Made by a program: the position numbers and the translations under genes. Of a stretch of 64,000 nt of DNA, positions 1 to 64,000 are shown piece by piece. Source of the stretch: Solirubrum puertoriconensis (GTDB lineage Bacteria; Bacteroidota; Bacteroidia; Cytophagales; Hymenobacteraceae); NCBI RefSeq assembly GCF_001483135.1, contig NZ_LNAL01000007.1, forward strand, positions 372,001 through 436,000, given 5' to 3'. The notes under the pieces were generated by a model that had not been told where the DNA came from, did no database searches, and saw only the letters and a program-made list of their open reading frames with translations. Numbering within the stretch: position 1 is the first letter of the stretch; each line of letters begins with the position of its first letter.

Positions 1-114
1 TGTTGCTGGTTGGCGTACTACTCATCCGCCGTTTCTAATTACTGCATGGTAAGCAGCTGCCAGCGGGTACCATGGTGCATGGCCGCAGGCTGCTCATTAC
101 CAAATTTCTCGCAT

Positions 115-837
115 ATGGCTTCTGCTTTCGACCCCATCGGGGCTGCGCTCAACGACTACCTAGGCGGCAACCAATCGGCATCTATTACGGTGCACAGCAG
201 CGTAGCCGAAGATGAGCCGCTGCCGGCTAAATACTTCTTCCGCACGCTTTGGGAAATGCCGGAGCTCGAACGCACGGCCCTCGACGAGTGCCGCGGTCGG
301 GTGCTCGACCTAGGTGCTGGTGCCGGTGCTCATGCGCTGGAGCTGCAGAACCGGGGTTTTCAGGTGAAAGCCATTGATGTATCGGTGGGGGCGGTGCAGG
401 TTATGCAACAGCGCGGCGTGCGTGAGGTTGCCTGCCACGACATCTTCGAGCTAACGGCCTCTGCCGAACGCTACGACACCCTGCTGATGCTGATGAACGG
501 CCTAGGTGTGGTGGGCACCCTCGAAGGGTTGGAGAAGTTCCTGAAGCTTGCCCACCAGTTGCTGGTGCCGGGCGGCCAGATATTGGCTACCAGCTCCGAT
601 ATCAGCTACATCTATGAAGACGAAGACGGCGCGCTCAACTTCAACCTCAACGGACCTTACTACGGCGAGGTGGAGTACCAAATGAGCTACAACCAGCAAA
701 CCGGCCCGCAGTTTAACTGGCTGTTCGCCGACCCTACCATCGTGCAGGATTACGCCGAAGAAGCCGGCTACGATGTGGAGTTTATCGACGAAGACGACCA
801 GCAACAATTTCTAGTGCGCCTCACCCGCCGCGGCTAA
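115..837 (+). CDS. Class I SAM-dependent methyltransferase
   Basis: Soluble protein of 240 residues. Motif I of the Rossmann-fold methyltransferases (VLDLGAGAGAH, residues 63-73) binds S-adenosylmethionine, and the acidic end of strand 2 is seen at Asp87 (FQVKAIDVS). The substrate cannot be told from sequence; many members act on small molecules. The frame is open back to the window start, with a TTG at 10 and an ATG at 46, but I prefer the ATG at 115 (MASAFDPIG) because the upstream residues are Cys-rich and unlike the family. The thioesterase gene follows 39 bp downstream on the same strand, so co-transcription is possible. The family is clear; the role is unknown. Confidence 0.85.
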   Translation: MASAFDPIGAALNDYLGGNQSASITVHSSVAEDEPLPAKYFFRTLWEMPELERTALDECRGRVLDLGAGAGAHALELQNRGFQVKAIDVSVGAVQVMQQRGVREVACHDIFELTASAERYDTLLMLMNGLGVVGTLEGLEKFLKLAHQLLVPGGQILATSSDISYIYEDEDGALNFNLNGPYYGEVEYQMSYNQQTGPQFNWLFADPTIVQDYAEEAGYDVEFIDEDDQQQFLVRLTRRG

Positions 838-876
838 GCCAAGGGCTTACCGTACCGGGGCTCTTACTTGCCTTAT

Positions 877-1332
877 ATGCAATACCACAAGCAATACCCC
901 ATTCGTTGGGCCGACCTCGACCCCAACGGCCACATGCGCCACTCGGCCTACAACGATTACGCTGCCCAACTGCGCCTCGATTTTCTGGAGGATGCTGGTT
1001 TTCCGCTGGCTAAGTTTGCCAAGCTGGGCATTGGCCCTATTCTGTTTCGCGAAGACACGCGTTTTCTCAAGGAAATCAGCCCGAACGAAACGATCAAGGT
1101 AGGTGCCGAACTGGCTGGCCTCAGCGCCGATGGCAGCCGCTGGCGCATCGTACATACCATCTACAAAGCCGATGGGCGCGAGTCGGCCATTATTACCGTC
1201 GATGGTGCCTGGCTCGATTTGCGCCAGCGCAAGCTTGCTACGCCACCAGCCGAGCTGGCCGAAGCCCTGAGCAAGCTCGATCGGCACAGCTCGTATGCCG
1301 AAATCGAGCGCAGCCCCAAAGCTGGTTCTTAG
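877..1332 (+). CDS. Acyl-CoA thioesterase, 4HBT hotdog family
   Basis: 151-residue hotdog-fold protein. The N-terminal signature WADLDPNGHMRHSAY (residues 11-25) matches the 4-hydroxybenzoyl-CoA thioesterase group, with Asp15 as the likely catalytic acid and His19 and Tyr25 at the usual family positions. These enzymes hydrolyse acyl-CoA thioesters, usually as dimers or tetramers in the cytoplasm. A TTG start at 868 would add three residues; the ATG at 877 is preferred. The stop overlaps the stop of the convergent DinB-like gene by four bases, so the two 3' ends share sequence. The physiological substrate is not deducible. Confidence 0.85.
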   Translation: MQYHKQYPIRWADLDPNGHMRHSAYNDYAAQLRLDFLEDAGFPLAKFAKLGIGPILFREDTRFLKEISPNETIKVGAELAGLSADGSRWRIVHTIYKADGRESAIITVDGAWLDLRQRKLATPPAELAEALSKLDRHSSYAEIERSPKAGS

Positions 1333-1883
1333 GCCACCGTCCGCAGCATTTTGCTGATGCGCCCCAGTTGTTGCTGATGGTGCAGCACGTGGTCGAGCAG
1401 AAAGTCGAGCGTCTGCTGAATGGTGAGCATGCCCACCCGCGGATGCTTGAAGATGGCGCGGTTTACAAGCTGATCGGGAAACTCGTTGAGTAGGTTTTCG
1501 AGCTGCCGGCGGCTGGCCATCCACTGCGCACGCATGTCGGCCAGCGCGGGCAAATCGGTGGCGGCCGCGGGCGTAAGCGCCGCCACCCGGCCCGGGGCCT
1601 TAAACTTGATGCCCGGCAAACGTAGCAACAGGCGCAGCAGTCCTGCCCGCAAACGCATACCTAGGGTGCCGTTGGTCAGCTGGCTTTGTTCGCGGAGCTT
1701 CTGCTGCAGGTACTGCCCAATAGCTGCCTCCGACGACAGCAAGTGATGCACCACGTGTGCCGCCGACCATTGCCCCGGCGCCGGTGCTTGGTAAGCTTGC
1801 TCGCCTAAGGATTCGGCCGCTCGCAGCAGCTTTTCGGTGGCGTGTTCGAGTTGCTCGAAGCGGAGGTGTAGGCGATGGTTCAT
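1329..1883 (-). CDS. DinB-like / DUF664-type four-helix protein
   Basis: 184 residues. The pattern GQWSAAHVVHHL (residues 37-48) and a late helix with DHVLHHQQQ resemble the DinB/YfiT four-helix bundle, in which three histidines coordinate a metal. Bacterial members include thiol-dependent transferases, but no substrate can be assigned. The ATG at 1883 (MNHRLHLRFEQLEH) is preferred to the frame's upstream TTG-type extension. The gene converges on the thioesterase with overlapping stops and is divergent from the membrane-protein gene that starts 65 bp away. Confidence 0.7.
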   Translation of the reverse strand: MNHRLHLRFEQLEHATEKLLRAAESLGEQAYQAPAPGQWSAAHVVHHLLSSEAAIGQYLQQKLREQSQLTNGTLGMRLRAGLLRLLLRLPGIKFKAPGRVAALTPAAATDLPALADMRAQWMASRRQLENLLNEFPDQLVNRAIFKHPRVGMLTIQQTLDFLLDHVLHHQQQLGRISKMLRTVA

Positions 1884-1947
1884 GCGGCAATCAAACAAGA
1901 AGGCAATACAGCAGGCATAATCAGTTTACCGCCCACCTTTGCGCTCA

Positions 1948-3348
1948 ATGTTACCGCATATTCCGCACTTATCCGAAGCGCACCGCCGCCTGCTGCCTGT
2001 GCTGGCTACGCTCCTGCTATACCTAGGATATTTGCCGTTTTCGGGGTACCAACACCTCTACCACGACGCGCTGCTGTACTGGTACATCGCAGTAGAGTTT
2101 CTGGAGCCGGGCCACCGCTTCAGCTTTTTGGCCTTCGATAACTCCTTACGAGGGTATTTGTGGCCGTTACTGCTACTGCCTGCAAGGGTAACTGCATTCT
2201 TTAGCGGCATTTCACCGTTGGTTTTTACCCGGCTAATGGGCGGATTGGTAGCTGCCGGGCTGTTTGGCTGGGCTGTGCCCGCGGTGTGGGCCAAATGCAG
2301 GCCCGATCATCCGGCAAGCGTGAAGGCGAAGCTGCTGTTTGTTGCCCTAGGGTTTGTGTTCTGGCGCGATTACTTCAACTTCCCGCTCACCGATTTTCCG
2401 GCTCTGCTGGCTCTGCTAGCGGCGTTGTGGCTGTTGTTGCAACCCGCGCCTCGTGGCTGGCAGATGCTATTAGCTGGCGCGCTGACAGGGGTTTGCCTCA
2501 ACCTCAGAGGGGTGTATGTAACGGCACTACCTGTTGTGCTGGTGTTGGCAATGTGGGGGCAGGGCGTTGGGCTAGGTAGGCGGGCTGTACGGGCTGGTTC
2601 GCTGGTACTAGGGCTGTGCGTTGTATTGGGGCCGCAGCTACTACTGAATGTGCGGCACTTCGGCGCCTACACGCCGCTCGTCCTGACGATGTACAGCCCC
2701 CGCGACGAGCACAACGCCTTGGTTGACAAGCTAGGCTGGAGCTTGGCCGTGCAGAAGTACGAAACCAACATAGGCCCGCAGCACCACGCCGCGCAGGTGC
2801 TCTACTTCGATCCGGCAGGCCAAGCCTTGCTCCGCCACCTAGGCCAAACCGAGTTTACCACAATAGGCAGTTACCTGCAAGCGGTGGGCTACCAACCAGC
2901 CACCGTAGCCGGCATCTATGCCCGGCATTTGGTTAGTGGCTTCGATGTGAAATACCCCACGCCGTACCTGCAGGAGTTACAGCCGATGCGCTGGGGCTAC
3001 CGATCAATCAATTTTGTTTTGCTGGCTTTAGGCTTGGCAGCCTTAACGATATGCGGGCTGCAAAAAAGACCCACAAAGCAGCAAACGTTGGTACTGGCAG
3101 CGGTGTCGTTGCCGTGCCTGGCCACAATACCCACCGCAATGGAGTGCCGCTACTTAATGCCGTTGCATCTGCTGCTGCTAGGTGCGGTTTGCTTCGAGGG
3201 GCACCAACTGTTAAGCTGGGTGCGCAGCAGCAACAAGCGGTGGCTGCTTTTAGCAGTATGCGTATTGATGCTGGTCGGGTTTGCTTTCGCCTTTGTTCGG
3301 CAGCTCGAGAGTAACCTCGCACGGCCCGGGCAGCAGATAACCGGGTAA
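1948..3348 (+). CDS. Multi-pass inner-membrane protein, GT-C glycosyltransferase-like
   Basis: 466-residue protein with about 11 hydrophobic helices spread over its length, for example near the starts LLPVLATLLLYLGYL and YLWPLLLLPARV, and a short hydrophilic C-terminus. The first periplasmic loop carries an acidic residue in HLYHDALLYW, and the helix count resembles membrane GT-C glycosyltransferases that use polyprenyl-phosphate sugars. I do not recognise a specific family, so that role is inference. An in-frame TTG lies nine bases upstream of the chosen ATG. A hairpin at 3353-3385 closes the gene. Confidence 0.7.
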   Translation: MLPHIPHLSEAHRRLLPVLATLLLYLGYLPFSGYQHLYHDALLYWYIAVEFLEPGHRFSFLAFDNSLRGYLWPLLLLPARVTAFFSGISPLVFTRLMGGLVAAGLFGWAVPAVWAKCRPDHPASVKAKLLFVALGFVFWRDYFNFPLTDFPALLALLAALWLLLQPAPRGWQMLLAGALTGVCLNLRGVYVTALPVVLVLAMWGQGVGLGRRAVRAGSLVLGLCVVLGPQLLLNVRHFGAYTPLVLTMYSPRDEHNALVDKLGWSLAVQKYETNIGPQHHAAQVLYFDPAGQALLRHLGQTEFTTIGSYLQAVGYQPATVAGIYARHLVSGFDVKYPTPYLQELQPMRWGYRSINFVLLALGLAALTICGLQKRPTKQQTLVLAAVSLPCLATIPTAMECRYLMPLHLLLLGAVCFEGHQLLSWVRSSNKRWLLLAVCVLMLVGFAFAFVRQLESNLARPGQQITG

Positions 3349-3352
3349 ACAC

Positions 3353-3385
3353 AAAAAGCCACCGGGGCAATCCGGTGGCTTTTGT
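3353..3385. terminator. Bidirectional intrinsic terminator
   Basis: Stem AAAAGCCACCGG / CCGGTGGCTTTT with a 6-nt loop. It lies between the convergent membrane-protein and pdhB genes and has T-runs on both strands, so it can serve both. Confidence 0.85.
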
Positions 3386-3414
3386 GATGATCAAAGAGCA
3401 ATTGGGCTCGTGGC

Positions 3415-4392
3415 TTAACGGTAGAGGACTTCCTTCACTGCCTTCACCGTGCGGGCTACATTGGGCAGTGCGGCCTCGATGAGCGTAGGAGCGTAGGGCA
3501 GGGGCACGTCGGCCGAGGTGATGCGGCGGATCGGCGCGTCGAGGTAGTCGAAGGCGTAGCGCTGCACATGGTAGGCCAGCTCCGAGCTGATGCTGGCCAG
3601 CGGCCAGGCTTCTTCTACCACCACCATGCGGTTGGTCTTTTTCACCGACTCCACCAGCGTAGCGTAGTCGATGGGGCGTACCGAGCGCAGGTCGATTACT
3701 TCGGCCTCGATGCCGTCTTTGGCCAGCTCGTCGGCGGCACCTAGGGCCACCTTCATCATCTTGCCGAACGACACGATGGTTACGTGCTTGCCTTGGCGCA
3801 CCACGTTGGCCTTGCCAATCTCAATCAGGTATTCCTCTTCGGGCACCTCGCCTTTGTCGCCGTACATCAGCTCCGACTCCATGAAAATCACGGGGTCAGC
3901 ATCACGGATGGCCGACTTCAGCAAACCCTTCGCGTCGTAGGGGTTCGAGGGAACTACTACTTTCAGGCCGGGGGTATTGGCGTACCAGTTCTCGAAGTTC
4001 TGCGAGTGCTGCGACGACAGCATACCGGCGTTACCCGTTGGGCCGCGGAACACAATCGGCACCGTGTACTGGCCGCCCGACATCGACATCATCTTCGCCG
4101 CCGAGTTGATGACCTGGTCGATGGCCACAAGCGAGAAGTTGAAGGTCATGAACTCAATGATCGGCTTGAGGCCGTTCATGGCCGCGCCCACACCAATGCC
4201 AGCAAAACCAAGCTCGGCAATAGGGGTGTCGATAACGCGCTCGGGGCCAAACTCGTCGAGCATGCCTTGGCTTACTTTGTAGGCGCCGTTGTATTCGGCT
4301 ACCTCTTCGCCCATCAGGAATACGCTCGCGTCGCGGCGCATTTCCTCGGACATTGCTTCGCGCAGGGCTTCCCGGAATTGGATCGTCCGCAT
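3415..4392 (-). CDS. pdhB: Pyruvate dehydrogenase E1 component subunit beta
   Basis: 325 residues, the usual length for an E1 beta subunit. The N-terminus MRTIQFREALREAM and the GEEVAEYNGAYK segment (residues 28-39, with the thiamine-diphosphate-activating Glu) are typical, as are the PIAELGFAGIGVGAA and FRGPTGNAG segments. With an alpha subunit it decarboxylates pyruvate and passes the acetyl group to E2 lipoate. The alpha subunit is not adjacent, so the complex is encoded at split loci. A branched-chain 2-oxoacid dehydrogenase beta subunit is the main alternative. A hairpin with a T-run precedes the start (4425-4454). Confidence 0.93.
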   Translation of the reverse strand: MRTIQFREALREAMSEEMRRDASVFLMGEEVAEYNGAYKVSQGMLDEFGPERVIDTPIAELGFAGIGVGAAMNGLKPIIEFMTFNFSLVAIDQVINSAAKMMSMSGGQYTVPIVFRGPTGNAGMLSSQHSQNFENWYANTPGLKVVVPSNPYDAKGLLKSAIRDADPVIFMESELMYGDKGEVPEEEYLIEIGKANVVRQGKHVTIVSFGKMMKVALGAADELAKDGIEAEVIDLRSVRPIDYATLVESVKKTNRMVVVEEAWPLASISSELAYHVQRYAFDYLDAPIRRITSADVPLPYAPTLIEAALPNVARTVKAVKEVLYR

Positions 4393-4424
4393 GTAGATGT
4401 CAGGAAAGAAAAAGTCGGGTCAAT

Positions 4425-4454
4425 GAAAAAAGGCCGGCTCGCGAGGAACCGGCC
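4425..4454 (-). terminator. Hairpin with T-run upstream of pdhB
   Basis: On the minus strand GGCCGG...CCGGCC is followed by TTTTTT. It either ends the small-protein gene at 4520-4921 or sits in the pdhB leader, because a candidate -7 element lies at 4485-4492. Confidence 0.7.
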
Positions 4455-4484
4455 CGTAAAGCTACAATGATAGGCGGGAGTGGG

Positions 4485-4492
4485 CAAACGTA
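4485..4492 (-). promoter_or_regulatory. Candidate -7 element TACGTTTG
   Basis: Matches the Bacteroidota TAnnTTTG consensus on the minus strand, about 95 bp before pdhB. No TTG is found at the right -33 distance, so the call is weak. Confidence 0.35.
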
Positions 4493-4519
4493 GTTGCCTA
4501 AGGCCGACACATAATCCTA

Positions 4520-4921
4520 TTAGGGTATTCGTTCGACCACTCCATAGCAGGTTGTTTTTACGGTACAATTGCCAGGGTCAGTCGGAAAAGAAACAGGAAA
4601 GTCAGGCTGTTTGATTGGTTGCATCGCCACGGCAGCGCCTTCAGGAAATGGCTCTCCTAAGTAACAAAGCTGCAAAACGCGAATAGTATCCAGCTGATCA
4701 GTTTTGATCAGCATTACAGCGGCAGTAGCCATAAGACCGCATAGGTTATTAGTGGAGGCGTGAAACAACACCTTCCCTTTGTGCAAGGCACCACTTTCTA
4801 TGTACTGCCACTTTTCCTGACAGCTATCTTGTTGTACGTTGCCTATATTACTTCTCTGTGTTTTGAAGCAAAAGCTACTCATCCCAAATATAAGTAGACC
4901 AAGTGTGGCACTTCTCTTCAT
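4520..4921 (-). CDS. Small exported protein of unknown function
   Basis: 133 residues beginning MKRSATLGLLIFGMSSFCF, which looks like a short signal sequence. A Cys at residue 18 could be a lipobox, but FGMSSFC is a poor match. The mature part has four further cysteines (SCQEKW, NLCGLM, QLCYLG, NCTVKTTCYG). The local base composition is more AT-rich than neighbouring genes, which may mean recent acquisition or weak constraint. I do not recognise a family. Confidence 0.55.
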   Translation of the reverse strand: MKRSATLGLLIFGMSSFCFKTQRSNIGNVQQDSCQEKWQYIESGALHKGKVLFHASTNNLCGLMATAAVMLIKTDQLDTIRVLQLCYLGEPFPEGAAVAMQPIKQPDFPVSFPTDPGNCTVKTTCYGVVERIP

Positions 4922-5001
4922 GCGACAGTTCTAGCTGTATGCTCGTCAGATGGTAGTACAAGTTCAACGCAAATCACCTTTGCGAATGAACATACTGTTG
5001 C

Positions 5002-6816
5002 CTACTGCCGCAGCGCCTCTACAAACGTTTTGCTACCGGCGTAGCTGCGGAACTCTAGGTCTTCCACTGCGCGCTGGGCGAAGGTGCGGTCGAGTTGCAC
5101 AGCGCGGCGCAGGTACTGGCCTACGTCGCCTTCGCGCTGAGCCCGGGCGGCGACAACGGCAAGGCAGTAATAGGCCATAGGATCATTGGGCTTGAGGTTG
5201 AGCGCTTCTTGGTAAATCTGCGCGGCGCCGTCGTAGTTCTCCTTGGTTAGGTAGATGAGGGCGCGGTTCATGACATTCTGGTACGACTTGTCGCTGTAGC
5301 TCAAGCTGCGGATGGCGTCATCAGTCTGCCCAATTTCGATTTCCAAGGCGGCTTTGTCGGCAAAGACTTTGTCGAGAATAGGCTTGGAGCCGCCTAGCTT
5401 AATGGCGTAATCGTAGTTCTGCAGGGCCTCCAGCCGGTCGCCGGCGCGGTGCCAGGCCGTGGCTACGTGGTAGAACATGGTAGCCGTAGGGTTGCGGTGC
5501 GCTGCCAGAGTAAAGTTGGTTGCTGCCCGGCGTTGGTAGGCGCGGCGCACTTTGTCGCTTACCTCTTTTTCGGAGCGTTCGAGCAGTACCACGGCTAGGT
5601 TGTGGTAGGCCTCCCAGCGGCCCGAAGTAGCTACGGCGGTTTCGTAGATGCGCTGCTTTTCGGCCAGCAACGGTGTTAGTGTGGCCGAATAGCGCAACTC
5701 CTCGGGCGTAAGGGCATCGGCTTCGAGCTCTTTTTCTACAATCTTCTTCGAAAGGATGTAAATCTCGGACTGCAGGCGCTGCGGAGCCGTGTAGCGCACG
5801 GCCACGGTGCCGAAGCGCATCACGGGGTACACGTACTGCTCGATGTAATCGAAGAACGACAGCGTATGCAGCTGCTTTTCCTTTTGGGCCCACGTGCCGC
5901 GCGAGTCGTTGATGATGCTCACCACCGAATCGATCTGCTCGGGCTGCAGGGCCGAAGCCTGCACTTTGCTCAGAAACAAATCCCAGCGGCGCCGGTAGGT
6001 CTGGGTTTCGAACTTAACCGAGCTCAGGGAGTTCAGGTACGAGTTGTTATCGAGCCGGCGTTTATAATAGCGCATCAGGGCCTGCACGCGCTTTTCGGGC
6101 AGGCGCGAATCGTGGGAGTCGAGCGAATCGGGCGAGTGGCCAGCCACGATCATCACCTTCTGGGTTTGCTGATTGGCTTCGATAAACTCTTCCAGGGCGG
6201 CAACGTTGGTGCCAAGGTAATTACGGATTGCGCTTTGGCCTTCATCGAAGAAGAAAGGCAACACGCGGGTGCCGCCGCCTTCCAAGCTGGCTTCTTCGGG
6301 CAGGTAGGTTACGCGCTCAACTTCGCGCACCACCAAGCGGCTGGGCAACACTACGCCGCGCGCTACCATCAGTTCCTTTCCGGCTTTCAGCACTTTGCCG
6401 CCTGGCTTGAGCCGGCGTACCTGCGGCATCGTTACCAACTGGCCAGGGTTTTTGCGCGGCTCGTAAGGAAATGAGATGGGCTTTTTGACAACAACGAAAT
6501 TGCGGTCTTGCTCGTCGTACACAAATTCGCCCACCAAAAAGCGCACGGTGCCGGCGGTGTCTTCGCGCAGGCCATTATCATAGCGGTAGCGCAGGGGCAG
6601 CTCGTACACGGCTCCCTTGTGCAGGTGCTTGGCCGGTACGCGTACTTCCAGCTCGGCCAGCACGTTTTCGCCGTTGGCCTCGAGTACGGGCGGGCGTACC
6701 TGAACTTGTTGACCCTCTTGCGCAACCCGCAACATGCGTGGCAGCGTACAAGCAGGCAGTGTAGCGGCCGTAACGACCGGAAGTAGGCGTAGAAGCGCGG
6801 CGCGCGAAACGTTCAT
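5002..6816 (-). CDS. Outer-membrane lipoprotein with OmpA-like and TPR regions
   Basis: 604 residues. The chosen ATG gives a lipoprotein signal MNVSRAALLRLLPVVTAATLPAC with lipidation at Cys23; the 20 residues of open frame upstream lack signal character. A beta-rich region (to about residue 200) is followed by an OmpA-like segment (LPFFFDEGQSAIRN and later VAGHSPDS...PEKRVQALM), which in true OmpA domains binds peptidoglycan. The C-terminal half contains tetratricopeptide repeats (WEAYHNLAVVLL, PTATMFYHVATAWHRAG, NDPMAYYCLAVVAA). It is probably a periplasm-facing scaffold. It resembles the architecture of PorE-like T9SS accessory proteins only loosely, so no symbol is given. Confidence 0.75.
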   Translation of the reverse strand: MNVSRAALLRLLPVVTAATLPACTLPRMLRVAQEGQQVQVRPPVLEANGENVLAELEVRVPAKHLHKGAVYELPLRYRYDNGLREDTAGTVRFLVGEFVYDEQDRNFVVVKKPISFPYEPRKNPGQLVTMPQVRRLKPGGKVLKAGKELMVARGVVLPSRLVVREVERVTYLPEEASLEGGGTRVLPFFFDEGQSAIRNYLGTNVAALEEFIEANQQTQKVMIVAGHSPDSLDSHDSRLPEKRVQALMRYYKRRLDNNSYLNSLSSVKFETQTYRRRWDLFLSKVQASALQPEQIDSVVSIINDSRGTWAQKEKQLHTLSFFDYIEQYVYPVMRFGTVAVRYTAPQRLQSEIYILSKKIVEKELEADALTPEELRYSATLTPLLAEKQRIYETAVATSGRWEAYHNLAVVLLERSEKEVSDKVRRAYQRRAATNFTLAAHRNPTATMFYHVATAWHRAGDRLEALQNYDYAIKLGGSKPILDKVFADKAALEIEIGQTDDAIRSLSYSDKSYQNVMNRALIYLTKENYDGAAQIYQEALNLKPNDPMAYYCLAVVAARAQREGDVGQYLRRAVQLDRTFAQRAVEDLEFRSYAGSKTFVEALRQ

Positions 6817-6905
6817 GCAGCTAAATTCAGACGGCAAAATCAGCACCCTTAACGCAATTAGCCTTTTTTTGGACATAGCATCAGCAAAATTTACTGCTGC
6901 TTTGC

Positions 6906-6934
6906 TTGACGCTTGGCTCGCCGCAAGTTATATT
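6906..6934 (+). promoter_or_regulatory. Candidate TTGACG-N17-TATATT promoter
   Basis: TTGACG at 6906-6911 and TATATT at 6929-6934 with a 17-bp spacer, 33 bp before the PspC gene. This is the classical sigma-70 arrangement rather than the usual Bacteroidota TAnnTTTG, so it may be chance or an alternative sigma site. Confidence 0.3.
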
Positions 6935-6966
6935 ATCGTCTGAACTGCCTTGATCATCACCCAGCT

Positions 6967-7185
6967 ATGAAACGAATCACTGACTTTATTGAGCAGCAAA
7001 GCTTCGGGGTGTGCAGCTCCCTGGGCAATAAACTGGGCTTTTCGACCAGCAGCGTGCGGTTATCCTTCGTGTATGCATCGTTCTTCACGTTCGGCTCGCC
7101 CATTGTGCTGTACTTCGCCCTGGCCTTTTGGATGAACGTACGCCGGGCCATGCGCCGCCAGCGCAGCACCGTGTGGGATCTGTAA
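6967..7185 (+). CDS. PspC domain protein
   Basis: 72 residues, basically one PspC domain. The pattern GVCSSLGNKLGFSTSSVRL (residues 14-32) followed by one or two membrane helices (FVYASFFTFGSPIVLYFAL) is the family signature. PspC proteins take part in envelope-stress responses in proteobacteria; the role in Bacteroidota is less clear. The ATG at 6967 (MKRITDF) is preferred over 18 upstream in-frame residues because PspC domains begin close to it. It stands alone, ended by a strong hairpin, so it is monocistronic. Confidence 0.85.
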   Translation: MKRITDFIEQQSFGVCSSLGNKLGFSTSSVRLSFVYASFFTFGSPIVLYFALAFWMNVRRAMRRQRSTVWDL

Positions 7186-7229
7186 TCGGCAAAGCATGCA
7201 GGGCAATTAGGCCCTTGGTTCCATAGCAA

Positions 7230-7268
7230 AACAGGTCGGCAACCCCGGTTGCCGACCTGTTCTTTTTT
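7230..7268. terminator. Intrinsic terminator between pspC-like and GT2 genes
   Basis: Perfect 15-bp arms (AACAGGTCGGCAACC and its complement) followed by CTTTTTT on the plus strand and TTTTG on the minus strand. Confidence 0.88.
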
Positions 7269-7285
7269 CCGGCTGCCATGCCTAC

Positions 7286-8356
7286 CTAGGGTTGGTGTTG
7301 GTTGAATTTTAGCTCCGAAAAACGCCGTTTGCCTTGGCCGAAATAGGCCCAGACCAAGCTGCCCAGGTAGGTGCCAGGCCGTTGGGCAGCGGGCAAGTGC
7401 GGCCTGGCCAGCTTGCGCCTTTCGCGCCAGTAGCGCAGCTTCCCGAAAAAGTGTCGATGCGCCCGCACGATGGCTACGGCATCGGCGGTGTTGCCTTTGA
7501 TTAGCATTTGCGCGGCAGCCACATAATCGAGTGCAAGGCGGGTGAGCAGGGTAGGCCACAACTCGCCCGGGGCTAAGTTCTTGTACAACAAAGCCAAGCC
7601 GTTGCGGAAGTTGAGGTAGGTTTTGCGTGGGTTTGACTTGTGCAAGGTGCCGCCGCCCACGTGGTACACCATGCTAGCGCCGTGGTACCATACCTCGTGG
7701 CCCGCGTTCCAGAGGCGCCAGCAGAGGTCAATTTCCTCCATGTGCGCGAAAAACTCGGGCTCCAAGCCTTGCTGTGCGTGCCAGGCGGCCGCACGCACCA
7801 TCATGCAAGCACCGGTGGCCCAGGCTACTTGGCGCGGGTCGTTGTACTGGCCTAGGTCGGTTTCGAGGGTATCGAATAAACGGCCACGGCAAAAGGGATA
7901 CCCCAGCCGATCGAGGTAGCCACCGGCCGCCCCGGCGTACTCAAACTCGGCGCGGGCGTTGTAGGCCCTTATTTTAGGCTGCACGGCGGCAGCTTCGGGG
8001 TTGCTTTCGAGCAGTTCGCGCAAAGGCCGCAGCCAACCGGCTGTTACCTCCACATCGGAGTTGAGCAGCACGTAGTACTTGTAGCGAGGCAGCAGACCTA
8101 GGGCATGGTTGTAGCCCTGGCAAAAGCCTAGGTTTTGGGCGTGCTGCAGTAATTGCACCTGCGGGTAGTGCGTGGCCAGCCAAGCTACCGAGTTATCGGA
8201 AGAGGCGTTGTCGGCCACCACCACGCGGGCATTGTCGGAGTGGGCCAGCACCGACGGGAGAAACTGCTCCAGCCAGCGCTGCCCGTTCCAATTCAGGATG
8301 ACTACGGCTACATCGGAGGCGTTGTAGCCGCTATCAACTGGGGTGTTATAAGCCAA
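7286..8356 (-). CDS. Family 2 glycosyltransferase
   Basis: 356 residues. The GT-A nucleotide-sugar fold is shown by VAVVILNWNG (residues 16-25), VVVADNASSDNS, the metal-binding LLNSDVEV (97-104), ATGACMMVR and the HMEEIDLCWRLW acceptor-site motif. The last two are typical of rhamnosyl-type transferases acting on cell-surface polysaccharide. No ATG precedes the first strand. The start is a TTG at 8356 that overlaps the last 11 bases of the EbfC gene, so translation is probably coupled. Sugar and acceptor are unknown. Confidence 0.87.
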   Translation of the reverse strand: MAYNTPVDSGYNASDVAVVILNWNGQRWLEQFLPSVLAHSDNARVVVADNASSDNSVAWLATHYPQVQLLQHAQNLGFCQGYNHALGLLPRYKYYVLLNSDVEVTAGWLRPLRELLESNPEAAAVQPKIRAYNARAEFEYAGAAGGYLDRLGYPFCRGRLFDTLETDLGQYNDPRQVAWATGACMMVRAAAWHAQQGLEPEFFAHMEEIDLCWRLWNAGHEVWYHGASMVYHVGGGTLHKSNPRKTYLNFRNGLALLYKNLAPGELWPTLLTRLALDYVAAAQMLIKGNTADAVAIVRAHRHFFGKLRYWRERRKLARPHLPAAQRPGTYLGSLVWAYFGQGKRRFSELKFNQHQP

Positions 8357-8681
8357 AGCCGCTTAAATCGAGACCGGGAATGTTGGGCAGCAGGCCGCTG
8401 GTGCGCTGCTTCATGTGCTCTTTCGACTTCTCATTCACCTCGTCCATCACCTTGTTCACGGCAGCCACCACCAGGTCGGCCACCATGTCCTTATCCTGCG
8501 GCGAGAGCAGTGTTTCGTCGATTTCGAGCTTCAGCAACTGGCGCTTGCCGTTGGCAGTAGCGCGTACCATTCCGCCGCCGGCCTCAGCCGTAGCCGTAAT
8601 GTTCTTCAGCTCCTCCTGGGCTTGTTTTACTTTCTCTTGCAGGTCTTTGAAACGACCCATCATGCCCATCATATCAAACAT
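8346..8681 (-). CDS. YbaB/EbfC family nucleoid-associated protein
   Basis: 111 residues from the ATG at 8681 (MFDMMGMMGRFKDLQ); a TTG at 8714 would add 11. The order is an amphipathic helix, KVKQAQEELKNITATAEAGGG, a beta core (VRATANGKRQLLKLEI) and DMVADLVVAAVNKVMDE, which is the family pattern. Members are dimeric tweezers that bind DNA; in many bacteria the gene sits beside dnaX or recR, but here its partner is a glycosyltransferase gene that overlaps its end. Confidence 0.9.
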   Translation of the reverse strand: MFDMMGMMGRFKDLQEKVKQAQEELKNITATAEAGGGMVRATANGKRQLLKLEIDETLLSPQDKDMVADLVVAAVNKVMDEVNEKSKEHMKQRTSGLLPNIPGLDLSGFGL

Positions 8682-8761
8682 AAGCGAGGTATGTTGTTGG
8701 TTGTTAGTTGACAAAGAATGGCTGTGCTGCTAAGCAATAAACCTAGCGCACACAGCGGCGC

Positions 8762-8769
8762 CAAAAGTA
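8762..8769 (-). promoter_or_regulatory. Candidate -7 element TACTTTTG for ebfC-GT2
   Basis: Matches TAnnTTTG on the minus strand about 80 bp upstream of the EbfC ATG. No -33 TTG at standard spacing. Confidence 0.35.
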
Positions 8770-8804
8770 CGGCTAAGGGCGCAAGTAGCCGCCTGTGAGT
8801 GGCT

Positions 8805-10793
8805 CTACCTGAGTAGCGTAATAGTGCCGTGTTGCACCACGCGTTGGCCGGTTTCGTCGATGGCTTCGAACTGAAACGAAAAAACCTGCGGCGCGGCCAC
8901 CACGCCCCGCACACGACCGTCCCACGTTTGTGTGCGGTCGGTGCCGCGGAACACCACTACGCCGTTGCGGTCGAAGATGGTGAAGTTGAAGGTGCTCAGG
9001 AACCGGCCTTTTACCTCCAGTACATCGTTCAGGCCGTCGGCATTGGGGCTGAAGGCATTGGGCACCACCACCACTACGCGGCGGCTTACGGCGGCTATGT
9101 TGCTGTACACGGTGCGGCCGTTACTGGTAGCGGCCAGGCGGTAGCGCAACACTTGGCGCTCGGTGGGAGGTTGGGTGTCGAGGTAGGCAGTGCCGCTGAC
9201 GGGCTGGTTGCGCAGCTCGCGGTTGTTGGCATCGAGGGTAATGAGGCGGTACGTCCAGCCGGTACCTTGGCCGGATGGCTCCGTCCAGCGCAGGCGCACC
9301 TGGTTGCCATCGGCATCGGCGGCTTGGGCACCTAGGGTAGGAGGGCACGCCGCGGGGCCTTCGGCTGAGGTAGTGCCGCACTCATCAATCAGCACGCCGG
9401 TATAGCACGGAATACGCTCGGGCGAAGCCGCGCCGGGCTGATCGGTAACGGGCAGTTGCTGGGCAGGCGGCAACAACTGAGGCGCAGCACTGCCCACAAA
9501 GCGGCGCAGCTGCAATCGGCTGCCGGTACCTAGGGCCGGCCCGAGCGTGGTTACCTCCACGGTATTATCAAGCGCGATGGACACCGAAAGCTGCGGCGGT
9601 GCGGCCGCTTGGCCCACGCTGGTTTGCACCGTGCGCGTATCCGAGAGCGAGGTGCCGTTGGCGGTGCGCGCCGTAATTTGGTAGCGGTACGTTTGGCCGC
9701 AGGTTACGGCCGCATCGGTATAAGCCGTAGTGGTAGCGGGCACGGTGGTCAGCACCTGCCCGTTGCGGCTGATTTGATAATCGGTAACGTTGCTGCCGGG
9801 CGGCTGCACCCAACTCAGCTGGTTTTGCCCATTGGCCGACGTAGCCGCAAGGCTAACCGGGCAAAGCTGCGCCGAGGGCAACGATAAGCTGCCGCAGGCA
9901 TCGGTAAGGCGTAAGCGGTAGCAGCTACCTAGGGCACCGTTGGCCAGCGAAAAGGTGGTGCTACCGGTCGGTAAGGTGGTTATGCTGCTGCCATCTTGCT
10001 CGAGCACGTAGCGGTACTCAGGCTGCAACGCGGCAAAGCCAAACTCCAGCGTGGCGCCTTGCACGACCAAGCGCTGCAACACCGGGCTTTGGGGCGCCGC
10101 CTGCACGGGGTAGGGCTTGGTTGTGGCACCTTCGCAAATGCGGGCGTCGCGGTAGTTGCCAAATACCGTAATGGTAGTGGCGCCGGGCGTAGCTGCGTAC
10201 ACCGCGGTGGGTTGCGTAACCGGCTGGCGCGGGCCACTGCCTACTTGCACCTCGTACTGCACGTTGGCTTGAGGCTGCAGTACAGTGATTTGCACCTGCG
10301 TACGAGCCGTACCGCAGTACGCAAACGTAAAATCGGGCTGCGGGCGGGCGCGCACCTCAAACCGCCGTGAAAACAGCTGGCCCGTGCCCGTAGGGTAGCC
10401 CGGGCCGCCGGGGTTGGGCGTGTTCTGCTGAATAATGAGCGTGCCCGGCGTGTTGGGCACAGTGCGGGTGGTTAAGGTATCGAGGTTGGTGTTGGTCGTC
10501 GAAAAGCAATCGAAGATGTACCGGATGTTTTGCCGCGGGTAGTTTTGGCCGCTGCAGTCGCGCAGCCGGATGCGCGAGCCGGCGCAGAGCACCGTAACGG
10601 GCTGACCGGGCACATCGAGCAGTTGGCCGGTGGCATCGTCGTACACCCGAAAGCAAGCGGTGGGACCAAAGGCGTCGTTGGAGCACACTTGCGCCAGTGC
10701 CGAGCCTAAGTTCAGCACCAGCAACAAGCCCAACAGCGTGCAACGCAGCATCATGCTCGCCCCAACGCCCAAACGCCCGTTTTCATATTTCAT
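8805..10793 (-). CDS. Secreted protein with type B T9SS sorting domain
   Basis: About 662 residues. A signal peptide (MMLRCTLLGLLLVLNLGSALAQ) follows a short lead if the ATG at 10793 is used; the ATG at 10754 would give the signal peptide directly. The middle holds fibronectin-III-like repeats (for example SWVQPPGSNVTDYQISRNGQ and RLRWTEPSGQGTGWTYRL). The last ~90 residues are the gliding-motility-associated C-terminal domain with PNAFSPNADGLND, used by the type IX system to export and anchor cargo such as SprB-type adhesins. The gene starts 35 bp after hutH and may be read through from it. No enzymatic domain is seen; an adhesive or structural role is likely. Confidence 0.88.
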   Translation of the reverse strand: MKYENGRLGVGASMMLRCTLLGLLLVLNLGSALAQVCSNDAFGPTACFRVYDDATGQLLDVPGQPVTVLCAGSRIRLRDCSGQNYPRQNIRYIFDCFSTTNTNLDTLTTRTVPNTPGTLIIQQNTPNPGGPGYPTGTGQLFSRRFEVRARPQPDFTFAYCGTARTQVQITVLQPQANVQYEVQVGSGPRQPVTQPTAVYAATPGATTITVFGNYRDARICEGATTKPYPVQAAPQSPVLQRLVVQGATLEFGFAALQPEYRYVLEQDGSSITTLPTGSTTFSLANGALGSCYRLRLTDACGSLSLPSAQLCPVSLAATSANGQNQLSWVQPPGSNVTDYQISRNGQVLTTVPATTTAYTDAAVTCGQTYRYQITARTANGTSLSDTRTVQTSVGQAAAPPQLSVSIALDNTVEVTTLGPALGTGSRLQLRRFVGSAAPQLLPPAQQLPVTDQPGAASPERIPCYTGVLIDECGTTSAEGPAACPPTLGAQAADADGNQVRLRWTEPSGQGTGWTYRLITLDANNRELRNQPVSGTAYLDTQPPTERQVLRYRLAATSNGRTVYSNIAAVSRRVVVVVPNAFSPNADGLNDVLEVKGRFLSTFNFTIFDRNGVVVFRGTDRTQTWDGRVRGVVAAPQVFSFQFEAIDETGQRVVQHGTITLLR

Positions 10794-10827
10794 TTGCGCA
10801 AAATAACGCCAAGGTGCGCGCCGTGGC

Positions 10828-12324
10828 TTAGGCCCACTGGTAGGTACGTACAAACTCGGCCGCTTTGTGTAGCGACGGATACAATACGCGGTCGGTTGCC
10901 ACAAAGCGAACTTGCTCCTGAAACGCTTCTACCACTTGCTCGAGGGCAGCCGAGCTGCGCGCCGGCCGGCGGAACTGCAGGGCTTGCACGGCATTTAGTA
11001 ATTCAATGCCAAGCACCTGCTCGGTGTTCTCGAGCACGCGCAGGGCTTTGGTGGCGGCGTTGGAGCCCATGCTCACGTGGTCTTCCTGGCCGTTGCTGCT
11101 CACAATGCTATCCACCGAAGCGGGCGTGCACAGCTGCTTGCTTTGGCTGACGATGCTGGCAGCCGTGTACTGCGGAATCATCAGGCCGGAGTTCAAGCCG
11201 GGCTCGGCCACCAGGAAGGGCGGCAAATCGCGCTGCCCGCTGATGAGCTGATAGGTGCGCCGCTCCGAAATCGAGCCTAGTTCGGCCACGGCAATGGCCA
11301 AGTAATCGAGGGCTAAGGCCAGCGGCTGGCCATGGAAGTTACCGCCCGACAGAATGGCGTCGCTCTCGGGGAAGATGTTGGGGTTATCGGTAACGGCGTT
11401 GCACTCGGTTTCGACCACTTGGCTTACGTGCTGCACCGCATCGCGCGAGGCGCCGTGCACCTGCGGCATGCAGCGGAAGGAATAGGGGTCTTGCACAGCG
11501 GTTTTGGGGCGCACTTGTAGCTCGCTGCCGTGCAGCAATTCCCGAATGTGCCGCGCCGCAGCCACTTGCCCTGCGTGTGGCCGAATGCGGTGCAGGCGCT
11601 CATCAAACGGATCGGGGCGGCCATCAAACGCCTCCAGCGAAATAGCCCCGATTACATCGGCGGCGTGCAGCAAGCGGCGGGCGCGCAAGGTGGTGTGCAC
11701 GGCGTAGGCCAGCATAAACTGAGTGCCGTTCAGCAGAGCCAAGCCCTCTTTGGCTTGCAACGCAATGGGCTGCCAGCTGAACAAATGCATGGCATCGGCT
11801 GCGGCCAGGCGGTACCCCTCAAACAGCACTTCGCCGAGGCCAATCAGGGGCAAGCACAGGTGGGCGAGGGGGGCTAAGTCGCCGCTGGCACCTAGGGAGC
11901 CTTGCTGATACACCACCGGCACAATGCCACGGTTGTAGAAATCGAGCAGGCGCTGCACGGTGGCCACTTGCACGCCGCTGTGCCCGTAGCTGAGGCTTTG
12001 GGCTTTCAGCAGCAGCATCAGGCGCACCAACTCGGCGGGCACTTCGGCGCCGGTGCCGCACGCGTGCGACATCATCAGGTTTTGCTGCAGCTGACTGCGG
12101 TCGGCGGGCGAAATGCTGGTGTTGCAGAGCGCCCCAAACCCCGTGTTGATGCCGTACACCGGCGCATCGGATTGCGCCAAACGCTGGTGCAGGTAGCGGT
12201 GGCAATGCTCGATGCGTTGGCGGGCGTCGTCGCTGAGCGCAACGGTATGCTTTTGCTGAATTACCTGTTCGAGGGTGTTGAGGTCGAGGTAAGTAGCCGG
12301 GTTGAGATGAAACGTGTCGGGCAT
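10828..12324 (-). CDS. hutH: Histidine ammonia-lyase
   Basis: 498 residues, full length. It converts histidine to trans-urocanate and ammonia. The Ala146-Ser147-Gly148 triad in GSLGASGDLAPLAHL cyclises into the MIO electrophile, and YGINTGFG (residues 57-64) supplies the catalytic tyrosine. The conserved QDPYSFRCMPQVHG segment is also present. Other hut genes (hutU, hutI, hutG) are not adjacent. Tyrosine or phenylalanine ammonia-lyases share this fold; the overall match favours histidine. The 500-bp upstream gap holds a repeat element. Confidence 0.93.
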   Translation of the reverse strand: MPDTFHLNPATYLDLNTLEQVIQQKHTVALSDDARQRIEHCHRYLHQRLAQSDAPVYGINTGFGALCNTSISPADRSQLQQNLMMSHACGTGAEVPAELVRLMLLLKAQSLSYGHSGVQVATVQRLLDFYNRGIVPVVYQQGSLGASGDLAPLAHLCLPLIGLGEVLFEGYRLAAADAMHLFSWQPIALQAKEGLALLNGTQFMLAYAVHTTLRARRLLHAADVIGAISLEAFDGRPDPFDERLHRIRPHAGQVAAARHIRELLHGSELQVRPKTAVQDPYSFRCMPQVHGASRDAVQHVSQVVETECNAVTDNPNIFPESDAILSGGNFHGQPLALALDYLAIAVAELGSISERRTYQLISGQRDLPPFLVAEPGLNSGLMIPQYTAASIVSQSKQLCTPASVDSIVSSNGQEDHVSMGSNAATKALRVLENTEQVLGIELLNAVQALQFRRPARSSAALEQVVEAFQEQVRFVATDRVLYPSLHKAAEFVRTYQWA

Positions 12325-12454
12325 GGGTGGGTAAAGCCTAGCTAGTGGGTGGAGCTAGCAAAGCCGGAAGCTACTTGTTTGCCCGAAAATTGCCACCTTT
12401 CGGGGGCTGAGAAGTTTGTTGAATGACTAGCAGGAGCAGGACCGGTTCTACCTT

Positions 12455-12744
12455 TCTGTCATCCTTCATCTGGCGTACGCACAGCGAAGAACCTAATCAC
12501 GCCTGGGCTTCATGCTGAGCCCCGTCGAAGCATCTCTACCGCTTCTCCCAGAACGTCATGTCGAGCTTGGCGAGACATCTCGCGTGCTGACGTAGGATAT
12601 TATAATACTATCCAGCGAGATGCTTCGGCTACCGCCTCTGCATGACGAGCTAGGGCAGCGCCAGCCGAAGCGGTAGTGGTACTTCGACAAGTTCAGTATG
12701 ACGGCCTCACCTGATTAGGTCCTTAGGCTAAGGCCTCTGACAGA
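12455..12744. repeat. Composite nested inverted-repeat element, copy A
   Basis: Fills most of the 12325-12831 gap. It has three nested layers of inverted repeats. The outermost is TCTGTCA...CCTAATCA at both ends. The middle is GTCGAAG...CTACCGCTTC, imperfect on the two sides. The core at about 12551-12647 runs from GAACGTCATGTCGAGCT to CTCTGCATGACG. The core is clearly homologous, in opposite orientation, to the centre of the element at 14377-14624. No ORF of note lies inside. It looks like a REP/MITE-type dispersed repeat. Confidence 0.8.
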
Positions 12745-12769
12745 AACGCAATGAGCAAACCCTAGGTAC

Positions 12770-12808
12770 CAAAAGCACAACTGCCCGCCGAGGGCTCGGC
12801 GGGCAGTT
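12770..12808 (-). terminator. Terminator of hisS
   Basis: Perfect 14-bp arms (AACTGCCCGCCGAG and complement) 24 bp after the hisS stop, followed on the minus strand by GTGCTTTTGG. Confidence 0.85.
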
Positions 12809-12831
12809 GATAAAAGCAGTTCGGCAAAAGA

Positions 12832-14244
12832 TTAGCGTTGCTCAGCACTGAGTTCCAACAGCCGGCTGATTACCTCGCCAGATGGCAGAGTAACTTCGGT
12901 GCCGGCGCGCATGTCGCGGAGCTTTACCAAGCCAGCGGCGCGCTCATCGGGGCCGGCCAGCAGCATGTATCGAATACCGCGCTTGTCGGCGTACTCAAAC
13001 TGTTTTTTCAGCTTCGATACCTCGGGGTAAAGCTCGGCGGCCAAGCCGGCGTTGCGCATTTGGCGCAGCAGCGGCAGTACGGTGGCGCGGCCCTCTTGGT
13101 CGAAGTTGGCAATAAGGCACAGGGGCGCCGAAACGGCACCTTCAGGGAACAGTTGCAACTCTTCAAGCACGTCGTAAATGCGGTCGACGCCGAAGGAGAA
13201 GCCTACGCCCGAGAGGCCCGGCATGCCAAAGGCGCCGGTGAGGTTATCGTAGCGGCCGCCGCCCGAAATGCTACCCATCTGCACGTTGTTCACCTTCACC
13301 TCGAAGATGCAACCGGTGTAGTAGCTCAGGCCGCGGGCCAGCGTCACGTCGAAATCGAGGCGTTGGAAGTTCTCGAAGCCAAAATCCTGCAGGTAGCCCT
13401 GCACCTGCTCTAGGTCGGTGAGGCCTTTGGCGGGGCCAGCAGTGGCATCGGCCAACACGCCATCGGCGCCGAAGGCGGTGCGCAGTTGGGTGAGCTTCTC
13501 CTCGAACGAGCCGTCCACTTCGAGGTAGTTAAATACCTTTTCGATGGCTTCGTCGGTGAAGCCGCGCTGGCGCAGCTCGTTGCTTACGCCCTCCACGCCA
13601 ATCTTGTCGAGCTTATCGATAGCCACGAACAAATCCGGCTCGGAGCCCACGCCACCTAGGGCTTGGTAAATGCCGGAGAGCACCCCGCGGTGGTTGATTT
13701 TGATGGTGAAGTCCGTCAGACCTAGGGTCGACAGCACCTCGTCGATCATCAGCACAATCTCGGCTTCGCAGAGCAGCGAGGTTGTGCCCACCACGTCGGC
13801 ATCGCACTGCACAAACTCGCGGTAGCGGCCGCGCTGCGGGCGGTCGGCGCGCCACACCGGCTGAATCTGGTAACGCTTGAAAGGCAGTGTGAGCAGGTTT
13901 CGGTTCATCACTACGTAGCGCGCGAAGGGCACCGTGAGGTCGTAGCGCAAGCCTTTCTCGGCTACTTTGGGCAGCACCTTTTTGGCGCCGGCGGCCAAAT
14001 CCTCAGCCGTAACATCCTTAGCGAAGTCGCCCGAGTTCAGAATTTTGAACAGCAGCTGGTCGCCCTCTTCGCCGTACTTACCCGTCAGCACCGACAGGTT
14101 TTCCATGGTGGGCGTTTCGAGGGGCGCGTAGCCAAACTTTTCAAACACGCGGCGGATGGTGCCGAAGATATAGTTGCGCCGGGCTACCTGCTGAGGACCA
14201 AAGTCGCGGGTACCGCGGGGAATGCTGGGTTTCTGAGCGCTCAT
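12832..14244 (-). CDS. hisS: Histidyl-tRNA synthetase
   Basis: 470 residues, normal for a class II HisRS. It charges tRNA-His in the cytoplasm. The N-terminus KPSIPRGTRDF is family-specific. Motif 2 lies in YQIQPVWRADRPQRGRYREF, the histidine-recognition segment is LARGLSYYTG, and motif 3 lies near SGVGFSFGVDRIYDVL. The C-terminal anticodon-binding domain includes AELYPEVSKLKKQFEYA. The ATG at 14244 (MSAQKPS) is chosen; the open frame upstream to 14340 runs into a hairpin and is not HisRS-like. Its neighbour downstream, hutH, also uses histidine, but the repeat-filled gap argues against an operon. Confidence 0.96.
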   Translation of the reverse strand: MSAQKPSIPRGTRDFGPQQVARRNYIFGTIRRVFEKFGYAPLETPTMENLSVLTGKYGEEGDQLLFKILNSGDFAKDVTAEDLAAGAKKVLPKVAEKGLRYDLTVPFARYVVMNRNLLTLPFKRYQIQPVWRADRPQRGRYREFVQCDADVVGTTSLLCEAEIVLMIDEVLSTLGLTDFTIKINHRGVLSGIYQALGGVGSEPDLFVAIDKLDKIGVEGVSNELRQRGFTDEAIEKVFNYLEVDGSFEEKLTQLRTAFGADGVLADATAGPAKGLTDLEQVQGYLQDFGFENFQRLDFDVTLARGLSYYTGCIFEVKVNNVQMGSISGGGRYDNLTGAFGMPGLSGVGFSFGVDRIYDVLEELQLFPEGAVSAPLCLIANFDQEGRATVLPLLRQMRNAGLAAELYPEVSKLKKQFEYADKRGIRYMLLAGPDERAAGLVKLRDMRAGTEVTLPSGEVISRLLELSAEQR

Positions 14245-14322
14245 TCGAGAGGTGAATGCGGAAATGTGGCCGCGAAGGTACTGCCTAGGTCGGAGAGGGC
14301 CGAGTTTGATGTCCGAAAAGAC

Positions 14323-14356
14323 AAGAGGCCGGCTCTGCAAGCAGAACCGGCCTCTT
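14323..14356 (-). terminator. Hairpin upstream of hisS
   Basis: Arms AAGAGGCCGG-TCTGC / GCAGA-CCGGCCTCTT with one mismatch. It probably ends transcripts from the barrel gene at 14635, beyond the repeat element. Confidence 0.6.
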
Positions 14357-14376
14357 CAATTATTAGCTATTCTTCG

Positions 14377-14624
14377 AACGTCATGTTTAGTCTGCCGAAC
14401 CGAAGGAAGGCGTTAGCCAAGCATCTCTACGGCAAAGGCAGTTGCTTCCTGGGTCGTCATGCAGAGCAAAGCGAAGCATCTCGCCGGATAGTAATTACTA
14501 CCGAAAGTCAGCAAGCGAGATGTCTCGCCTGCAGCTCGACATGACGTTCAGTTTGGTCTGCGACGAAGCGGTGGAGATGCTTGGCTAACGCCTTCCTTCG
14601 GTTCGGCAGACTAAACATGACGTT
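14377..14624. repeat. Composite inverted-repeat element, copy B
   Basis: Two perfect 51-bp arms, 14377-14427 and 14574-14624, form an inverted repeat (left arm begins AACGTCATGTTTAGTCTGCC). They enclose a core at about 14453-14549 that matches the core of copy A in reverse orientation, sharing CATGTCGAGCT, GCGAGACATCTCGC, ACTATCC-GCGAGATGCTTCG and CTCTGCATGACG. There are no coding features. The arms are identical, so this copy is likely younger, or its arms are kept identical by conversion or selection for pairing. Confidence 0.88.
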
Positions 14625-14634
14625 CATTTTGGGT

Positions 14635-17181
14635 TTAACCGCCGAAATCGCCGCCGCCTAGGTTATCATCCTGCTGCGGCTGCTGTTGTTGCTCGCCACG
14701 GCCACGACCACGGCCGCGCTGCGGGCCACCCTCGCCGGGCGCTTGGCCGAAACGGTAGGTAAAGCCGATGAAGCCCACGCGGGTTTCGCGCTTGAACTGG
14801 TTTTCGCTGCTGAAGTTGGGGCCGCGGAACTTGATGTTAAACTCCTGGGTGTTAAACAAGTCCGATACGCGCAGCGTGATGGCGCCGCGGTCTTTCAGCA
14901 CGCTGTACTTAGCGCCGAGCTCGGTGGAGAAAATCTGGCCGAACGAGCCCTGCGTGGTAACGGTGCGCGAGCGGTAGAACGCCGACACCTGCAAATCGAG
15001 TGATTTGATGGGGGTGAATACCGAGTTCAGGCGGCCGGTGTAGGCGAAGTTCTTGTTGTCGAGCTCGGTGCCGGTACTGGCCGCAATTACGTTGCGGAAA
15101 GCCGAGCCGTTGAGCGACACGCGCCACCACTTAGCCAAAGGCTGCGCAAGCGAAGCCTCTACGCCGTAGGAGCGGCTGTTTGAGATGTTTTGCGGGCGCG
15201 TGGTGGTGATGCCCGTTTCGGCGTCGAGCTCGCGCAGGCGCTGCACCACGCCCGTGGAGTAGCGGTAGAACGCCGTGCCCGTAAGGCTGGTGCGGCCCTT
15301 AAACCACTGGTAACCCAGCTCCGAAGCGTTGATGTACTCGGGCAGCAAGTAGGGGTTGCCTTGCTGGTAGTTCAGCGGGTCGGAGTAATCAATGAAGGGG
15401 TTAAGGCTGTTGACATCGGGGCGGTTGAGGCGGCGCGAGTAGCTGGCCTGTACCCGCTGCGAGGGCGAAACGTCGTATGCCAACGTGAGCGAAGGAAACA
15501 GCCCTAGGTAACTGCGGCGGAACTGGGCCGGGAACGGCTGGCCACCGGGCGCGGGTGCCGTATTGTACTGACGGCCTTCGGCGTTGGTTTGCTCGGCGCG
15601 CAGGCCGGCCTGGTAGTTCAGCTTGCCGCGCACGTTTTGGTACGTGAGGTAAGCCGCCTGGATGTATTCGTCGTACTTAAAGCGGTTGGAGCGGCTGGGG
15701 TCGAAGGTGAGCGGCAGCACATCCGATAGGCCCAGCAAGAACTGAAAATCGGCATCGGTGCGGCGCATGGTGCTCTTCAGGCCAGCATCGAGGCGGCCTT
15801 TTTCACCTAGGGGGTGCACGTAGTCGATCTGGACTGAGCCTTGGTCGAGGCGGTTGTCGCTGCTCTGCTGCTGCAGCTGCGGCTGCGCGGGCAGGCGGCG
15901 GACTTGCAGCGAGTCGAGGCGCGAATCGGTGGTGTTTTCGCTGCGGATGGGCGTAAACACGGCCATGGCCGTCAGCTCGCGGCGCTTTTGACCGGCCCAG
16001 GTACGGCGGTAGTCCAAAGTAAAGTCGGTAGAGCGGCTGCGGCCATCCGATTCGTTGCGGCGAATAAACGAGCCGCGGTCGGCGCCGGTGGGGGCGTAGG
16101 TGCGGTTGGCGTTCAGGGTTTCAAACGACTCTGAGGTGTTCAGGCGCGGCTGCACCGACAGCGTAATAGTTTGCTGCGGCGTAATGGTGTAATCGAACCC
16201 AAAGCGGCCGCTGTGCGAAATGCCGGTACGGTCGCCGCGGCCGCGCTGCGTGAGCAGAATGGTGGAGTCGCCTTCGAGGCGGCCCCGCAGCAGGCTTACC
16301 TGATCGAGGTTGCGGCGCGTGAAACGGTTGTCGTAGCGGGCGTCGTAGTTGCCGAAGAAGTTGAACTTGCCTTGGCGCAGGTTCAGGGCCACCGAGCCGT
16401 TGTACTTGTCGCGGGTGCCGGCGTTCAGCGTAACAGAGCCGTTGAGGCCGTTGCGCTGCTCTTTTTTCAGCACAATGTTCAGGATACCACCCGAGCCTTC
16501 GGCATCGTAGCGAGCCGAGGGGTTCGTTACGATTTCTACGCTCTCAATTTGCGAGGCTGGAATCTGATCGAGGTTGACGGCGCGGCCGCCACCAGCAGCG
16601 CCGGTGGGTTTGCCGTCGATGTAGATGGTTACGTTTTGCGAGCCGCGCAGCGACACCGAGCCGTTCTGGTCCACGTTTACCGAGGGCACGTTCTGCAGCA
16701 CGTCCACGGCGGTGCCGCCCACGGTGCTCAGGTCCTTCGATACGTTGATGACCTTCTTGTCGAGGTTGTCCTGCACAATGGCCCGTTCGCCCGTTACGGT
16801 TACGCCCTTCAGCTGCTGCGTGGTGGAGCGCAGGCGCAACTGACCTAGGGCCAACGAAGCCTGCTCGGCCGACAGCGTAATGGGCCGGCGGGCTGGGCGG
16901 TAGCCCAACTGCGTTACGCGCAGCGAGTAATTGCCAAACGGTACGCCCTCGATTTTGAACGCGCCGTTGTCGGCTGTTTGGGCACCCGTCACCAGGGTCG
17001 AGTCCTGGGCCCGAAGCAGCACCACGTTGGCGAAAGGCACCGGCTGGCCGTTGGAGCCATCGAGCAAAGTGCCCGTTACCGAGCCGGTGGTTTGAGCCCA
17101 CACGCTCAGCGGCAACAGCAATAAAATGACGAGCAACAGCCTAGGCAGCTGTTGCGAAGAAGAAGTAAAAGCTGAACTCAT
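14635..17181 (-). CDS. TonB-dependent-receptor-like outer-membrane barrel, paralogue 1
   Basis: 848 residues. Order: signal peptide to about residue 29 (LLLVILLLLPLSVWAQ), carboxypeptidase-regulatory-like beta-sandwich (SVTGTLLDGSNGQPVPFANV), plug domain (KGVTVTGERAIVQDNLDKK; LRGSQNVTIYIDGKP), then a long beta-barrel. Such proteins move ligands across the outer membrane, often with TonB, but the ligand here is unknown and no SusD partner is adjacent. The C-terminus does not end in the usual aromatic residue but in a Gly/Arg/Gln-rich tail closing with GGGDFGG. It is a paralogue of 19000-21474. Confidence 0.9.
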   Translation of the reverse strand: MSSAFTSSSQQLPRLLLVILLLLPLSVWAQTTGSVTGTLLDGSNGQPVPFANVVLLRAQDSTLVTGAQTADNGAFKIEGVPFGNYSLRVTQLGYRPARRPITLSAEQASLALGQLRLRSTTQQLKGVTVTGERAIVQDNLDKKVINVSKDLSTVGGTAVDVLQNVPSVNVDQNGSVSLRGSQNVTIYIDGKPTGAAGGGRAVNLDQIPASQIESVEIVTNPSARYDAEGSGGILNIVLKKEQRNGLNGSVTLNAGTRDKYNGSVALNLRQGKFNFFGNYDARYDNRFTRRNLDQVSLLRGRLEGDSTILLTQRGRGDRTGISHSGRFGFDYTITPQQTITLSVQPRLNTSESFETLNANRTYAPTGADRGSFIRRNESDGRSRSTDFTLDYRRTWAGQKRRELTAMAVFTPIRSENTTDSRLDSLQVRRLPAQPQLQQQSSDNRLDQGSVQIDYVHPLGEKGRLDAGLKSTMRRTDADFQFLLGLSDVLPLTFDPSRSNRFKYDEYIQAAYLTYQNVRGKLNYQAGLRAEQTNAEGRQYNTAPAPGGQPFPAQFRRSYLGLFPSLTLAYDVSPSQRVQASYSRRLNRPDVNSLNPFIDYSDPLNYQQGNPYLLPEYINASELGYQWFKGRTSLTGTAFYRYSTGVVQRLRELDAETGITTTRPQNISNSRSYGVEASLAQPLAKWWRVSLNGSAFRNVIAASTGTELDNKNFAYTGRLNSVFTPIKSLDLQVSAFYRSRTVTTQGSFGQIFSTELGAKYSVLKDRGAITLRVSDLFNTQEFNIKFRGPNFSSENQFKRETRVGFIGFTYRFGQAPGEGGPQRGRGRGRGEQQQQPQQDDNLGGGDFGG

Positions 17182-17305
17182 TGAAAGTGAATTGACAACG
17201 CACGGCTCAACAACTCACCACAGCCCGGCAGGTTTAAAATATCTGCTCTGTCGCTGCGGCGAAAAACCGAGCAAAGACCCGGCCGCGCCCGAGGTGTTGC
17301 ACGCG

Positions 17306-17995
17306 TTACTCACTTTTTTTGGCCGCCTGGCGCACTTGGTACAGCACCGAGGCAGCCAGCGGAGCCTTTAGGGCCGCCCGAATGCCGGCGCGGTGCAGGC
17401 CTTGGTTGGTCCAGTCGTTGCAGGTGCGCAAGGCATGGTAGCGGCCCTTGGCCCGAAAAAAGAAATCGTCGGGCGAGTAACCGGCTTCGTTGCGCAGTGC
17501 CCAATTGCCGAGCGAGTCGGGCCGGAAGGATTGCTCGATGTAGCTGGTGAGTTGTCGGTACTCATCAACCGAAATACGCAGCGGTACCACCCGCTCGCGC
17601 GGCCTAGGTGCCCCGCGGTAAAAGCCTACGTGCATCAGAGTACGGGCCGGCAGCACGGCTCGCAGCACGGTGCCCAGCTTGGGCATGCGCCCGCCGTACG
17701 ACTCGAGGTAAAACGCCTCGTTGCCCCAGCCAAACGCTATGTACTCGTAGCCCGCAAAACGCGCTTGCAAAGCCGGGTTGCCGGTGCGCTGCAGCCAGTT
17801 GGTGTGGGTGCGGGGCTCAAGAATGGGCAACACCAAATCGGTATGGAAGCCGTTCGATACCACGTACATCGGCACGCCATCGGGCGTCTGCCGAAACGCC
17901 GCGTTGCGCGGAATCAGCGTTCCGGACATCAGCAGCACCACAAAGGCAACGAAAGCGGACATGAGCAGGCGGAGGGTACGGGGCCAGAAACGCAT
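17306..17995 (-). CDS. DUF2459 / TIGR02117 family protein
   Basis: 229 residues with an N-terminal membrane anchor or signal (LRLLMSAFVAFVVLLMSGTLI). The family pattern is VVSNGFHTDLVLP (residues 45-57), YEYIAFGWGNEAFYLES, LMHVGFY, and near the end CNDWTNQGLHRAGI. The conserved Cys and His suggest a papain-like or amidase fold, though no activity is established. It sits between the two barrel/regulatory pairs but has no evident functional link. Family assignment is firm, function unknown. Confidence 0.85.
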   Translation of the reverse strand: MRFWPRTLRLLMSAFVAFVVLLMSGTLIPRNAAFRQTPDGVPMYVVSNGFHTDLVLPILEPRTHTNWLQRTGNPALQARFAGYEYIAFGWGNEAFYLESYGGRMPKLGTVLRAVLPARTLMHVGFYRGAPRPRERVVPLRISVDEYRQLTSYIEQSFRPDSLGNWALRNEAGYSPDDFFFRAKGRYHALRTCNDWTNQGLHRAGIRAALKAPLAASVLYQVRQAAKKSE

Positions 17996-18071
17996 ACGGA
18001 CAAGGTTAGGTGCCGCAGTACCTAGGGCACATGTTTATGCCGCGGACCGGCAGCTGGTAACCCAAACGAAA

Positions 18072-18104
18072 GCGGGGCCGCAGGTACTGTACCTGCGGCC
18101 CCGC
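18072..18104 (-). terminator. Terminator of short regulatory-like gene
   Basis: 16-bp perfect arms (GCGGGGCCGCAGGTAC) with CTTTCGTTT following on the minus strand. Confidence 0.8.
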
Positions 18105-18132
18105 TCGGCCATAGCTCAGAAAGGAAGAAAGC

Positions 18133-18558
18133 TTAGTGCATGATGAGGGCCGTAGCGCCCAATGAGTTAGCTGTTGCCACCGGGGCATCCTCGGCGGGCA
18201 CATTCACCGGCTCGAGCTGCACCTTACCTAGGTTGAGGCGCGGTTGCAAGGCATTTACATTCAGCGTCGATTGTGGCTCTTGGTAACCCAGGATGGTGGT
18301 GCGGAGCTTGTACTGGCCGAAGGGCAAGTTCTTGAAGCGGAAGCTGCCATCGGGGGCGGTGGTGGCTGTGGCTACGTAGGCGTTGTCGCGGGCCCGGAGC
18401 AGCACCACGTGGGCTTGCGGTATGCTTTCTTTGGTGCCCGCATCGAGCACCGTGCCTGTTATCTGACCTGTTCGGGAGGTAACAGCGGCGGTGGCGTACA
18501 GGGCCAGCATCAGGGCGAGGGCCGAAAGAAGGGAGCGGAAGGCAGCAGTCGTTTTCAT
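18133..18558 (-). CDS. Orphan carboxypeptidase-regulatory-like domain protein 1
   Basis: 141 residues: signal peptide (MKTTAAFRSLLSALALMLALYATAA) plus one regulatory-like beta-sandwich (GQITGTVLDAGTKESIPQAHV ... GSFRFKNLPFGQYKLRTTILGYQEP). The sequence closely resembles the N-domains of the flanking barrel proteins (shared VVLLRA-D, LPFGQY, LGY) but ends where a plug would start. The ATG at 18558 lies about 180 bp after a strong promoter (18740-18771) and the gene has its own terminator, so it looks independently expressed. It may be exported and act with, or compete with, the barrel N-domains; that is inference. Confidence 0.8.
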   Translation of the reverse strand: MKTTAAFRSLLSALALMLALYATAAVTSRTGQITGTVLDAGTKESIPQAHVVLLRARDNAYVATATTAPDGSFRFKNLPFGQYKLRTTILGYQEPQSTLNVNALQPRLNLGKVQLEPVNVPAEDAPVATANSLGATALIMH

Positions 18559-18739
18559 AGTAGTAGTTGGTCGAAGTTGCAGTGTTGAGGAGGGCGGTAG
18601 GCGAGAGCAGCCGCGGTACTGCTTGGTGCCGGTGCCCAAAGGTTGCTCAGGGCGAGCCGTTGGCTAGGCGACCTAGGGCAGCAGGTGCTTTGGTTTTCAG
18701 TTGCTTAACCGGCGCCTAGGTTGCTCTGAACTAACGTTA

Positions 18740-18771
18740 CAAAGGTAGCTTGGCCAGTAGGCGCGCATCAA
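18740..18771 (-). promoter_or_regulatory. Promoter TTG-N21-TACCTTTG
   Basis: Minus strand: TTG complement at 18769-18771 and TACCTTTG complement at 18740-18747, spacing 21 bp, matching the Bacteroidota housekeeping consensus. It drives the gene at 18133-18558. The rest of the 18559-18926 gap shows two CCTAGG sites and nothing else I can call. Confidence 0.7.
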
Positions 18772-18926
18772 TCGCACGATGATGTGATGCAGTTGAAAAT
18801 GTGCGTTTTAAGCGTAGAATCAAGGTTTTTGCCCCTCGGAAATTCTTGCCATAATGCTGCCGTAAAGCAGCTCGGCTGCGGGCCCACATCATTGGGTGAG
18901 AGGGAGGGGCGCTAAGCCGGCAAACA

Positions 18927-18958
18927 GCGGGGCTGCTTCCTCCCAGAAGCAGCCCCGC
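18927..18958 (-). terminator. Hairpin after barrel paralogue 2
   Basis: 12-bp arms GCGGGGCTGCTT / AAGCAGCCCCGC with an 8-nt loop, 42 bp after the stop of the gene at 19000; the T-run is weak (TGTTTG). Confidence 0.65.
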
Positions 18959-18999
18959 GGCGCGTTGTTCAGAAGGATAGAGGGCCGGCGTGGGGCTGG

Positions 19000-21474
19000 T
19001 TAGCCGCCGAAGCCACCACCGCCACCTTGCGGCTGGTTCTCAATCTTTTTCGGCGGCTTGTTTTTGCCCATGTACCACGAGAAACCTAGGTAGCCGACGC
19101 GCGACTCCCACTTGTTGTACATGGTGGCGCGGTAATCGGTAGTGGGCGTTTGGGCGAAGGCCTCTACGCGGTTGCGCTGGGTGTTGAAGATATCCGACAC
19201 GCGCAGGGTTAACGCAGCTTTGTCGTTGAAAAGGCGATGACGGAAGGCAATATCCACTGAGCCTACCGGTGCCACCCGGCCTTGCGACGTGAGCACGGCC
19301 GCGCGGTAGTTGCCGGTTAGCTGCACATCGAGCTTGGGCGTTGGGCTGAAGGAGTTCATCAGGCGGGCCGTGCCCGACACGGTGCGGCGGCTCGATTCGT
19401 TGCCGGTGGCGGCCGTTACATTCGTCTGGAACAACGAACCGTTGGCCGTTACGCGCCACCATTTAGCCAGCGGCTGATTCCAGGATACCTCGGCGCCGTA
19501 GCTGTAAGCCTGCCCAAAGTTGTCGGCGTACTGGCCCGTGATTACCGCGCCGTTGCCGTAGAGGCGAGTGGCCAGCGTATCGATTTTGGTGAGGCGCTGG
19601 ATGGCGTTGTTGGTTTGGCGGTAGAACAGCGTCGAGCTCAGGCTGGCCTGGCCCAGCGTAATCTGGTGGCCCAGCTCCAGCGCGTTAATGTACTCGGGGC
19701 GCAGGCTGGGGTCGCCGATGCGGTAGCTGCGCTGATCCTGGTAGAGCGGAAAGGCGAGCAACTGCATGAAGTTGGGGCGGTTGAGGCGGCGCGAATAACT
19801 CAGTTGCACGCGCTGGTCGGCAGTTGGCAGGGTGCGCACCACCGTAGCCGACGGAAACAAATTGAGGTACTCCAGCTTAAAGGGGCCCTGGCCGTTCTTT
19901 ACGGAGCCGCTGGTGTTGGTGTATTCGGCGCGTAGGCCACCTTGCACGCTCCATTTGCCTACTTCGGTTTGGTACGTGGCATAGGCAGCCTGGGTGTACT
20001 CGCTAAAGGTATAAGCGTACGAGCGGTCGGCTACGCGCTTTGCCTCTTCGCCCTCGGCATCCTGGCGCATGAAATCGTAGGTGCCTTCGTTGGTTTGCCA
20101 TTGGCCCTTCAGGCCGGTATCGAGGCGCGTTTTCTCACCTAAGGGGTGCGTGTAATCCACTTGCCCTGCCACGCCGTGCAGGTTCACGCCTATGTCCTGC
20201 TTCCACTCGCGCAGGTCGTCGGTAGCGGTGCCTTCGGTGTTGCGTTGGCCTACTACCACGTTGGCACTCAAATATGTATAACCAAGGTTGGCGGTTAGCT
20301 CGCGGCCCTTGTGCTGTTCCCAAGTGCGGCGGTAATCGGCCGATGCCTCGTGGTTGTCAACATTTTCACGCACACCTAGGGTGCTGGCAATGCGGCGCGT
20401 GCCAGCGGCATCGGTAAGGTTGGCTACTTGCCAACCGGTGTTCCGGCTGCGGTTCAGGTTCGGCTCGAAAGCCACCGTCAGGCTCTGGTTGGCCGGCAGG
20501 TTCAGATCGAAGCCCAGGCGGCCGTTGTAAGTCTTGTTTTGGCGCAGGTTGCCGCCCTGCTGCGCAGTGCGCAGCGAGTAGCCCTCCACGGTGGTGTACT
20601 GGTCCATCCACATCGTCGAGCGGAAGTCCATGTCGCGCACATCGGCCGAGGCAAACATGTTTAGCTTACCGGCGCGGCGGTTCAGGCTCAGGCTGCCGTT
20701 GTATTTGTCGCGGGTGCCAATGGTGGCCGTTGCCTGACCATTCCAGCCGTCTTTCTTTTGTTTCTTCAGGATGATGTTGATGACGCCACCCGCGCCAGCT
20801 GCATCATAACGCGCCGAGGGGTTTGTTACCACCTCCACTTTCTCGATGCTGCTAGCCGGAATTTGCTCCAGTCGGTTGCCCACACCGCCGTTGGCAGCAC
20901 CAGTGGGTTTGCCGTCGATCAGGATGGTAATATTGGAGCTGCCGCGCATGCTCACGGTGCCATCGGGCGAAACGGCCACCGAAGGCACGTTTTGCAACAC
21001 GTTTACAGCCGTACCACCTACGCTCGTCAGATCTTTTTCTACGTTGATAACCTTCTTATCCAGGTTGTCTTGCACAGCAGCCCGTTCACCCGTTACCGTC
21101 ACGCCCTTTAGTTGCTGCGTAGTAGGTTGCAGCGCCACCGAGCCGAGGTCAACATCGCCGCCTGCAGACCCAACCGTCACCGTACGGCGCAGTGGCTGAT
21201 AACCCAGCACAGTAGCGCGGAGGGCGTAGGTGCCCGGGGCAACTTTCTCGAGCTTAAAGCGGCCGGTTTCCGTTGTGGCGGTACCCGTTACCAGCGTCGA
21301 ATCTTGGGCGCGGAGCAGCACCACGTTGGCAAAGGGCAGGGGCTGGTTGTTTGCTTTGTCGAGCAAGGTGCCGGCTACCGAACCAGGGGTTTGTTGGGCC
21401 TGAGCAGCCATCGACGTGCAAACCGCTACCGGAAGAGCGCACCACAGGGCTTTGGATGAGTATAGTGCAAACAT
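19000..21474 (-). CDS. TonB-dependent-receptor-like outer-membrane barrel, paralogue 2
   Basis: 824 residues from the ATG at 21474; a GTG at 21504 would add ten. Signal peptide MFALYSSKALWCALPVAV...AAQAQ, then a regulatory-like domain (GSVAGTLLDKANNQPLPFANV), plug (KGVTVTGERAAVQDNLDKK; RGSSNITILIDGKP) and barrel (YSRRLNRPNF, LRPEYINALELGHQ). It shares long stretches with 14635-17181, including NVVLLRAQDSTLVTG, so the pair arose by duplication. The C-terminus is again Gly-rich (GGGGGFGG). The ligand is unknown. A perfect palindrome lies 59 bp upstream of the ATG. Confidence 0.9.
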   Translation of the reverse strand: MFALYSSKALWCALPVAVCTSMAAQAQQTPGSVAGTLLDKANNQPLPFANVVLLRAQDSTLVTGTATTETGRFKLEKVAPGTYALRATVLGYQPLRRTVTVGSAGGDVDLGSVALQPTTQQLKGVTVTGERAAVQDNLDKKVINVEKDLTSVGGTAVNVLQNVPSVAVSPDGTVSMRGSSNITILIDGKPTGAANGGVGNRLEQIPASSIEKVEVVTNPSARYDAAGAGGVINIILKKQKKDGWNGQATATIGTRDKYNGSLSLNRRAGKLNMFASADVRDMDFRSTMWMDQYTTVEGYSLRTAQQGGNLRQNKTYNGRLGFDLNLPANQSLTVAFEPNLNRSRNTGWQVANLTDAAGTRRIASTLGVRENVDNHEASADYRRTWEQHKGRELTANLGYTYLSANVVVGQRNTEGTATDDLREWKQDIGVNLHGVAGQVDYTHPLGEKTRLDTGLKGQWQTNEGTYDFMRQDAEGEEAKRVADRSYAYTFSEYTQAAYATYQTEVGKWSVQGGLRAEYTNTSGSVKNGQGPFKLEYLNLFPSATVVRTLPTADQRVQLSYSRRLNRPNFMQLLAFPLYQDQRSYRIGDPSLRPEYINALELGHQITLGQASLSSTLFYRQTNNAIQRLTKIDTLATRLYGNGAVITGQYADNFGQAYSYGAEVSWNQPLAKWWRVTANGSLFQTNVTAATGNESSRRTVSGTARLMNSFSPTPKLDVQLTGNYRAAVLTSQGRVAPVGSVDIAFRHRLFNDKAALTLRVSDIFNTQRNRVEAFAQTPTTDYRATMYNKWESRVGYLGFSWYMGKNKPPKKIENQPQGGGGGFGG

Positions 21475-21532
21475 GGGCTTGAATGGTGAGGTGAGATGCA
21501 GCACAAGCGCTGCTTAGTTACTTTTGCATTGA

Positions 21533-21559
21533 CATGTACCTTGTTAAGCAAGGTACATG
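21533..21559. promoter_or_regulatory. Palindromic operator candidate 1
   Basis: Perfect 11-bp arms CATGTACCTTG / CAAGGTACATG with spacer TTAAG, upstream of barrel paralogue 2. The half-site GTACCTTG recurs upstream of the gene at 21750-22193 with the same 5-bp spacer. Confidence 0.6.
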
Positions 21560-21623
21560 GCGGAAAAAAATGCGGATCAGATCCGCTAATAGGTAAGTAA
21601 AGGGGCGGCAGGTGGCCCTTAGG

Positions 21624-21662
21624 CCGGGGAGCAAGGCTGTTTTTCCGAAGCTTGCTCCCCGG
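21624..21662 (-). terminator. Hairpin after orphan domain gene 2
   Basis: 12-bp arms CCGGGGAGCAAG / CTTGCTCCCCGG with a 15-nt loop, about 90 bp past the stop of the gene at 21750; no clear T-run. Confidence 0.6.
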
Positions 21663-21749
21663 TTGGGCTAGATAGCGTGCCTATGCACGAATAGGTGATT
21701 GAAGCGCGAAAGGAGGGAAGGAGACGCATACGAGGCAGGTAGCAGATTA

Positions 21750-22193
21750 TTAATCCTGGGCTACCAGCGTCATTTTGTGCTGCGTGGAGTTGGCGGCTAC
21801 CGCCTTCAGCGGGATGAGGCCGTAGCTGCCTAGGTCTACCACATCGCGGCCGGCAGCAATGATTACTTCTTCGTGAAGAGGCTCGTAACCAGCAACTTCT
21901 ACGTGCAGCATGTAACGGCCAAAAGCAGCGCGGTCGAGGCGGAATTCGCCGTTATCGGCCGTTACGGCACCCGCAATCAGTTGCTCGTTGTCTTGGCGCA
22001 TCAGGGCCACGGTGGCCTGGTTGAGCGGCCGGCCAGTGTACTGGTCGATGAGCGTACCGCTGAAGGAGCCGGTAATTTGCACACCGGTGTGGGTGCTGGG
22101 TGCCTCCGAGAAGTTGGCGGCAGCGGGTTGTGAAATGGATGCAGCGAGGAGGCCAGCACCCATCAGGGCGCGGTTGAACATTGAAAGTAACAT
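21750..22193 (-). CDS. Orphan carboxypeptidase-regulatory-like domain protein 2
   Basis: 147 residues: signal peptide (MLLSMFNRALMGAGLLAASISQPAAA) and one regulatory-like domain (GSFSGTLIDQYTGRPLNQATV ... GEFRLDRAAFGRYMLHVEVAGYEPL), ending ~30 residues later with no plug or barrel. It is the second such short paralogue, again transcribed toward and located upstream of a barrel gene. An ATG at 22181 is an alternative start. It is preceded by a promoter with an embedded palindrome (22435-22472). Function unknown. Confidence 0.78.
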   Translation of the reverse strand: MLLSMFNRALMGAGLLAASISQPAAANFSEAPSTHTGVQITGSFSGTLIDQYTGRPLNQATVALMRQDNEQLIAGAVTADNGEFRLDRAAFGRYMLHVEVAGYEPLHEEVIIAAGRDVVDLGSYGLIPLKAVAANSTQHKMTLVAQD

Positions 22194-22434
22194 GACCTGA
22201 GAGAGAAAAAGGTTACACGAACGGGGGTGCCGTCGGGCAGCCGGTGGCCGCGGTTCCACTCTGTGCTGTCCGTCCGACCAACGATGGCAGACGCAAGACT
22301 ATCGGTTGATCTTCAAGGAAGTATCAGTAGTTGATAGTCGCCAAATACCGTGTGCGGGTTGCAGCCCGGTTGGTGGGCGGCTGGCGGTCCGGTCGGTTAC
22401 CGGGCCCCGCATGCGGCTTACTCATTCAACGTTT

Positions 22435-22465
22435 CAAAGGTAATGATAGGTACTTTGTAACGCAA
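22435..22465 (-). promoter_or_regulatory. Promoter TTG-N20-TACCTTTG
   Basis: Minus strand: -33 TTG at 22463-22465, -7 TACCTTTG at 22435-22442. The -33 element lies inside the palindrome at 22448-22472, an arrangement expected for a repressor site. It drives the gene at 21750-22193 with a leader of about 230 nt. Confidence 0.7.
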
Positions 22466-22472
22466 GGTACTT
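22448..22472. promoter_or_regulatory. Palindromic operator candidate 2
   Basis: AGGTACTTTG-TAACG-CAAGGTACTT, 8 of 10 positions symmetric, similar in half-site and spacer to the palindrome at 21533-21559. Confidence 0.55.
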
Positions 22473-22965
22473 GCTATATTTTTTTATTGTTAATCTTCAA
22501 TTCGCCTTCTGCTATGCTTTTAAGGCGTTTTCAGAAGGGTAGATGGAAAGCCGTAGGTAGGGGTTGCCTAGGTAGTAAAGTTTTTCCTAGGTACTGGGCC
22601 GACAAGGATGGGAGCAGCAGGTAAATAAGCAGTACAGCCTAGATGCAGGCCAGCCGGAGTTCGGTAAGCACCAACAGCCCCAACAAAGTGGCTGGTGGGT
22701 AGGCCGAACGAGAGCGGGTAGAACGACGGCCGCGGTCCGCCGTCCTGTTCACTCACCATTCAAACTAAAGACTACGAACTTTTTCGTAGGATGCATCTGG
22801 CGGTAAATTTTTTTCGAGGCCTGAATGCGATGGTGGAAACTCCAACTTAGGGCAATAGTTACAGCCCGCTCCGAACTTTTTTACTAACGCTGCAGACCCC
22901 GGTAATTATATGCTACATCATATATAAATGTGCAGGACACACGCTTACGCTGAAGCTACCTCGGG
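22473..22965. other. Long AT-richer intergenic region
   Basis: The gap between 22194 and 23028 is over 800 bp. Beyond the promoter described, it holds two CCTAGG sites near 22570 and 22586, short A/T runs and a TATATAA-rich patch near 22905-22930. I see no convincing gene or RNA structure. Confidence 0.4.
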
Positions 22966-23002
22966 CAAAAGAAAACCGCCAACTCAGAACGAGTCGGCGG
23001 TT
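22966..23002 (-). terminator. Terminator of YwqK-repeat gene
   Basis: AACCGCC-GACTC...GAGT-GGCGGTT followed on the minus strand by TTCTTTTGCC, 25 bp after the stop. Confidence 0.8.
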
Positions 23003-23027
23003 GTGGCTGTAGCCAATAGGCTGCGGT

Positions 23028-24434
23028 TTACTTAGTGCCGGGGGCAACTACCTGCCCATTCCGGAAAGTCTTTTTTTCCGATACGGCTTTGCCATCGGGG
23101 CCAAAGTAGCTCCAGACGCCCGTTTCGCGGTTGTTGCGGAACTGCCCCTGCACCTCCAGGGTGCCATCTTCGCGCAGCTGCCGGTAGGGGCCCGATTTCA
23201 ATCCCGCTTTCCAAGTGGTTTCGTTGCGCAGCTTACCCGATTGGTAGAACTCCTGCTCGGTGCCCACCGCCTTGCCGCCCTCGTAGGTGAGCTTGCGCTG
23301 CACCTGGCCCGTCGGGAAGTAGGTGGTTTGCTCGCCCACCAAACGGCCGTTGAGGTAGGTTTCCTTGCGCTGCACCTGCTTGCTGTTGGGGAAGAAAGTG
23401 CGCCACGTGCCGTTGCGCTGGGTGTTCTTGAATTCCTGTTCCTCCTTCACGCCGCCTTCCTCGAAGAACACGGTCACCTTACGGTCTTTGGCCGCATTGG
23501 AGTACACCACTTCCTGCTCGGGCTTGCCCGACGGGTAGAAGTAGCGCGATAGTCCCGTCAGCAAACCGGCTTTGTAATTCTGTGTGCTTTTCAGCTTGCC
23601 GTCTTCGTAGTAGGTTTTTACGGCGCCTTCGAGGTTAGCCGTACCGGGGGCCAACTGCTGGGCGCGCTTGGTAAGGTCGTCGCCGAGCTGGTTGGTTACC
23701 TGGCGAGTAGCGGCGGTAGCAGGCACGTAGTTGCCCTCGGTGCGCAGCTTGCCCGTGGGGTAGTAAGTGCGCATGGTGCCGCGGCCGGTGTTGTCCATGG
23801 TCACCTCGGTTTCGAGCTGGCCGTTGCTGTACCACGTTTTGTAGCCGCCGGCCAGCAGGCCGTTGCGGTAGGCACCTTCGCTCTGTAGCTGGCCGTTGGG
23901 GAAGTACGTGCGCACCACGCCGTTGGGCTGCCCATCCTTGTAGGTCATTTCAACCTGGGGTTTGCCCGAGGCATACACCTGGCGCACCACACCGGAGGGC
24001 TGGCCGCGGTCGAGTGTGGTTTCGAGTTTCAGCTCGCCCGAAGGGTGGTACATCTTGATGCTGCCCGTGGGCTGATCGTCGACGTAGGAGCCCTCTTGCG
24101 CTACTTTGCCTGTGGGGTAAAATGTGCGGAAAGGCCCTTGCCGTTGGCCTTCCTTGAAGGTTACCTCCAGGCGGCGCTGTCCGGTTTCAAAAAACTCGAC
24201 GTAGGCGCTATCGGGCTTGCCGCCGCGGTAGCTGGTTTGAACCTCCAGCTTGCCCGTGCGGTAGAAGCGCTTGTAGGGGCCCTCCATTACGGTGTCGGCC
24301 CCCACAAGGGCGCGGTATACCTCGCGTTTTTTTGTGCGGGTGGTATCGAAGTACGTGGTAAAGACGCGGGGGCGCTGCGCCCAGGCCGGAGCCGCTAGCA
24401 GCAGGAGTAAGCCCGCCAGCAGTAGTTTGTTCAT
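23028..24434 (-). CDS. Secreted YwqK/MORN-2 repeat protein
   Basis: 468 residues. Signal peptide MNKLLLAGLLLLLAAPAWAQ from the ATG at 24434; the 39 upstream in-frame residues are discarded. The rest is about 15 repeats of ~23 residues of the form F-x-G-x-x-x-G-x-x-x-x-Y-(Y/F)-P-(N/T)-G-(K/Q)-L, for example RTYFPNGQLQSEGAYRNG. These are MORN-2 or YwqK-type repeats, common in Bacteroidota. The YwqK name comes from a Bacillus immunity protein, but such repeats are mostly of unknown role; surface or periplasmic binding is likely. A large solitary gene. Confidence 0.85.
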   Translation of the reverse strand: MNKLLLAGLLLLLAAPAWAQRPRVFTTYFDTTRTKKREVYRALVGADTVMEGPYKRFYRTGKLEVQTSYRGGKPDSAYVEFFETGQRRLEVTFKEGQRQGPFRTFYPTGKVAQEGSYVDDQPTGSIKMYHPSGELKLETTLDRGQPSGVVRQVYASGKPQVEMTYKDGQPNGVVRTYFPNGQLQSEGAYRNGLLAGGYKTWYSNGQLETEVTMDNTGRGTMRTYYPTGKLRTEGNYVPATAATRQVTNQLGDDLTKRAQQLAPGTANLEGAVKTYYEDGKLKSTQNYKAGLLTGLSRYFYPSGKPEQEVVYSNAAKDRKVTVFFEEGGVKEEQEFKNTQRNGTWRTFFPNSKQVQRKETYLNGRLVGEQTTYFPTGQVQRKLTYEGGKAVGTEQEFYQSGKLRNETTWKAGLKSGPYRQLREDGTLEVQGQFRNNRETGVWSYFGPDGKAVSEKKTFRNGQVVAPGTK

Positions 24435-24604
24435 GCCGTCAAATATGCGCTTTCGAATTAACAGCGCCTGTCCTAGAAAAATTGTGCCGAAGCTGCAGAT
24501 GCGCTGTCGGGTAGTGGGCTCAACAATGCCTTGCGCGTAAAGGTGCTGCAATCCTGCTTCTTACAACCGAGCCCTGAAACACCTAGGGTACAATACTGCC
24601 CTAG

Positions 24605-24648
24605 GTAAAAAAACAGGTGCCGTGGCCCATGGGCCACGGCACCTGTTT
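24605..24648 (-). terminator. Terminator of thiolase gene
   Basis: 18-bp perfect arms (AAACAGGTGCCGTGGCCC and complement) with a T7 run on the minus strand, followed by a CCTAGG site. Confidence 0.9.
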
Positions 24649-24710
24649 GGTTGTTCGCAATTTCCGTGGACTGGTAGGCCGGAAGGGCAACCAAACCCGG
24701 TGGGTTGCAA

Positions 24711-25895
24711 TTACAATTTCTCGAACACGAGGCTGCTAGCGCCACCGCCACCGTTGCAGATGCCTGTTACACCAATCTTGCCGCCTTCGTTGTTCATCAC
24801 GTTCAGCAGGGTGGTTACGATGCGGGCGCCCGAAGCCCCCAGCGGGTGGCCCAGCGACACAGCACCGCCGTACACGTTCACCTTGGTGCCTTCGAGGTTC
24901 AGGAGCTTGTTGTTGGCCAACGATACCACCGAGAAAGCCTCGTTGATTTCGTAGAAGTCAACCTGCTCGGGCGTTACCCCGGCGTACTTCAGGGCCTTCG
25001 GAATAGCCAGCGAAGGCGAGGTGGTGAACCACTCTGGCGCTTGCTCGGCATCGGCAAAGCCCAATACGCGCGCCATCGGCTTCAGACCTAGGGCTTCGGC
25101 CTTCTCCTTGCTCATCAGCAGCACGGCGGCGGCGCCGTCGTTGAGGGTAGAGGCGTTGGCCGCCGTTACGGTGCCGCCCTCTTTCAGGAAGGCCGGCTTC
25201 AGGCCCGGTACTTTAGCGAAGTCAACTTTGGTGTATTCCTCGTCGTCTTCAACCACCACGGTTTTGCCGCGCTGCTCAATGGTAACCGGAATGATTTCGT
25301 CTTTCTTTTTGCCGGCTTTGGCCGCATTGGCGCTGCGGGTGTAGCTCTCAATGGCAAAGGCATCCTGCTCTTCGCGGGTGATGCCCATTTCCTTGGCCGT
25401 GTTTTCGGCCGCGTTGCCCATGGCGTAGTTGTGGTAAGGGTCCCACAGGCCGTCCTTCATCAGGCCGTCGATCATCTGGCCGTGGCCGTATTTCGCGCCG
25501 AAACGGGCTTTGTCGAGGTAGTACGGTACGTTCGACATGCTTTCCATGCCACCGGCCAGTACCACATCGGCATGGCCCAGCATAATGGCTTGGGCGGCCA
25601 TCATAATGGCCTTCGAGCCCGAGGCACACACTTTGTTTACGGTGGTGCACTCTACCTCGTAGCCGAGGCCGGCTTTCAGGGCAGCCTGGCGGGCCGGAGC
25701 CTGGCCCAGGTTGGCCGAAATCACGTTGCCCATGATTACCTGCTGCACCTCTTTGGGCTCAACGCCGGCTTTCTCGAGGGCACCTTTCAGGGCAATGCCG
25801 CCCAGCTCGGTAGCCGAAAGCGAGGCCAAGCTGCCACCAAACGAGCCGATGGGCGTGCGCACCGCCGAAATGATATAGACTTCTTTAGTCTGCAT
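24711..25895 (-). CDS. Acetyl-CoA C-acyltransferase (thiolase)
   Basis: 394 residues, standard for thiolase II. It condenses two acetyl-CoA or cleaves 3-ketoacyl-CoA. The active-site Cys is in NKVCASGSKAIMMA (around residue 90), the His in the NEAFSVVSLAN segment, and the second Cys and His in GHPLGASGAR and GICNGGGGAS. The ATG at 25895 (MQTKEVYIISAVRTPIG) is chosen since the upstream 33 residues are not thiolase-like. No hydroxyacyl-CoA dehydrogenase is adjacent, so biosynthetic versus degradative use is not settled. A -7-like TACTTTTG lies upstream at 25959-25966. Confidence 0.94.
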   Translation of the reverse strand: MQTKEVYIISAVRTPIGSFGGSLASLSATELGGIALKGALEKAGVEPKEVQQVIMGNVISANLGQAPARQAALKAGLGYEVECTTVNKVCASGSKAIMMAAQAIMLGHADVVLAGGMESMSNVPYYLDKARFGAKYGHGQMIDGLMKDGLWDPYHNYAMGNAAENTAKEMGITREEQDAFAIESYTRSANAAKAGKKKDEIIPVTIEQRGKTVVVEDDEEYTKVDFAKVPGLKPAFLKEGGTVTAANASTLNDGAAAVLLMSKEKAEALGLKPMARVLGFADAEQAPEWFTTSPSLAIPKALKYAGVTPEQVDFYEINEAFSVVSLANNKLLNLEGTKVNVYGGAVSLGHPLGASGARIVTTLLNVMNNEGGKIGVTGICNGGGGASSLVFEKL

Positions 25896-25958
25896 GAATG
25901 TAAAAAGGGTGGGGTTGTAGTAGAAAGTCGGGCTGAGGCTGCCGGGGCAGCGACAAGC

Positions 25959-25966
25959 CAAAAGTA
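25959..25966 (-). promoter_or_regulatory. Candidate -7 element TACTTTTG for thiolase
   Basis: Matches TAnnTTTG on the minus strand 64 bp before the ATG; no -33 TTG at normal spacing. Confidence 0.4.
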
Positions 25967-26015
25967 GTAGGAATTTTCGGGTGCCTAGCTGCACTTCGCA
26001 CCCAAGTACCTAGGG

Positions 26016-26912
26016 CTACCAGGCGGGCTTGCGCGGATCGGGGCGCTGCGTACCCTTGTGCGGTATCTGCTGCAGATACTGCTGCTCGGCAGCCTGCAGC
26101 GCATCCAGGAGCTGCCGGGCCTGCGCTTCATTCAGGTTTAGCGGAGCTAGGCGTTGGCGCGTAATCACACGGTTATCGGTGGGTTTAGCTGCTTCGCCGC
26201 TGGCAGCACCATTAGGGTTGCCCTCACCGGTGCCTTCGGCGCTAGTATCAAGCCCGCGGGTACCGCCTGGGGTATTACCCTGCGTTGTTTGCTGGTTGGT
26301 ATTGCCGCCTAGGTTGCCCGCCTTACTGCCTTGCCCGGTAGCTTGGTTGCCACTGGCCGGAGCTTGTTGCGGAGGCGCTTGGGCAGGCTGGGTTTCGCCT
26401 GACTGCTGATTGGAGCCACCTTGCTGGGGTTGCCGCTCGGCGGGTGGGGGCGGAGGCGGCGGCAGTTGTGGCTCGTTGCGGCGGCCTTGGTAGGGGCGGA
26501 GCAACTCATAGTTGTAACGAGCGGCCGAGTTGCGCGGGTTATTCAGTAAAGCCTGCCGAAGCAAAGCCGTGGCCTGCGCGTAATTGCCGGCAGAAGCAGC
26601 CAGTACGGCAAGTTGCTGGCGCGCTACGCTGCGCACTTCCCGCGAAGGGCTTTGCAGTAGGGCGCCGTAAGCTTGGCGGGCTTCGGGGGTACGCTTGAGC
26701 TGCGCGTAGGCGTGCCCTAAGTTTAGCAGTACCGATTCTTCGCTAGCACCCAAAGCCCTAGCGCGGGCATAGGCAATAGCAGCAGTTGCATAATCGCGCC
26801 GGGCGTATGCGTTGCCGCCTGTGCGCAAGGCTTCATTGGCCTCTTGAACGCGCTGCAAAGCGCCCCACCAGCCGCCGACAAGCAACAGCATTACAAGTAG
26901 CAAACCGCGCAT
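26016..26912 (-). CDS. batC: BatC-like TPR protein
   Basis: 298 residues. An N-terminal membrane helix (MRGLLLVMLLLVGGWWGALQ) leads into tetratricopeptide repeats (AYARRDYATAAIAYARARALG; LLNLGHAYAQLKRTPEARQAY; NPRNSAARYNYELL), then a long Pro/Gln/Gly/Asn-rich low-complexity stretch and a basic C-terminus. It matches BatC of the Bacteroides aerotolerance operon, thought to work with BatA and BatB in the envelope. Its ATG overlaps the stop of batB by one base (TGATG), so the two are translationally coupled. The symbol follows position and architecture. Confidence 0.75.
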   Translation of the reverse strand: MRGLLLVMLLLVGGWWGALQRVQEANEALRTGGNAYARRDYATAAIAYARARALGASEESVLLNLGHAYAQLKRTPEARQAYGALLQSPSREVRSVARQQLAVLAASAGNYAQATALLRQALLNNPRNSAARYNYELLRPYQGRRNEPQLPPPPPPPAERQPQQGGSNQQSGETQPAQAPPQQAPASGNQATGQGSKAGNLGGNTNQQTTQGNTPGGTRGLDTSAEGTGEGNPNGAASGEAAKPTDNRVITRQRLAPLNLNEAQARQLLDALQAAEQQYLQQIPHKGTQRPDPRKPAW

Positions 26913-27892
26913 CAGGGCTTCACAACGGTTACGGAAATCACCACGTCGAGCGCGAGCAACAACAGTGCCGCCGCTAGTGGGTACAGGTAGCGGTTGTCGG
27001 CCACGGTTACGGTGCGCACTTGCTGCGTTTGGCCCTCGAGGCGCGAAATAGCCCGGAGCAGCAGCGGAAACTCGTTGCGCCGGTCGGTAAGCTCAACGTA
27101 TACACCGCCGGTAGCTTCGGAAAGGCGGCGCAACACCGCTGGCTGTAAGCGCGTGAGGGCAGGCTTGCCCTGTGAATCGCGCACATAACCTCCAGCCCTA
27201 GGTATGCGTCCGCCGGCTGCGGTGCCCACCCCAACGGTGTAAAGGCGCATACCGCTGCGCACTACTTCGCGCAGTACGCCCTCTACATTTTCGCTGTAGT
27301 CTTCGCCGTCGCTCACCAACACCAACGCCGTGGCCCTAGGTGCGCTGGCACTGTCGGGCTTAATGGCCGAAGTGGCCATGCGAGTAAGTGCCAGCTGCAA
27401 GGGTTGAGCCAGCTCCGTACTGCCTTTAGGTACCAGGCGTGTATCCAAGGTGTTCAGCAAAAGCAAAAGAGCTTCCTGATCGTAGGTAAGCGGGCAGTGC
27501 ACAAACGCTTCGGAGCTAAAGACAATTAGCCCGATACGGTCGGCCGGGAAACGCTGCACCAGTTCGGTTAGCTCGGCTTTGGCTTTCTGTAGCCGCGAGG
27601 GAGCCACGTCGGTAGCATCCATCGAACGCGATAAATCGACCAGCAGCCACACATCCTTGCCCGCTGTCCGAACGGCGCGCTGGGTAAGCCCATAAGCCGG
27701 ACCCAACAAGGCTACCAGCAGCAGCCCGAAGGCAAGCAGGCGAGGCAAGGCTTTCCACCCCAAGCGCCACCCCGACATGCCAAGGGGGCGCGAAAGCCGC
27801 ACCGTGCGCCACACGTATCCAAAATACAGCAGCAGCACCCCAGCCGTAAGCAAGGCTTCCCAAATACTCCAGGAATACAGCCAAGTAAGCAT
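26912..27892 (-). CDS. batB: VWA-domain protein, BatB type
   Basis: 326 residues: two N-terminal helices (about 13-30 and 51-68), a von Willebrand A domain with intact MIDAS (Asp86-Ser88-Ser90 in VDLSRSMDATD, later LVSDGEDYSENV), and a final membrane helix (LYPLAAALLLLALDVVISV). The A domain binds a divalent cation and protein ligands in the periplasm or cytoplasm. In most Bacteroidota batB lies in a moxR-DUF58-batA-batB-batC-batD operon; here only batB and batC are present, followed by no further bat gene. Confidence 0.85.
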   Translation of the reverse strand: MLTWLYSWSIWEALLTAGVLLLYFGYVWRTVRLSRPLGMSGWRLGWKALPRLLAFGLLLVALLGPAYGLTQRAVRTAGKDVWLLVDLSRSMDATDVAPSRLQKAKAELTELVQRFPADRIGLIVFSSEAFVHCPLTYDQEALLLLLNTLDTRLVPKGSTELAQPLQLALTRMATSAIKPDSASAPRATALVLVSDGEDYSENVEGVLREVVRSGMRLYTVGVGTAAGGRIPRAGGYVRDSQGKPALTRLQPAVLRRLSEATGGVYVELTDRRNEFPLLLRAISRLEGQTQQVRTVTVADNRYLYPLAAALLLLALDVVISVTVVKP

Positions 27893-27925
27893 GCGCAGGG
27901 GCCCGATTCAGGCGGTGGTAGATGT

Positions 27926-27933
27926 CAAAGATA
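27926..27933 (-). promoter_or_regulatory. Candidate -7 element TATCTTTG for batB-batC
   Basis: Fits TAnnTTTG on the minus strand, giving a leader of about 25 nt before batB. The -33 element is not obvious. It would be divergent from the tRNA-Ser promoter. Confidence 0.5.
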
Positions 27934-27977
27934 ATGGCCCTGCTGAGCTGAAACGAAGATTTTTTTTCGCTCAACAA

Positions 27978-28006
27978 TTGTTTTCCGAATGCTGCTTGTA
28001 TATTTG
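27978..28006 (+). promoter_or_regulatory. Promoter TTG-N18-TATATTTG for tRNA-Ser
   Basis: TTG at 27978-27980 and TATATTTG at 27999-28006, a strong match to the Bacteroidota consensus, 46 bp upstream of the tRNA-Ser 5' end. Confidence 0.75.
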
Positions 28007-28051
28007 CGGCACCTAAGGGCAAGCGGCCAGTAGGTTATCAGCCTCAAATAC

Positions 28052-28142
<91 letters not shown>

Positions 28143-28143
28143 C

Positions 28144-28176
28144 GGGCTTCCCGTACATCGGGAAGCCCGATTTTTT
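28144..28176 (+). terminator. Terminator after tRNA-Ser
   Basis: GGGCTTCCCG-tacat-CGGGAAGCCC followed by GATTTTTT. Confidence 0.92.
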
Positions 28177-28201
28177 ACCAGAGCGGCTCTTGTAGCCGCA
28201 A

Positions 28202-28275
28202 CGGGGTGTAGCGTAGCCCGGTATCGCGCCTGCTTTGGGAGCAGGAGGCCGCAGGTTCGAATCCTGCCACCCCGA
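28202..28275 (+). tRNA. tRNA-Pro(TGG)
   Basis: Acceptor CGGGGTG/CACCCCG, anticodon stem CCTGC/GCAGG with loop TTTGGGA (anticodon TGG), T-arm GCAGGTTCGAATCCTGC. CCA is not encoded (the next bases are CTA), so it must be added enzymatically, unlike the two flanking tRNAs. Confidence 0.97.
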
Positions 28276-28288
28276 CTACCTTTTCGGA

Positions 28289-28323
28289 AGCCGTCTGCCC
28301 GCCTAGTGGGGTGGGCGGCTTTC
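28289..28323 (+). terminator. Hairpin after tRNA-Pro
   Basis: 12-bp stem AGCCGTCTGCCC / GGGTGGGCGGCT including G-T pairs, with only a short T-run. Confidence 0.65.
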
Positions 28324-28409
28324 GATGCTTAAGTCCAGATGCTTGCACGGTGCACCTTTAGGCGCCAAGTCGGGTACTTAAGCTTAATGATTACGTATTG
28401 ACACTATAA

Positions 28410-28486
28410 GCTCCCGTAGCTCAGCTGGATAGAGCATCTGCCTTCTAAGCAGACGGTCGCACGTTCGAATCGTGCCGGGGGTGCCA
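28410..28486 (+). tRNA. tRNA-Arg(TCT)
   Basis: Acceptor GCTCCCG/CGGGGGT with two G-T pairs, D-arm GCTCAGCTGGATAGAGC, anticodon stem TCTGC/GCAGA with loop CTTCTAA (anticodon TCT), T-arm GCACGTTCGAATCGTGC, discriminator G, encoded CCA at 28484-28486. It reads AGA and AGG. Confidence 0.97.
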
Positions 28487-28492
28487 CTTGTG

Positions 28493-28532
28493 AACAGCGT
28501 TCTAGCCATAAGCTAGGGCGCTGTTTGGTTTT
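28493..28532 (+). terminator. Terminator after tRNA-Arg
   Basis: 14-bp stem AACAGCGTTCTAGC / GCTAGGGCGCTGTT followed by TGGTTTTGG. Confidence 0.82.
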
Positions 28533-28564
28533 GGGGCATACTGCTCGCGTCTGCTTACTCGCAC

Positions 28565-29269
28565 TTAAGCCTGTTTGAAACGATATTTCAGCCACACAAC
28601 ATCGTTGTCGAGCTGTTGCACTTCGTTCAGGTACAAACGTGTAGCGGGGCCTTTGTGCAAGTATTCGCTTACCTCAAAGGTTGTCGGCGATTTAGGTGTG
28701 CCATCGGCAATGGGCAGCACCAGTAGGCTTAACTCGTCAATTAACCCAGCGTTCAGCAAGGAGCCGTTTAGGTGGCCACCGCCTTCGAGCATCAGCGTTT
28801 CAATGGGAAACAGCTTGGCCAATTGCTGCAGTACAGAAGCGAAATCAACTTCGGTAGCGCCCGCAAACAGGTAGGAGATTTTCTGGCGTTGCAGGTAGTA
28901 GAGATAGTCGTCGCTTACCTGTTCGGTAAGTACCTCGATTATGTGGTCGCCGCCGGTGGTATTGCTCTCCCAGCCTAGTTTGCCGTGCGCATCTACGGCA
29001 ATAGCGAAAGAGGTAGCATGTTGGTCGCCGATGTACGGTTCGCGCGCCAATGGGTGCGGAGCCGGAAGCAACTTGGGCTGCACACCGCCCGAGAAGTCGC
29101 GCTCCATGGTAATGCGGCCGCACATCCACGCCTGGCTGGTGAAGGTTTCGTGGTATTTCTCGAAGTAACCAGAGTAGGTATTGTTCAGGTCTTCGTCTTG
29201 CCAATTGGCCGACAGGATCTTGCCGTCCACGGAGGACATCATGTGGCAGATTACGTGGGGTCGTTTCAT
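28565..29269 (-). CDS. RibD C-terminal / dihydrofolate-reductase-like protein
   Basis: 234 residues from the ATG at 29269 (MKRPHVICHMMSSVDGKIL). The opening strand and SVDGKI motif, CGRITMERDF, and LMLEGGGHLNGSLLNAGLIDELSL are those of the RibD reductase domain superfamily, which uses NADPH. RibD reduces a pyrimidine intermediate in riboflavin synthesis, but stand-alone proteins like this often have other substrates. No deaminase domain and no rib genes are nearby, so the substrate is not assigned. The frame upstream of the ATG overlaps the next gene's stop region and is rejected. Confidence 0.85.
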   Translation of the reverse strand: MKRPHVICHMMSSVDGKILSANWQDEDLNNTYSGYFEKYHETFTSQAWMCGRITMERDFSGGVQPKLLPAPHPLAREPYIGDQHATSFAIAVDAHGKLGWESNTTGGDHIIEVLTEQVSDDYLYYLQRQKISYLFAGATEVDFASVLQQLAKLFPIETLMLEGGGHLNGSLLNAGLIDELSLLVLPIADGTPKSPTTFEVSEYLHKGPATRLYLNEVQQLDNDVVWLKYRFKQA

Positions 29270-29330
29270 AGCGCGGTTATACGGCGGAGCCGCTTGGTGT
29301 TGCAACGGTAGGTGTGTTTTGCTGCCTGGG

Positions 29331-30161
29331 TTAGCTCCGCAGATCAATGGCCCACAGATGTGCCTCCCCGGTGATAAACAACCGGTTGCCGCTCGGGCCA
29401 CCTAGGGTGCAGTTAGAGCACAAAGAAGGCGTAGGTACTTCGCCGAGCCGCTCGCCTTCGGCGCTGAAAATTTGAACGCCGCTGCCCGAACTCGTCCAAA
29501 CCCAGCCGCGCGTGTCCACAAACATGCCGTCGGGTACGCCGGGCTCAATCGTCGCAAAGGTGCGAGGATTACCCAGGCGCCCATCGGGCTCAACCGTGAA
29601 GGCGACAATCTCATGCTTGTGGCCACCGGCCTTCAGCGAAGTATCGGAAACATACAGCGTGTGGCCATCGGGCGAAAAGGCAATGCCGTTGGGTTGCTCG
29701 AGGTCGGCGGCGCGGGTTAGCTGGTGCGTGACGAGGTCGTAGCGGTATACGCTGCGGTGATCTAAGGCGGGCTCGGCGGGGCAACCCTGCCGAGGCTGCG
29801 TGAGGCCGTAGGTAGGATCGGTAAACCAGATGGCTCCGTCGGGGGCTACTGCCAAATCGTTGGGCGAGTTCAGCCGCTTGTCGGCGTAGTGCGTCACGAT
29901 CATCACGGTGAGCCCATCGGCGAGGGTTCGGCTGATGCCGCGGCGTCCCTGTTCGCAGTGAATGAGGTTGCCATCGGCATCGATGGCGTTGCCGTTGGTG
30001 AACATGGTGGCATCGAGCAACACGCCCACGCTGCCATCGGGCTGCCACGCTAGTACGCGGCGTCCTTCTACATCGCTCCACACCAATAGTTGCTGCTGCT
30101 CCCACCATACGGGGCCCTCGCTCCAGATGGCCTGATCGTACAAGCAGAGAAGCATTAGCAT
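29331..30161 (-). CDS. SMP-30/gluconolactonase-like beta-propeller (apparently frameshifted)
   Basis: 276 residues of six-bladed propeller: AIWSEGPVWWEQQQLLVWSD, NSPNDLAVAPDGAIWFTDPTYG, QPNGIAFSPDGHTLYVSDTS and PDGMFVDTRGWVWTSS carry the Glu, Asn and Asp metal ligands of calcium-dependent lactonases. The ORF begins MLMLLCLYDQ, too abruptly for the family. The expected N-terminal segment (ILDNRLAAVLDANA) is present directly upstream in another frame (see 30145-30270), so a one-base shift near 30141-30150 seems to split the gene. It may be a real mutation or a sequence error. Confidence 0.8.
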   Translation of the reverse strand: MLMLLCLYDQAIWSEGPVWWEQQQLLVWSDVEGRRVLAWQPDGSVGVLLDATMFTNGNAIDADGNLIHCEQGRRGISRTLADGLTVMIVTHYADKRLNSPNDLAVAPDGAIWFTDPTYGLTQPRQGCPAEPALDHRSVYRYDLVTHQLTRAADLEQPNGIAFSPDGHTLYVSDTSLKAGGHKHEIVAFTVEPDGRLGNPRTFATIEPGVPDGMFVDTRGWVWTSSGSGVQIFSAEGERLGEVPTPSLCSNCTLGGPSGNRLFITGEAHLWAIDLRS

Positions 30162-30270
30162 CCAGCACTGCTGCCAATCGATTATCGAGGATGCGTGGCT
30201 TGGCTACGTCGGTTACTTGCCGGGGCGTACCGGCTTGCCGGACAAGGCAGCTAAACGCGATGCGTTCCAT
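30145..30270 (-). pseudogene. N-terminal fragment of the SMP-30-like gene, other frame
   Basis: ATG at 30270 opens a frame reading MERIAFSCLV...KPRILDNRLAAVLDANAS. The segment ILDNRLAAVLDANA is the usual lead-in to LYDQAIWSEGPVW, which continues in a different frame from about 30140. The true start within this fragment is uncertain. Beyond the junction the frame drifts into propeller shadow and is not meaningful. Confidence 0.6.
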
Positions 30271-30324
30271 GGGTGAGAAATTGGTAATGGAAGGGGGGAC
30301 TGGCGTGCTTGATTCAGTTGCCGA

Positions 30325-30993
30325 TTACGACTCTTTTTCTGGGTCACTCTCTTGCTTCGCGTCCTCGTTGAGCTGGTTTAAGTTGGTGGGGTAGGGATGC
30401 TGCGCTAGCACACGGGCTAAGTGCAGGCAGTTGTACACTAAGTAGCGCACATTCTTGTTGGTGTACAGGTGCCGCTCGCCGCCAGCTTCTTGGTACGACG
30501 GCCCTGGGCCAGCCTCGCCTACCCAGTACGAATTGGCGTTGGGCGGAATGCTGAAGCCTTGCTCCTGCATAGCCCAAACAAGTTGCTCAACGGAGGCGTG
30601 GGCGCCATCTTCGTTGCCGGTGATCAGCACACCACCTACCTTGTTGTAGGTAAACGCTTGGCCTGTTGCCTTATCAACGAGACCTTCTTCGTGAAATACC
30701 GAGTCCATCCGCTCGATGTAGCGCTGGCCCCAGGAACTTAAATGCCCCACCCACACCGGTGCCCCGATGATCAGGATCTGGCAGGCCTTGATTTTGGCTA
30801 ACACTCGGGGCCACTCGTCGCCTTCGCCTTCATCGGAGGAGGTACCGGGTTTGATGTTGTAATCGGCGAGGCGCAGTACTTCACACGCCACCTGCTCCTG
30901 CTCGAAGAGGCGCACCGCTTTGCGGATGAGGGCATCGGTGTTGGAAGGTTGCGGACTGGGCTTTAAGGTGCAGTTCAGAAATAAGGCTTTCAT
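30325..30993 (-). CDS. Flavodoxin-like NAD(P)H-dependent FMN reductase
   Basis: 222 residues. The N-terminus MKALFLNCTLKPSPQPSNTDALI is the FMN-phosphate-binding strand-loop of the NADPH-dependent FMN reductase group; ILIIGAPVWVGHLSSWGQRYIERMD and GGVLITGNEDGAH are further flavin-site elements. It probably reduces a quinone, azo or similar acceptor, which is not determined. The ATG at 30993 is chosen over 47 upstream residues that are not flavodoxin-like. The C-terminus is acidic and polar (DAKQESDPEKES). Confidence 0.87.
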   Translation of the reverse strand: MKALFLNCTLKPSPQPSNTDALIRKAVRLFEQEQVACEVLRLADYNIKPGTSSDEGEGDEWPRVLAKIKACQILIIGAPVWVGHLSSWGQRYIERMDSVFHEEGLVDKATGQAFTYNKVGGVLITGNEDGAHASVEQLVWAMQEQGFSIPPNANSYWVGEAGPGPSYQEAGGERHLYTNKNVRYLVYNCLHLARVLAQHPYPTNLNQLNEDAKQESDPEKES

Positions 30994-31334
30994 CAAAACG
31001 AGGTGTGGTTGCGGTACCACTGCACTACGAGCGGGCAGCCGGGGTGTTGTGGCAGCGCAGGTTACTGCTTTACCCGAGCTGATGGAGTGCGGCTGCACCT
31101 GCCGAAAAGTCAAATGCACCCAAAGCCAATGCACATGTGGAGTTGGCTAGCGTTATTTGTTGCGTGGCCCACTCACCTAGGGCTTAAGTGGCGTAAGAGC
31201 TGCTGCCGGAGATGATGGCCGCTACAATCCAAACTTGCAGCAACAGCTGAACGGGAGATGGTGGTTATCCTGCGGTTTCGGGCTGCTTTGGTTTATCGGC
31301 TGCTCCGCCCACCCAAACTTGCTTTTAACTTATT
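30994..31334. other. Divergent intergenic region
   Basis: 340 bp between the flavodoxin-like and nuclease genes. It holds one CCTAGG site (about 31178). No clear TAnnTTTG promoter was found for either gene. Confidence 0.4.
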
Positions 31335-32183
31335 ATGTCGCGTTTTTCGGTTGCTGCGCTGTTGTGCTCGGGCCTGCTGGTGTTAGGAGCCTGTTCCGAC
31401 TCAGAATCAGACCCTACGGCTGGTGCTCTGCGCGAGCATTTGGCCCTAGGTAACCCAAGCGGCGCTGCATCGGAGGCCAGCCAAACGGGCAACTACTTGC
31501 TGGTTAAGCCGCAGTATGTGCTCAGCTACTCGCGCGAACGTGGCATAGCTAACTGGGTAGCGTGGCACCTAAGCAAGGAGTGGCTGGGCTCGGCCCCGCG
31601 CCAAGATGATTTTCGGGCCGATGAGGCATTGCCGGCGGGGTGGTACCAAGCCACCGGAAGCTCGTACCAAGGTTCCGGCTTCGACCGGGGCCACTTGTGC
31701 CCGTCGGCCGACCGCACCCGCAGCACCGCCGACAACTCCGCTACTTTTCTGATGACCAACATGGTGCCGCAGGCGCCCAACAACAACCAGCGTACCTGGG
31801 CCGCGCTCGAAGAATACTGCCGCACCTTGGTGGGGCAAGGCAACGAGCTCTACATTGTGGCCGGTGCTTATGGCAAAGGCGGTACGGGCAGCAACGGCTA
31901 CGTCAGCACCCTCGAGCAAGGCCGTATTACGGTGCCCAAGCGCCTCTGGAAAGTAGTAGTTGTGCTACCCACCGGCGACGATGACCTCAAGCGCATGGGC
32001 AGCAACACCCGCGTAATTGCCCTCGATTTGCCCAACGACAACTCGGTAAGCAGCAACTGGGGTAGCTACCGCACCAGTGTGGATGCCATTGAGCAGGTTA
32101 CCGGCTACGATATACTATCGAGCCTGCCCACCACTACCCAAGCAACGCTGGAAGTACGCGTAGATGCCGGGCCCACGCAATAA
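31335..32183 (+). CDS. Secreted DNA/RNA non-specific endonuclease (lipoprotein)
   Basis: 282 residues. Lipoprotein signal MSRFSVAALLCSGLLVLGAC with lipidation at Cys20. The beta-beta-alpha-metal nuclease core has DRGH at 117-120 (His120 the general base), NMVPQAPNNNQRTWAALE (142-159) with the metal-binding Asn, and GAYG. Such enzymes degrade DNA and RNA outside the cell, for nutrition or competition. It stands alone, ended by a 20-bp hairpin, with no immunity gene evident, consistent with export away from the cytoplasm. Confidence 0.92.
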   Translation: MSRFSVAALLCSGLLVLGACSDSESDPTAGALREHLALGNPSGAASEASQTGNYLLVKPQYVLSYSRERGIANWVAWHLSKEWLGSAPRQDDFRADEALPAGWYQATGSSYQGSGFDRGHLCPSADRTRSTADNSATFLMTNMVPQAPNNNQRTWAALEEYCRTLVGQGNELYIVAGAYGKGGTGSNGYVSTLEQGRITVPKRLWKVVVVLPTGDDDLKRMGSNTRVIALDLPNDNSVSSNWGSYRTSVDAIEQVTGYDILSSLPTTTQATLEVRVDAGPTQ

Positions 32184-32199
32184 TTCTCAGGACTGTTGA

Positions 32200-32244
32200 A
32201 ACGGGAAGGCCCTAGGTGCTAATCGCACCTAGGGCCTTCCCGTT
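32200..32244. terminator. 20-bp hairpin containing two CCTAGG sites
   Basis: Perfect arms 32200-32219 and 32225-32244 with loop TAATC, between convergent genes. Each arm carries CCTAGG. T-runs are weak on both sides. Confidence 0.8.
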
Positions 32245-32261
32245 GGGCCAATGCCAAAGCG

Positions 32262-32792
32262 CTACTGATGCCGAATAGGGTATTCGGTTTTGTAGGATAA
32301 GGGGGTGCCAGCTGCTGCAGCAACGCCGGCCATGTAGTACACTGCCGGCATGTTGGAGGAAACGGTGCCGTCGACAGTATAGGAGCCCGTTACGCGGTAG
32401 CCCAATCCGTTGCCCTGAGGCGGTGCGGTTTTCACGGTTACCTCGCTGATGAGCACGGGCATGGGGGCTCCATCGTAGGTTTCGATGGTTGGTAAGTTGA
32501 AATTGCGCACGTAGGATTTCACGGCTACCGGAGGCAAAATCAGTTCCGCGGGCTTCAGCTCGAAGCCCCCGCCAGCTGTGGGCACCACCCGCCGTACGCT
32601 CACCGTTACGAGCGGATCTTCGAGCGGCAACTGGCTTGCGTCACCCTCGCTCATTACAAGGGTCGAGAGCATTACGGTGTGGGTTTTCGGCACGGGCGCA
32701 GGCGTGGGCTTTGGCTGCGGAGCGGGCGTTGGCAGGTTGATGCTACAAGCCGTGAATGCCAACGATGTAAGCAGGAGTACAAGTTTTTGCAT
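32262..32792 (-). CDS. Lipoprotein of unknown function
   Basis: 176 residues. Signal MQKLVLLLTSLAFTAC with lipidation at Cys16, then a Pro-rich linker (LPTPAPQPKPTPAPVPKTH) of the kind that spans from membrane to domain, then a beta-rich domain with no recognised family. The ATG at 32792 is preferred to the frame's start 13 codons upstream because it begins the signal peptide. Not an operon member. Confidence 0.7.
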   Translation of the reverse strand: MQKLVLLLTSLAFTACSINLPTPAPQPKPTPAPVPKTHTVMLSTLVMSEGDASQLPLEDPLVTVSVRRVVPTAGGGFELKPAELILPPVAVKSYVRNFNLPTIETYDGAPMPVLISEVTVKTAPPQGNGLGYRVTGSYTVDGTVSSNMPAVYYMAGVAAAAGTPLSYKTEYPIRHQ

Positions 32793-32927
32793 TAGGTTCG
32801 GATCTGACCTCAACAATACAAAAATTAGCATTTAAGTCATAGAGTCATAAACCTGGGCTCAGCTGCTGGCCAAAGAAATTACCTGCACCCGCCGGACCTA
32901 GGCATGACTACGCGTATACAAGCAGTG

Positions 32928-33800
32928 TTATTCGCCGCCGATGGCCGCTTCGGCTTGGCGTGTGGTGAGCGTGGCTCCGGCACTGGCAACTACAATAAAG
33001 GCAACCGCAAGCCACTGCGGCAGCGTTAGCTGCTCGTGCAAAAACAGCCAACCCGATAACGCGGCTGCCACCGGCTCAAGGCTCATCAGAATACTGAAGG
33101 TGCGGGTAGGCATGGAGGTAAGGGCATGCATCTCGAGCGAAAAGGGCAGCACCGACGAAAACACCGCCAGCAACGAGCCAACGAGCAGCAACGGTAGCGT
33201 AAGGGTTTGAAACTGCCCACCGGCAAGCCCAAAGGGCAGCACGGGCAGCAGGGCAAACAGCATACCCACGCTTACGGCCACGGGCCCCGGCAGTAGTGCT
33301 GCCGTGCGCCTGCCAATCACGATGTAGACTGCCCAAGCCGCTCCAGCACCTAGTGCAAACACAAGCCCCAACACGTCGACGCCGTGGTTGCTCCAGGGTG
33401 TTATGAGGGCAATGCCGCTGCCAGCTAGTGCTACCCAAACCGCATCGAACCACCGACGCGAGCCTGCCAAAGCCAGCGTAAGCGGGCCAACAAACTCCAG
33501 GGTAACGGCCAGGCCCAGCGGTATGCGTTCGAGGGCGCAGTAGAACAGAAAATTCATCAGCCCTAAGGCTAAGCCATATGGCACAACCGCCTGCCACTGC
33601 CCAACACCGAGTTGCCTAAGGTTTGGGCGAACAACAATCAGCAACAGCAGTGCCGATACGCCAACCCGAATGCTGGTGGTACCAGCGGCTCCTAGCACCG
33701 GAAACAACCCCTTGGCCAAGGCGGCGCCACCTTGCACACTGATAATGGCCAGTAGTACAGCTACTATCGGCGGCAACGAAATACGAACAGGGTTAGGCAT
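32928..33800 (-). CDS. EamA/DMT-superfamily exporter, RhtA-like
   Basis: 290 residues with ten membrane helices arranged as two EamA repeats. ERIPLGLAVTLEFVGPLTLAL and SRRWFDAVWVALA are close to the RhtA threonine/homoserine exporter pattern, and PFSLEMHALTSMPTRTFSILMSLEPVAAAL is the second repeat's signature. It probably exports amino acids or related metabolites across the inner membrane by proton exchange; the substrate is inferred from similarity only. Single gene. Confidence 0.85.
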   Translation of the reverse strand: MPNPVRISLPPIVAVLLAIISVQGGAALAKGLFPVLGAAGTTSIRVGVSALLLLIVVRPNLRQLGVGQWQAVVPYGLALGLMNFLFYCALERIPLGLAVTLEFVGPLTLALAGSRRWFDAVWVALAGSGIALITPWSNHGVDVLGLVFALGAGAAWAVYIVIGRRTAALLPGPVAVSVGMLFALLPVLPFGLAGGQFQTLTLPLLLVGSLLAVFSSVLPFSLEMHALTSMPTRTFSILMSLEPVAAALSGWLFLHEQLTLPQWLAVAFIVVASAGATLTTRQAEAAIGGE

Positions 33801-33933
33801 TCAGCAGAAATAGAACCGCGCGGGCCTGTATGGCGACAGAATAGCGCGGCTGGGAAGCTTGGGCACCTTGCAGGGCTAGGGCAGCCGCTCGGCAAGGGGG
33901 AGTACCTAGGTGGTTTGGGCAAGTGGGCGCTGC

Positions 33934-34371
33934 CTAGAGCATGGAGGCAACGGGCACTTGGCGGCGCAACCACGTTAGGGCTGCAGATTCGTCAGTGAAG
34001 CTGGCTATGTAAGGTGCTTCGGGTACCGGGGGCCATTTGAGGGCCCGAATGGCATCGAGTGCTTCCGGATCGGTAGGGGGGAGTACGGCGGCGTAGCGGT
34101 AATTACCTTGTACCACGGAGCGCGGCAGCCAGTCTTCCACTATCCAGGCACCTTCGGCCGGCGTTAGGGCAGCCATGTCGCGCTGATCTACCAATACTTT
34201 GCCCGTGCCTTGCCGACGGCAAACCTGCAACAGCAGATTCATCACAGCCTGAAAATCGTCGAGGTACCTAGGCCCGCTCCGCCAGGTTAGCCGCAAATAC
34301 TCGTTTGGTGCGGCGCTAAGCTCCGCGACGGAGTTAGCAAAGATTGTATCGGCAACAGCAAGCGCTTCCAT
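33934..34371 (-). CDS. STAS/SpoIIAA-like small protein
   Basis: 145 residues. The pattern YLRLTWRSGP...FQAVMNLLLQVCRRQGTGKVLVDQRDM followed by WIVEDWLPRSVVQGNYRYAAVLPP resembles the small SpoIIAA/STAS-like proteins common in Bacteroidota, whose function is unclear. No serine of the phosphorylatable STAS type is recognised with confidence. It is divergent from the next gene. Confidence 0.6.
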   Translation of the reverse strand: MEALAVADTIFANSVAELSAAPNEYLRLTWRSGPRYLDDFQAVMNLLLQVCRRQGTGKVLVDQRDMAALTPAEGAWIVEDWLPRSVVQGNYRYAAVLPPTDPEALDAIRALKWPPVPEAPYIASFTDESAALTWLRRQVPVASML

Positions 34372-34488
34372 GCCCGAAAGTATTAATTCTTAAATAGCTT
34401 AATAACTATACTGAAATAATCGGACCAGGAATTCACGTTCATGCCGGAATGGGCGCCCTCGAAGTATTGTTTTGGCCGTAGTTGATTT

Positions 34489-34857
34489 ATGGACCGACCC
34501 GCTAGCCTTTCCGAACGGCTGCGCTTGGGAGCAGCACAAGCGGCCGACATACCCAACCGGATGTTGGCACAGCCCCCGTACACCGCTGGGTTTGCCGAGG
34601 GGCTCGCCTATATGTTTGCAAATCAGCCGGCTGCGGAAGTGTCCTTGCTTCTGAACGGCTTCTTCCCGGAGGCTGACGAGGTAGACTGTGATTACCTGCT
34701 CGAGGTGCTAGCCCACATCGAAGAAACACGCTACTGCGAGCAAGGCGTGGGCTGTGGCGTAGCGTTTGTGTTTTGGGGCACTGAGTACGCGCCGGTGTGC
34801 ATGGCCGCAGCGCGCGAGTGGGTGGCGGTTAAGCGTGCAGCGCTCGGCCAAACCTGA
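34489..34857 (+). CDS. Hypothetical protein
   Basis: 122 residues, soluble and mildly acidic, with GFAEGLAYMFANQPAAEVSLLLNGFFPEADEVD and three Cys in the C-terminal third (CEQGVGCG, VCM). No signal peptide and no recognised family. It converges on the gene at 34880 with 22 bp between stops. Base use is like the neighbours. Confidence 0.55.
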   Translation: MDRPASLSERLRLGAAQAADIPNRMLAQPPYTAGFAEGLAYMFANQPAAEVSLLLNGFFPEADEVDCDYLLEVLAHIEETRYCEQGVGCGVAFVFWGTEYAPVCMAAAREWVAVKRAALGQT

Positions 34858-34879
34858 GCCGCAATAGCCAAGATGAAAT

Positions 34880-35335
34880 TCAGGCCGCTTGCAGGTCGTC
34901 TTCGCGGTAACAATCCCAGTAACCATCGTTCAGGCGGTACACGTTTACGCGGTGCACCAAGCCGGTAGCCGGATGGCGTTCTTTTACCTGCCCGCGCCAA
35001 ATAATGCGGTGGGTGCTGTTGTTGTATGCGGCTTGCACGGCTTGCCCTAGGTCGAAAGCAAACGTTGCAGCTGAGGGGTAGTAAAACGTAAGCCCAATGG
35101 CCCCGTTATCGTCGGTAATAGTGGCTGGTTCGGGCTGGGGGCTGAGGCAAGATGTTTCGTGCCAGCCCAGTGGCTCGCCGCACACCCCGCACAGCATGGC
35201 ATCGGCAGCGGCTTCGGGTACCGTAGCTGCAGACGGCGGGCCGAAAGGAATTTCCATGCCGAAATCTGCCGTTTCGTCCAGGACTAGTTCCGCTTCAAAC
35301 ACGCCCGACGACTGGAACTTGGATGCGTTAGCCAT
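34880..35335 (-). CDS. Hypothetical protein with Cys/His cluster
   Basis: 151 residues. A CGVCGEPLGWHETSC cluster (residues 49-63) could bind zinc. The C-terminal half (HRIIWRGQVKERHPATGLVHRVNVYRLNDGYWDC) repeats short aromatic-basic segments, suggesting a small beta domain. No family recognised. The ATG at 35335 begins MANASKFQSSGVF. Confidence 0.6.
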   Translation of the reverse strand: MANASKFQSSGVFEAELVLDETADFGMEIPFGPPSAATVPEAAADAMLCGVCGEPLGWHETSCLSPQPEPATITDDNGAIGLTFYYPSAATFAFDLGQAVQAAYNNSTHRIIWRGQVKERHPATGLVHRVNVYRLNDGYWDCYREDDLQAA

Positions 35336-35609
35336 TGCAGGTTAGCTAAAAATTTAGGCTAATTTATCTGCTGCTAACCTAATTGGCAAAATCCAGCTTT
35401 AGCTAAGCTTGCATGAAGTGTAGCGCAACTCCTCCATGAAGGGTAGCGAGCAGGTATGACCCGAGCAGCATTGCCAAGCCGTCCTGCTTTTTCTAAGGAT
35501 CGAATTACCTAGGTGGCTGGAGCCTCGTTTGCGCAGGAAACAACAGTGGGGGCAGGTGGGCGATGAATGTTATATAGGCTCGTTGTGATACCGCTGAGCA
35601 CATAAGTGG
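35336..35609. other. Intergenic region
   Basis: The gap between 35336 and 35692 is 357 bp. It contains one CCTAGG site near 35508 and the promoter candidate listed next. Nothing else supported. Confidence 0.4.
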
Positions 35610-35640
35610 TTGTTTCCGAAGCTGTAGTTGGCTATCTTTT
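35610..35640 (+). promoter_or_regulatory. Promoter candidate TTG-N20-TATCTTTT
   Basis: TTG at 35610-35612 and TATCTTTT at 35633-35640, one mismatch from TAnnTTTG, 52 bp before the hydrolase ATG. Confidence 0.5.
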
Positions 35641-35692
35641 CAGAAGTTGCTGAGCCGTTATTCCAAATTACCTCGTTATCCCTACTGCTTTC

Positions 35693-36487
35693 ATGAATGT
35701 AGTACAGCGCAACAACGTACATGTACTAGGCAAGGGCGAGCAAACCTTGGTGTTTGTGAATGGTTTCGGCTGCGACCAAACCATGTGGCGGTATTTGCTG
35801 CCCTCGTTTTCGCAGGCGTACAACATGGTTTTGTTTGATCATGTGGGAGCTGGGCTATCGGCTGCCGATGCCTATGTGCCCGAGAGGTATGCCAAGCTGC
35901 AGAGCTACGCCGATGATTTGCTGGAAATCTGCGAACACCTGCGGCTCGAGCAGCCGGTGCTAGTTGGCCATTCGGTTGGGGCCATGATTGGTGCCTTAGC
36001 TACAATCACGCGCCCGGAGCTATTCAAGCAGGCCATCTTGATTGGTGCTTCGCCGTGCTACATGAACCTGAACGGCTATTACGGCGGCTTTGAGCGTGCC
36101 GACTTGGAAGCCATGTTGGAGTTTATGGAGCGCGACTATGTAAGTTGGGCCGATACGTTCGGCCCATTCATCATGGGCGCACCCGATCGGCCTTCGTTGG
36201 CCGCCGAACTTACGCACAGCCTCTGCCAAACCAACCCCGTCATTGCCCGGCAGTTTGCGCGCGTCACGTTTCTGTCTGATAACCGGCAGGATGTGGGGCA
36301 AATACCCGTGCCGTGCCTGCTGTTGCAATGCGAGCAGGATTTGATTGCGCCACCCGAGGTAGGCAATTTTCTGCAGGCCAACATACCGGCCTCGCAACTG
36401 GTAACGCTACCAGTCTCAGGCCACTGCCCACAACTCAGCGCCCCCGCCGAAACTGCGCAGGCCATGGAGTTATACTTGGCGGCCTAG
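35693..36487 (+). CDS. Alpha/beta hydrolase, RsbQ-like
   Basis: 264 residues. Catalytic serine Ser94 in VGHSVGAMIG, aspartate in LLLQCEQDLIAP, histidine in VSGHCPQLSAP. The opening VLGKGEQTLVFVNGFGCDQTMWR and the HVGAGLS loop match RsbQ of Bacillus and the related plant KAI2/D14 receptors, which hydrolyse and sense small hydrophobic ligands. RsbQ works with the PAS-phosphatase RsbP; no such partner lies nearby, so the signalling role is not supported here. Confidence 0.87.
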   Translation: MNVVQRNNVHVLGKGEQTLVFVNGFGCDQTMWRYLLPSFSQAYNMVLFDHVGAGLSAADAYVPERYAKLQSYADDLLEICEHLRLEQPVLVGHSVGAMIGALATITRPELFKQAILIGASPCYMNLNGYYGGFERADLEAMLEFMERDYVSWADTFGPFIMGAPDRPSLAAELTHSLCQTNPVIARQFARVTFLSDNRQDVGQIPVPCLLLQCEQDLIAPPEVGNFLQANIPASQLVTLPVSGHCPQLSAPAETAQAMELYLAA

Positions 36488-36592
36488 GTGCCCCCGGCCG
36501 ATGGGATAGGAGGCAGCACCAACAGCTATCCTCCGGAAAAGCACTTGGCCTGGACTTTGCACCCGGCCCGGTTGCAACACTCCTCCATCGAC

Positions 36593-37123
36593 ATGAAATC
36601 TCCTTTTCTGCTGCTTGCCGCCGGCTTAATGCTGGCCCCGGTACCTGCGGCCCTCGCCCAAGGGCCCGGCAACCACAAAGACAAAAAAGAATACAAAGGC
36701 GGGAAGGACAAGGAGTACAAGGATGGAGATGACGAGGATCGGGACGACGACGATGACGACCGGGGTTACGAAAGGCGCGACAACGGCCGCTACTCTAACC
36801 GCAAAGGCTCGGTCGGGGGCATTTTGGGGCGCGTTATATTTCCGCCAACCGGCAGTGGTGGGCCACGCCGCCTAGAGGGCGTGCCCCGCGGCCACTACCC
36901 GCCGCCGGGCCAGTGCCGCATTTGGTACCCCAACCGCCCGCCCGGGCACCAGCCGCCGCCCACCGACTGCCGAAGCCTCATTGGCCGGCGCCTCGAGCCG
37001 GGAGCATTTATATTGCACGGCAACCAAGCTTACGATGCCGAGTATGATTGGCGCGCTGAAGAGCGCCGCCGCCCCGGCAGTGTAGTGCAGGACGTTCTGG
37101 ATATCCTGTTTCCCAGGAGCTAA
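36593..37123 (+). CDS. Secreted acidic/basic protein with PPGQCRIWYP motif
   Basis: 176 residues. Signal peptide MKSPFLLLAAGLMLAPVPAALA, then a Lys/Asp-rich stretch with a run of DDDDDD (about residues 30-65), then VPRGHYPPPGQCRIWYPNRPPGHQPPPTDC, a short motif seen in exported proteins of several bacterial phyla but without known function, then a C-terminal helix. The ATG at 36593 is chosen because it opens the signal peptide; the frame is open 105 bp further upstream. The two Cys in the motif could form a disulfide. Confidence 0.75.
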   Translation: MKSPFLLLAAGLMLAPVPAALAQGPGNHKDKKEYKGGKDKEYKDGDDEDRDDDDDDRGYERRDNGRYSNRKGSVGGILGRVIFPPTGSGGPRRLEGVPRGHYPPPGQCRIWYPNRPPGHQPPPTDCRSLIGRRLEPGAFILHGNQAYDAEYDWRAEERRRPGSVVQDVLDILFPRS

Positions 37124-37130
37124 GCACATC

Positions 37131-37181
37131 CAACGGCAACGGCCGCCTGCTACACCATGTAGCAGGCGGCCGTTGCCGTTG
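37131..37181. terminator. 24-bp perfect hairpin between convergent genes
   Basis: Arms 37131-37154 and 37158-37181 are fully complementary with a 3-nt loop. An A-run follows on the plus strand and no T-run is present on either exit side, so efficiency is uncertain, but the position between convergent stops fits a terminator. Confidence 0.75.
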
Positions 37182-37198
37182 AAAAAAGCGGAGAATAA

Positions 37199-37756
37199 TT
37201 AATCGTCCCAATCCCTTCTTTCCTTCCGCTTCTCTTTCCATTTCTTGCCGCGTTCGCGCTGGTACTCTTCGTGGCGTTTGGCTTCTTCGCGCAGCCACTC
37301 TTCCTCTTTTTTGCGCCGCTCATGCGCTTTTTCGGCTTGCTTTCTGTCGTACTCGTTGGCCTCGTCGCGGTCGTCGCCTAGGAAATCGGCTAGCACGGCC
37401 CGAACTTGCTCAACGCTAGGCGCGTATTCGCGTGCCTTGTTGCTCTTGCCCGGCGAGGCAAGGGCCAAGCCATTGGCAGCCGATAATACAGTTACGGGGT
37501 TGCCTTTCAAGTCGCAGCCTTGGCCTTCCCGGAGCTCGGTGCGTTGGCCTGTGGCACTTACCACAAAACCATCTTTGGTGATGATGGAACCGTTGGGCAA
37601 TACTACGTCGTGCTGCATTGGGCGCAGCTGGCCATTGCGCAGCACATGCATTTGTCCGTTGCGCCGCTGAAAACCATCGTTGTTGGTGCGTTGCCCAACT
37701 GCCGAGCCCGCCGTAAGCAGAAACAAGCCGACGCTGAGCAGCAAAAGTTTGCCCAT
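37199..37756 (-). CDS. DUF6799-domain secreted protein
   Basis: 185 residues from the ATG at 37756. Signal peptide MGKLLLLSVGLFLLTAGSAVG, then a beta-hairpin region with repeats of the form DGF...NGQ (GFQRRNGQMHVLRNGQLRPM; VVLPNGSIITKDGFVVSATGQ), matching DUF6799. The C-terminal third is a highly charged Glu/Lys/Arg helix (EKAHERRKKEEEWLREEAKR), probably coiled coil, ending ERRDWDD. Function unknown. Confidence 0.75.
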   Translation of the reverse strand: MGKLLLLSVGLFLLTAGSAVGQRTNNDGFQRRNGQMHVLRNGQLRPMQHDVVLPNGSIITKDGFVVSATGQRTELREGQGCDLKGNPVTVLSAANGLALASPGKSNKAREYAPSVEQVRAVLADFLGDDRDEANEYDRKQAEKAHERRKKEEEWLREEAKRHEEYQRERGKKWKEKRKERRDWDD

Positions 37757-37897
37757 AGGAGAGAGGTAAACTGGTATCTGAAGCTGCATAGATAGCAGCA
37801 AATACAAAGCCAGCCCCAGCTTTAGCACCTAATTAAGGGGCCTAGGTTGCGGCTGGCTTTGGTAATCAAACCTTAAGCGGTACTGCGAAAAACCGGG

Positions 37898-38866
37898 TTA
37901 GTGTAGCGGCCGCTTTTTCACCATGCCGCCGCGGGTATCGCGTACGCTGTGCATCACCACGAAGGCTTGCCGGTCGATTATTTCAATGGCGTCGATGAGC
38001 TGCGTTACCTCCAGGCGCGTTACCACCGTAAACACAATGTCGATGCCTTGGTTTTGGTGGCCGTGCGAGCCGTAGCCACGCTTGCCTGCGTACACGGTTG
38101 CGCCGCGGCCCAACTGCTCCGTAACCATGATCCGAATGGCCTCGCTGCGCGACGAGATGATGGTGACGCCGGTATACTCCTCAATGCCTTCGATGATAAA
38201 ATCGACGGTTTTGGCGGCCGATAGATAGGCCAAAATGGAGTACAGCGCCGTTTCGACGGAGAGCAGCAAGGCCGCCGCCGCGAAGATTACCAGGTTGATG
38301 CAAAGGATAATGTCGCCGACACTTAGAGGCGTTTTCTTGCTGAGGTACACGGCCAGCACCTCGGTGCCATCGAGCACGGCACCGCCGCGTACTGCCAGGC
38401 CAATGCCAGCACCTAGGAAGAAGCCGCCGAATACGGCAATCAGAAGTTTATCCTGCGTGGGCGTGGGAAAGCTGACCACCAGTAGCACCAGCGCCAAGCC
38501 AAGAATAGTGACGAGGGTTTTGATGGCGAAAACCCGGCCTAGCTGGTAGTACCCCATGATGATGAAGGGCACGTTGATAAGCACAATCAGCACCGAAAGC
38601 GAAACTCCCGAAAGCTGATTGACGAGCAACGAAATACCCGTTACACCACCGTCGATGAAGTCGTTGGGTAGCAGAAAGCCTTTCAGGCCGAAAGCAGCCG
38701 AAAACACCCCGGCTACCAACATCAGCAGCTGCACTACCTGGCGCCGAAACCACGGGCGCGAAACCAAATACCCCCATTGAATGGGTGGCGAAGATGAAGA
38801 TGCTGGCGCGAGCTGCCCCTGGCGTTGCTGCCGGAGGCGCTGCAGTAATAATTGCTGAATCAGCAT
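37898..38866 (-). CDS. YitT family membrane protein
   Basis: 322 residues. Five or six helices in the N-terminal YitT domain (LLMLVAGVFSAAFGLKGFLLPNDFIDGGVTG is diagnostic, split over residues 48-79), followed by a cytoplasmic DUF2179 domain (GVTIISSRSEAIRIMV; GIDIVFTVVTRLEVTQLIDAI). Function is not established in the family. A long-loop stem around 37807-37860 (AAAGCCAGCC / GGCTGGCTTT) may terminate it. Confidence 0.88.
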   Translation of the reverse strand: MLIQQLLLQRLRQQRQGQLAPASSSSPPIQWGYLVSRPWFRRQVVQLLMLVAGVFSAAFGLKGFLLPNDFIDGGVTGISLLVNQLSGVSLSVLIVLINVPFIIMGYYQLGRVFAIKTLVTILGLALVLLVVSFPTPTQDKLLIAVFGGFFLGAGIGLAVRGGAVLDGTEVLAVYLSKKTPLSVGDIILCINLVIFAAAALLLSVETALYSILAYLSAAKTVDFIIEGIEEYTGVTIISSRSEAIRIMVTEQLGRGATVYAGKRGYGSHGHQNQGIDIVFTVVTRLEVTQLIDAIEIIDRQAFVVMHSVRDTRGGMVKKRPLH

Positions 38867-39042
38867 GAGCTAGGAAGGAGAACCACGCACCGCTTGGGCA
38901 CGCACTGCCCTGCCGCTACCTAGGGCAAGCTGCGCCAGTAGAAGCCGGGAGTGCACGAGCGGGTGCGGGGAGGTAAAACCATTGCAACAGAGCCGCACAC
39001 CAGCCTACGGCAGTGCTGCGGCAAACCATTTGGCTAGCCTAC

Positions 39043-39432
39043 CTAGGGCGCATTAGGAAAAACAAAGGACCGCAGCAACCGCGACCGGTGGAAAGCTGGC
39101 ACGGCCGCCACGCCGAGCTGCACCTCGGGTATAAGTACCTCCCACAGCAGCCTGTGTAGCAAAGGCATAGGCTGCAGTGTGGGCAGCCACGGCAGCTTGC
39201 GCTCGGGCAGGGGCAGCGTAAGTCGCTGGCTGCCCTGGGCAATGTCGTGCCGCAAGTAGTCGTGCTGATGCACTGCTTGGCGGCGCTGCGACCTGTGGTG
39301 CGGGCGAAACACGGCGTTGCCACTGGCCACAGTAGGTTGCTCGGCCAACCCCCGCTGGGGCGACGCGCTCATGAACATGGCAACTAACCAGGTCCAGCAG
39401 AGGGCAAATGTGGCAGAACGAACCAAACGCAC
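39043..39432 (-). CDS. Putative exported protein of unknown function
   Basis: About 129 residues if a GTG at 39432 is used, giving a signal-like N-terminus (RLVRSATFALCWTWLVAMFMSA). A TTG at 39501 opens the frame further upstream. The mature part has no cysteine and is rich in Pro, Leu and Arg. No family recognised and no ATG before the hydrophobic stretch, so both start and reality are uncertain. Confidence 0.42.
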   Translation of the reverse strand: MRLVRSATFALCWTWLVAMFMSASPQRGLAEQPTVASGNAVFRPHHRSQRRQAVHQHDYLRHDIAQGSQRLTLPLPERKLPWLPTLQPMPLLHRLLWEVLIPEVQLGVAAVPAFHRSRLLRSFVFPNAP

Positions 39433-39686
39433 GGTATTCAAAACAACTACAAACTGCCGGATTTGTCTTGCTGCCACCAAGGCTATGTACCTAGGTCGCA
39501 ATCTGAACAGCAGCGACCAGGAAGGAAATGCAAGGCAATATTTTTACCTAACGGTAAGTTAAGTCCTGTTTTATATCAGATTAAAAATATAATAATCCGT
39601 ACATTCAGCACCGGCGGCGGTACATGCGGCTTCAGCGTGCACCCGTCACCGGCGCTGGCCTAACCCATTACTCACGTACCACCGCT

Positions 39687-41087
39687 ATGAAAAAACTGTT
39701 ACTCTCGCTGGCTTGTGCATTGCTTACCAGCGTAGCTGCGCTAGGGCAAGGCACCAATCCATTTTGGCTGGCCCAGAACTTTGGCGCCAACGCTGTACCG
39801 GCCAACTACCTCGTAGAGCAGGTTAAGGCAGTAAATGCTTCAACGGTATGGGTGCTCGTTAGCGAAAACGTGGAGGAGCCCATCGTGAACCGCTACGCCC
39901 GCACCACCGACGGGGGCAACACTTGGACGGGCGGCCTAATCACCGGCTTGCCGGCTGGCTTGAGTGTAGCCAACATCACGGCCGTTGACGCCAACACGGC
40001 ATGGATTGCGGCTTACCCGGTTGCGCAGTCGGCCACTGCGCCCGGCATCTACAAAACCACCAACGGGGGCCAATCCTGGACGCGGCAAGCCACCGCTACC
40101 TTTACCGGCGACGATGCTTATCCGGATGTGGTTCACTTTTTCGATGCCAACAACGGTGTGGCGTTTGGCGACCCTAACCCGGCCGGCGCCGGGGCGCAGT
40201 TTGAGATGTACACGACTGTTGATGGTGGTACCACCTGGACGCGCCTCAACAACGCCCCAACCTCAGCTAATGCCGCCGAATTTGGCATGCCCGGTACTCA
40301 CTTTGTGCTGGGTAACACCATTTGGGTCAGTACTTTCAGCGCAAACAACACCGGTGCTCGGTTGCTGAAATCGACCGACCGCGGCCTCACCTGGACGGCT
40401 TCTGCAACGCCCATACCCAATGCCATTCTCAACATTGCTTTCACGGATGCGCAACGCGGGCTGCTCAATTCGGGCTTTACCTTGGCTAGCACCAACGACG
40501 GCGGCGCCACCAATACTGCTCTCACGTACAACGGGCCACTGCGTGTGTTTGGGCTTGATGCCGTACCGGGCTTGCCCAACACCTACATCAGCGTAGGCCA
40601 AAACGTACGCCAGGCTAGCAGCATCAACGATTACGGTAGCTCTATCTCGCGCGACGGCGGCGCTACCTGGACGAACATGGACATCGGCAAGTATCAATTT
40701 GAGGTTGATATGCTTAGCCCATCCGTTGGTTACACAGGAGGTTACACAGGCACAGCCGGTAGTGCCAGCACGGGGGGCATGTTCAAGCTGAACTCCGTGA
40801 TTTCCTCAACCCGCGTGAGTGCTGCCACCGATGCGGCCGTCAAAACCTATCCAAACCCGAGCGCCAGTGGCATATTTCAGCTGAGCCTGGGCGAGCCGAA
40901 CCTGCGGGTAAGCCGCTTGCACATAGCCGACGCCCTAGGTCGCGAGGTATACGCGGCCTCGTTGCAGCCCACGGGAGCTACCACGCAGGAGGTACTCATC
41001 GACTTAAGCCAGCATAAGGCCGGCCTGTACAACCTGCAAGTAGAAACCAACAAGGGCACGTTGGTGCGCAAACTCGTGATTCGCTAG
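39687..41087 (+). CDS. Secreted beta-propeller protein with type A T9SS sorting domain
   Basis: 466 residues. Signal peptide MKKLLLSLACALLTSVAALG. The body has repeated Asp-box-like motifs (TTDGGNTWTGG, TTNGGQSWTRQ, TVDGGTTWTRL, STDRGLTWTA, SRDGGATWTNM), like Ycf48/sialidase-type propellers. The C-terminal ~80 residues (VKTYPNPSASGIFQLSL ... HKAGLYNLQVETNKGTLVRKLVIR) are a type A CTD for export by the type IX system. Ligand unknown. The ATG at 39687 is chosen over 21 upstream codons because it starts the signal peptide. Confidence 0.9.
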   Translation: MKKLLLSLACALLTSVAALGQGTNPFWLAQNFGANAVPANYLVEQVKAVNASTVWVLVSENVEEPIVNRYARTTDGGNTWTGGLITGLPAGLSVANITAVDANTAWIAAYPVAQSATAPGIYKTTNGGQSWTRQATATFTGDDAYPDVVHFFDANNGVAFGDPNPAGAGAQFEMYTTVDGGTTWTRLNNAPTSANAAEFGMPGTHFVLGNTIWVSTFSANNTGARLLKSTDRGLTWTASATPIPNAILNIAFTDAQRGLLNSGFTLASTNDGGATNTALTYNGPLRVFGLDAVPGLPNTYISVGQNVRQASSINDYGSSISRDGGATWTNMDIGKYQFEVDMLSPSVGYTGGYTGTAGSASTGGMFKLNSVISSTRVSAATDAAVKTYPNPSASGIFQLSLGEPNLRVSRLHIADALGREVYAASLQPTGATTQEVLIDLSQHKAGLYNLQVETNKGTLVRKLVIR

Positions 41088-41188
41088 CAACTGAGGTTGC
41101 TTCAAGTGGGTTGTACCTAGGCTTTGCAGTGTATTTCAGCCCACTAAGCTTTCCTGTAGCCAATGCACTCCAACGCCCCAATACACAG

Positions 41189-41225
41189 GCCGCTCCGGGT
41201 AATCCGGGGCGGCTTTTATTTTTGG
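41189..41225 (+). terminator. Terminator of the T9SS cargo gene
   Basis: GCCGCTCCGG-gtaat-CCGGGGCGGC followed by TTTTATTTTT. Confidence 0.88.
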
Positions 41226-41311
41226 CTTTTTCTGGCCGGAAAACCCTGTTAAATCTAGTAAAAAAGGGATGTTTCGGTATCTTCGCGTGTTATACAGGAG
41301 CTGAACTTTAA

Positions 41312-43297
<1,986 letters not shown>

Positions 43298-43310
43298 GCA
43301 CCCCGCAACC

Positions 43311-43339
43311 AAAAAAGCCCGCCTTGCGCGGGCTTTTTT
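43311..43339 (+). terminator. Terminator of gyrB
   Basis: AAAAAAGCCCGC-cttgc-GCGGGCTTTTTT, 12-bp arms with the T-run forming part of the stem. Confidence 0.93.
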
Positions 43340-43405
43340 GTTGGGCGTTCGGCATGCCGACTAAATCACTGGCAGCCTAAAGCGGCTGCAACCGTAACAA
43401 GCACA

Positions 43406-43783
43406 ATGCGACAACTTATTTCATCTGACTCACCCTGGGAGGACTTCGTTGGTTACTCCCGAGCTGTACGCGTTGGCAACGTAGTAGAAGTAGCCGGAAC
43501 CACCGCCCAAGATGGCAGCAGCATTACCGGCGGCGATGTGTATTCGCAAACCAAGCGCATTCTGGAGAAGATCAAGGACGCTCTGGCCGAGGCCGGTGCA
43601 ACCATGGAGCAAGTAGTGCGCACGCGCATTTATATCACCGATATCCGGCGCTGGGAAGATGTAGGCCGGGCGCACGGCGAGGTGTTTCAAACCATTCGGC
43701 CGGCCTCAACCATGGTGGAGGTAAGCGCCCTTATCGATCCGCGCCTGCAGGTAGAAATTGAAGCCACGGCCATTATTTCGTAA
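43406..43783 (+). CDS. RidA/YjgF family protein
   Basis: 125 residues. VEVAGTTAQDG, RIYITDIRRWEDVGRAHGEVF and PASTMVEVSALIDPRLQVEIEATAI match the Rid family, trimeric enamine/imine deaminases; the late Arg (in DPRLQVEIEA) fits the active arginine site of RidA. It starts 54 bp before ppk's region and may be expressed separately after the gyrB terminator. Substrate class by family only. Confidence 0.88.
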   Translation: MRQLISSDSPWEDFVGYSRAVRVGNVVEVAGTTAQDGSSITGGDVYSQTKRILEKIKDALAEAGATMEQVVRTRIYITDIRRWEDVGRAHGEVFQTIRPASTMVEVSALIDPRLQVEIEATAIIS

Positions 43784-43837
43784 CTCTGCGTAACTCCGTA
43801 CCGCCTAGCCCGAATACGCAGGTAGGATTACTACTTT

Positions 43838-46165
43838 ATGAAACTGTTTAAGTCGTCGGACCTCATCCGCAAGAGTAAATACATCAGCCGCGACCTGAGT
43901 TGGTTACGGTTTAATTACCGCGTACTCGATCAAGCCCGCGACACCTCGCGTACCGTGCTCGATCGGCTCCGTTTTTTGAGCATCACGGCCTCCAACCTCG
44001 ATGAGTTCTTCATGATTCGGGTGGGCTCGTTGTATAACTACCTCGACTACGGCAAGGTGCGCGTCGACTACTCGGGCCTGCGCGAGCTGCCGTTTCGCCG
44101 CAAGCTGCTCGATTTTGCCCACCGCTTTGTGCATGATCAGTCGCAGACCTATTTGCAGGAGCTGCGGCCGCTGTTTGCGCGCAACGGCTTTGATATTTTG
44201 CGGGTTGATGAGCTGACGGAAGTAGAGCAGAAGAAGGCCGACGGCTACTTTAAGAACACGGTGTTTCCGCTGCTCACGCCGATGGTGTACGACTCGTACC
44301 ACGGCTTTCCGCTGATGATGAACCAGCTGCTCATTTTTGGCGTGGTAACGCGCATGAGCGGCGAGGGGCCGGAGGAGGGGCAGGAGCGCCTCACCTTCGT
44401 GCAGATACCGGCCAACCTGGCCCGTTTCTTCGAGCTCATGCGCAAGGACAAGGTCATCTTTGTTCCTATCGAGGAAATCGTCCGAGCAAACCTAGAGAAG
44501 CTGTTTCGCAACGTCGATATCGTGTCGGCTACGCTGTTCCGCATCACGCGCAACGGCGACTTCACGCTGGAAGAGTCCGACGATATCGACGTCGACTTTA
44601 TTCAGGAAATTCAGCAAGGACTGAAAACCCGCAAGCGTGGCCGCGTGGTGCGCTTGGAGGTAGAGCCCGATGCATCGGGCCTGCTGATGCAGGTGCTGAA
44701 GGAACGCTGGCAGATTGATAACGGCAACGTGTTCGTTATCAGCTCGCTTATTGACCTGCGCGGTGTAAACCAGATTGTGCGCCACCCCAGTTTCCGCGAT
44801 AAGCTGCCCCGCTCACTCGCACCGGTGCAGCCGCTCAGCTTGCCCCTAGGTGCCGATGAGAACCTGTTTGAATACCTGAAGCACCACGATGTGCTGCTGC
44901 ACCACCCGTACAACTCGATTGAGCCGGTGGTGAAGCTGCTGGAGCAAGCCGCCGAAGATCCGCACGTACTGGGCATCAAGCAAACCATTTACCGCCTGGC
45001 CGACGACTCGCGCGTGACGGCGGCATTGCTGAAAGCGGCCGAAAACGGCAAGCACGTATCGGTACTGTTCGAGGTGAAAGCGCGCTTTGATGAGGAGCGC
45101 AACATTCGCGAAGGCGCCAAGCTCGAAAAGGCCGGTTGCTTCGTCATCTATGGGGTGAGTAAATACAAGACGCACACCAAGATGGCCATGATCATCCGCA
45201 AGGAGGGCGAAAAGGTGACGCGCTACGTGCACATTGGCTCGGGCAACTACAACGAGCAAACCTCGCGCTTCTACACCGATGTGAGCCTGCTCACGACCAA
45301 CGACGTGTATGGCCACGACGTGTCGGAGTTCTTCAATGTAATTACCGGCCACTCGCAACCCGACGACTACGAGTACCTGATTACGGCGCCCAAGGACATG
45401 CGCCAGCAACTCATTCAGCTCATCCGCGACGAGGCCCGCAACGCCAAGCGCGGCCTGCCCTCGGGCATTGTGATGAAGATGAACTCGCTTGAAGACCGTG
45501 ACATCATCGACGAGCTGTACAAAGCCTCCAAAGCGGGCGTGCCCATCCGGCTGATTGTGCGCGGCATTTGCTGCCTGCGCCCAGGCCGGCCGGGCCTGAG
45601 CGAAAACATTGAGGTGCGCAGCATTGTGGGCGAATACCTCGAGCATACGCGTTTGTTTTACTTCCACCACGGTGGCCAACCCAAAGTGTACTCGGGCTCG
45701 GCCGACGTGATGGTACGCTCCTTCGACCGCCGCATCGAAGCGTTGTTCCTCATTGTTAATCCGCAGTTGCTGCGCGAGGCCATCAACATCCTCTACTTCA
45801 ACCTGCGCGATAACTACAACACCTATCTGATGCGCGAAGACGGGGCGTATATCAAGCGCCACCCCGTTGATGGTGAACCCGTGTTTAACCTGCACAAGGA
45901 GTTTTACTTGAAGAACTACGGTTTGGTACAGGATACCGCTTTGTACCAGGATTTTCTGGCCGCCATGCCCATGGCCCGCGTGCCCGAAGGCGAAACCGTT
46001 TCGCCTTCGGAGGATAGCCTGATAGCCGGCGAAGAAGTGGTGCTGCCCGAAGACGAGGTAGACGAGTTGCTCGAGGCCGCTACCGAGCCTGCTTTGGCCG
46101 TGGCCCAGCCCGACCCGCTTACGCCGGGCCCAGTGCCGCCTGTAGTGCCCGAGGAGCAAAGCTAA
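43838..46165 (+). CDS. ppk: Polyphosphate kinase 1
   Basis: 775 residues. It makes polyphosphate from ATP, reversibly. The N-terminus (ISRDLSWLRFNYRVLDQA) and core (SYHGFPLMMNQL) match PPK1. The phospho-acceptor His446 lies in SKYKTHTKMAM and a second catalytic segment in RYVHIGSGNYNEQTSRFYTD. The C-terminal ~60 residues are an acidic, Pro-rich extension (SEDSLIAGEEVVLPEDEVDEL ... PEEQS) beyond the conserved fold. It converges on the exopolyphosphatase gene with a shared terminator; the pair would set polyphosphate level by synthesis and breakdown. Confidence 0.96.
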   Translation: MKLFKSSDLIRKSKYISRDLSWLRFNYRVLDQARDTSRTVLDRLRFLSITASNLDEFFMIRVGSLYNYLDYGKVRVDYSGLRELPFRRKLLDFAHRFVHDQSQTYLQELRPLFARNGFDILRVDELTEVEQKKADGYFKNTVFPLLTPMVYDSYHGFPLMMNQLLIFGVVTRMSGEGPEEGQERLTFVQIPANLARFFELMRKDKVIFVPIEEIVRANLEKLFRNVDIVSATLFRITRNGDFTLEESDDIDVDFIQEIQQGLKTRKRGRVVRLEVEPDASGLLMQVLKERWQIDNGNVFVISSLIDLRGVNQIVRHPSFRDKLPRSLAPVQPLSLPLGADENLFEYLKHHDVLLHHPYNSIEPVVKLLEQAAEDPHVLGIKQTIYRLADDSRVTAALLKAAENGKHVSVLFEVKARFDEERNIREGAKLEKAGCFVIYGVSKYKTHTKMAMIIRKEGEKVTRYVHIGSGNYNEQTSRFYTDVSLLTTNDVYGHDVSEFFNVITGHSQPDDYEYLITAPKDMRQQLIQLIRDEARNAKRGLPSGIVMKMNSLEDRDIIDELYKASKAGVPIRLIVRGICCLRPGRPGLSENIEVRSIVGEYLEHTRLFYFHHGGQPKVYSGSADVMVRSFDRRIEALFLIVNPQLLREAINILYFNLRDNYNTYLMREDGAYIKRHPVDGEPVFNLHKEFYLKNYGLVQDTALYQDFLAAMPMARVPEGETVSPSEDSLIAGEEVVLPEDEVDELLEAATEPALAVAQPDPLTPGPVPPVVPEEQS

Positions 46166-46202
46166 CGACCTAGGGCAACCTAGGTGCCGGGAGTATCGGC
46201 AA

Positions 46203-46240
46203 GCAAAAGGCCCGAGTGCTTAGCACTCGGGCCTTGGTGT
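46203..46240. terminator. Bidirectional terminator between ppk and ppx
   Basis: AAGGCCCGAGTGC-tta-GCACTCGGGCCTT with TTTTG exit on the minus strand and TTGGTGTTT on the plus strand. Confidence 0.88.
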
Positions 46241-47218
46241 TTACGCGCCTTCCGAATCGTTCTGAATTACCGGCACCGGCATTTTGTGCGACTGATCGGT
46301 GATCGGGCGGATTTCCTCGAAGTGGTCTTCGAACAGGGCCTGCAGCATGCCGTCTTTCAGGCCGATGTCGGGCACCAGCATGTCTTTGGCCCCCGACCAT
46401 TCCATGGCCGATAAATAGATCTGACCAGCCGGCACGATTACGTCGGCGCGGTCGGGGTTGAGCATGAGCAGGTTCACCCGCTCATCCATACTAAGACTGC
46501 GCAAATGGTCGAGGATGCCAGCAATGCGCTTGCGCTGAATGGGCTGCTCGGGCGGTAGCTGCGCCAAGGCATAGATCTTATTAATGTTGCCGCCGGTGCC
46601 GATGGCGCGGGTTACGTGGTAGCGCCGGGCGTTTTCCTTTACCCACGTTTCCATTTGCTGCCAAGTATCCTGGAGTTTGGCGCCCGGCTGGCCATCGTTT
46701 TGCAAGCGGCGGATAGAGCCCACTTCGAACGACTGCGACGCCACCTTGCGGCGGTCGGAGTATAAGTTAAACTCCGTGCTGCCGCCGCCTACGTCGATGT
46801 GCAGGTAGTGGCGTTTGTCTTCGAGCAGCTGCATGATTACGCGGTTTACGTAAGCGGCTTCGGCCTGCCCGTCGATGATTTGCACCTCAATGCCCAGCTC
46901 GCGCTTCATGCGCTCGGCAATGGCCTGGCCATTTTCGGCGGAGCGCATAGCCGAGGTAGAACAGATGAGGTAGTGGGCCACGTCGTGCACTTCCATCAGC
47001 AGCTTGAGCGCATGCAGAAACTTCACGAACTTCTCTTCCTTGGCGGGCGAAATGCGGCCGGTGGCAAACACATCCTCGCCTAGGCGCAGCGGGTAGCGCA
47101 CGTACTCAACGCGCTTGAGCCGGTAGTTGCCACCAAACTCTAGCACGGCAGAAATCTGACAACGGACAGCGTTGGAGCCGATGTCGATGGCGGCTAGTTT
47201 CAGCAGCGGGTATTCCAT
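46241..47218 (-). CDS. ppx: Exopolyphosphatase / Ppx-GppA family phosphatase
   Basis: 325 residues, a short form with only the actin-like ATPase-fold domains. LAAIDIGSNAVRCQIS, ICSTSAMRSAENG, EAAYVNRVI, HIDVGGGSTEFNLYS and AIGTGGNINKI mark the phosphate-binding loops. It releases phosphate from polyphosphate chains or pppGpp; the C-terminal HD-like domains of Escherichia coli Ppx are missing. Convergent with ppk. Whether it prefers polyphosphate or pppGpp is not decided by sequence. Confidence 0.92.
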   Translation of the reverse strand: MEYPLLKLAAIDIGSNAVRCQISAVLEFGGNYRLKRVEYVRYPLRLGEDVFATGRISPAKEEKFVKFLHALKLLMEVHDVAHYLICSTSAMRSAENGQAIAERMKRELGIEVQIIDGQAEAAYVNRVIMQLLEDKRHYLHIDVGGGSTEFNLYSDRRKVASQSFEVGSIRRLQNDGQPGAKLQDTWQQMETWVKENARRYHVTRAIGTGGNINKIYALAQLPPEQPIQRKRIAGILDHLRSLSMDERVNLLMLNPDRADVIVPAGQIYLSAMEWSGAKDMLVPDIGLKDGMLQALFEDHFEEIRPITDQSHKMPVPVIQNDSEGA

Positions 47219-47247
47219 GGGAGAGGCGGTAAAAGGGAGAAAACGGG

Positions 47248-47255
47248 CAAAGGTA
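47248..47255 (-). promoter_or_regulatory. Candidate -7 element TACCTTTG for ppx
   Basis: Perfect TAnnTTTG on the minus strand about 30 bp before ppx, just after the hairpin at 47255-47282; no -33 TTG at normal spacing. Confidence 0.45.
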
Positions 47256-47282
47256 AAAAGGCCGGAAATAACCCGGCCTTTG
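47255..47282 (-). terminator. Terminator of the metallophosphoesterase-barrel gene
   Basis: AAAGGCCGG / CCGGCCTTT with a 7-nt loop and TTTTTACC on the minus strand, 22 bp after the stop. Confidence 0.8.
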
Positions 47283-47303
47283 TTTACTCGGCATGCCTAC
47301 TGC

Positions 47304-50300
47304 TTACTGATCGATGCGGAAGCCTAAGCCGAACTGCAGCAAGTAGTTTTCCTCGGCCGAGCTTTGGATAGAAACCGACAAAGCCAAGGTTTCATACACC
47401 GGCGCAATGTAGAAACCGCCGCCGTAGCCACGGTGCCATCCGCCAGCCGCCGAACCTTTATAGTACACCTGGCCCTGGTCGTAGAACCCGAACACGCCGT
47501 AGTAGAAGGGGAGGAACTGGGTGTTGGCGTAGCCCAACGCGAAGCGCAGCTCCGAATTCAGGTAAAGCGAGGCGTCGCCGGTGAAGCGGTTGCGTACGTA
47601 GCCGCGCAGGTTTTGGCGCAGGCCCAACTGCGTGAACTTGTAAAACGGAATTTCATCAACGGAGCCGTAGTTTTTGCCGCCGCCGCCCTTCACTACCAGC
47701 GTTATCGGAATACCTAGGCGCGCCGTGCCGTAGTACTCGGCAAAGCCTTCGGAAAGGCCGAAGGTGCGCTTTCCTTGGTTGAGCTGGCGCCAGGTGGTAT
47801 GCTCGCCGTACAGGCGCACACCTTTGCGGGCGAATTGCTTCCGGTCGCGGAAATCCAGATCGAGCACGGCGCGGCCGCCCAACAGGCGCTGGAAAGCGAC
47901 ATCGGGAACGGGCTCGTCGGAAGGCATGGGCTGCCCGCCGGCTATCAATTGCCCTAGGTAACTGTTGCGGGCAAAGTCGCTCTGGTACTGCTCGTACACC
48001 GGGCCCACGCGCAGCAGGCTTTTCTGCCGAATTACGCGCTCAAAAAAGGCTTCGGTTTGGTAGCCGCGGTAGCGTGCCCGGTAAAAGTTATCTTCAAACA
48101 GGTCATCGTTTTTGCGGGTGTTGTTGCCCAGGCCGAAGAAGTTGTAAAACGGAAAGTAGTTGCCGTAAGTACCGCGCACCCCAAAATCGACTTTGCCGAA
48201 GAGGTAACGCCAGCGCACGTTGCCCGTAACCTGCCGGTTGCCGCCTGTGGTGTACTGCGCATCAATGCCGTAGCGCACACGGTAATCGGGCTTGCGGAAA
48301 CCCTGCTTTACCCAGTCGAAACCGGCGGCCACGCCGAAGCCGTCGTTGCGGTTGAACAGCAAGCCGCCGCGCGGCGCGTAGCCGTCGTATTCAAAAGCGT
48401 TGCGGTCGTAGTGATTTATGCCTAGGTGGTTGGAACGCCGATCGGTGGTAGGTGTGGTGGCTAGCAGTTCAGTGCCGAGTGCATCGTACACCTCGGTGCG
48501 GCCCCCGCTCGAGTTGTTGGTAATCTGGTCTTTGCCTTCGCCGCCAATGATGCGCACCCGAATGCTGCCGGGTTCGTTGCCATTCAGCCGGAATACGTCG
48601 CGGCCATCGAGCCCGTACAACCGGATGTCGCGCGTTTCGCCGCGCACAAACGTTCGGTCGAAAAAGGGCTGGCCTTTGGCATTGCCTTCATCGTCGCGCT
48701 TGCTCACCTGTACCCGCACTTGGCCGCCGGGCAGGCGCTGCACCTCGAAGAACTCGCCCTTGTTCGAGCCCACTACGTCCACATCGCGGGCCAGCATCAG
48801 GTAGTACTCGTCGAGAGCTTTGGGCAGCTCCTGAATGCGGCTTTTCAGCTTGCGGTTGATGTCGCGGCCCGAAATGCCTTGGATTTCCTGAGGCAGTTGC
48901 GCCGTAGCCGAATCGATGGCGGCGGGCGTAATGCGCTCCTGCAGATACTGACCGATATGGCGCCAATCGTCGCGCGCGAGCGACGGCAGCAGGGCGCGGT
49001 CGAGGTGGCGGGCTGGCCAGTTCAGGCTTTCCAGGTCGCGAAAATGCTCGCCAAAGTCCTCAATGCTCGGCACAGCCCATTCGCGGTTGGCAACCCAGGT
49101 GAGGGCGCCGTTCCAAAGGGTAAACGACTGATCACGGTCGCGCGGAATGGGCTTGAATATCTTCTGCTTGCCCTGGTCGTACTCGGCCCATTTCCAGTTG
49201 TCGTCGTGCTTGCCAAAGTCGGCCACTAGCATGTCGAAAGCCCGGGCTTTACCTAGGGCAAAAGCGTCAACGCGGTTGTCGTTGTCTTTGTAGAGCTGCC
49301 GAAACATGCTGAAGGAGCGCCGCACTTCCTCGGCTCCCCCAAAGCCGGGCAGATTAGCTTTTTTATCCCAAGGATCTTCCTCCAGCGTGCCGAGCAGCCC
49401 CGCGTAATCGTCGCGGAAGGAGCCGAGCTGTTGGTTGTCGGGCAACGCAAACAACCTAGGGCGGGCGTGCAGAATGTCGGTGCGGTCGAGCAGCGGCGAC
49501 ACTACCAAGGCTGAATACGGGTGCGCCGTGGGCGTGATGTCGCGCAGGATATCGGCCGCTACGGAGTTGCGCAGCTCGGGCGGCAGAATTTTGGTAACGT
49601 CCTTGTCAACCGAGCGGAAGGTGTATTCCGAGCTGTCGGCCGCAATAAACTTAAGCGAAGTTGTTTGGCGCCCGCCGCCTCGCTTGTAAGGCCGCAACCC
49701 GCCTTTTTCGGTTCCTAAGTCGAGCACGGGTACGGTTACCGGCTGCGTCCAGGTGCTACGGTACAGGGGGCCCATCAGCGGCTTTTGCAAACCATGCGCA
49801 CGGTACTGCGGGCCCGGCGTTACGGTAGCGGTGGTGGCTGCATCGCCTTCGGCCCTAGGTGCGCCAGCGGTGGTGCGGGCCAAGGGGCAGGGCAGGTAAG
49901 GGTTGGTGGGTACGTCTTTGCTTTCGGGCAGGCAAGCCGACTGAAACAGCGTAGCCGCAAACGCTTCCTTGGTAGCGTCGTTGCGCTTGTCGAAGGTGAT
50001 GAACGTTGCCTTCACGGTGCCGTCGGCGGCGTAATCGAGGCGGGTATAGCCAGCTTCGGCTTCGTTGTAAAGCGACTTGGCGTTGTTGGCAACCGGCTCG
50101 ACGTGCGTAAAGCTGCCCGACACTACATGGTAGTTGCGCTCGAAGGGTGTCAGCTGCAGGTTGAAATCGTGGGCGGCAACGTACAGCGCATTCGGGTGCT
50201 CTTTCAGCGTGCCCAGCATGGTTTTGCGAAACGCTTGGTAGCCTGGCGAGGCCATGTCGCGCGGGGTACCCACGTTTTGGCGGTAAGCCGCATTAATGGT

Positions 50301-51014
50301 GCCGAGCACAGGCGGTGACAGGTGACGCTTCAGGGGCTGATAGCCGCCGTAAGTACCATTGCTAATAACGGGTTGGTGCCCAACCAGCAGCACGTTGCGG
50401 CCCCGGGTTTCGTCGAGCACATCTTGCAGCTGTTCCCGAAACTCACCGGCCGACATGGTTTTGCAGTCGGTATCGGGCGCCTCGGGCCGATCGAAGGGGT
50501 GCGACCACCACGGCGTGTTGAGGGCTACCAGCCGTACGAGCGGGGCCACGTCCACAATCTCCGGCCCCGGGCAGCCGTTGCTCGGAAGGAACACGTTTTG
50601 CCCGCCAAGCTGCGCTTCGATGTATTTCTCAAGGCGGCGCACGCTCTTTTGCCCGTCGCGGCCCGAGTTGTTCCAGTCTTTGTCGCCCGGCACGAAGTAA
50701 ATTTTGCCGTTGGGCAACCCCTGCACGAGTGCTAGCAACGCATTCGCGCGGGCCTCAAGCGAAGTGCGCGAGGTATCCTGTTTCTCCGATAGGCCCTCGT
50801 TACCTACAATGTCGCCTAAGTGCACCACCGTAAACGGGGTGGTTTCCTGCTCCAGGGTGCGGCGCAAGGAGCGAAGCCGGGCCTCCGGAATTTGGCCCGC
50901 CGTATTGCCCAGCAGGTACACGTGGTGTGTGGCAGGCACCGACTGCGAACGGGCGGGCAGGACAGCCGTCAGCAGCAAACCAGCCACAAGTAGCCGGCGG
51001 TAGATATAGCTCAT
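47304..51014 (-). CDS. Metallophosphoesterase-outer membrane barrel fusion
   Basis: 1236 residues. Signal peptide MSYIYRRLLVAGLLLTAVLPARS. Residues 30-300 are calcineurin-like phosphoesterase: HLGDIVGNEG (65-74), FVPGDKDWNN (107-116), VGHQPV (211-216), AAHDFNLQL (280-288). The usual first-motif Asp is Asn37 (LLGNTAG), and the last motif is AHDF instead of GHxH. Residues ~450-650 contain LKFIAADSSEYTFRS, DFGKHDDNWKWAEYD and PIPRDRDQSF, recalling CotH/HipA/Fam20-like kinase folds (inference). From about 860 on it is a 16-strand-type surface-antigen barrel ending in an aromatic-poor FGLGFRIDQ. It would sit in the outer membrane with the enzyme parts in the periplasm or outside. Its gene is solitary. 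Confidence 0.85.
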   Translation of the reverse strand: MSYIYRRLLVAGLLLTAVLPARSQSVPATHHVYLLGNTAGQIPEARLRSLRRTLEQETTPFTVVHLGDIVGNEGLSEKQDTSRTSLEARANALLALVQGLPNGKIYFVPGDKDWNNSGRDGQKSVRRLEKYIEAQLGGQNVFLPSNGCPGPEIVDVAPLVRLVALNTPWWSHPFDRPEAPDTDCKTMSAGEFREQLQDVLDETRGRNVLLVGHQPVISNGTYGGYQPLKRHLSPPVLGTINAAYRQNVGTPRDMASPGYQAFRKTMLGTLKEHPNALYVAAHDFNLQLTPFERNYHVVSGSFTHVEPVANNAKSLYNEAEAGYTRLDYAADGTVKATFITFDKRNDATKEAFAATLFQSACLPESKDVPTNPYLPCPLARTTAGAPRAEGDAATTATVTPGPQYRAHGLQKPLMGPLYRSTWTQPVTVPVLDLGTEKGGLRPYKRGGGRQTTSLKFIAADSSEYTFRSVDKDVTKILPPELRNSVAADILRDITPTAHPYSALVVSPLLDRTDILHARPRLFALPDNQQLGSFRDDYAGLLGTLEEDPWDKKANLPGFGGAEEVRRSFSMFRQLYKDNDNRVDAFALGKARAFDMLVADFGKHDDNWKWAEYDQGKQKIFKPIPRDRDQSFTLWNGALTWVANREWAVPSIEDFGEHFRDLESLNWPARHLDRALLPSLARDDWRHIGQYLQERITPAAIDSATAQLPQEIQGISGRDINRKLKSRIQELPKALDEYYLMLARDVDVVGSNKGEFFEVQRLPGGQVRVQVSKRDDEGNAKGQPFFDRTFVRGETRDIRLYGLDGRDVFRLNGNEPGSIRVRIIGGEGKDQITNNSSGGRTEVYDALGTELLATTPTTDRRSNHLGINHYDRNAFEYDGYAPRGGLLFNRNDGFGVAAGFDWVKQGFRKPDYRVRYGIDAQYTTGGNRQVTGNVRWRYLFGKVDFGVRGTYGNYFPFYNFFGLGNNTRKNDDLFEDNFYRARYRGYQTEAFFERVIRQKSLLRVGPVYEQYQSDFARNSYLGQLIAGGQPMPSDEPVPDVAFQRLLGGRAVLDLDFRDRKQFARKGVRLYGEHTTWRQLNQGKRTFGLSEGFAEYYGTARLGIPITLVVKGGGGKNYGSVDEIPFYKFTQLGLRQNLRGYVRNRFTGDASLYLNSELRFALGYANTQFLPFYYGVFGFYDQGQVYYKGSAAGGWHRGYGGGFYIAPVYETLALSVSIQSSAEENYLLQFGLGFRIDQ

Positions 51015-51172
51015 AGAGAAGCAGAAATGGAGCAGAAATGCTACAGCCCACTTTGTGGAATGCGGCACTAAATGCTCTACCTACGCGAAAACTACCTAGG
51101 TGGATAACTCGACAGTTACGCACGTGCTAGCTGCACCATTGCGGATTGGTGCGGCTGCTCCATTTCGCTGGG

Positions 51173-51880
51173 TTATCGGTTGGCCGTTGCCTGATCGAGT
51201 AACTCCTGCACCAGCCGTGGCACGCCCACGGTGGCAGGCTCGGCAATCAGCTCAACATTGCCCCGCCGCGATACGCCGGGCAAGCTCGGATCGACCACGT
51301 AGAGGGGGCAATTGCTGGGTAGGTAATGGATGAGCCCGGCCGCCGGGTATACCTGCAGCGAGGTGCCAACTACCAGCATGATGTTGGCGGTAGCGGCTTC
51401 TTCCATGGCGCGCTCCATTAGCGGTACGGCCTCGCCAAACCACACAATGTTGGGGCGCAGCTGGTGGCCTCGCTCGCAGGTTTGGCCCAGCTCAATTCGG
51501 TCGTCCTGCATGGGGTACACCAGCTCTTCGTAGCGGGTACTGCGGGCTTCCATCAGCTTACCGTGCAGGTGAATAACGTGCGTAGAGCCGGCCCGCTCGT
51601 GCAGGTCGTCGACGTTCTGCGTCACGATTACCACTTCGTAGGCTTTCTCCAGCTCAACCAATGCCAAATGGCCGGCGTTGGGTTGTGCCTTGCGGGCAGC
51701 TGCGCGGCGTTGGTTGTAGAATTCCAGCACCAATTCGGGATTTTTGGCCCAGCCTTCGGGCGAAGCAACGTCTTCAACGCGGTGGTTTTCCCAGAGCCCA
51801 TCCGAGGCCCGGAAAGTAGCCAAACCGCTTTCGGCCGAAATGCCGGCTCCCGTAAGTACCACTATTTTTTTGCGAGTCAT
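51173..51880 (-). CDS. cobB: SIR2 family NAD-dependent deacylase (class III)
   Basis: 235 residues. VLTGAGISAESGLATFR (9-24), TQNVDDLHERAG, catalytic His106 in HLHGKL, and PNIVWFGEAVP. Tyr55 and Arg58 (FYNQR) are the Y-x-x-R pair that marks class III desuccinylase/demalonylase sirtuins. The Cys-x2-Cys zinc ribbon is not present: the region reads RSTRYEELVYPMQDD...GQTCERGHQLRP with one Cys. It removes acyl groups from lysine using NAD. Lone gene. Confidence 0.92.
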   Translation of the reverse strand: MTRKKIVVLTGAGISAESGLATFRASDGLWENHRVEDVASPEGWAKNPELVLEFYNQRRAAARKAQPNAGHLALVELEKAYEVVIVTQNVDDLHERAGSTHVIHLHGKLMEARSTRYEELVYPMQDDRIELGQTCERGHQLRPNIVWFGEAVPLMERAMEEAATANIMLVVGTSLQVYPAAGLIHYLPSNCPLYVVDPSLPGVSRRGNVELIAEPATVGVPRLVQELLDQATANR

Positions 51881-51962
51881 AACGCAGCGTAGTTGGTGCG
51901 GCCAACTGCAGCCGCCATGCTAGGTGCTGTTCAACGCAAAAGCACCTAGGGCAGTTAGCCAC

Positions 51963-52859
51963 TTACTGCCAACGCATCAGCTGGTCGGCCGTGAAATTCC
52001 ATTCGGGCGTCTCGATCCACTCGGCTGCCGGGTCAATCAGGAACCATGCACCTAGGCCCGGGCTTGGGCGGTTGCGGAGCACGTGTATATCCTGGGCGGG
52101 CATGTAGCTTTGGGCCAGCAGCGCGTATTTGCGCTTTGTGGTGGGGTGTTCGGCTACATCCAGCACCAACACTGCGTGGCCAGGTGTACCGCCTTTGATG
52201 AGCACGTCGCCCGCCCGAACATCGTGCAAGCGTACGGGCCGCAGCTCGCGGCTCAGTGAAAGCGAACCAGCATAAGTGAATATCTGATCGAGGTAGCGGC
52301 GCAGCACTGCATGAGTAGGATCTTCGGGTTTCCTGGGTGCTGGCAGTACTTGCTGCCCCTGCACCCGAAAGCCTTGGCCGTCAATCCAATCGCCAAACCA
52401 GATGTCGTGGCCGCTGGTAAGATGAAAGTGTATTTGCCGGTAGTTCTGCGTGAACTGATATTCGGCCCGCAAGCGCATCACGGCATCGGCGCACTGTTGC
52501 AAGTCGCGCGGTCCGGTATCAATATCGAGCACAGCCGCGTGTACTGTTTGCGGGGTTTTCAGTTTGCCGTTGTGCAGGTACACGGGGGTGCTTCGTGGCT
52601 TCAGCGGCAAGTAGCGCAGCCATTGCGCAAACGAGTTGGGTGCCGCTGCTACCCGCTGGCAACCTGCAGGCGGTGCAAAGCGCGCGGCAAGCGAATGCTG
52701 CGTGTTGTAGGGGTGCGTCAGCCAGCTGTACTTGCCGCTACTTGCCTCACTTGCCCTAGGTGTCTCATCATCAGGCTCCAAGGAAGCAAGCGAAGGAGTA
52801 TTGTCCGTAGCAAGGATTAGCGCCAGACCTACTAAAGGCAGGGGTAAGGTTGAAAGCAT
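51963..52859 (-). CDS. DUF4846 domain protein
   Basis: 298 residues. Weak N-terminal hydrophobic signal (MLSTLPLPLVGLALILA). The body SFAQWLRYLPLKPRSTPVYLHNG, AAVLDIDTGPRDLQQCADAVMRLRAEY and AGDVLIKGGTPGHAVLVLDV is diagnostic for DUF4846, found mostly in Bacteroidota. The Gly-His-Ala-Val and Cys/Asp motifs suggest a papain-like NlpC/P60-type fold; that is inference. It ends 103 bp before topA's stop-side terminator. Confidence 0.85.
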   Translation of the reverse strand: MLSTLPLPLVGLALILATDNTPSLASLEPDDETPRASEASSGKYSWLTHPYNTQHSLAARFAPPAGCQRVAAAPNSFAQWLRYLPLKPRSTPVYLHNGKLKTPQTVHAAVLDIDTGPRDLQQCADAVMRLRAEYQFTQNYRQIHFHLTSGHDIWFGDWIDGQGFRVQGQQVLPAPRKPEDPTHAVLRRYLDQIFTYAGSLSLSRELRPVRLHDVRAGDVLIKGGTPGHAVLVLDVAEHPTTKRKYALLAQSYMPAQDIHVLRNRPSPGLGAWFLIDPAAEWIETPEWNFTADQLMRWQ

Positions 52860-52904
52860 AGCCTAGCAACGTAACACACCTGGAATATTATATAAGCTGA
52901 ATAA

Positions 52905-52943
52905 AACAAGAAGGCCTCGCCAATAACTGTTGGCGAGGCCTTC
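52905..52943 (-). terminator. Terminator of topA
   Basis: 14-bp perfect arms GAAGGCCTCGCCAA / TTGGCGAGGCCTTC with loop TAACTG and TTGTTTTATT on the minus strand, 20 bp after the stop. Confidence 0.9.
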
Positions 52944-52962
52944 AAAGTATGAGCATATAGGG

Positions 52963-55401
52963 CTACTTGGTAGCTTTCTTAGAAGTGCCGGTTGATTTTT
53001 TAGCTGCCGGCTTTTTGGTGGCACCAGCGGCTTTTTTGGCCGGAGCCTTGGCGGCGGGCTCTGCTGCCTTTTTGGCTCCGAAGCGGCCTCGGGCAGGCTT
53101 ATCGGGAGTGGCCTCGGCCAACTCCAGGCAGCGCTCAAGCGAGAGGCTACGCGGCTCTTCGCCTTTCGGAATCTTTACGTTTTTCCCACCGCACACGATG
53201 TAAGGGCCATACTTGCCGTTGAGCACCTGTACATCGGCCCGGCCTTGGGCTTCGAAAGTAAGAATCACCTTTTCCGCTTCCTGCTTGCGCTTTTCCTCAA
53301 TTAACCGAACAGCTTCCTCGGGCGTAACAGTATGCGGGTCCTGGCCTTTGGCGAGCGAGTAAAACTTACTGTCGTGGCGGATGTACGGGCCGAAACGGCC
53401 GATGGCAGCCGTCATGTCTTTTTCTTCGTACTGGCCTACCACGCGCGGCAGCTTAAACAGCTCCAGCGCTTCCTCAAGCGTGAGGGTTTCAATAAACTGG
53501 CCCTTGCGCAGGTTGGCGTAAGCCGGTTTGATTTCGCCTTCTGCTTCGCCCAGCTGCACGTACGGTCCGAAGCGGCCTAGCTTGGCGTAGATCTTGTCGC
53601 CGGTTTCGGGGTGCTCGCCCACCAGGCGCGAGGTGCCCACATCGGCGCGCTCTACTTCCTTGCCGCGCTCCACCGTTTCGTGGAAGGTGCCGTAGAAGCC
53701 GGCAATCATCTGTTCCCAAGCTTCCTGCCCATCCGCAATGCGGTCGAATTCTTCTTCCACTTTAGCCGTGAAAGAGTAGTCGATAATCAGTGGGAAGTGC
53801 TCAACTAGGAAATCGTTCACCACCATGGCCGTATCCGTCGGGAACAGCTTGCCACGGTCGGCGCCAAATACTTCTGTTTTGGTTTCGGTGTTTACCCGGT
53901 CGCCGTCCAGCGTCAGCACATGAAACTTGCGCTCCTTGCCTTCGCGGGTGTCTTTCTCCACGTAGCCACGCTTCTGAATGGTGCTGATGGTAGGAGCGTA
54001 GGTCGACGGGCGACCGATGCCCATCTCTTCCAGTTTCTTCACCAACGAGGCTTCGGTGTAGCGAGCCGGCGGCTGTGCGTACCGCTCCGTAGCCGAAAGG
54101 CGCTGCAGCGGCAGCTGCTGACCCAAATTCAGCGGAGGCAAACCACGCGAGAACGACGATTCGCCATCGTTGTCTTCGTCATCTTTCGATTCGCTGTAGG
54201 CTTTCAGGAAACCTTCGAATGTAATTACCTCGCCCGTTGCCGTAAGCGTTACGCCGGGCTGCGTGCTGATGCCGATGGTAGCCACGGTACGCTCAATCTC
54301 GGCATCGGCCATTTGCGAGGCCAACGCGCGCTTGCGGATGAGGTCGTACAGGCGCTGCTCGGCCGAATCTTCACCCGCTTTCACCAACGAAAAGTCGGTT
54401 GGGCGAATGGCTTCGTGCGCTTCCTGGGCCGAGGCGGCTTTGGTTTTGAACTGACGCGTATGCGAGTACTCCGGACCGTAAGCGCGGCTGATTTCGGCTT
54501 TAGCACCGTTCAGGGCTTCCTGCGAAAGGTTTACCGAGTCGGTACGCATGTAGCTGATTTTGCCACCTTCGTACAGGCGCTGGGCTACGCTCATGGTTTG
54601 CGCCACCGAGAAACCCAGCTTGCGCGAGGCCTCCTGCTGCAGGGTAGAGGTGGTAAAGGGCGGCGCCGGGCTGCGCTTGCCGGGCTTCTTTTCCAGCGTT
54701 TCGATGCCGTAAGCCGCACCCACGCAATGAGCCAAAAACGCCTCAGCATCTTCGAGCGTTTTCAGGCGTTGGGGCAGTTCAGCTTCGAGCACGGCTCCGT
54801 TGCCGGCATCGAAGCGGGCCACCACGCGGTACGCCGACGAGGTTTTGAACTGCTGAATTTCCCGCTCGCGCTCCACTACCAAGCGCACGGCTACCGACTG
54901 TACGCGGCCAGCCGACAAACCCGTCTTCACTTTCTTCCAGAGCACCGGCGAAAGCTCGAAGCCCACAAGGCGGTCGAGCACGCGGCGGGCTTGCTGGGCG
55001 TTTACCAGGTTCAGGTCAATCTCGCGGGGAGAGTCGATGGCATTCAGGATGGCGTTCTTCGTCAGCTCGCGAAAGACGATGCGCCGGGTTTTGGCATTCG
55101 TCAGATCAAGCGTTTCGGCTAGGTGCCACGAAATGGCCTCACCCTCGCGGTCGGCGTCGCTTGCCAGCCACACGGTTTCTGCCTCCTTAGCCAGCTTCTT
55201 CAGTTGGGTAATCACCTCGCGCTTGTCGGGCGAAACGACATAGGTAGGCTTGAAGCCGTTCTGTATGTCGATGGCGTTGTTGTCCTTCGGCAAGTCGCGC
55301 ACGTGACCGAAGCTTGACTTGACCACAAAGTCTTTGCCTAGGTAGCCTTCAATAGTTTTGGCTTTGGCAGGCGACTCCACGATGACGAGGTTCTTAACCA
55401 T
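52963..55401 (-). CDS. topA: DNA topoisomerase I
   Basis: 812 residues. It relaxes negative supercoils. The TOPRIM domain has NLVIVESPAKAKTIEGYLG and ASDADREGEAISWH; catalytic Tyr284 is in KISYMRTDSVN; LEEMGIGRPSTYAPTI and RGYVEKD are core motifs. The C-terminus carries Topo_C repeats (GRFGPYVQLGEAEG, GRFGPYIRHDSKFY, GKYGPYIVCGGKN) without Cys4 zinc ribbons, and ends in a Lys/Ala/Pro-rich tail of about 45 residues that probably aids DNA binding. Confidence 0.97.
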   Translation of the reverse strand: MVKNLVIVESPAKAKTIEGYLGKDFVVKSSFGHVRDLPKDNNAIDIQNGFKPTYVVSPDKREVITQLKKLAKEAETVWLASDADREGEAISWHLAETLDLTNAKTRRIVFRELTKNAILNAIDSPREIDLNLVNAQQARRVLDRLVGFELSPVLWKKVKTGLSAGRVQSVAVRLVVEREREIQQFKTSSAYRVVARFDAGNGAVLEAELPQRLKTLEDAEAFLAHCVGAAYGIETLEKKPGKRSPAPPFTTSTLQQEASRKLGFSVAQTMSVAQRLYEGGKISYMRTDSVNLSQEALNGAKAEISRAYGPEYSHTRQFKTKAASAQEAHEAIRPTDFSLVKAGEDSAEQRLYDLIRKRALASQMADAEIERTVATIGISTQPGVTLTATGEVITFEGFLKAYSESKDDEDNDGESSFSRGLPPLNLGQQLPLQRLSATERYAQPPARYTEASLVKKLEEMGIGRPSTYAPTISTIQKRGYVEKDTREGKERKFHVLTLDGDRVNTETKTEVFGADRGKLFPTDTAMVVNDFLVEHFPLIIDYSFTAKVEEEFDRIADGQEAWEQMIAGFYGTFHETVERGKEVERADVGTSRLVGEHPETGDKIYAKLGRFGPYVQLGEAEGEIKPAYANLRKGQFIETLTLEEALELFKLPRVVGQYEEKDMTAAIGRFGPYIRHDSKFYSLAKGQDPHTVTPEEAVRLIEEKRKQEAEKVILTFEAQGRADVQVLNGKYGPYIVCGGKNVKIPKGEEPRSLSLERCLELAEATPDKPARGRFGAKKAAEPAAKAPAKKAAGATKKPAAKKSTGTSKKATK

Positions 55402-55671
55402 AGAATAAGGGTGGGTAGTGGTAAGGCGCTAGTGGAGCAGCAGGGGTAAAATGGAACCGAAAAAGCTCGACAAGGTGTTGAACTCGGCCGCAAAGATGGA
55501 TGAATAATCTATCCTCACTACGAAACAGCGCCTAGGGCAAGTTCAACACCTAGGTATGTAAAGGAGTTTCGACGTTCCGAAAGTATTGCCGATCAGTACC
55601 CTGTCAACGATTAAAATGATGGCGACGACGCCAAAAAGAATATATAGTAGCGCGCAACCAACTGCGTTTGC
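55402..55671. other. Divergent region upstream of topA
   Basis: 350-bp gap between topA and the receptor gene. It has three CCTAGG sites (55331 lies in topA; 55531 and 55549 here) and a separated 12-bp inverted repeat AGGTGTTGAACT (55473-55484) / AGTTCAACACCT (55540-55551). No clear topA promoter was found. Confidence 0.45.
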
Positions 55672-55679
55672 TACTTTTG
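55672..55679 (+). promoter_or_regulatory. Candidate -7 element TACTTTTG of chemosensory operon
   Basis: TAnnTTTG match 76 bp before the receptor ATG at 55755; a transcript starting near 55686 also rules out the upstream in-frame start. No -33 TTG at standard spacing. Confidence 0.45.
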
Positions 55680-55754
55680 CTCGAACTGCCCACTACCCCC
55701 AGTTGGCAGTCACCTGCCTTCACCGCGTTTTTTTGCGCTTCGATCCTTCCTCCT

Positions 55755-58700
55755 ATGGCCTCCGGTAAGAACAGCAAACCTGCTACGAACCTTGCGCCTC
55801 TCGACAACGACGCTGATTTGCCAGTTGATGCTGACATGAGCAAGTCTGATCCTGTAGAACGCGTGAGTTCCGACCTAACGCGTAAACGTGGCGCTGCTCG
55901 TGGCAGCTCTGCGGGCACACAGGACCCCGATTACGTAAACGAGCAGCTGAACCGAGTTCTGTACGCCCTCGACGCCTTTAAGAAGGGCGACATCTCAGTG
56001 CGTTTGACTAAACAGAACGACGACATCTTCGCCGAAATCGCCGAAGCCTACAACTCAATGGTTGAGATGATCGGCGGGGTAGGTGGCGAGGTATCGCGCA
56101 TCTCGAAAGTAGCGGGGGTAGAAGGTAACCTGAAGGCGCGCGCCTCCGGCGAAAACGCTACGGGTTTCTGGCGCGACATGATTAACAACATCAACGGCTT
56201 GGTTGACTCCATTGCCGTACCGGTGTTGGAGGTAGGCAAGGTACTGAAGAACATCTCGCGCGGTAACCTCGACGAGTCGTTCCAGATTCCGGTATCGGGC
56301 GACTTTAAGTTGATGGCCGAAACCATCAACAAAACCATCGACAACCTGAACGTATTCGCCAGCGAAGTAACCCGCGTGGCGCAGGAGGTAGGTACCGAAG
56401 GTCGCCTAGGTGGCCAGGCATCGGTACCGAACGTGGGTGGTGTGTGGAAGGAACTGACCGACAACGTAAACACGATGGCCTCGAACCTGACCTCTCAGGT
56501 GCGTGACATTGCCAACGTAGCCACCGCGGTAGCCCGCGGCGACCTGTCGCAGAAGATTACGGTAAACGTAAAGGGCGAGCTGCTCCAACTCAAGGAGAAC
56601 CTCAACCAGATGGTGGACTCGCTGAACCTGTTTGCCGGCGAGGTAACCCGCGTAGCACAAGAAGTAGGTACGGAGGGTAAGCTCGGTGGCCAAGCTGTGG
56701 TGCCAGGCGTTGGCGGCGTTTGGAAAGACCTCACTGACAACGTAAACAACATGGCCGCCAACTTGACGAGCCAGGTACGTGACATTGCCAACGTAGCTAC
56801 CGCCGTAGCAAAAGGCGACTTGTCGCAGAAAATCACGGTTGATGTTAAAGGCGAGCTGTTGCAGCTCAAGATGAACCTCAACCAGATGGTGGACTCGCTC
56901 AACCTCTTCGCTGGCGAAGTAACCCGCGTGGCGCAGGAAGTGGGTACCGAAGGCCGCCTAGGTGGCCAGGCCAACGTGCCGAGTGTAGCAGGTGTGTGGA
57001 AAGACCTGACGGACAACGTGAACACGATGGCCGCCAACCTGACCTCGCAGGTGCGTGACATTGCTAACGTAGCAACGGCCGTAGCGAAAGGCGACCTGAC
57101 GCAAAAGATTACGGTAGACGTAAAGGGCGAGCTGCTCCAACTGAAGCAGAACCTCAACCAGATGGTGGACTCGCTCAACCTGTTTGCTGGCGAGGTAACC
57201 CGCGTAGCACTTGAAGTAGGTACAGAAGGTAAACTCGGCGGCCAGGCTGTGGTGCCAGGCGTTGGCGGCGTTTGGAAAGAACTCACCGACAACGTAAACA
57301 ACATGGCATCGAACCTGACTTCTCAGGTGCGCGACATTGCCAACGTGGCTACCGCCGTAGCCCGCGGCGACTTGTCGCAGAAGATGACCGTGAACGTGAA
57401 GGGCGAAATTCTGGAACTCAAGAACATCTTGAACCAGATGGTGGACTCGCTCAACATTTTCGGTGACGAAGTAACCCGCGTAGCCCGCGAAGTAGGTACC
57501 GAGGGTAAGCTGGGCGGCCAAGCCGTGGTGCCCCGTGTTGGTGGTACCTGGAAAGAGCTGACCGACAACGTAAACACCATGGCCTCGAACCTTACGAGCC
57601 AGGTGCGCGACATCGCGAACGTTGCAACCGCGGTAGCAAAAGGTGATCTGACCCAGAAAATCACGGTTGATGTTAAGGGCGAGCTGCTGGATCTGAAGAA
57701 CATTCTGAACCAGATGGTGGACTCGCTGAACATCTTCGCCGGCGAGGTAACCCGCGTAGCCCGCGAAGTAGGTACCGAAGGTATCCTAGGTGGTCAGGCC
57801 AACGTGCCGAACGTAGGCGGTGTATGGAAAGACCTCACCGACAACGTGAATACGATGGCCTCGAACCTGACTTCGCAGGTACGCGACATTGCCAACGTAG
57901 CAACGGCCGTAGCCCGCGGCGACTTGAGCCAGAAAATCACTGTAAATGTGAAAGGTGAGCTGCTCCAACTCAAGGAGAACCTCAACCAGATGGTGGACTC
58001 GCTGAACACGTTCGGTGACGAAGTAACCCGTGTGGCGCGTGAGGTAGGTACGGAAGGTAAACTGGGCGGTCAGGCAGTAGTGCCGAACGTTCGGGGTACC
58101 TGGAAGGAACTGACCGACAACGTAAATACCATGGCTGCGTCGCTGACCTCGCAGGTACGCGACATTGCGAACGTAACCACGGCCGTAGCCCGAGGCGACT
58201 TGAGCCAGAAGGTATCGGTTGACGTTCGGGGCGAGATGTTGGAGCTAAAAGACAACATCAACCGAATGGTGGACTCGCTGAACGTTTTTGCCGGCGAGGT
58301 AACCCGTGTGGCACAAGAAGTAGGTACCGAAGGCCGCCTAGGTGGCCAGGCCAACGTGCCGAACGTGAGCGGGGTATGGAAGGACCTTACCGACAACGTA
58401 AACCGCATGGCCGCCAACCTTACCACACAGGTACGTGGTATCGTGAAGGTAGTAACCGGTGTATCGCAAGGTGACCTTACCCAGAAGCTGACCCTGGAAG
58501 CCAAAGGCGAGCTGGCCGACCTGGCCGACACCATCAACCGAATGGTGGACGACCTGAACCGCCTGGCGCAAGAAGTAAGCCGCGTGGCCCGCGTAGCCGG
58601 GGTAGAGGGCAAGCTTACCGAGCGTGCCATGGTAACCGAGGTGAGTGGTTCGTGGAAAGACATTGTAGACACGCTAAACGACCTGATCGAGTCGATTGCC

Positions 58701-60200
58701 TCGCCGGTACTGGAAGTGTCGCGCGTAGTACGTGCGGTGTCTGAAGGTGACCTGACGCAGAAGGTAGAAGTACCGACTGCCGGTGACATTTACGCCATGG
58801 CAATGGCCTTGAACACGGCCGTTGAAAGCTTGAACGAACTGCTCGCTGAAATCAACGACTCGTCGTTGGTAGTGGGGGCTTCGTCGGAAGAAATGGCGCA
58901 GAAGGGCCTAGAGATGAGCCGCGTAACAGTTGACGTATCGCTTGCCATGCAACAGATGGCAGAAGGTGCGCAAAACCAAGCTATGAAGACCGACCAGGCC
59001 TTCAAGCTGATCGAGGAAATCATGCAGGCCACGAAGGAAACCGCCAACAAGGCCGACGTGGTAAACAAAGCCGCCATCCTAGGTGAGCAAACCTCGCAGC
59101 TGGGTCTGAAGACGGTAGCAGAAGTGGTGAAGAACATGGAGGAAATCTCCAGCGCTTCGGCCCAAACGGCTAAAACCATTGATGTACTCTCGGTTCGCTC
59201 GCAGGACATCAGCAAGTCGCTGGGTGTAATCACCGACATTGCCGCTCAAACCAACTTGCTGGCTCTGAACGCAGCTATCGAAGCCGCCCGTGCTGGTGAA
59301 GCCGGCCGTGGTTTTGCGGTAGTAGCCGAGGAAATACGCAAGCTGGCAGAAGGTTCGCGCAAATCGGCCAACGAAATTGCTACGCTGGTAGAGGACGTAC
59401 GAAAAGACACCGCCTCGGCCGCAACCGCTATTTCGACCATGGAGGGCCGAGTACTGAAAGGGAAAAACGCAACGTTCGAGGCCAGCTCGGCCTTTAAGAA
59501 TATTGCCACCTCTTCGGGCGAAATTCTGCGCACCTCGCGAGACATTCTCACGGCAACAGAGATTCAGAAGACCTCGATTGGCGACGTAGTTAAGTATGTG
59601 GAGGAAGTAGTAGCCATTGCCGAGCAAACGGCTTCGGGTACGCAGCAGGTAGCTAGCACGGCCAAGCAGCTTTCAAGTTCCATGTCGGAGCTGACGGCTT
59701 CGAGCCAGAAGCTTACTGATATTGCCGACGACCTGCAAGTAGGTCTCTCGGCCTTCCAGCTGATGGACCATTTGGCTGAGGATGTGTACTACGAGCCCGC
59801 TCCGCCCGTACGCAGCAGCTTGCGGCGTATGCAGCAGGCTCACATGCCCACGCGCGAGGAATTAGCGGCTCGACAGGTGCGCACGCCTAACCGCTCAGTA
59901 GCGGCAGCAGCTGCTCGGACGGTAGCTAACGGCGGCACACCTGTAACTCCGCCAAGCCGCCCCACGCGTCCAGTACCCATGCCGCGTCCGCAGTCGAACG
60001 GTACGCCCGAGCCAGCTCGTGCTAGCCGTAAGCCAGCCGCTGCTGCCGAGCAAGCTCCGGCTTCTCCGGCACCGCGCAAAGCTCCGGTGCGCCGCCCCGC
60101 TCCGCCGGTTACCGGCGAGGCGCAAGCACCAGCCAACCAGGCTCCGAGCAACGAAGGTGCTGACGCTCCAAAGGCTGCCTCGAAACGCAAAAACAAATAA
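55755..60200 (+). CDS. Soluble poly-HAMP methyl-accepting chemotaxis protein
   Basis: 1481 residues, no signal peptide or membrane helix. Order: a disordered N-terminus (1-60); a half-unit; a divergent HAMP unit (~107-198); eight near-identical 92-residue units (~199-934), each of the form EVTRVA-EVGTEG-LGGQA-VP-V-G-WK-LTDNVN-MA; a second divergent unit (935-1026); an MCP signalling helix pair with hairpin tip [20 protein letters not shown] (about 1160); then a Pro/Ala-rich tail (1334-1481). HAMP arrays this long occur in fungal group III histidine kinases (Nik1/BOS1). The receptor is cytoplasmic and should signal to CheA through CheW. The ATG at 55755 follows the promoter and is preferred to 55668. 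Confidence 0.93.
56350..58557 (+). repeat. Eight tandem 276-bp repeats coding HAMP units
   Basis: Each unit is ~276 bp (92 codons) starting at the codons for N(V/L/I/T)F(A/G). Units match each other at most bases as well as at the protein level, including stretches such as the ATGGTGGACTCGCTGAAC boundary. Unit types alternate: GRLGG (1, 3, 8), GKLGG (2, 4, 5, 7), GILGG (6). The repeats make long spurious ORFs on the minus strand. Confidence 0.92.
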
Positions 60201-60219
60201 TTGACCGCAGGGATAAGAT

Positions 60220-60249
60220 CTGGGAGTGCACATACATGAGCACTCCCAG
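60220..60249 (+). terminator. Hairpin between receptor and cheW
   Basis: 10-bp arms CTGGGAGTGC / GCACTCCCAG with a 10-nt loop and no T-run. It may act as a weak terminator or RNA-stability element that makes CheW scarcer than the receptor. Confidence 0.5.
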
Positions 60250-60281
60250 ACAAATCCGTTCTGTTCAGCTATTACTAGCGC

Positions 60282-60818
60282 ATGACTGAATATTCGGCTG
60301 CCGCAGAAAAGAAGTCACCGAGGCCCGAAGTGCCTGTTCAGCTCATCGTTTTCCGCCTAGGTAACGAAGAGTATGGCATTCGCATCGAGCAGGTGAAGGA
60401 GGTAACGGTGACCCCCGAAATTGCCCGCATGCCCAAAACGCCACGTTTCGTTAAGGGCATTGCCAATCTTCGCGGCGACATAATTGCCATCATCGATCTG
60501 GAGGAGCGGTTTCGGTTACGTCGCGCCGATCAGCCGCTACCACTCCAAACCTTCACGTTGGCCATTGAGGCGCGCGATTACACCATTGGCATTCTGGTGC
60601 GCGAAGTGCCGCAACCAATTTCAATTCCTGCCTCGAGCATCGAGCAGGCACCTGATTTCATTCAGGACATCAACATTCACGACAAGTACATCGAGGGAAT
60701 CGCACGGGTTGACAACCGCATAATCATCGTGTTGGACATGCTCAAGTTGCTCACTCCCGGGGAAATCATGCAGCTACGCCCCAAAGCAACATCTTCTGCT
60801 ACCGCTGAGCGTAAATAG
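60282..60818 (+). CDS. cheW: CheW-like coupling protein
   Basis: 178 residues. The CheW fold is marked by VQLIVFRLGNEEYGIRIEQVKEV (19-41), MPKTPRFVKGIANLRGDIIAIIDLEERF and KYIEGIARVDNRIIIVLDMLKLL. It bridges the receptor's tip and CheA's P5 domain. The first ~15 residues are an extra charged tail. It lies 81 bp after the receptor gene and 48 bp before cheY, so it belongs to the same operon. Confidence 0.93.
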   Translation: MTEYSAAAEKKSPRPEVPVQLIVFRLGNEEYGIRIEQVKEVTVTPEIARMPKTPRFVKGIANLRGDIIAIIDLEERFRLRRADQPLPLQTFTLAIEARDYTIGILVREVPQPISIPASSIEQAPDFIQDINIHDKYIEGIARVDNRIIIVLDMLKLLTPGEIMQLRPKATSSATAERK

Positions 60819-60866
60819 CCCTGGTTTCGTCCTAATCTTCCCATCGAGTTCCTTTAATCCGATCCT

Positions 60867-61268
60867 ATGAAAAACCGCATCCTCATCGTAGATGACTCGT
60901 TCTACATGCGCACGATGCTGAAGAATATGCTGACCGACGCCGGTTACGACGTGGTTGGTGAGGCTGCCAATGGGCAGCAAGCGCGTGAGCTGGCTTCGGA
61001 AACGAAACCCGATTTGATTACACTCGATGTTATCCTGCCCGACAATACTGGTTTGGAGGTACTTAAGGATATTCGTCAGGAGCTGTCCGATGTCAAGATC
61101 GTAATGTGCAGCGCCGTAGGCCAAGAGGTCATTGTAAACGAAGCCTTGGAGAGCGGCGCAATAGCCTACATCGTAAAGCCTTTCTCTGAAGACAAAGTGC
61201 TAGAAATTGTCAGCGGAGCCCTGCAACAGGCCGGCAGTGAGTCGGATGCTTCCGAAGCCGCCGAATAA
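60867..61268 (+). CDS. cheY: CheY-type single-domain response regulator
   Basis: 133 residues. Acidic pocket Asp9-Asp10 in ILIVDDSFYMRTML, phospho-acceptor Asp54 in LITLDVILPDNTG, Ser82 in VMCSAVGQ and Lys104 in YIVKPFSEDK. All residues for phosphorylation by CheA are present. No output domain; a short acidic tail (ESDASEAAE). In flagellated bacteria CheY acts on the motor; here, with no flagellar genes, the target is unknown (gliding, pili or other). Confidence 0.93.
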   Translation: MKNRILIVDDSFYMRTMLKNMLTDAGYDVVGEAANGQQARELASETKPDLITLDVILPDNTGLEVLKDIRQELSDVKIVMCSAVGQEVIVNEALESGAIAYIVKPFSEDKVLEIVSGALQQAGSESDASEAAE

Positions 61269-61349
61269 CTCCAGCTCTGTTTGTGCTTGCTAGGTAGTTG
61301 ACCTACGGCTGCCACCCAGTCAAGCTCACGACTTTCTTCTGCTTTCGTT

Positions 61350-62468
61350 TTGCTTAGTTCTGCCGTTGTACATGCTCCTCTAACCATCTTGCTCGGCGAT
61401 ATGCCGGGTTTGGTGCGCTTGGCTGTGTCCAAGGTGCTGCGGTCGGACAAGGATGTACGCATTGTTGCCAGTACCTCGGGAGCCGAAGACTTGCTTGCAC
61501 AAACACGCACGTTACGGCCCGACCTGGTAATTGTGGGCGAGCAAGCAGCGGCGGTGCTCGAGAAACTCGCTGCCTGTCACCGCGGGCCGGTATTGTTGTA
61601 CAGCACTCAGGAGCGCCGAACGAGCTTACTGCGCGAATCAACGAAGTGGGGCGTGTACGATTTGTTCGGGCCAATGCCTGCTCTTTCGCACCCCGATCAT
61701 GCGTTTGTGCGCCGGGAGTTGCTAAGAAAAGTGCATCGCTCGCGGCGTGTGCTTACCACTTACGTAGGCCGTACAGCCAATAAACCGGAGGCGGGAGCCG
61801 AGGTATTAGCCATTCGCCGCACCAACGTTGCTCCGCCAAGAGGCTTGATTGTACTGGGTGGCTCAACGGGCGGTGCCGCAGCGGTAGAGCAAATTGTACG
61901 GCAGTTACAGCCGGGTTTGCGCCATGCTATTGTGGTGGCGGTGCACTTACCGGCGTCGTTTACCCCGCTGCTAGTAGAGCGGCTGCGGAAAGCCTCCGCG
62001 CTGCCTGTAATTGCTGGCATGGCTGGTACGCGCCTAGAGCCGGGCAAGATTGTGGTCGTACCCGGCGGTTGTCATTGGATGATCAAAGGGAGCCTGCCAC
62101 AGCAGCTATGGCTAGCTCCGGCAACCGAAAAAGCCCCCGCTCTCGATGAGCCTAGCATCGATTTGCTGCTGAGTTCCGCTGCGCGAGCTGCTGGCCGCCA
62201 TACGCTTGGGGTAGTTCTTACTGGGCTCGGCAAAGATGGTACCGTAGGCGCCCAAGTGGTGCGCCAGCTGGGCGGTATCATTGTGGCTCAAGACGAGCAA
62301 TCGTCGGCTGTATTTGGCATGCCTAAGTCAGTTATTCGGGCTGGTCATGCATCAGTGGTGCTAAGCCTGCCCGAAGTGCCTCGTTTCATCAATGCCCAAA
62401 CGCAGCTGATGCGCCCTTGGCCATTGGTTTCCCGTTCAAATTCCGTTTCCCGATCCTACACACGATGA
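61350..62468 (+). CDS. cheB: CheB-like protein-glutamate methylesterase with degenerate receiver
   Basis: 372 residues. The C-terminal methylesterase has its triad: Ser172 in VLGGSTGGAAAVEQI, His199 in VVAVHLPAS, Asp296 in VLTGLGKDGTVG. The N-terminal receiver-like domain (LTILLGDMPGLVRLAVSKVL; RPDLVIVGEQ) lacks the phospho-acceptor Asp, expected near residues 62-63 where Val-Gly stand, so it should not be controlled by phosphorylation. No ATG precedes the receiver; the start is a TTG at 61350. Its stop overlaps the cheA ATG by four bases (ATGA), so they are coupled. CheR is not visible in the window. Confidence 0.88.
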   Translation: MLSSAVVHAPLTILLGDMPGLVRLAVSKVLRSDKDVRIVASTSGAEDLLAQTRTLRPDLVIVGEQAAAVLEKLAACHRGPVLLYSTQERRTSLLRESTKWGVYDLFGPMPALSHPDHAFVRRELLRKVHRSRRVLTTYVGRTANKPEAGAEVLAIRRTNVAPPRGLIVLGGSTGGAAAVEQIVRQLQPGLRHAIVVAVHLPASFTPLLVERLRKASALPVIAGMAGTRLEPGKIVVVPGGCHWMIKGSLPQQLWLAPATEKAPALDEPSIDLLLSSAARAAGRHTLGVVLTGLGKDGTVGAQVVRQLGGIIVAQDEQSSAVFGMPKSVIRAGHASVVLSLPEVPRFINAQTQLMRPWPLVSRSNSVSRSYTR

Positions 62469-64000
62469 AATCGCGCGAGCAGGAATACCGGGAATTGTTT
62501 ATGGCTGAAGCCTTAGAGGCTTACGACGCCATGAGCCAGCACATTTCTGTGCTGGAGAAGCGACCCGACGATGAGGCTGCGTTACATGAGCTGTTCCGTT
62601 TGATGCACAACCTCAAGGCCAACGCCCGTGCCATTGGCTTTGCCGAAATTGGCGAGGTTGCTCACCGCATGGAAACGATCTTCGGAGAAATCCGGAGCAA
62701 ACAACGCATTTTCGCGGGCTCACTGGTGCCCGTACTGTTTGCCGGCGTCGATGCCATCGGTGAAATGATCCGGGCCGTGGGGGCCAACCAAACCCTGCCC
62801 AATAGCTCGGTGCTGCTGGAAAACCTCGACCGCGTGATGCGCGGCGAGGAGCCTTTGCTGGATTCGGCACAAGCGGCTCCGTCGGACGAGGATGCAAACC
62901 GTAAGCTGGAGCTTTCGGACTTGGTTTACATCCCCATCAAGAAGCTCGACCACCTCCTCAACCTAGTAGGGGAGTTGATCATTGACCGCGACCGGGTTCT
63001 TACCCTCAGCCAAGAGATTGGCAACCTAGGTCTTTCGAACGTAGCCGCCCACCTGAGCCGCCTGGCCGACGACCTGCAGTATTCGGTGATGGATGCGCGG
63101 TTGGTAGGCGTGGGCACGCTGTTCAACAAGTTTCCGAGGGTGGTGCGTGATGTTGCCACGGCCGAGCAAAAGCAGGTTGAATTGACCATTAGCGGGCAGG
63201 ACATTCAGATTGACCGCAACATTCTGCAAATCATAACCGATGCCTTGCTGCACTTGGTGCGAAACGCCATTGGTCACGGCATCGAAACACCTGAGGAGCG
63301 CACCCGTGCGGGCAAATCGCCGCTGGGGCACTTGACCCTCTCGGCGCAAACCGAGCGCGACGACGTATTGATTCGCATCATCGACGATGGGCGCGGCATT
63401 GACGTGGAGCGCGTGCGGCGCAAAGCTGTTGCGCGCGGTCAGCTGCCAGCCGACGTTGCTGCCCGTTTAACCGATGCCGAGGTATACAGCCTCATGTTTG
63501 AGGCCGGATTCTCCACTGCCGAACAGGTAACGGAAATTTCGGGCCGGGGTGTAGGGCTTGATGTAGTGAAGCTGGCCATTGACTCCCTAGGTGGCCAGGT
63601 GCGTGTCGACTCGCAGATGGGGCAGGGTACCACTTTTACCCTCGTACTGCCTACTTCCATCGCGGTAAAAGGTGCGTTGCTATTCCAGCTTGAAGAGCAT
63701 TCGTACGCGCTGCCACTAATGCACACCGATTCGGTGGTGTCGTTGCGGCCCGAGCAGCTGCACGCCGTAGGCGGTATGTTGCTGGCCAAAGTGCAAGAAG
63801 AACACATTCCGGTAGTAAAGCTGGCCGAGCTGCTCGACGATTCCGATGAGCCCCTGCAGCCCGCCGACCGCGAAGCCCTGATGGGGCGCCAGGATATTAT
63901 CATCACCAGCTACAATGGTCGTAAGCTGGGCCTGATTGTCGACCAGTTTCTGCGCCAGCAGGACATTGTAATTAAACCCGTGAGCCAGCCGCTCGACATG
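62465..64000 (+). CDS. cheA: Chemotaxis histidine kinase CheA (cut by window end)
   Basis: 512 residues are visible; the 3' end is missing. P1/HPt domain ~1-105 with His48 in FRLMHNLKANARAIGF (Ala replaces the usual Gly of H-x-x-K-G). No P2 CheY-docking domain: a short linker of about 40 residues leads to P3 dimerisation (LVYIPIKKLDHLLNLVGELI). P4 ATPase has LLHLVRNAIGHGIE, IIDDGRGID and ISGRGVGLDVVKLAIDSLGG. P5 (CheW-like) starts near VKGALLFQLEEHSYALPL and runs to the edge. Receives signal from the poly-HAMP receptor and phosphorylates CheY. Confidence 0.93.
   Translation, partial: MKSREQEYRELFMAEALEAYDAMSQHISVLEKRPDDEAALHELFRLMHNLKANARAIGFAEIGEVAHRMETIFGEIRSKQRIFAGSLVPVLFAGVDAIGEMIRAVGANQTLPNSSVLLENLDRVMRGEEPLLDSAQAAPSDEDANRKLELSDLVYIPIKKLDHLLNLVGELIIDRDRVLTLSQEIGNLGLSNVAAHLSRLADDLQYSVMDARLVGVGTLFNKFPRVVRDVATAEQKQVELTISGQDIQIDRNILQIITDALLHLVRNAIGHGIETPEERTRAGKSPLGHLTLSAQTERDDVLIRIIDDGRGIDVERVRRKAVARGQLPADVAARLTDAEVYSLMFEAGFSTAEQVTEISGRGVGLDVVKLAIDSLGGQVRVDSQMGQGTTFTLVLPTSIAVKGALLFQLEEHSYALPLMHTDSVVSLRPEQLHAVGGMLLAKVQEEHIPVVKLAELLDDSDEPLQPADREALMGRQDIIITSYNGRKLGLIVDQFLRQQDIVIKPVSQPLDM

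Follow-up and report, generated by a model that had tools for sequence, protein, structure and literature searches.

The window, by which we mean the whole stretch of 64,000 nucleotides analysed here, carries one short word dispersed over its entire length, in genes as well as between them. The features are as follows.

1..64000, both strands: dispersed iterated word, 87 CCTAGG cores; CCTAGGT 46 times on the plus strand and 46 times on the minus strand
2346..2351, no strand assigned: core without A before or T after
Starts at 17140, 37377, 47079 and 55531: the other four cores without A before or T after
55668..60200, plus strand: open frame of 1510 amino acids, putative poly-HAMP (the name given in the earlier note)
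56405..56410, plus strand: CCTAGG core in a GRLGG unit of the putative poly-HAMP gene (CGC-CTA-GGT)
56957..56962, plus strand: CCTAGG core in a GRLGG unit of the same putative gene (CGC-CTA-GGT)
57785..57790, plus strand: CCTAGG core in a GILGG unit of the same putative gene (ATC-CTA-GGT)
58337..58342, plus strand: CCTAGG core in a GRLGG unit of the same putative gene (CGC-CTA-GGT)
56676, 57228, 57504 and 58056, plus strand: GKLGG units without the word in the same 1510-residue frame

The earlier note had estimated about 85 copies of CCTAGG in the window, far above expectation. This was confirmed, as dinucleotide-preserving shuffles (n=100) gave a mean of 13.3 and a maximum of 23. At Markov orders 2 and 3 CCTAGG had the highest z-score of all hexamers in the window (13.6 and 20.2 expected). 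At order 4 the excess was small (68.7 expected), because the 5-mers of CCTAGG are themselves inflated by the same sites. The word was also rightly described as iterated genome-wide: the 4,804,721 bases of the genome contain 6,212 copies, whereas the reversed-reading control GGATCC occurs 136 times. Of all words of its length, CCTAGGT is the most over-represented, with a density close to one per kb (about one per 800 letters of the genome; 1.24 per kb, or 1,346 copies, in 1.084 Mb of the source genome G000). The density of cores is higher between genes (1.88 per kb) than within genes (1.12 per kb), and that of CCTAGGT peaks between convergent genes. Regular spacing was ruled out, since the gaps between cores are over-dispersed (coefficients of variation 1.10 and 1.41, the latter partly due to a prophage-bearing island). 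No strand bias of CCTAGGT was observed in stretches of 620 and 424 kb (392/376 and 250/272). Chi is likewise a short, iterated, species-specific oriented word, but its orientation follows replication, and the absence of strand bias rules out a polarity of this type.

Inside called genes 388 of the 427 cores are read as C-CTA-GG, which would be expected if codon usage, composition or an assembly artefact were the source of the word. However, where leucine precedes glycine, CTA is used 388 times out of 602 when the preceding codon ends in C and only 60 times out of 554 otherwise (338 called genes); CTA is thus not equally frequent after other codons. The internal test offered by the poly-HAMP repeats held as well, with CTA-GGT in all four GRLGG or GILGG units and CTC or CTG in all four GKLGG units. 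Synonymous shuffles within genes (n=30) gave 49.7 cores compared to the 427 observed, so that the word is favoured as DNA and not as a codon, as had been proposed. Codon bias is excluded because the cores are denser outside genes. In addition, a sister genome whose gene order is mostly shared has 7 cores in 220 kb, compared to 264-281. These counts refute codon usage, composition or an artefact as the source, which we regard as next to impossible.

What is iterated is a single asymmetric 7-mer, CCTAGGT, whose flanks are weaker. The oriented word reads roughly (G)(C/G)CCTAGGT(G)(C), with CCTAGG as its core. In the window 82 of the 87 cores are preceded by A or followed by T, and 10 have both. 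Among 376 intergenic cores 341 have A before or T after, whereas both are found in 30 (91.5 expected). The same one-sidedness was seen when G000 was compared with its relative G004. Where no A precedes the core, the T of the glycine codon GGT was identical in both genomes at 179 of 201 sites, but where an A is present this held for only 3 of 20; for control codons the T was unchanged at 65 of 207 and 760 of 2478 sites (p 3.9e-12, each site counted once). The bare palindrome that had been named as the favoured unit was therefore not borne out. A possible exception is G030, where 8746 CCTAGGT were counted to 5949 CCTAGG and the unit may be a palindromic 8-mer instead.

More than 1,000 copies of CCTAGG were found in 13 of 204 Hymenobacteraceae genomes (the high genomes), at no fewer than four places on the tree. 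The word is not a property of the genus: of 8 congeneric genomes 3 carry it and the other 5 lack it, with over 5,000 copies in some sister genomes and about 200 in others. Some related lineages carry clade-specific words of their own that share CCTAG, namely GGCCTAG (up to 7,410 copies) and CCCTAGC (up to 3,913 copies); these words were picked from 20-kb samples and then confirmed by whole-genome counts.

Such a pattern resembles HIP1 (GCGATCGC) and the alternate HIPs of cyanobacteria, which show a similar density, a spread over genic and intergenic DNA and sporadic replacement by other words (PMC4390886, available part). In a mechanism of this type an orphan methyltransferase would recognise the word, and methylation-directed mismatch repair would create and keep the sites. 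The density, the lineage-specific words and the palindromic core are in agreement with it. According to the available part of Elhai 2015 (PMC4390886), HIPs are palindromic, and no cyanobacterial genome carries such a word without also having a methyltransferase that can modify it. Here, in contrast, the unit is asymmetric, so that the likeness to HIP1 drawn earlier holds for density but not for symmetry. A cognate methyltransferase was not evident either. In a search for two families, the C5 enzyme PF00145 was found in 4 and the N6/N4 enzyme PF01555 in 5 of the 13 high genomes; none was common to all, and both were absent from five (G004, G036, G104, G123 and G129). We therefore consider a HIP-type mechanism unlikely. 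If it did apply, the sister genomes with such different copy numbers could reveal what builds such words.

Comparison between genomes showed that across the stretches studied the word is kept whole, in one orientation per site, and is regained. In noncoding DNA all six core bases have an identity of 0.93-0.97 and the T one of 0.87, compared to 0.74-0.86 for the neighbours and a baseline of 0.831; the exact 7-mer was retained at 483 of 653 sites (0.473 for random 7-mers). The outer C, a silent codon position, was unchanged at 336 of 346 sites, compared to 45 of 57, 45 of 57 and 1926 of 2459 in control contexts (p 6.9e-22, each site counted once). Gains were raised in the context of the word, where 17 sites had one CTA and two CTG and 7 had CTG in all three genomes, while in other contexts these numbers were 156 and 1104 (p 1.1e-10, each site counted once). 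For losses, 30 sites had two CTA and 89 had three in the word context, compared to 47 and 22 elsewhere. Earlier tallies of these comparisons repeat unchanged sites (in three rotations or both directions), and a recount with each site taken once keeps the contrasts.

The strong rise in CTG to CTA gains, which is confined to this context, could point to a sequence-specific mutation or repair bias, similar to very-short-patch repair, which would convert CCCAGG/CCTGGG to CCTAGG. CCCAGG/CCTGGG is depleted in genes (284 compared to 446 by codon shuffling), and at 25 sites that three genomes share and that are one base off in G006, the change always falls on one of the two middle bases (15 transitions and 10 transversions). 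Cores are lost to CCCAGG/CCTGGG almost as often as trinucleotides predict (30 compared to 37.6), unlike other routes of loss, which reach 0 to 0.38 of expectation; this weighs against the uptake-sequence reading discussed below. However, protection extends to the outer bases and the T. Moreover, C-CTG without a following GG is no hotspot (56 of 1203 comparisons, in which unchanged sites recur), which argues against plain Dcm-type deamination; Dcm-like deamination of CCWGG was thereby ruled out. Repair by Vsr was rejected as well, as PF03852 is present in only 3 of the 13 high genomes. Such a bias appears very improbable. Transversion gains (CTC to CTA) were seen at 0 of 7 sites in context, a small number of sites, and at 30 of 475 elsewhere.

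The joint conservation of all six core bases in noncoding DNA, the lack of strand bias and the broad spread over the stretches examined would also suit weak selection at each site for binding of some protein, for instance one that organises the chromosome or takes part in repair. A binding site alone does not explain why the word changes between close lineages, and we regard this possibility as rather unlikely. DNA that is not shared with a relative is poor in the word (20 in 48 kb, compared to 634 in 495 kb), and a stretch that contains terminase and portal genes has 20-kb bins of 5 and 3 cores amid others of 23-34. When 20 kb from inside this prophage-bearing island (L047) were mapped to seven relatives, three gave one short match each. 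The scarcity in prophage-bearing and unshared DNA could come from recent arrival alone and does not discriminate between a binding site and other explanations.

We favour the reading of the word as a self tag comparable in function to a DNA uptake sequence and divided into dialects, and give it about an even chance. The density, one-sidedness, whole-word conservation, regain of sites, scarcity in unshared and prophage-bearing DNA and lineage-specific words described above speak for it. The word would mark the lineage's own core DNA, and some protein would recognise it and favour DNA that carries it. This would most likely happen when free DNA is taken up and then recombined. Word-bearing alleles could then spread by molecular drive, by selection for conspecific DNA, or by both, and the dialects would be set by the receptor, as for the uptake sequences of Neisseriaceae and Pasteurellaceae.

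DUS and USS resemble the word in that they occur about once per kb as an oriented word, are conserved above average DNA and are absent or scarce in recently acquired DNA (PMC3630211, PMC2397512, in the parts available). As described there, DUS also have clade variants around a shared short core (CTG, compared to CCTAG here), some inverted pairs in hairpins and the highest density between convergent genes. On the other hand, known uptake sequences span 9-12 bases (PMC2397512, available part) and use type IV pili, while the firm part is 7 bases here and the core is more symmetric (palindromic). Their hosts, Neisseriaceae and Pasteurellaceae, belong to another phylum than the Bacteroidota that carry this word. 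The flanks of DUS are more divergent than average and DUS sites are reported to arrive by recombination (PMC2397512, available part). The coding flanks of the word are no more divergent than average (0.88 compared to 0.887), and differing sites deviate from the word about as much as random 7-mers do from their counterparts, giving no sign of arrival by recombination. In the 13 high genomes, with 9 candidates scored in each, a search for the ATPase of type IV pili and type II secretion (PF00437) gave no match, and therefore a ComP-type route is unlikely.

The uptake machinery would thus need to be independent of pili, as proposed for Riemerella anatipestifer, whose transformation genes include ComEC, DprA and YifB (PMC8459023, available part). 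A motif search of the stretches examined, which cover 22.6% of G000, showed RecA and a YifB/ComM-like frame. It gave no match for DprA, and a loose ComEC pattern gave one match in G004, which we took for chance. R. columbina, also of the Bacteroidota, prefers its own DNA, and putative uptake words have been listed for Riemerella and Flavobacterium (PMC7965970). These differ from the present word in that they are A/T-rich and were chosen by raw frequency, with function left open and no dialects in the available part of that report. That Hymenobacteraceae possess their own pilus-independent uptake-sequence system, with at least four dialects that share a CCTA(G) core and switch from one neighbouring lineage to the next, and so form a third group with genomic self tags, seems possible, with chances somewhat short of even. 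For Bacteroidota a preference for own DNA has so far been reported without a known word. If true, several dialects in close relatives of a further, unrelated group would provide replicated natural experiments and would point to a pilus-independent, sequence-specific receptor. We found no description of these words in the open-licence literature, a scope that leaves out most subscription papers and all bioRxiv preprints; GCCTAGGC is listed in one paper, in the part available, as a palindrome of unknown effect, and two others contain CCTAGG solely in the title of a reference.

Pairs of words within 60 bp of each other were also counted by orientation. G000 has 24 +-, 21 -+, 11 ++ and 15 -- pairs, G004 has 22, 8, 6 and 9, and G007 has 7, 7, 0 and 5, respectively. 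The excess of inverted pairs is modest in G004, small in G000 and absent in G007. Some intergenic hairpins carry the word in both arms, and a few of these are long.

CCTAGG occurs 87 times in the window, compared to a mean of 13.3 and a maximum of 23 in 100 dinucleotide-preserving shuffles, and 6,212 times in the whole genome (G000; 4,804,721 bases, 8 contigs), where the control word GGATCC is found 136 times. The over-representation described in the earlier note (about 85 copies, near 20 expected) is thus reproduced. In the window no hexamer ranks above CCTAGG under Markov models of order 2 or 3 (expected 13.6 and 20.2). At order 4, which that note proposed for a whole-genome count, an excess is still present but small (68.7 expected), because CCTAGG sites inflate their own 5-mers.

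CCTAGG is a word at the level of DNA. In a 464-kb sample of G000, with genes called by a simple caller (82-84% coding), the core CCTAGG had a density of 1.12 per kb inside genes versus 1.88 per kb outside. The 427 genic cores, versus 49.7 expected when synonymous codons were shuffled within genes, read C-CTA-GG in 388 cases and CCT-AGG in 39. CTA was used for 388 of 602 Leu preceding Gly after a C-ending codon, but for 60 of 554 after other codons, and made up 3-9% of Leu in other contexts. As the earlier note had suggested, it is the DNA word and not the codon that is favoured, and its test on the poly-HAMP repeats holds as well (four units with CTA-GGT against four without the word).

The unit, however, is not the palindrome that the note took it to be. 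An A before or a T after the core was found at 341 of 376 intergenic cores of G000, whereas both were present at only 30, with 91.5 expected under independent sides. Between G000 and its relative G004, the silent Gly T of C-CTA-GGT was unchanged at 179 of 201 sites without A on the opposite side, but at 3 of 20 sites with it; in control GGT codons it was unchanged at 65 of 207 and 760 of 2478. Every site is counted once here. Each site is therefore a single asymmetric 7-mer, CCTAGGT, in either orientation. When oriented by the T, the neighbours show a weaker preference for G, C before and G, C after (0.45-0.49 each). The word has no strand bias in G000; in the window it covers 82 of the 87 cores, with 46 words per strand and 10 double.

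A 220-kb stretch around rpoB, with about 88.7% identity among G000 and its relatives G004 and G007, holds 264, 281 and 274 cores, respectively. In the low sister genome G006 the corresponding stretch has 7; identity to it is about 82% over the 129 kb that aligned. With every site counted once over the three genomes, CTA in one genome and CTG in two was seen at 17 sites in the C-Leu-GG context versus 7 with CTG in three; in other contexts these numbers were 156 and 1104. For losses, CTA was kept in two of three genomes at 30 sites and in all three at 89 in context, versus 47 and 22 elsewhere, a contrast that is an upper estimate because some control losses must be parallel gains. Gains from CTC (0 of 7 in context, 30 of 475 elsewhere) are too few to compare. 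At the outer C, which falls on a silent position of the codon before, 336 of 346 sites showed no change from G000 to G004 (controls 45/57, 45/57 and 1926/2459). In noncoding DNA, identity was 93-97% at the six core bases, 87% at the T and 74-86% at the neighbours, with a baseline of 83.1%. The conservation of outer C, core bases and T therefore indicates protection of the whole word. One result runs counter to this: core loss to CCCAGG/CCTGGG was hardly lowered against the trinucleotide background (30 versus 37.6 expected), whereas other routes, in part because of coding constraints, reached 0 to 0.38 of expectation. Gains were clearly above expectation only from CCCAGG/CCTGGG (18/127 versus 3.7), the outer bases offering few opportunities for them. 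Where a site shared by the three genomes differed in G006 by a single base (25 sites), the difference always lay at the centre (15 transitions, 10 transversions).

Next to these changes, the word is unevenly distributed. One-kb windows of contig C8 of G000 that could not be aligned to G004 hold 20 CCTAGGT in 48 kb, versus 61.5 expected at the rate of shared DNA (634 in 495 kb). On contig C7, 5 and 3 cores were counted in two adjoining 20-kb bins, with 23-34 in the full bins around; of eight proteins scanned in the poor bins, one matched phage terminase and one portal protein in both libraries. Recently acquired DNA may simply have had too little time for word gain. The following stretch lies outside the window:

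G000:C7:295349-333344, about 38 kb (sample stretches L046 and L047), prophage-bearing, with terminase and portal genes, few CCTAGG and a GC of 0.52-0.53 in its two large gaps.

Intergenic density per kb was 3.04 between convergent, 2.04 between tandem and 1.56 between divergent genes. Neighbouring inverted word pairs 12-60 bp apart numbered 22; 12 were intergenic, and three of those 12 have 20-22 matched stem bases; the overall excess of inverted pairs was modest in G004, little in G000 and none in G007. Pairs exactly 32 bases start to start recur around rpoB (four in G000 C8, five in G004, two in G007) and are probably partly orthologous.

More than 1,000 CCTAGG were found in 13 of 204 Hymenobacteraceae genomes (next highest 888), including three of the eight of the window's genus, g1 (5,325-6,212, versus 123-249 in the other five). 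On a quick RpoB + RpoC tree of 40 genomes of our choice, with 12 of the 13 high ones (without G129), this state requires at least four changes. The word differs among lineages. The ratio of CCTAGGT to CCTAGG was 0.94-0.96 for the window's clade and 1.47 for G030; for G036 and G123 it was 1.09-1.14, for G088 and G104 0.72-0.74, and for G072 0.09. In 20-kb rpoB samples of other genomes, GGCCTAG stood out in G041, G137 and G043 (7,410, 7,051 and 6,353 genome-wide) and CCCTAGC in G045, G122 and G101 (3,913, 2,916 and 2,053). GGCCTAG also reaches 3,984 in G129, which had no rpoB sample, and 1,238 to 2,585 in G072, G088, G036, G123, G104, G045 and G122, with fewer than 1,000 in the remaining 193 genomes; CCCTAGC reaches 2,046 in G036, 2,005 in G123, 1,197 in G088 and 1,161 in G072, with fewer than 1,000 in the remaining 197. 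CTACCCC/CCTACCCC was over-represented in G044 (L091, 11 per 20 kb versus 2.0) and G075 (L106, 16 versus 2.7) and may represent another dialect, one that lacks the CTAG core. A few other words, for example CGGTTTCC in G084, were about as strong; since low genomes other than G006 were sampled over at most 20 kb each, more may have escaped.

In the Neisseriaceae, eight dialects of DNA uptake sequences (DUS) share a CTG core, with quoted copy numbers of 943 to 5,918 per genome, and inverted pairs occur in every DUS-bearing genome (PMC3630211). Extra divergence of the flanks, a DUS feature, is not seen around CCTAGGT in genes. CCTAGGT shows five of eight features of uptake sequences; inverted pairs give a mixed picture among the genomes, the pilus machinery was not found, and the eighth feature would be uptake itself. 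We therefore liken it to DUS without classing it as a member; that it works like an uptake sequence is the favoured reading, about as likely as not. The type IV pilus/type II secretion ATPase (PF00437) had no match in any of the 13 high genomes among nine candidates scored per genome; it matched in 76 of 204 genomes, seven above the curated cut-off, and in 14 of 14 control genomes. In R. anatipestifer, also of the Bacteroidota, transformation requires ComEC, DprA and outer-membrane proteins, and the available text of that paper names type IV pili once, for Vibrio (PMC8459023). R. columbina is described as favouring its own DNA; the candidate words listed for it are A/T-rich, their function left open by the authors (PMC7965970). 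An open frame carrying a YifB/ComM-like ATP-binding motif is 518 codons long in G004 and G007 but 361 in G000 (C8 near 720 kb), where it may be interrupted or misassembled.

Cyanobacterial HIP1 and its replacement words accompany methyltransferases able to modify them (PMC4390886). Among the 13 high genomes, a search for two methyltransferase classes found C5 enzymes in four and N6/N4 enzymes in five, with neither class in five, which for these two classes speaks against a common cognate enzyme; Vsr was found in three. Over the 204 genomes, a Vsr-type endonuclease occurs in 16/16 genomes of genus g5 and 43/50 of g6, but in 2/8 of g1.

Words containing GATC were strongly avoided in genes of the 464-kb sample, with expectations from codon shuffling (GATCGC 1 versus 233, GATCCC 3 versus 123, GATCAC 13 versus 186), as was GAGACC (24 versus 146), which suggests restriction avoidance. 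GGATCC has 0-10 copies in many genomes of genus g4, probably Hymenobacter, and tens to 325 in others, so that avoidance of another palindrome varies among relatives.
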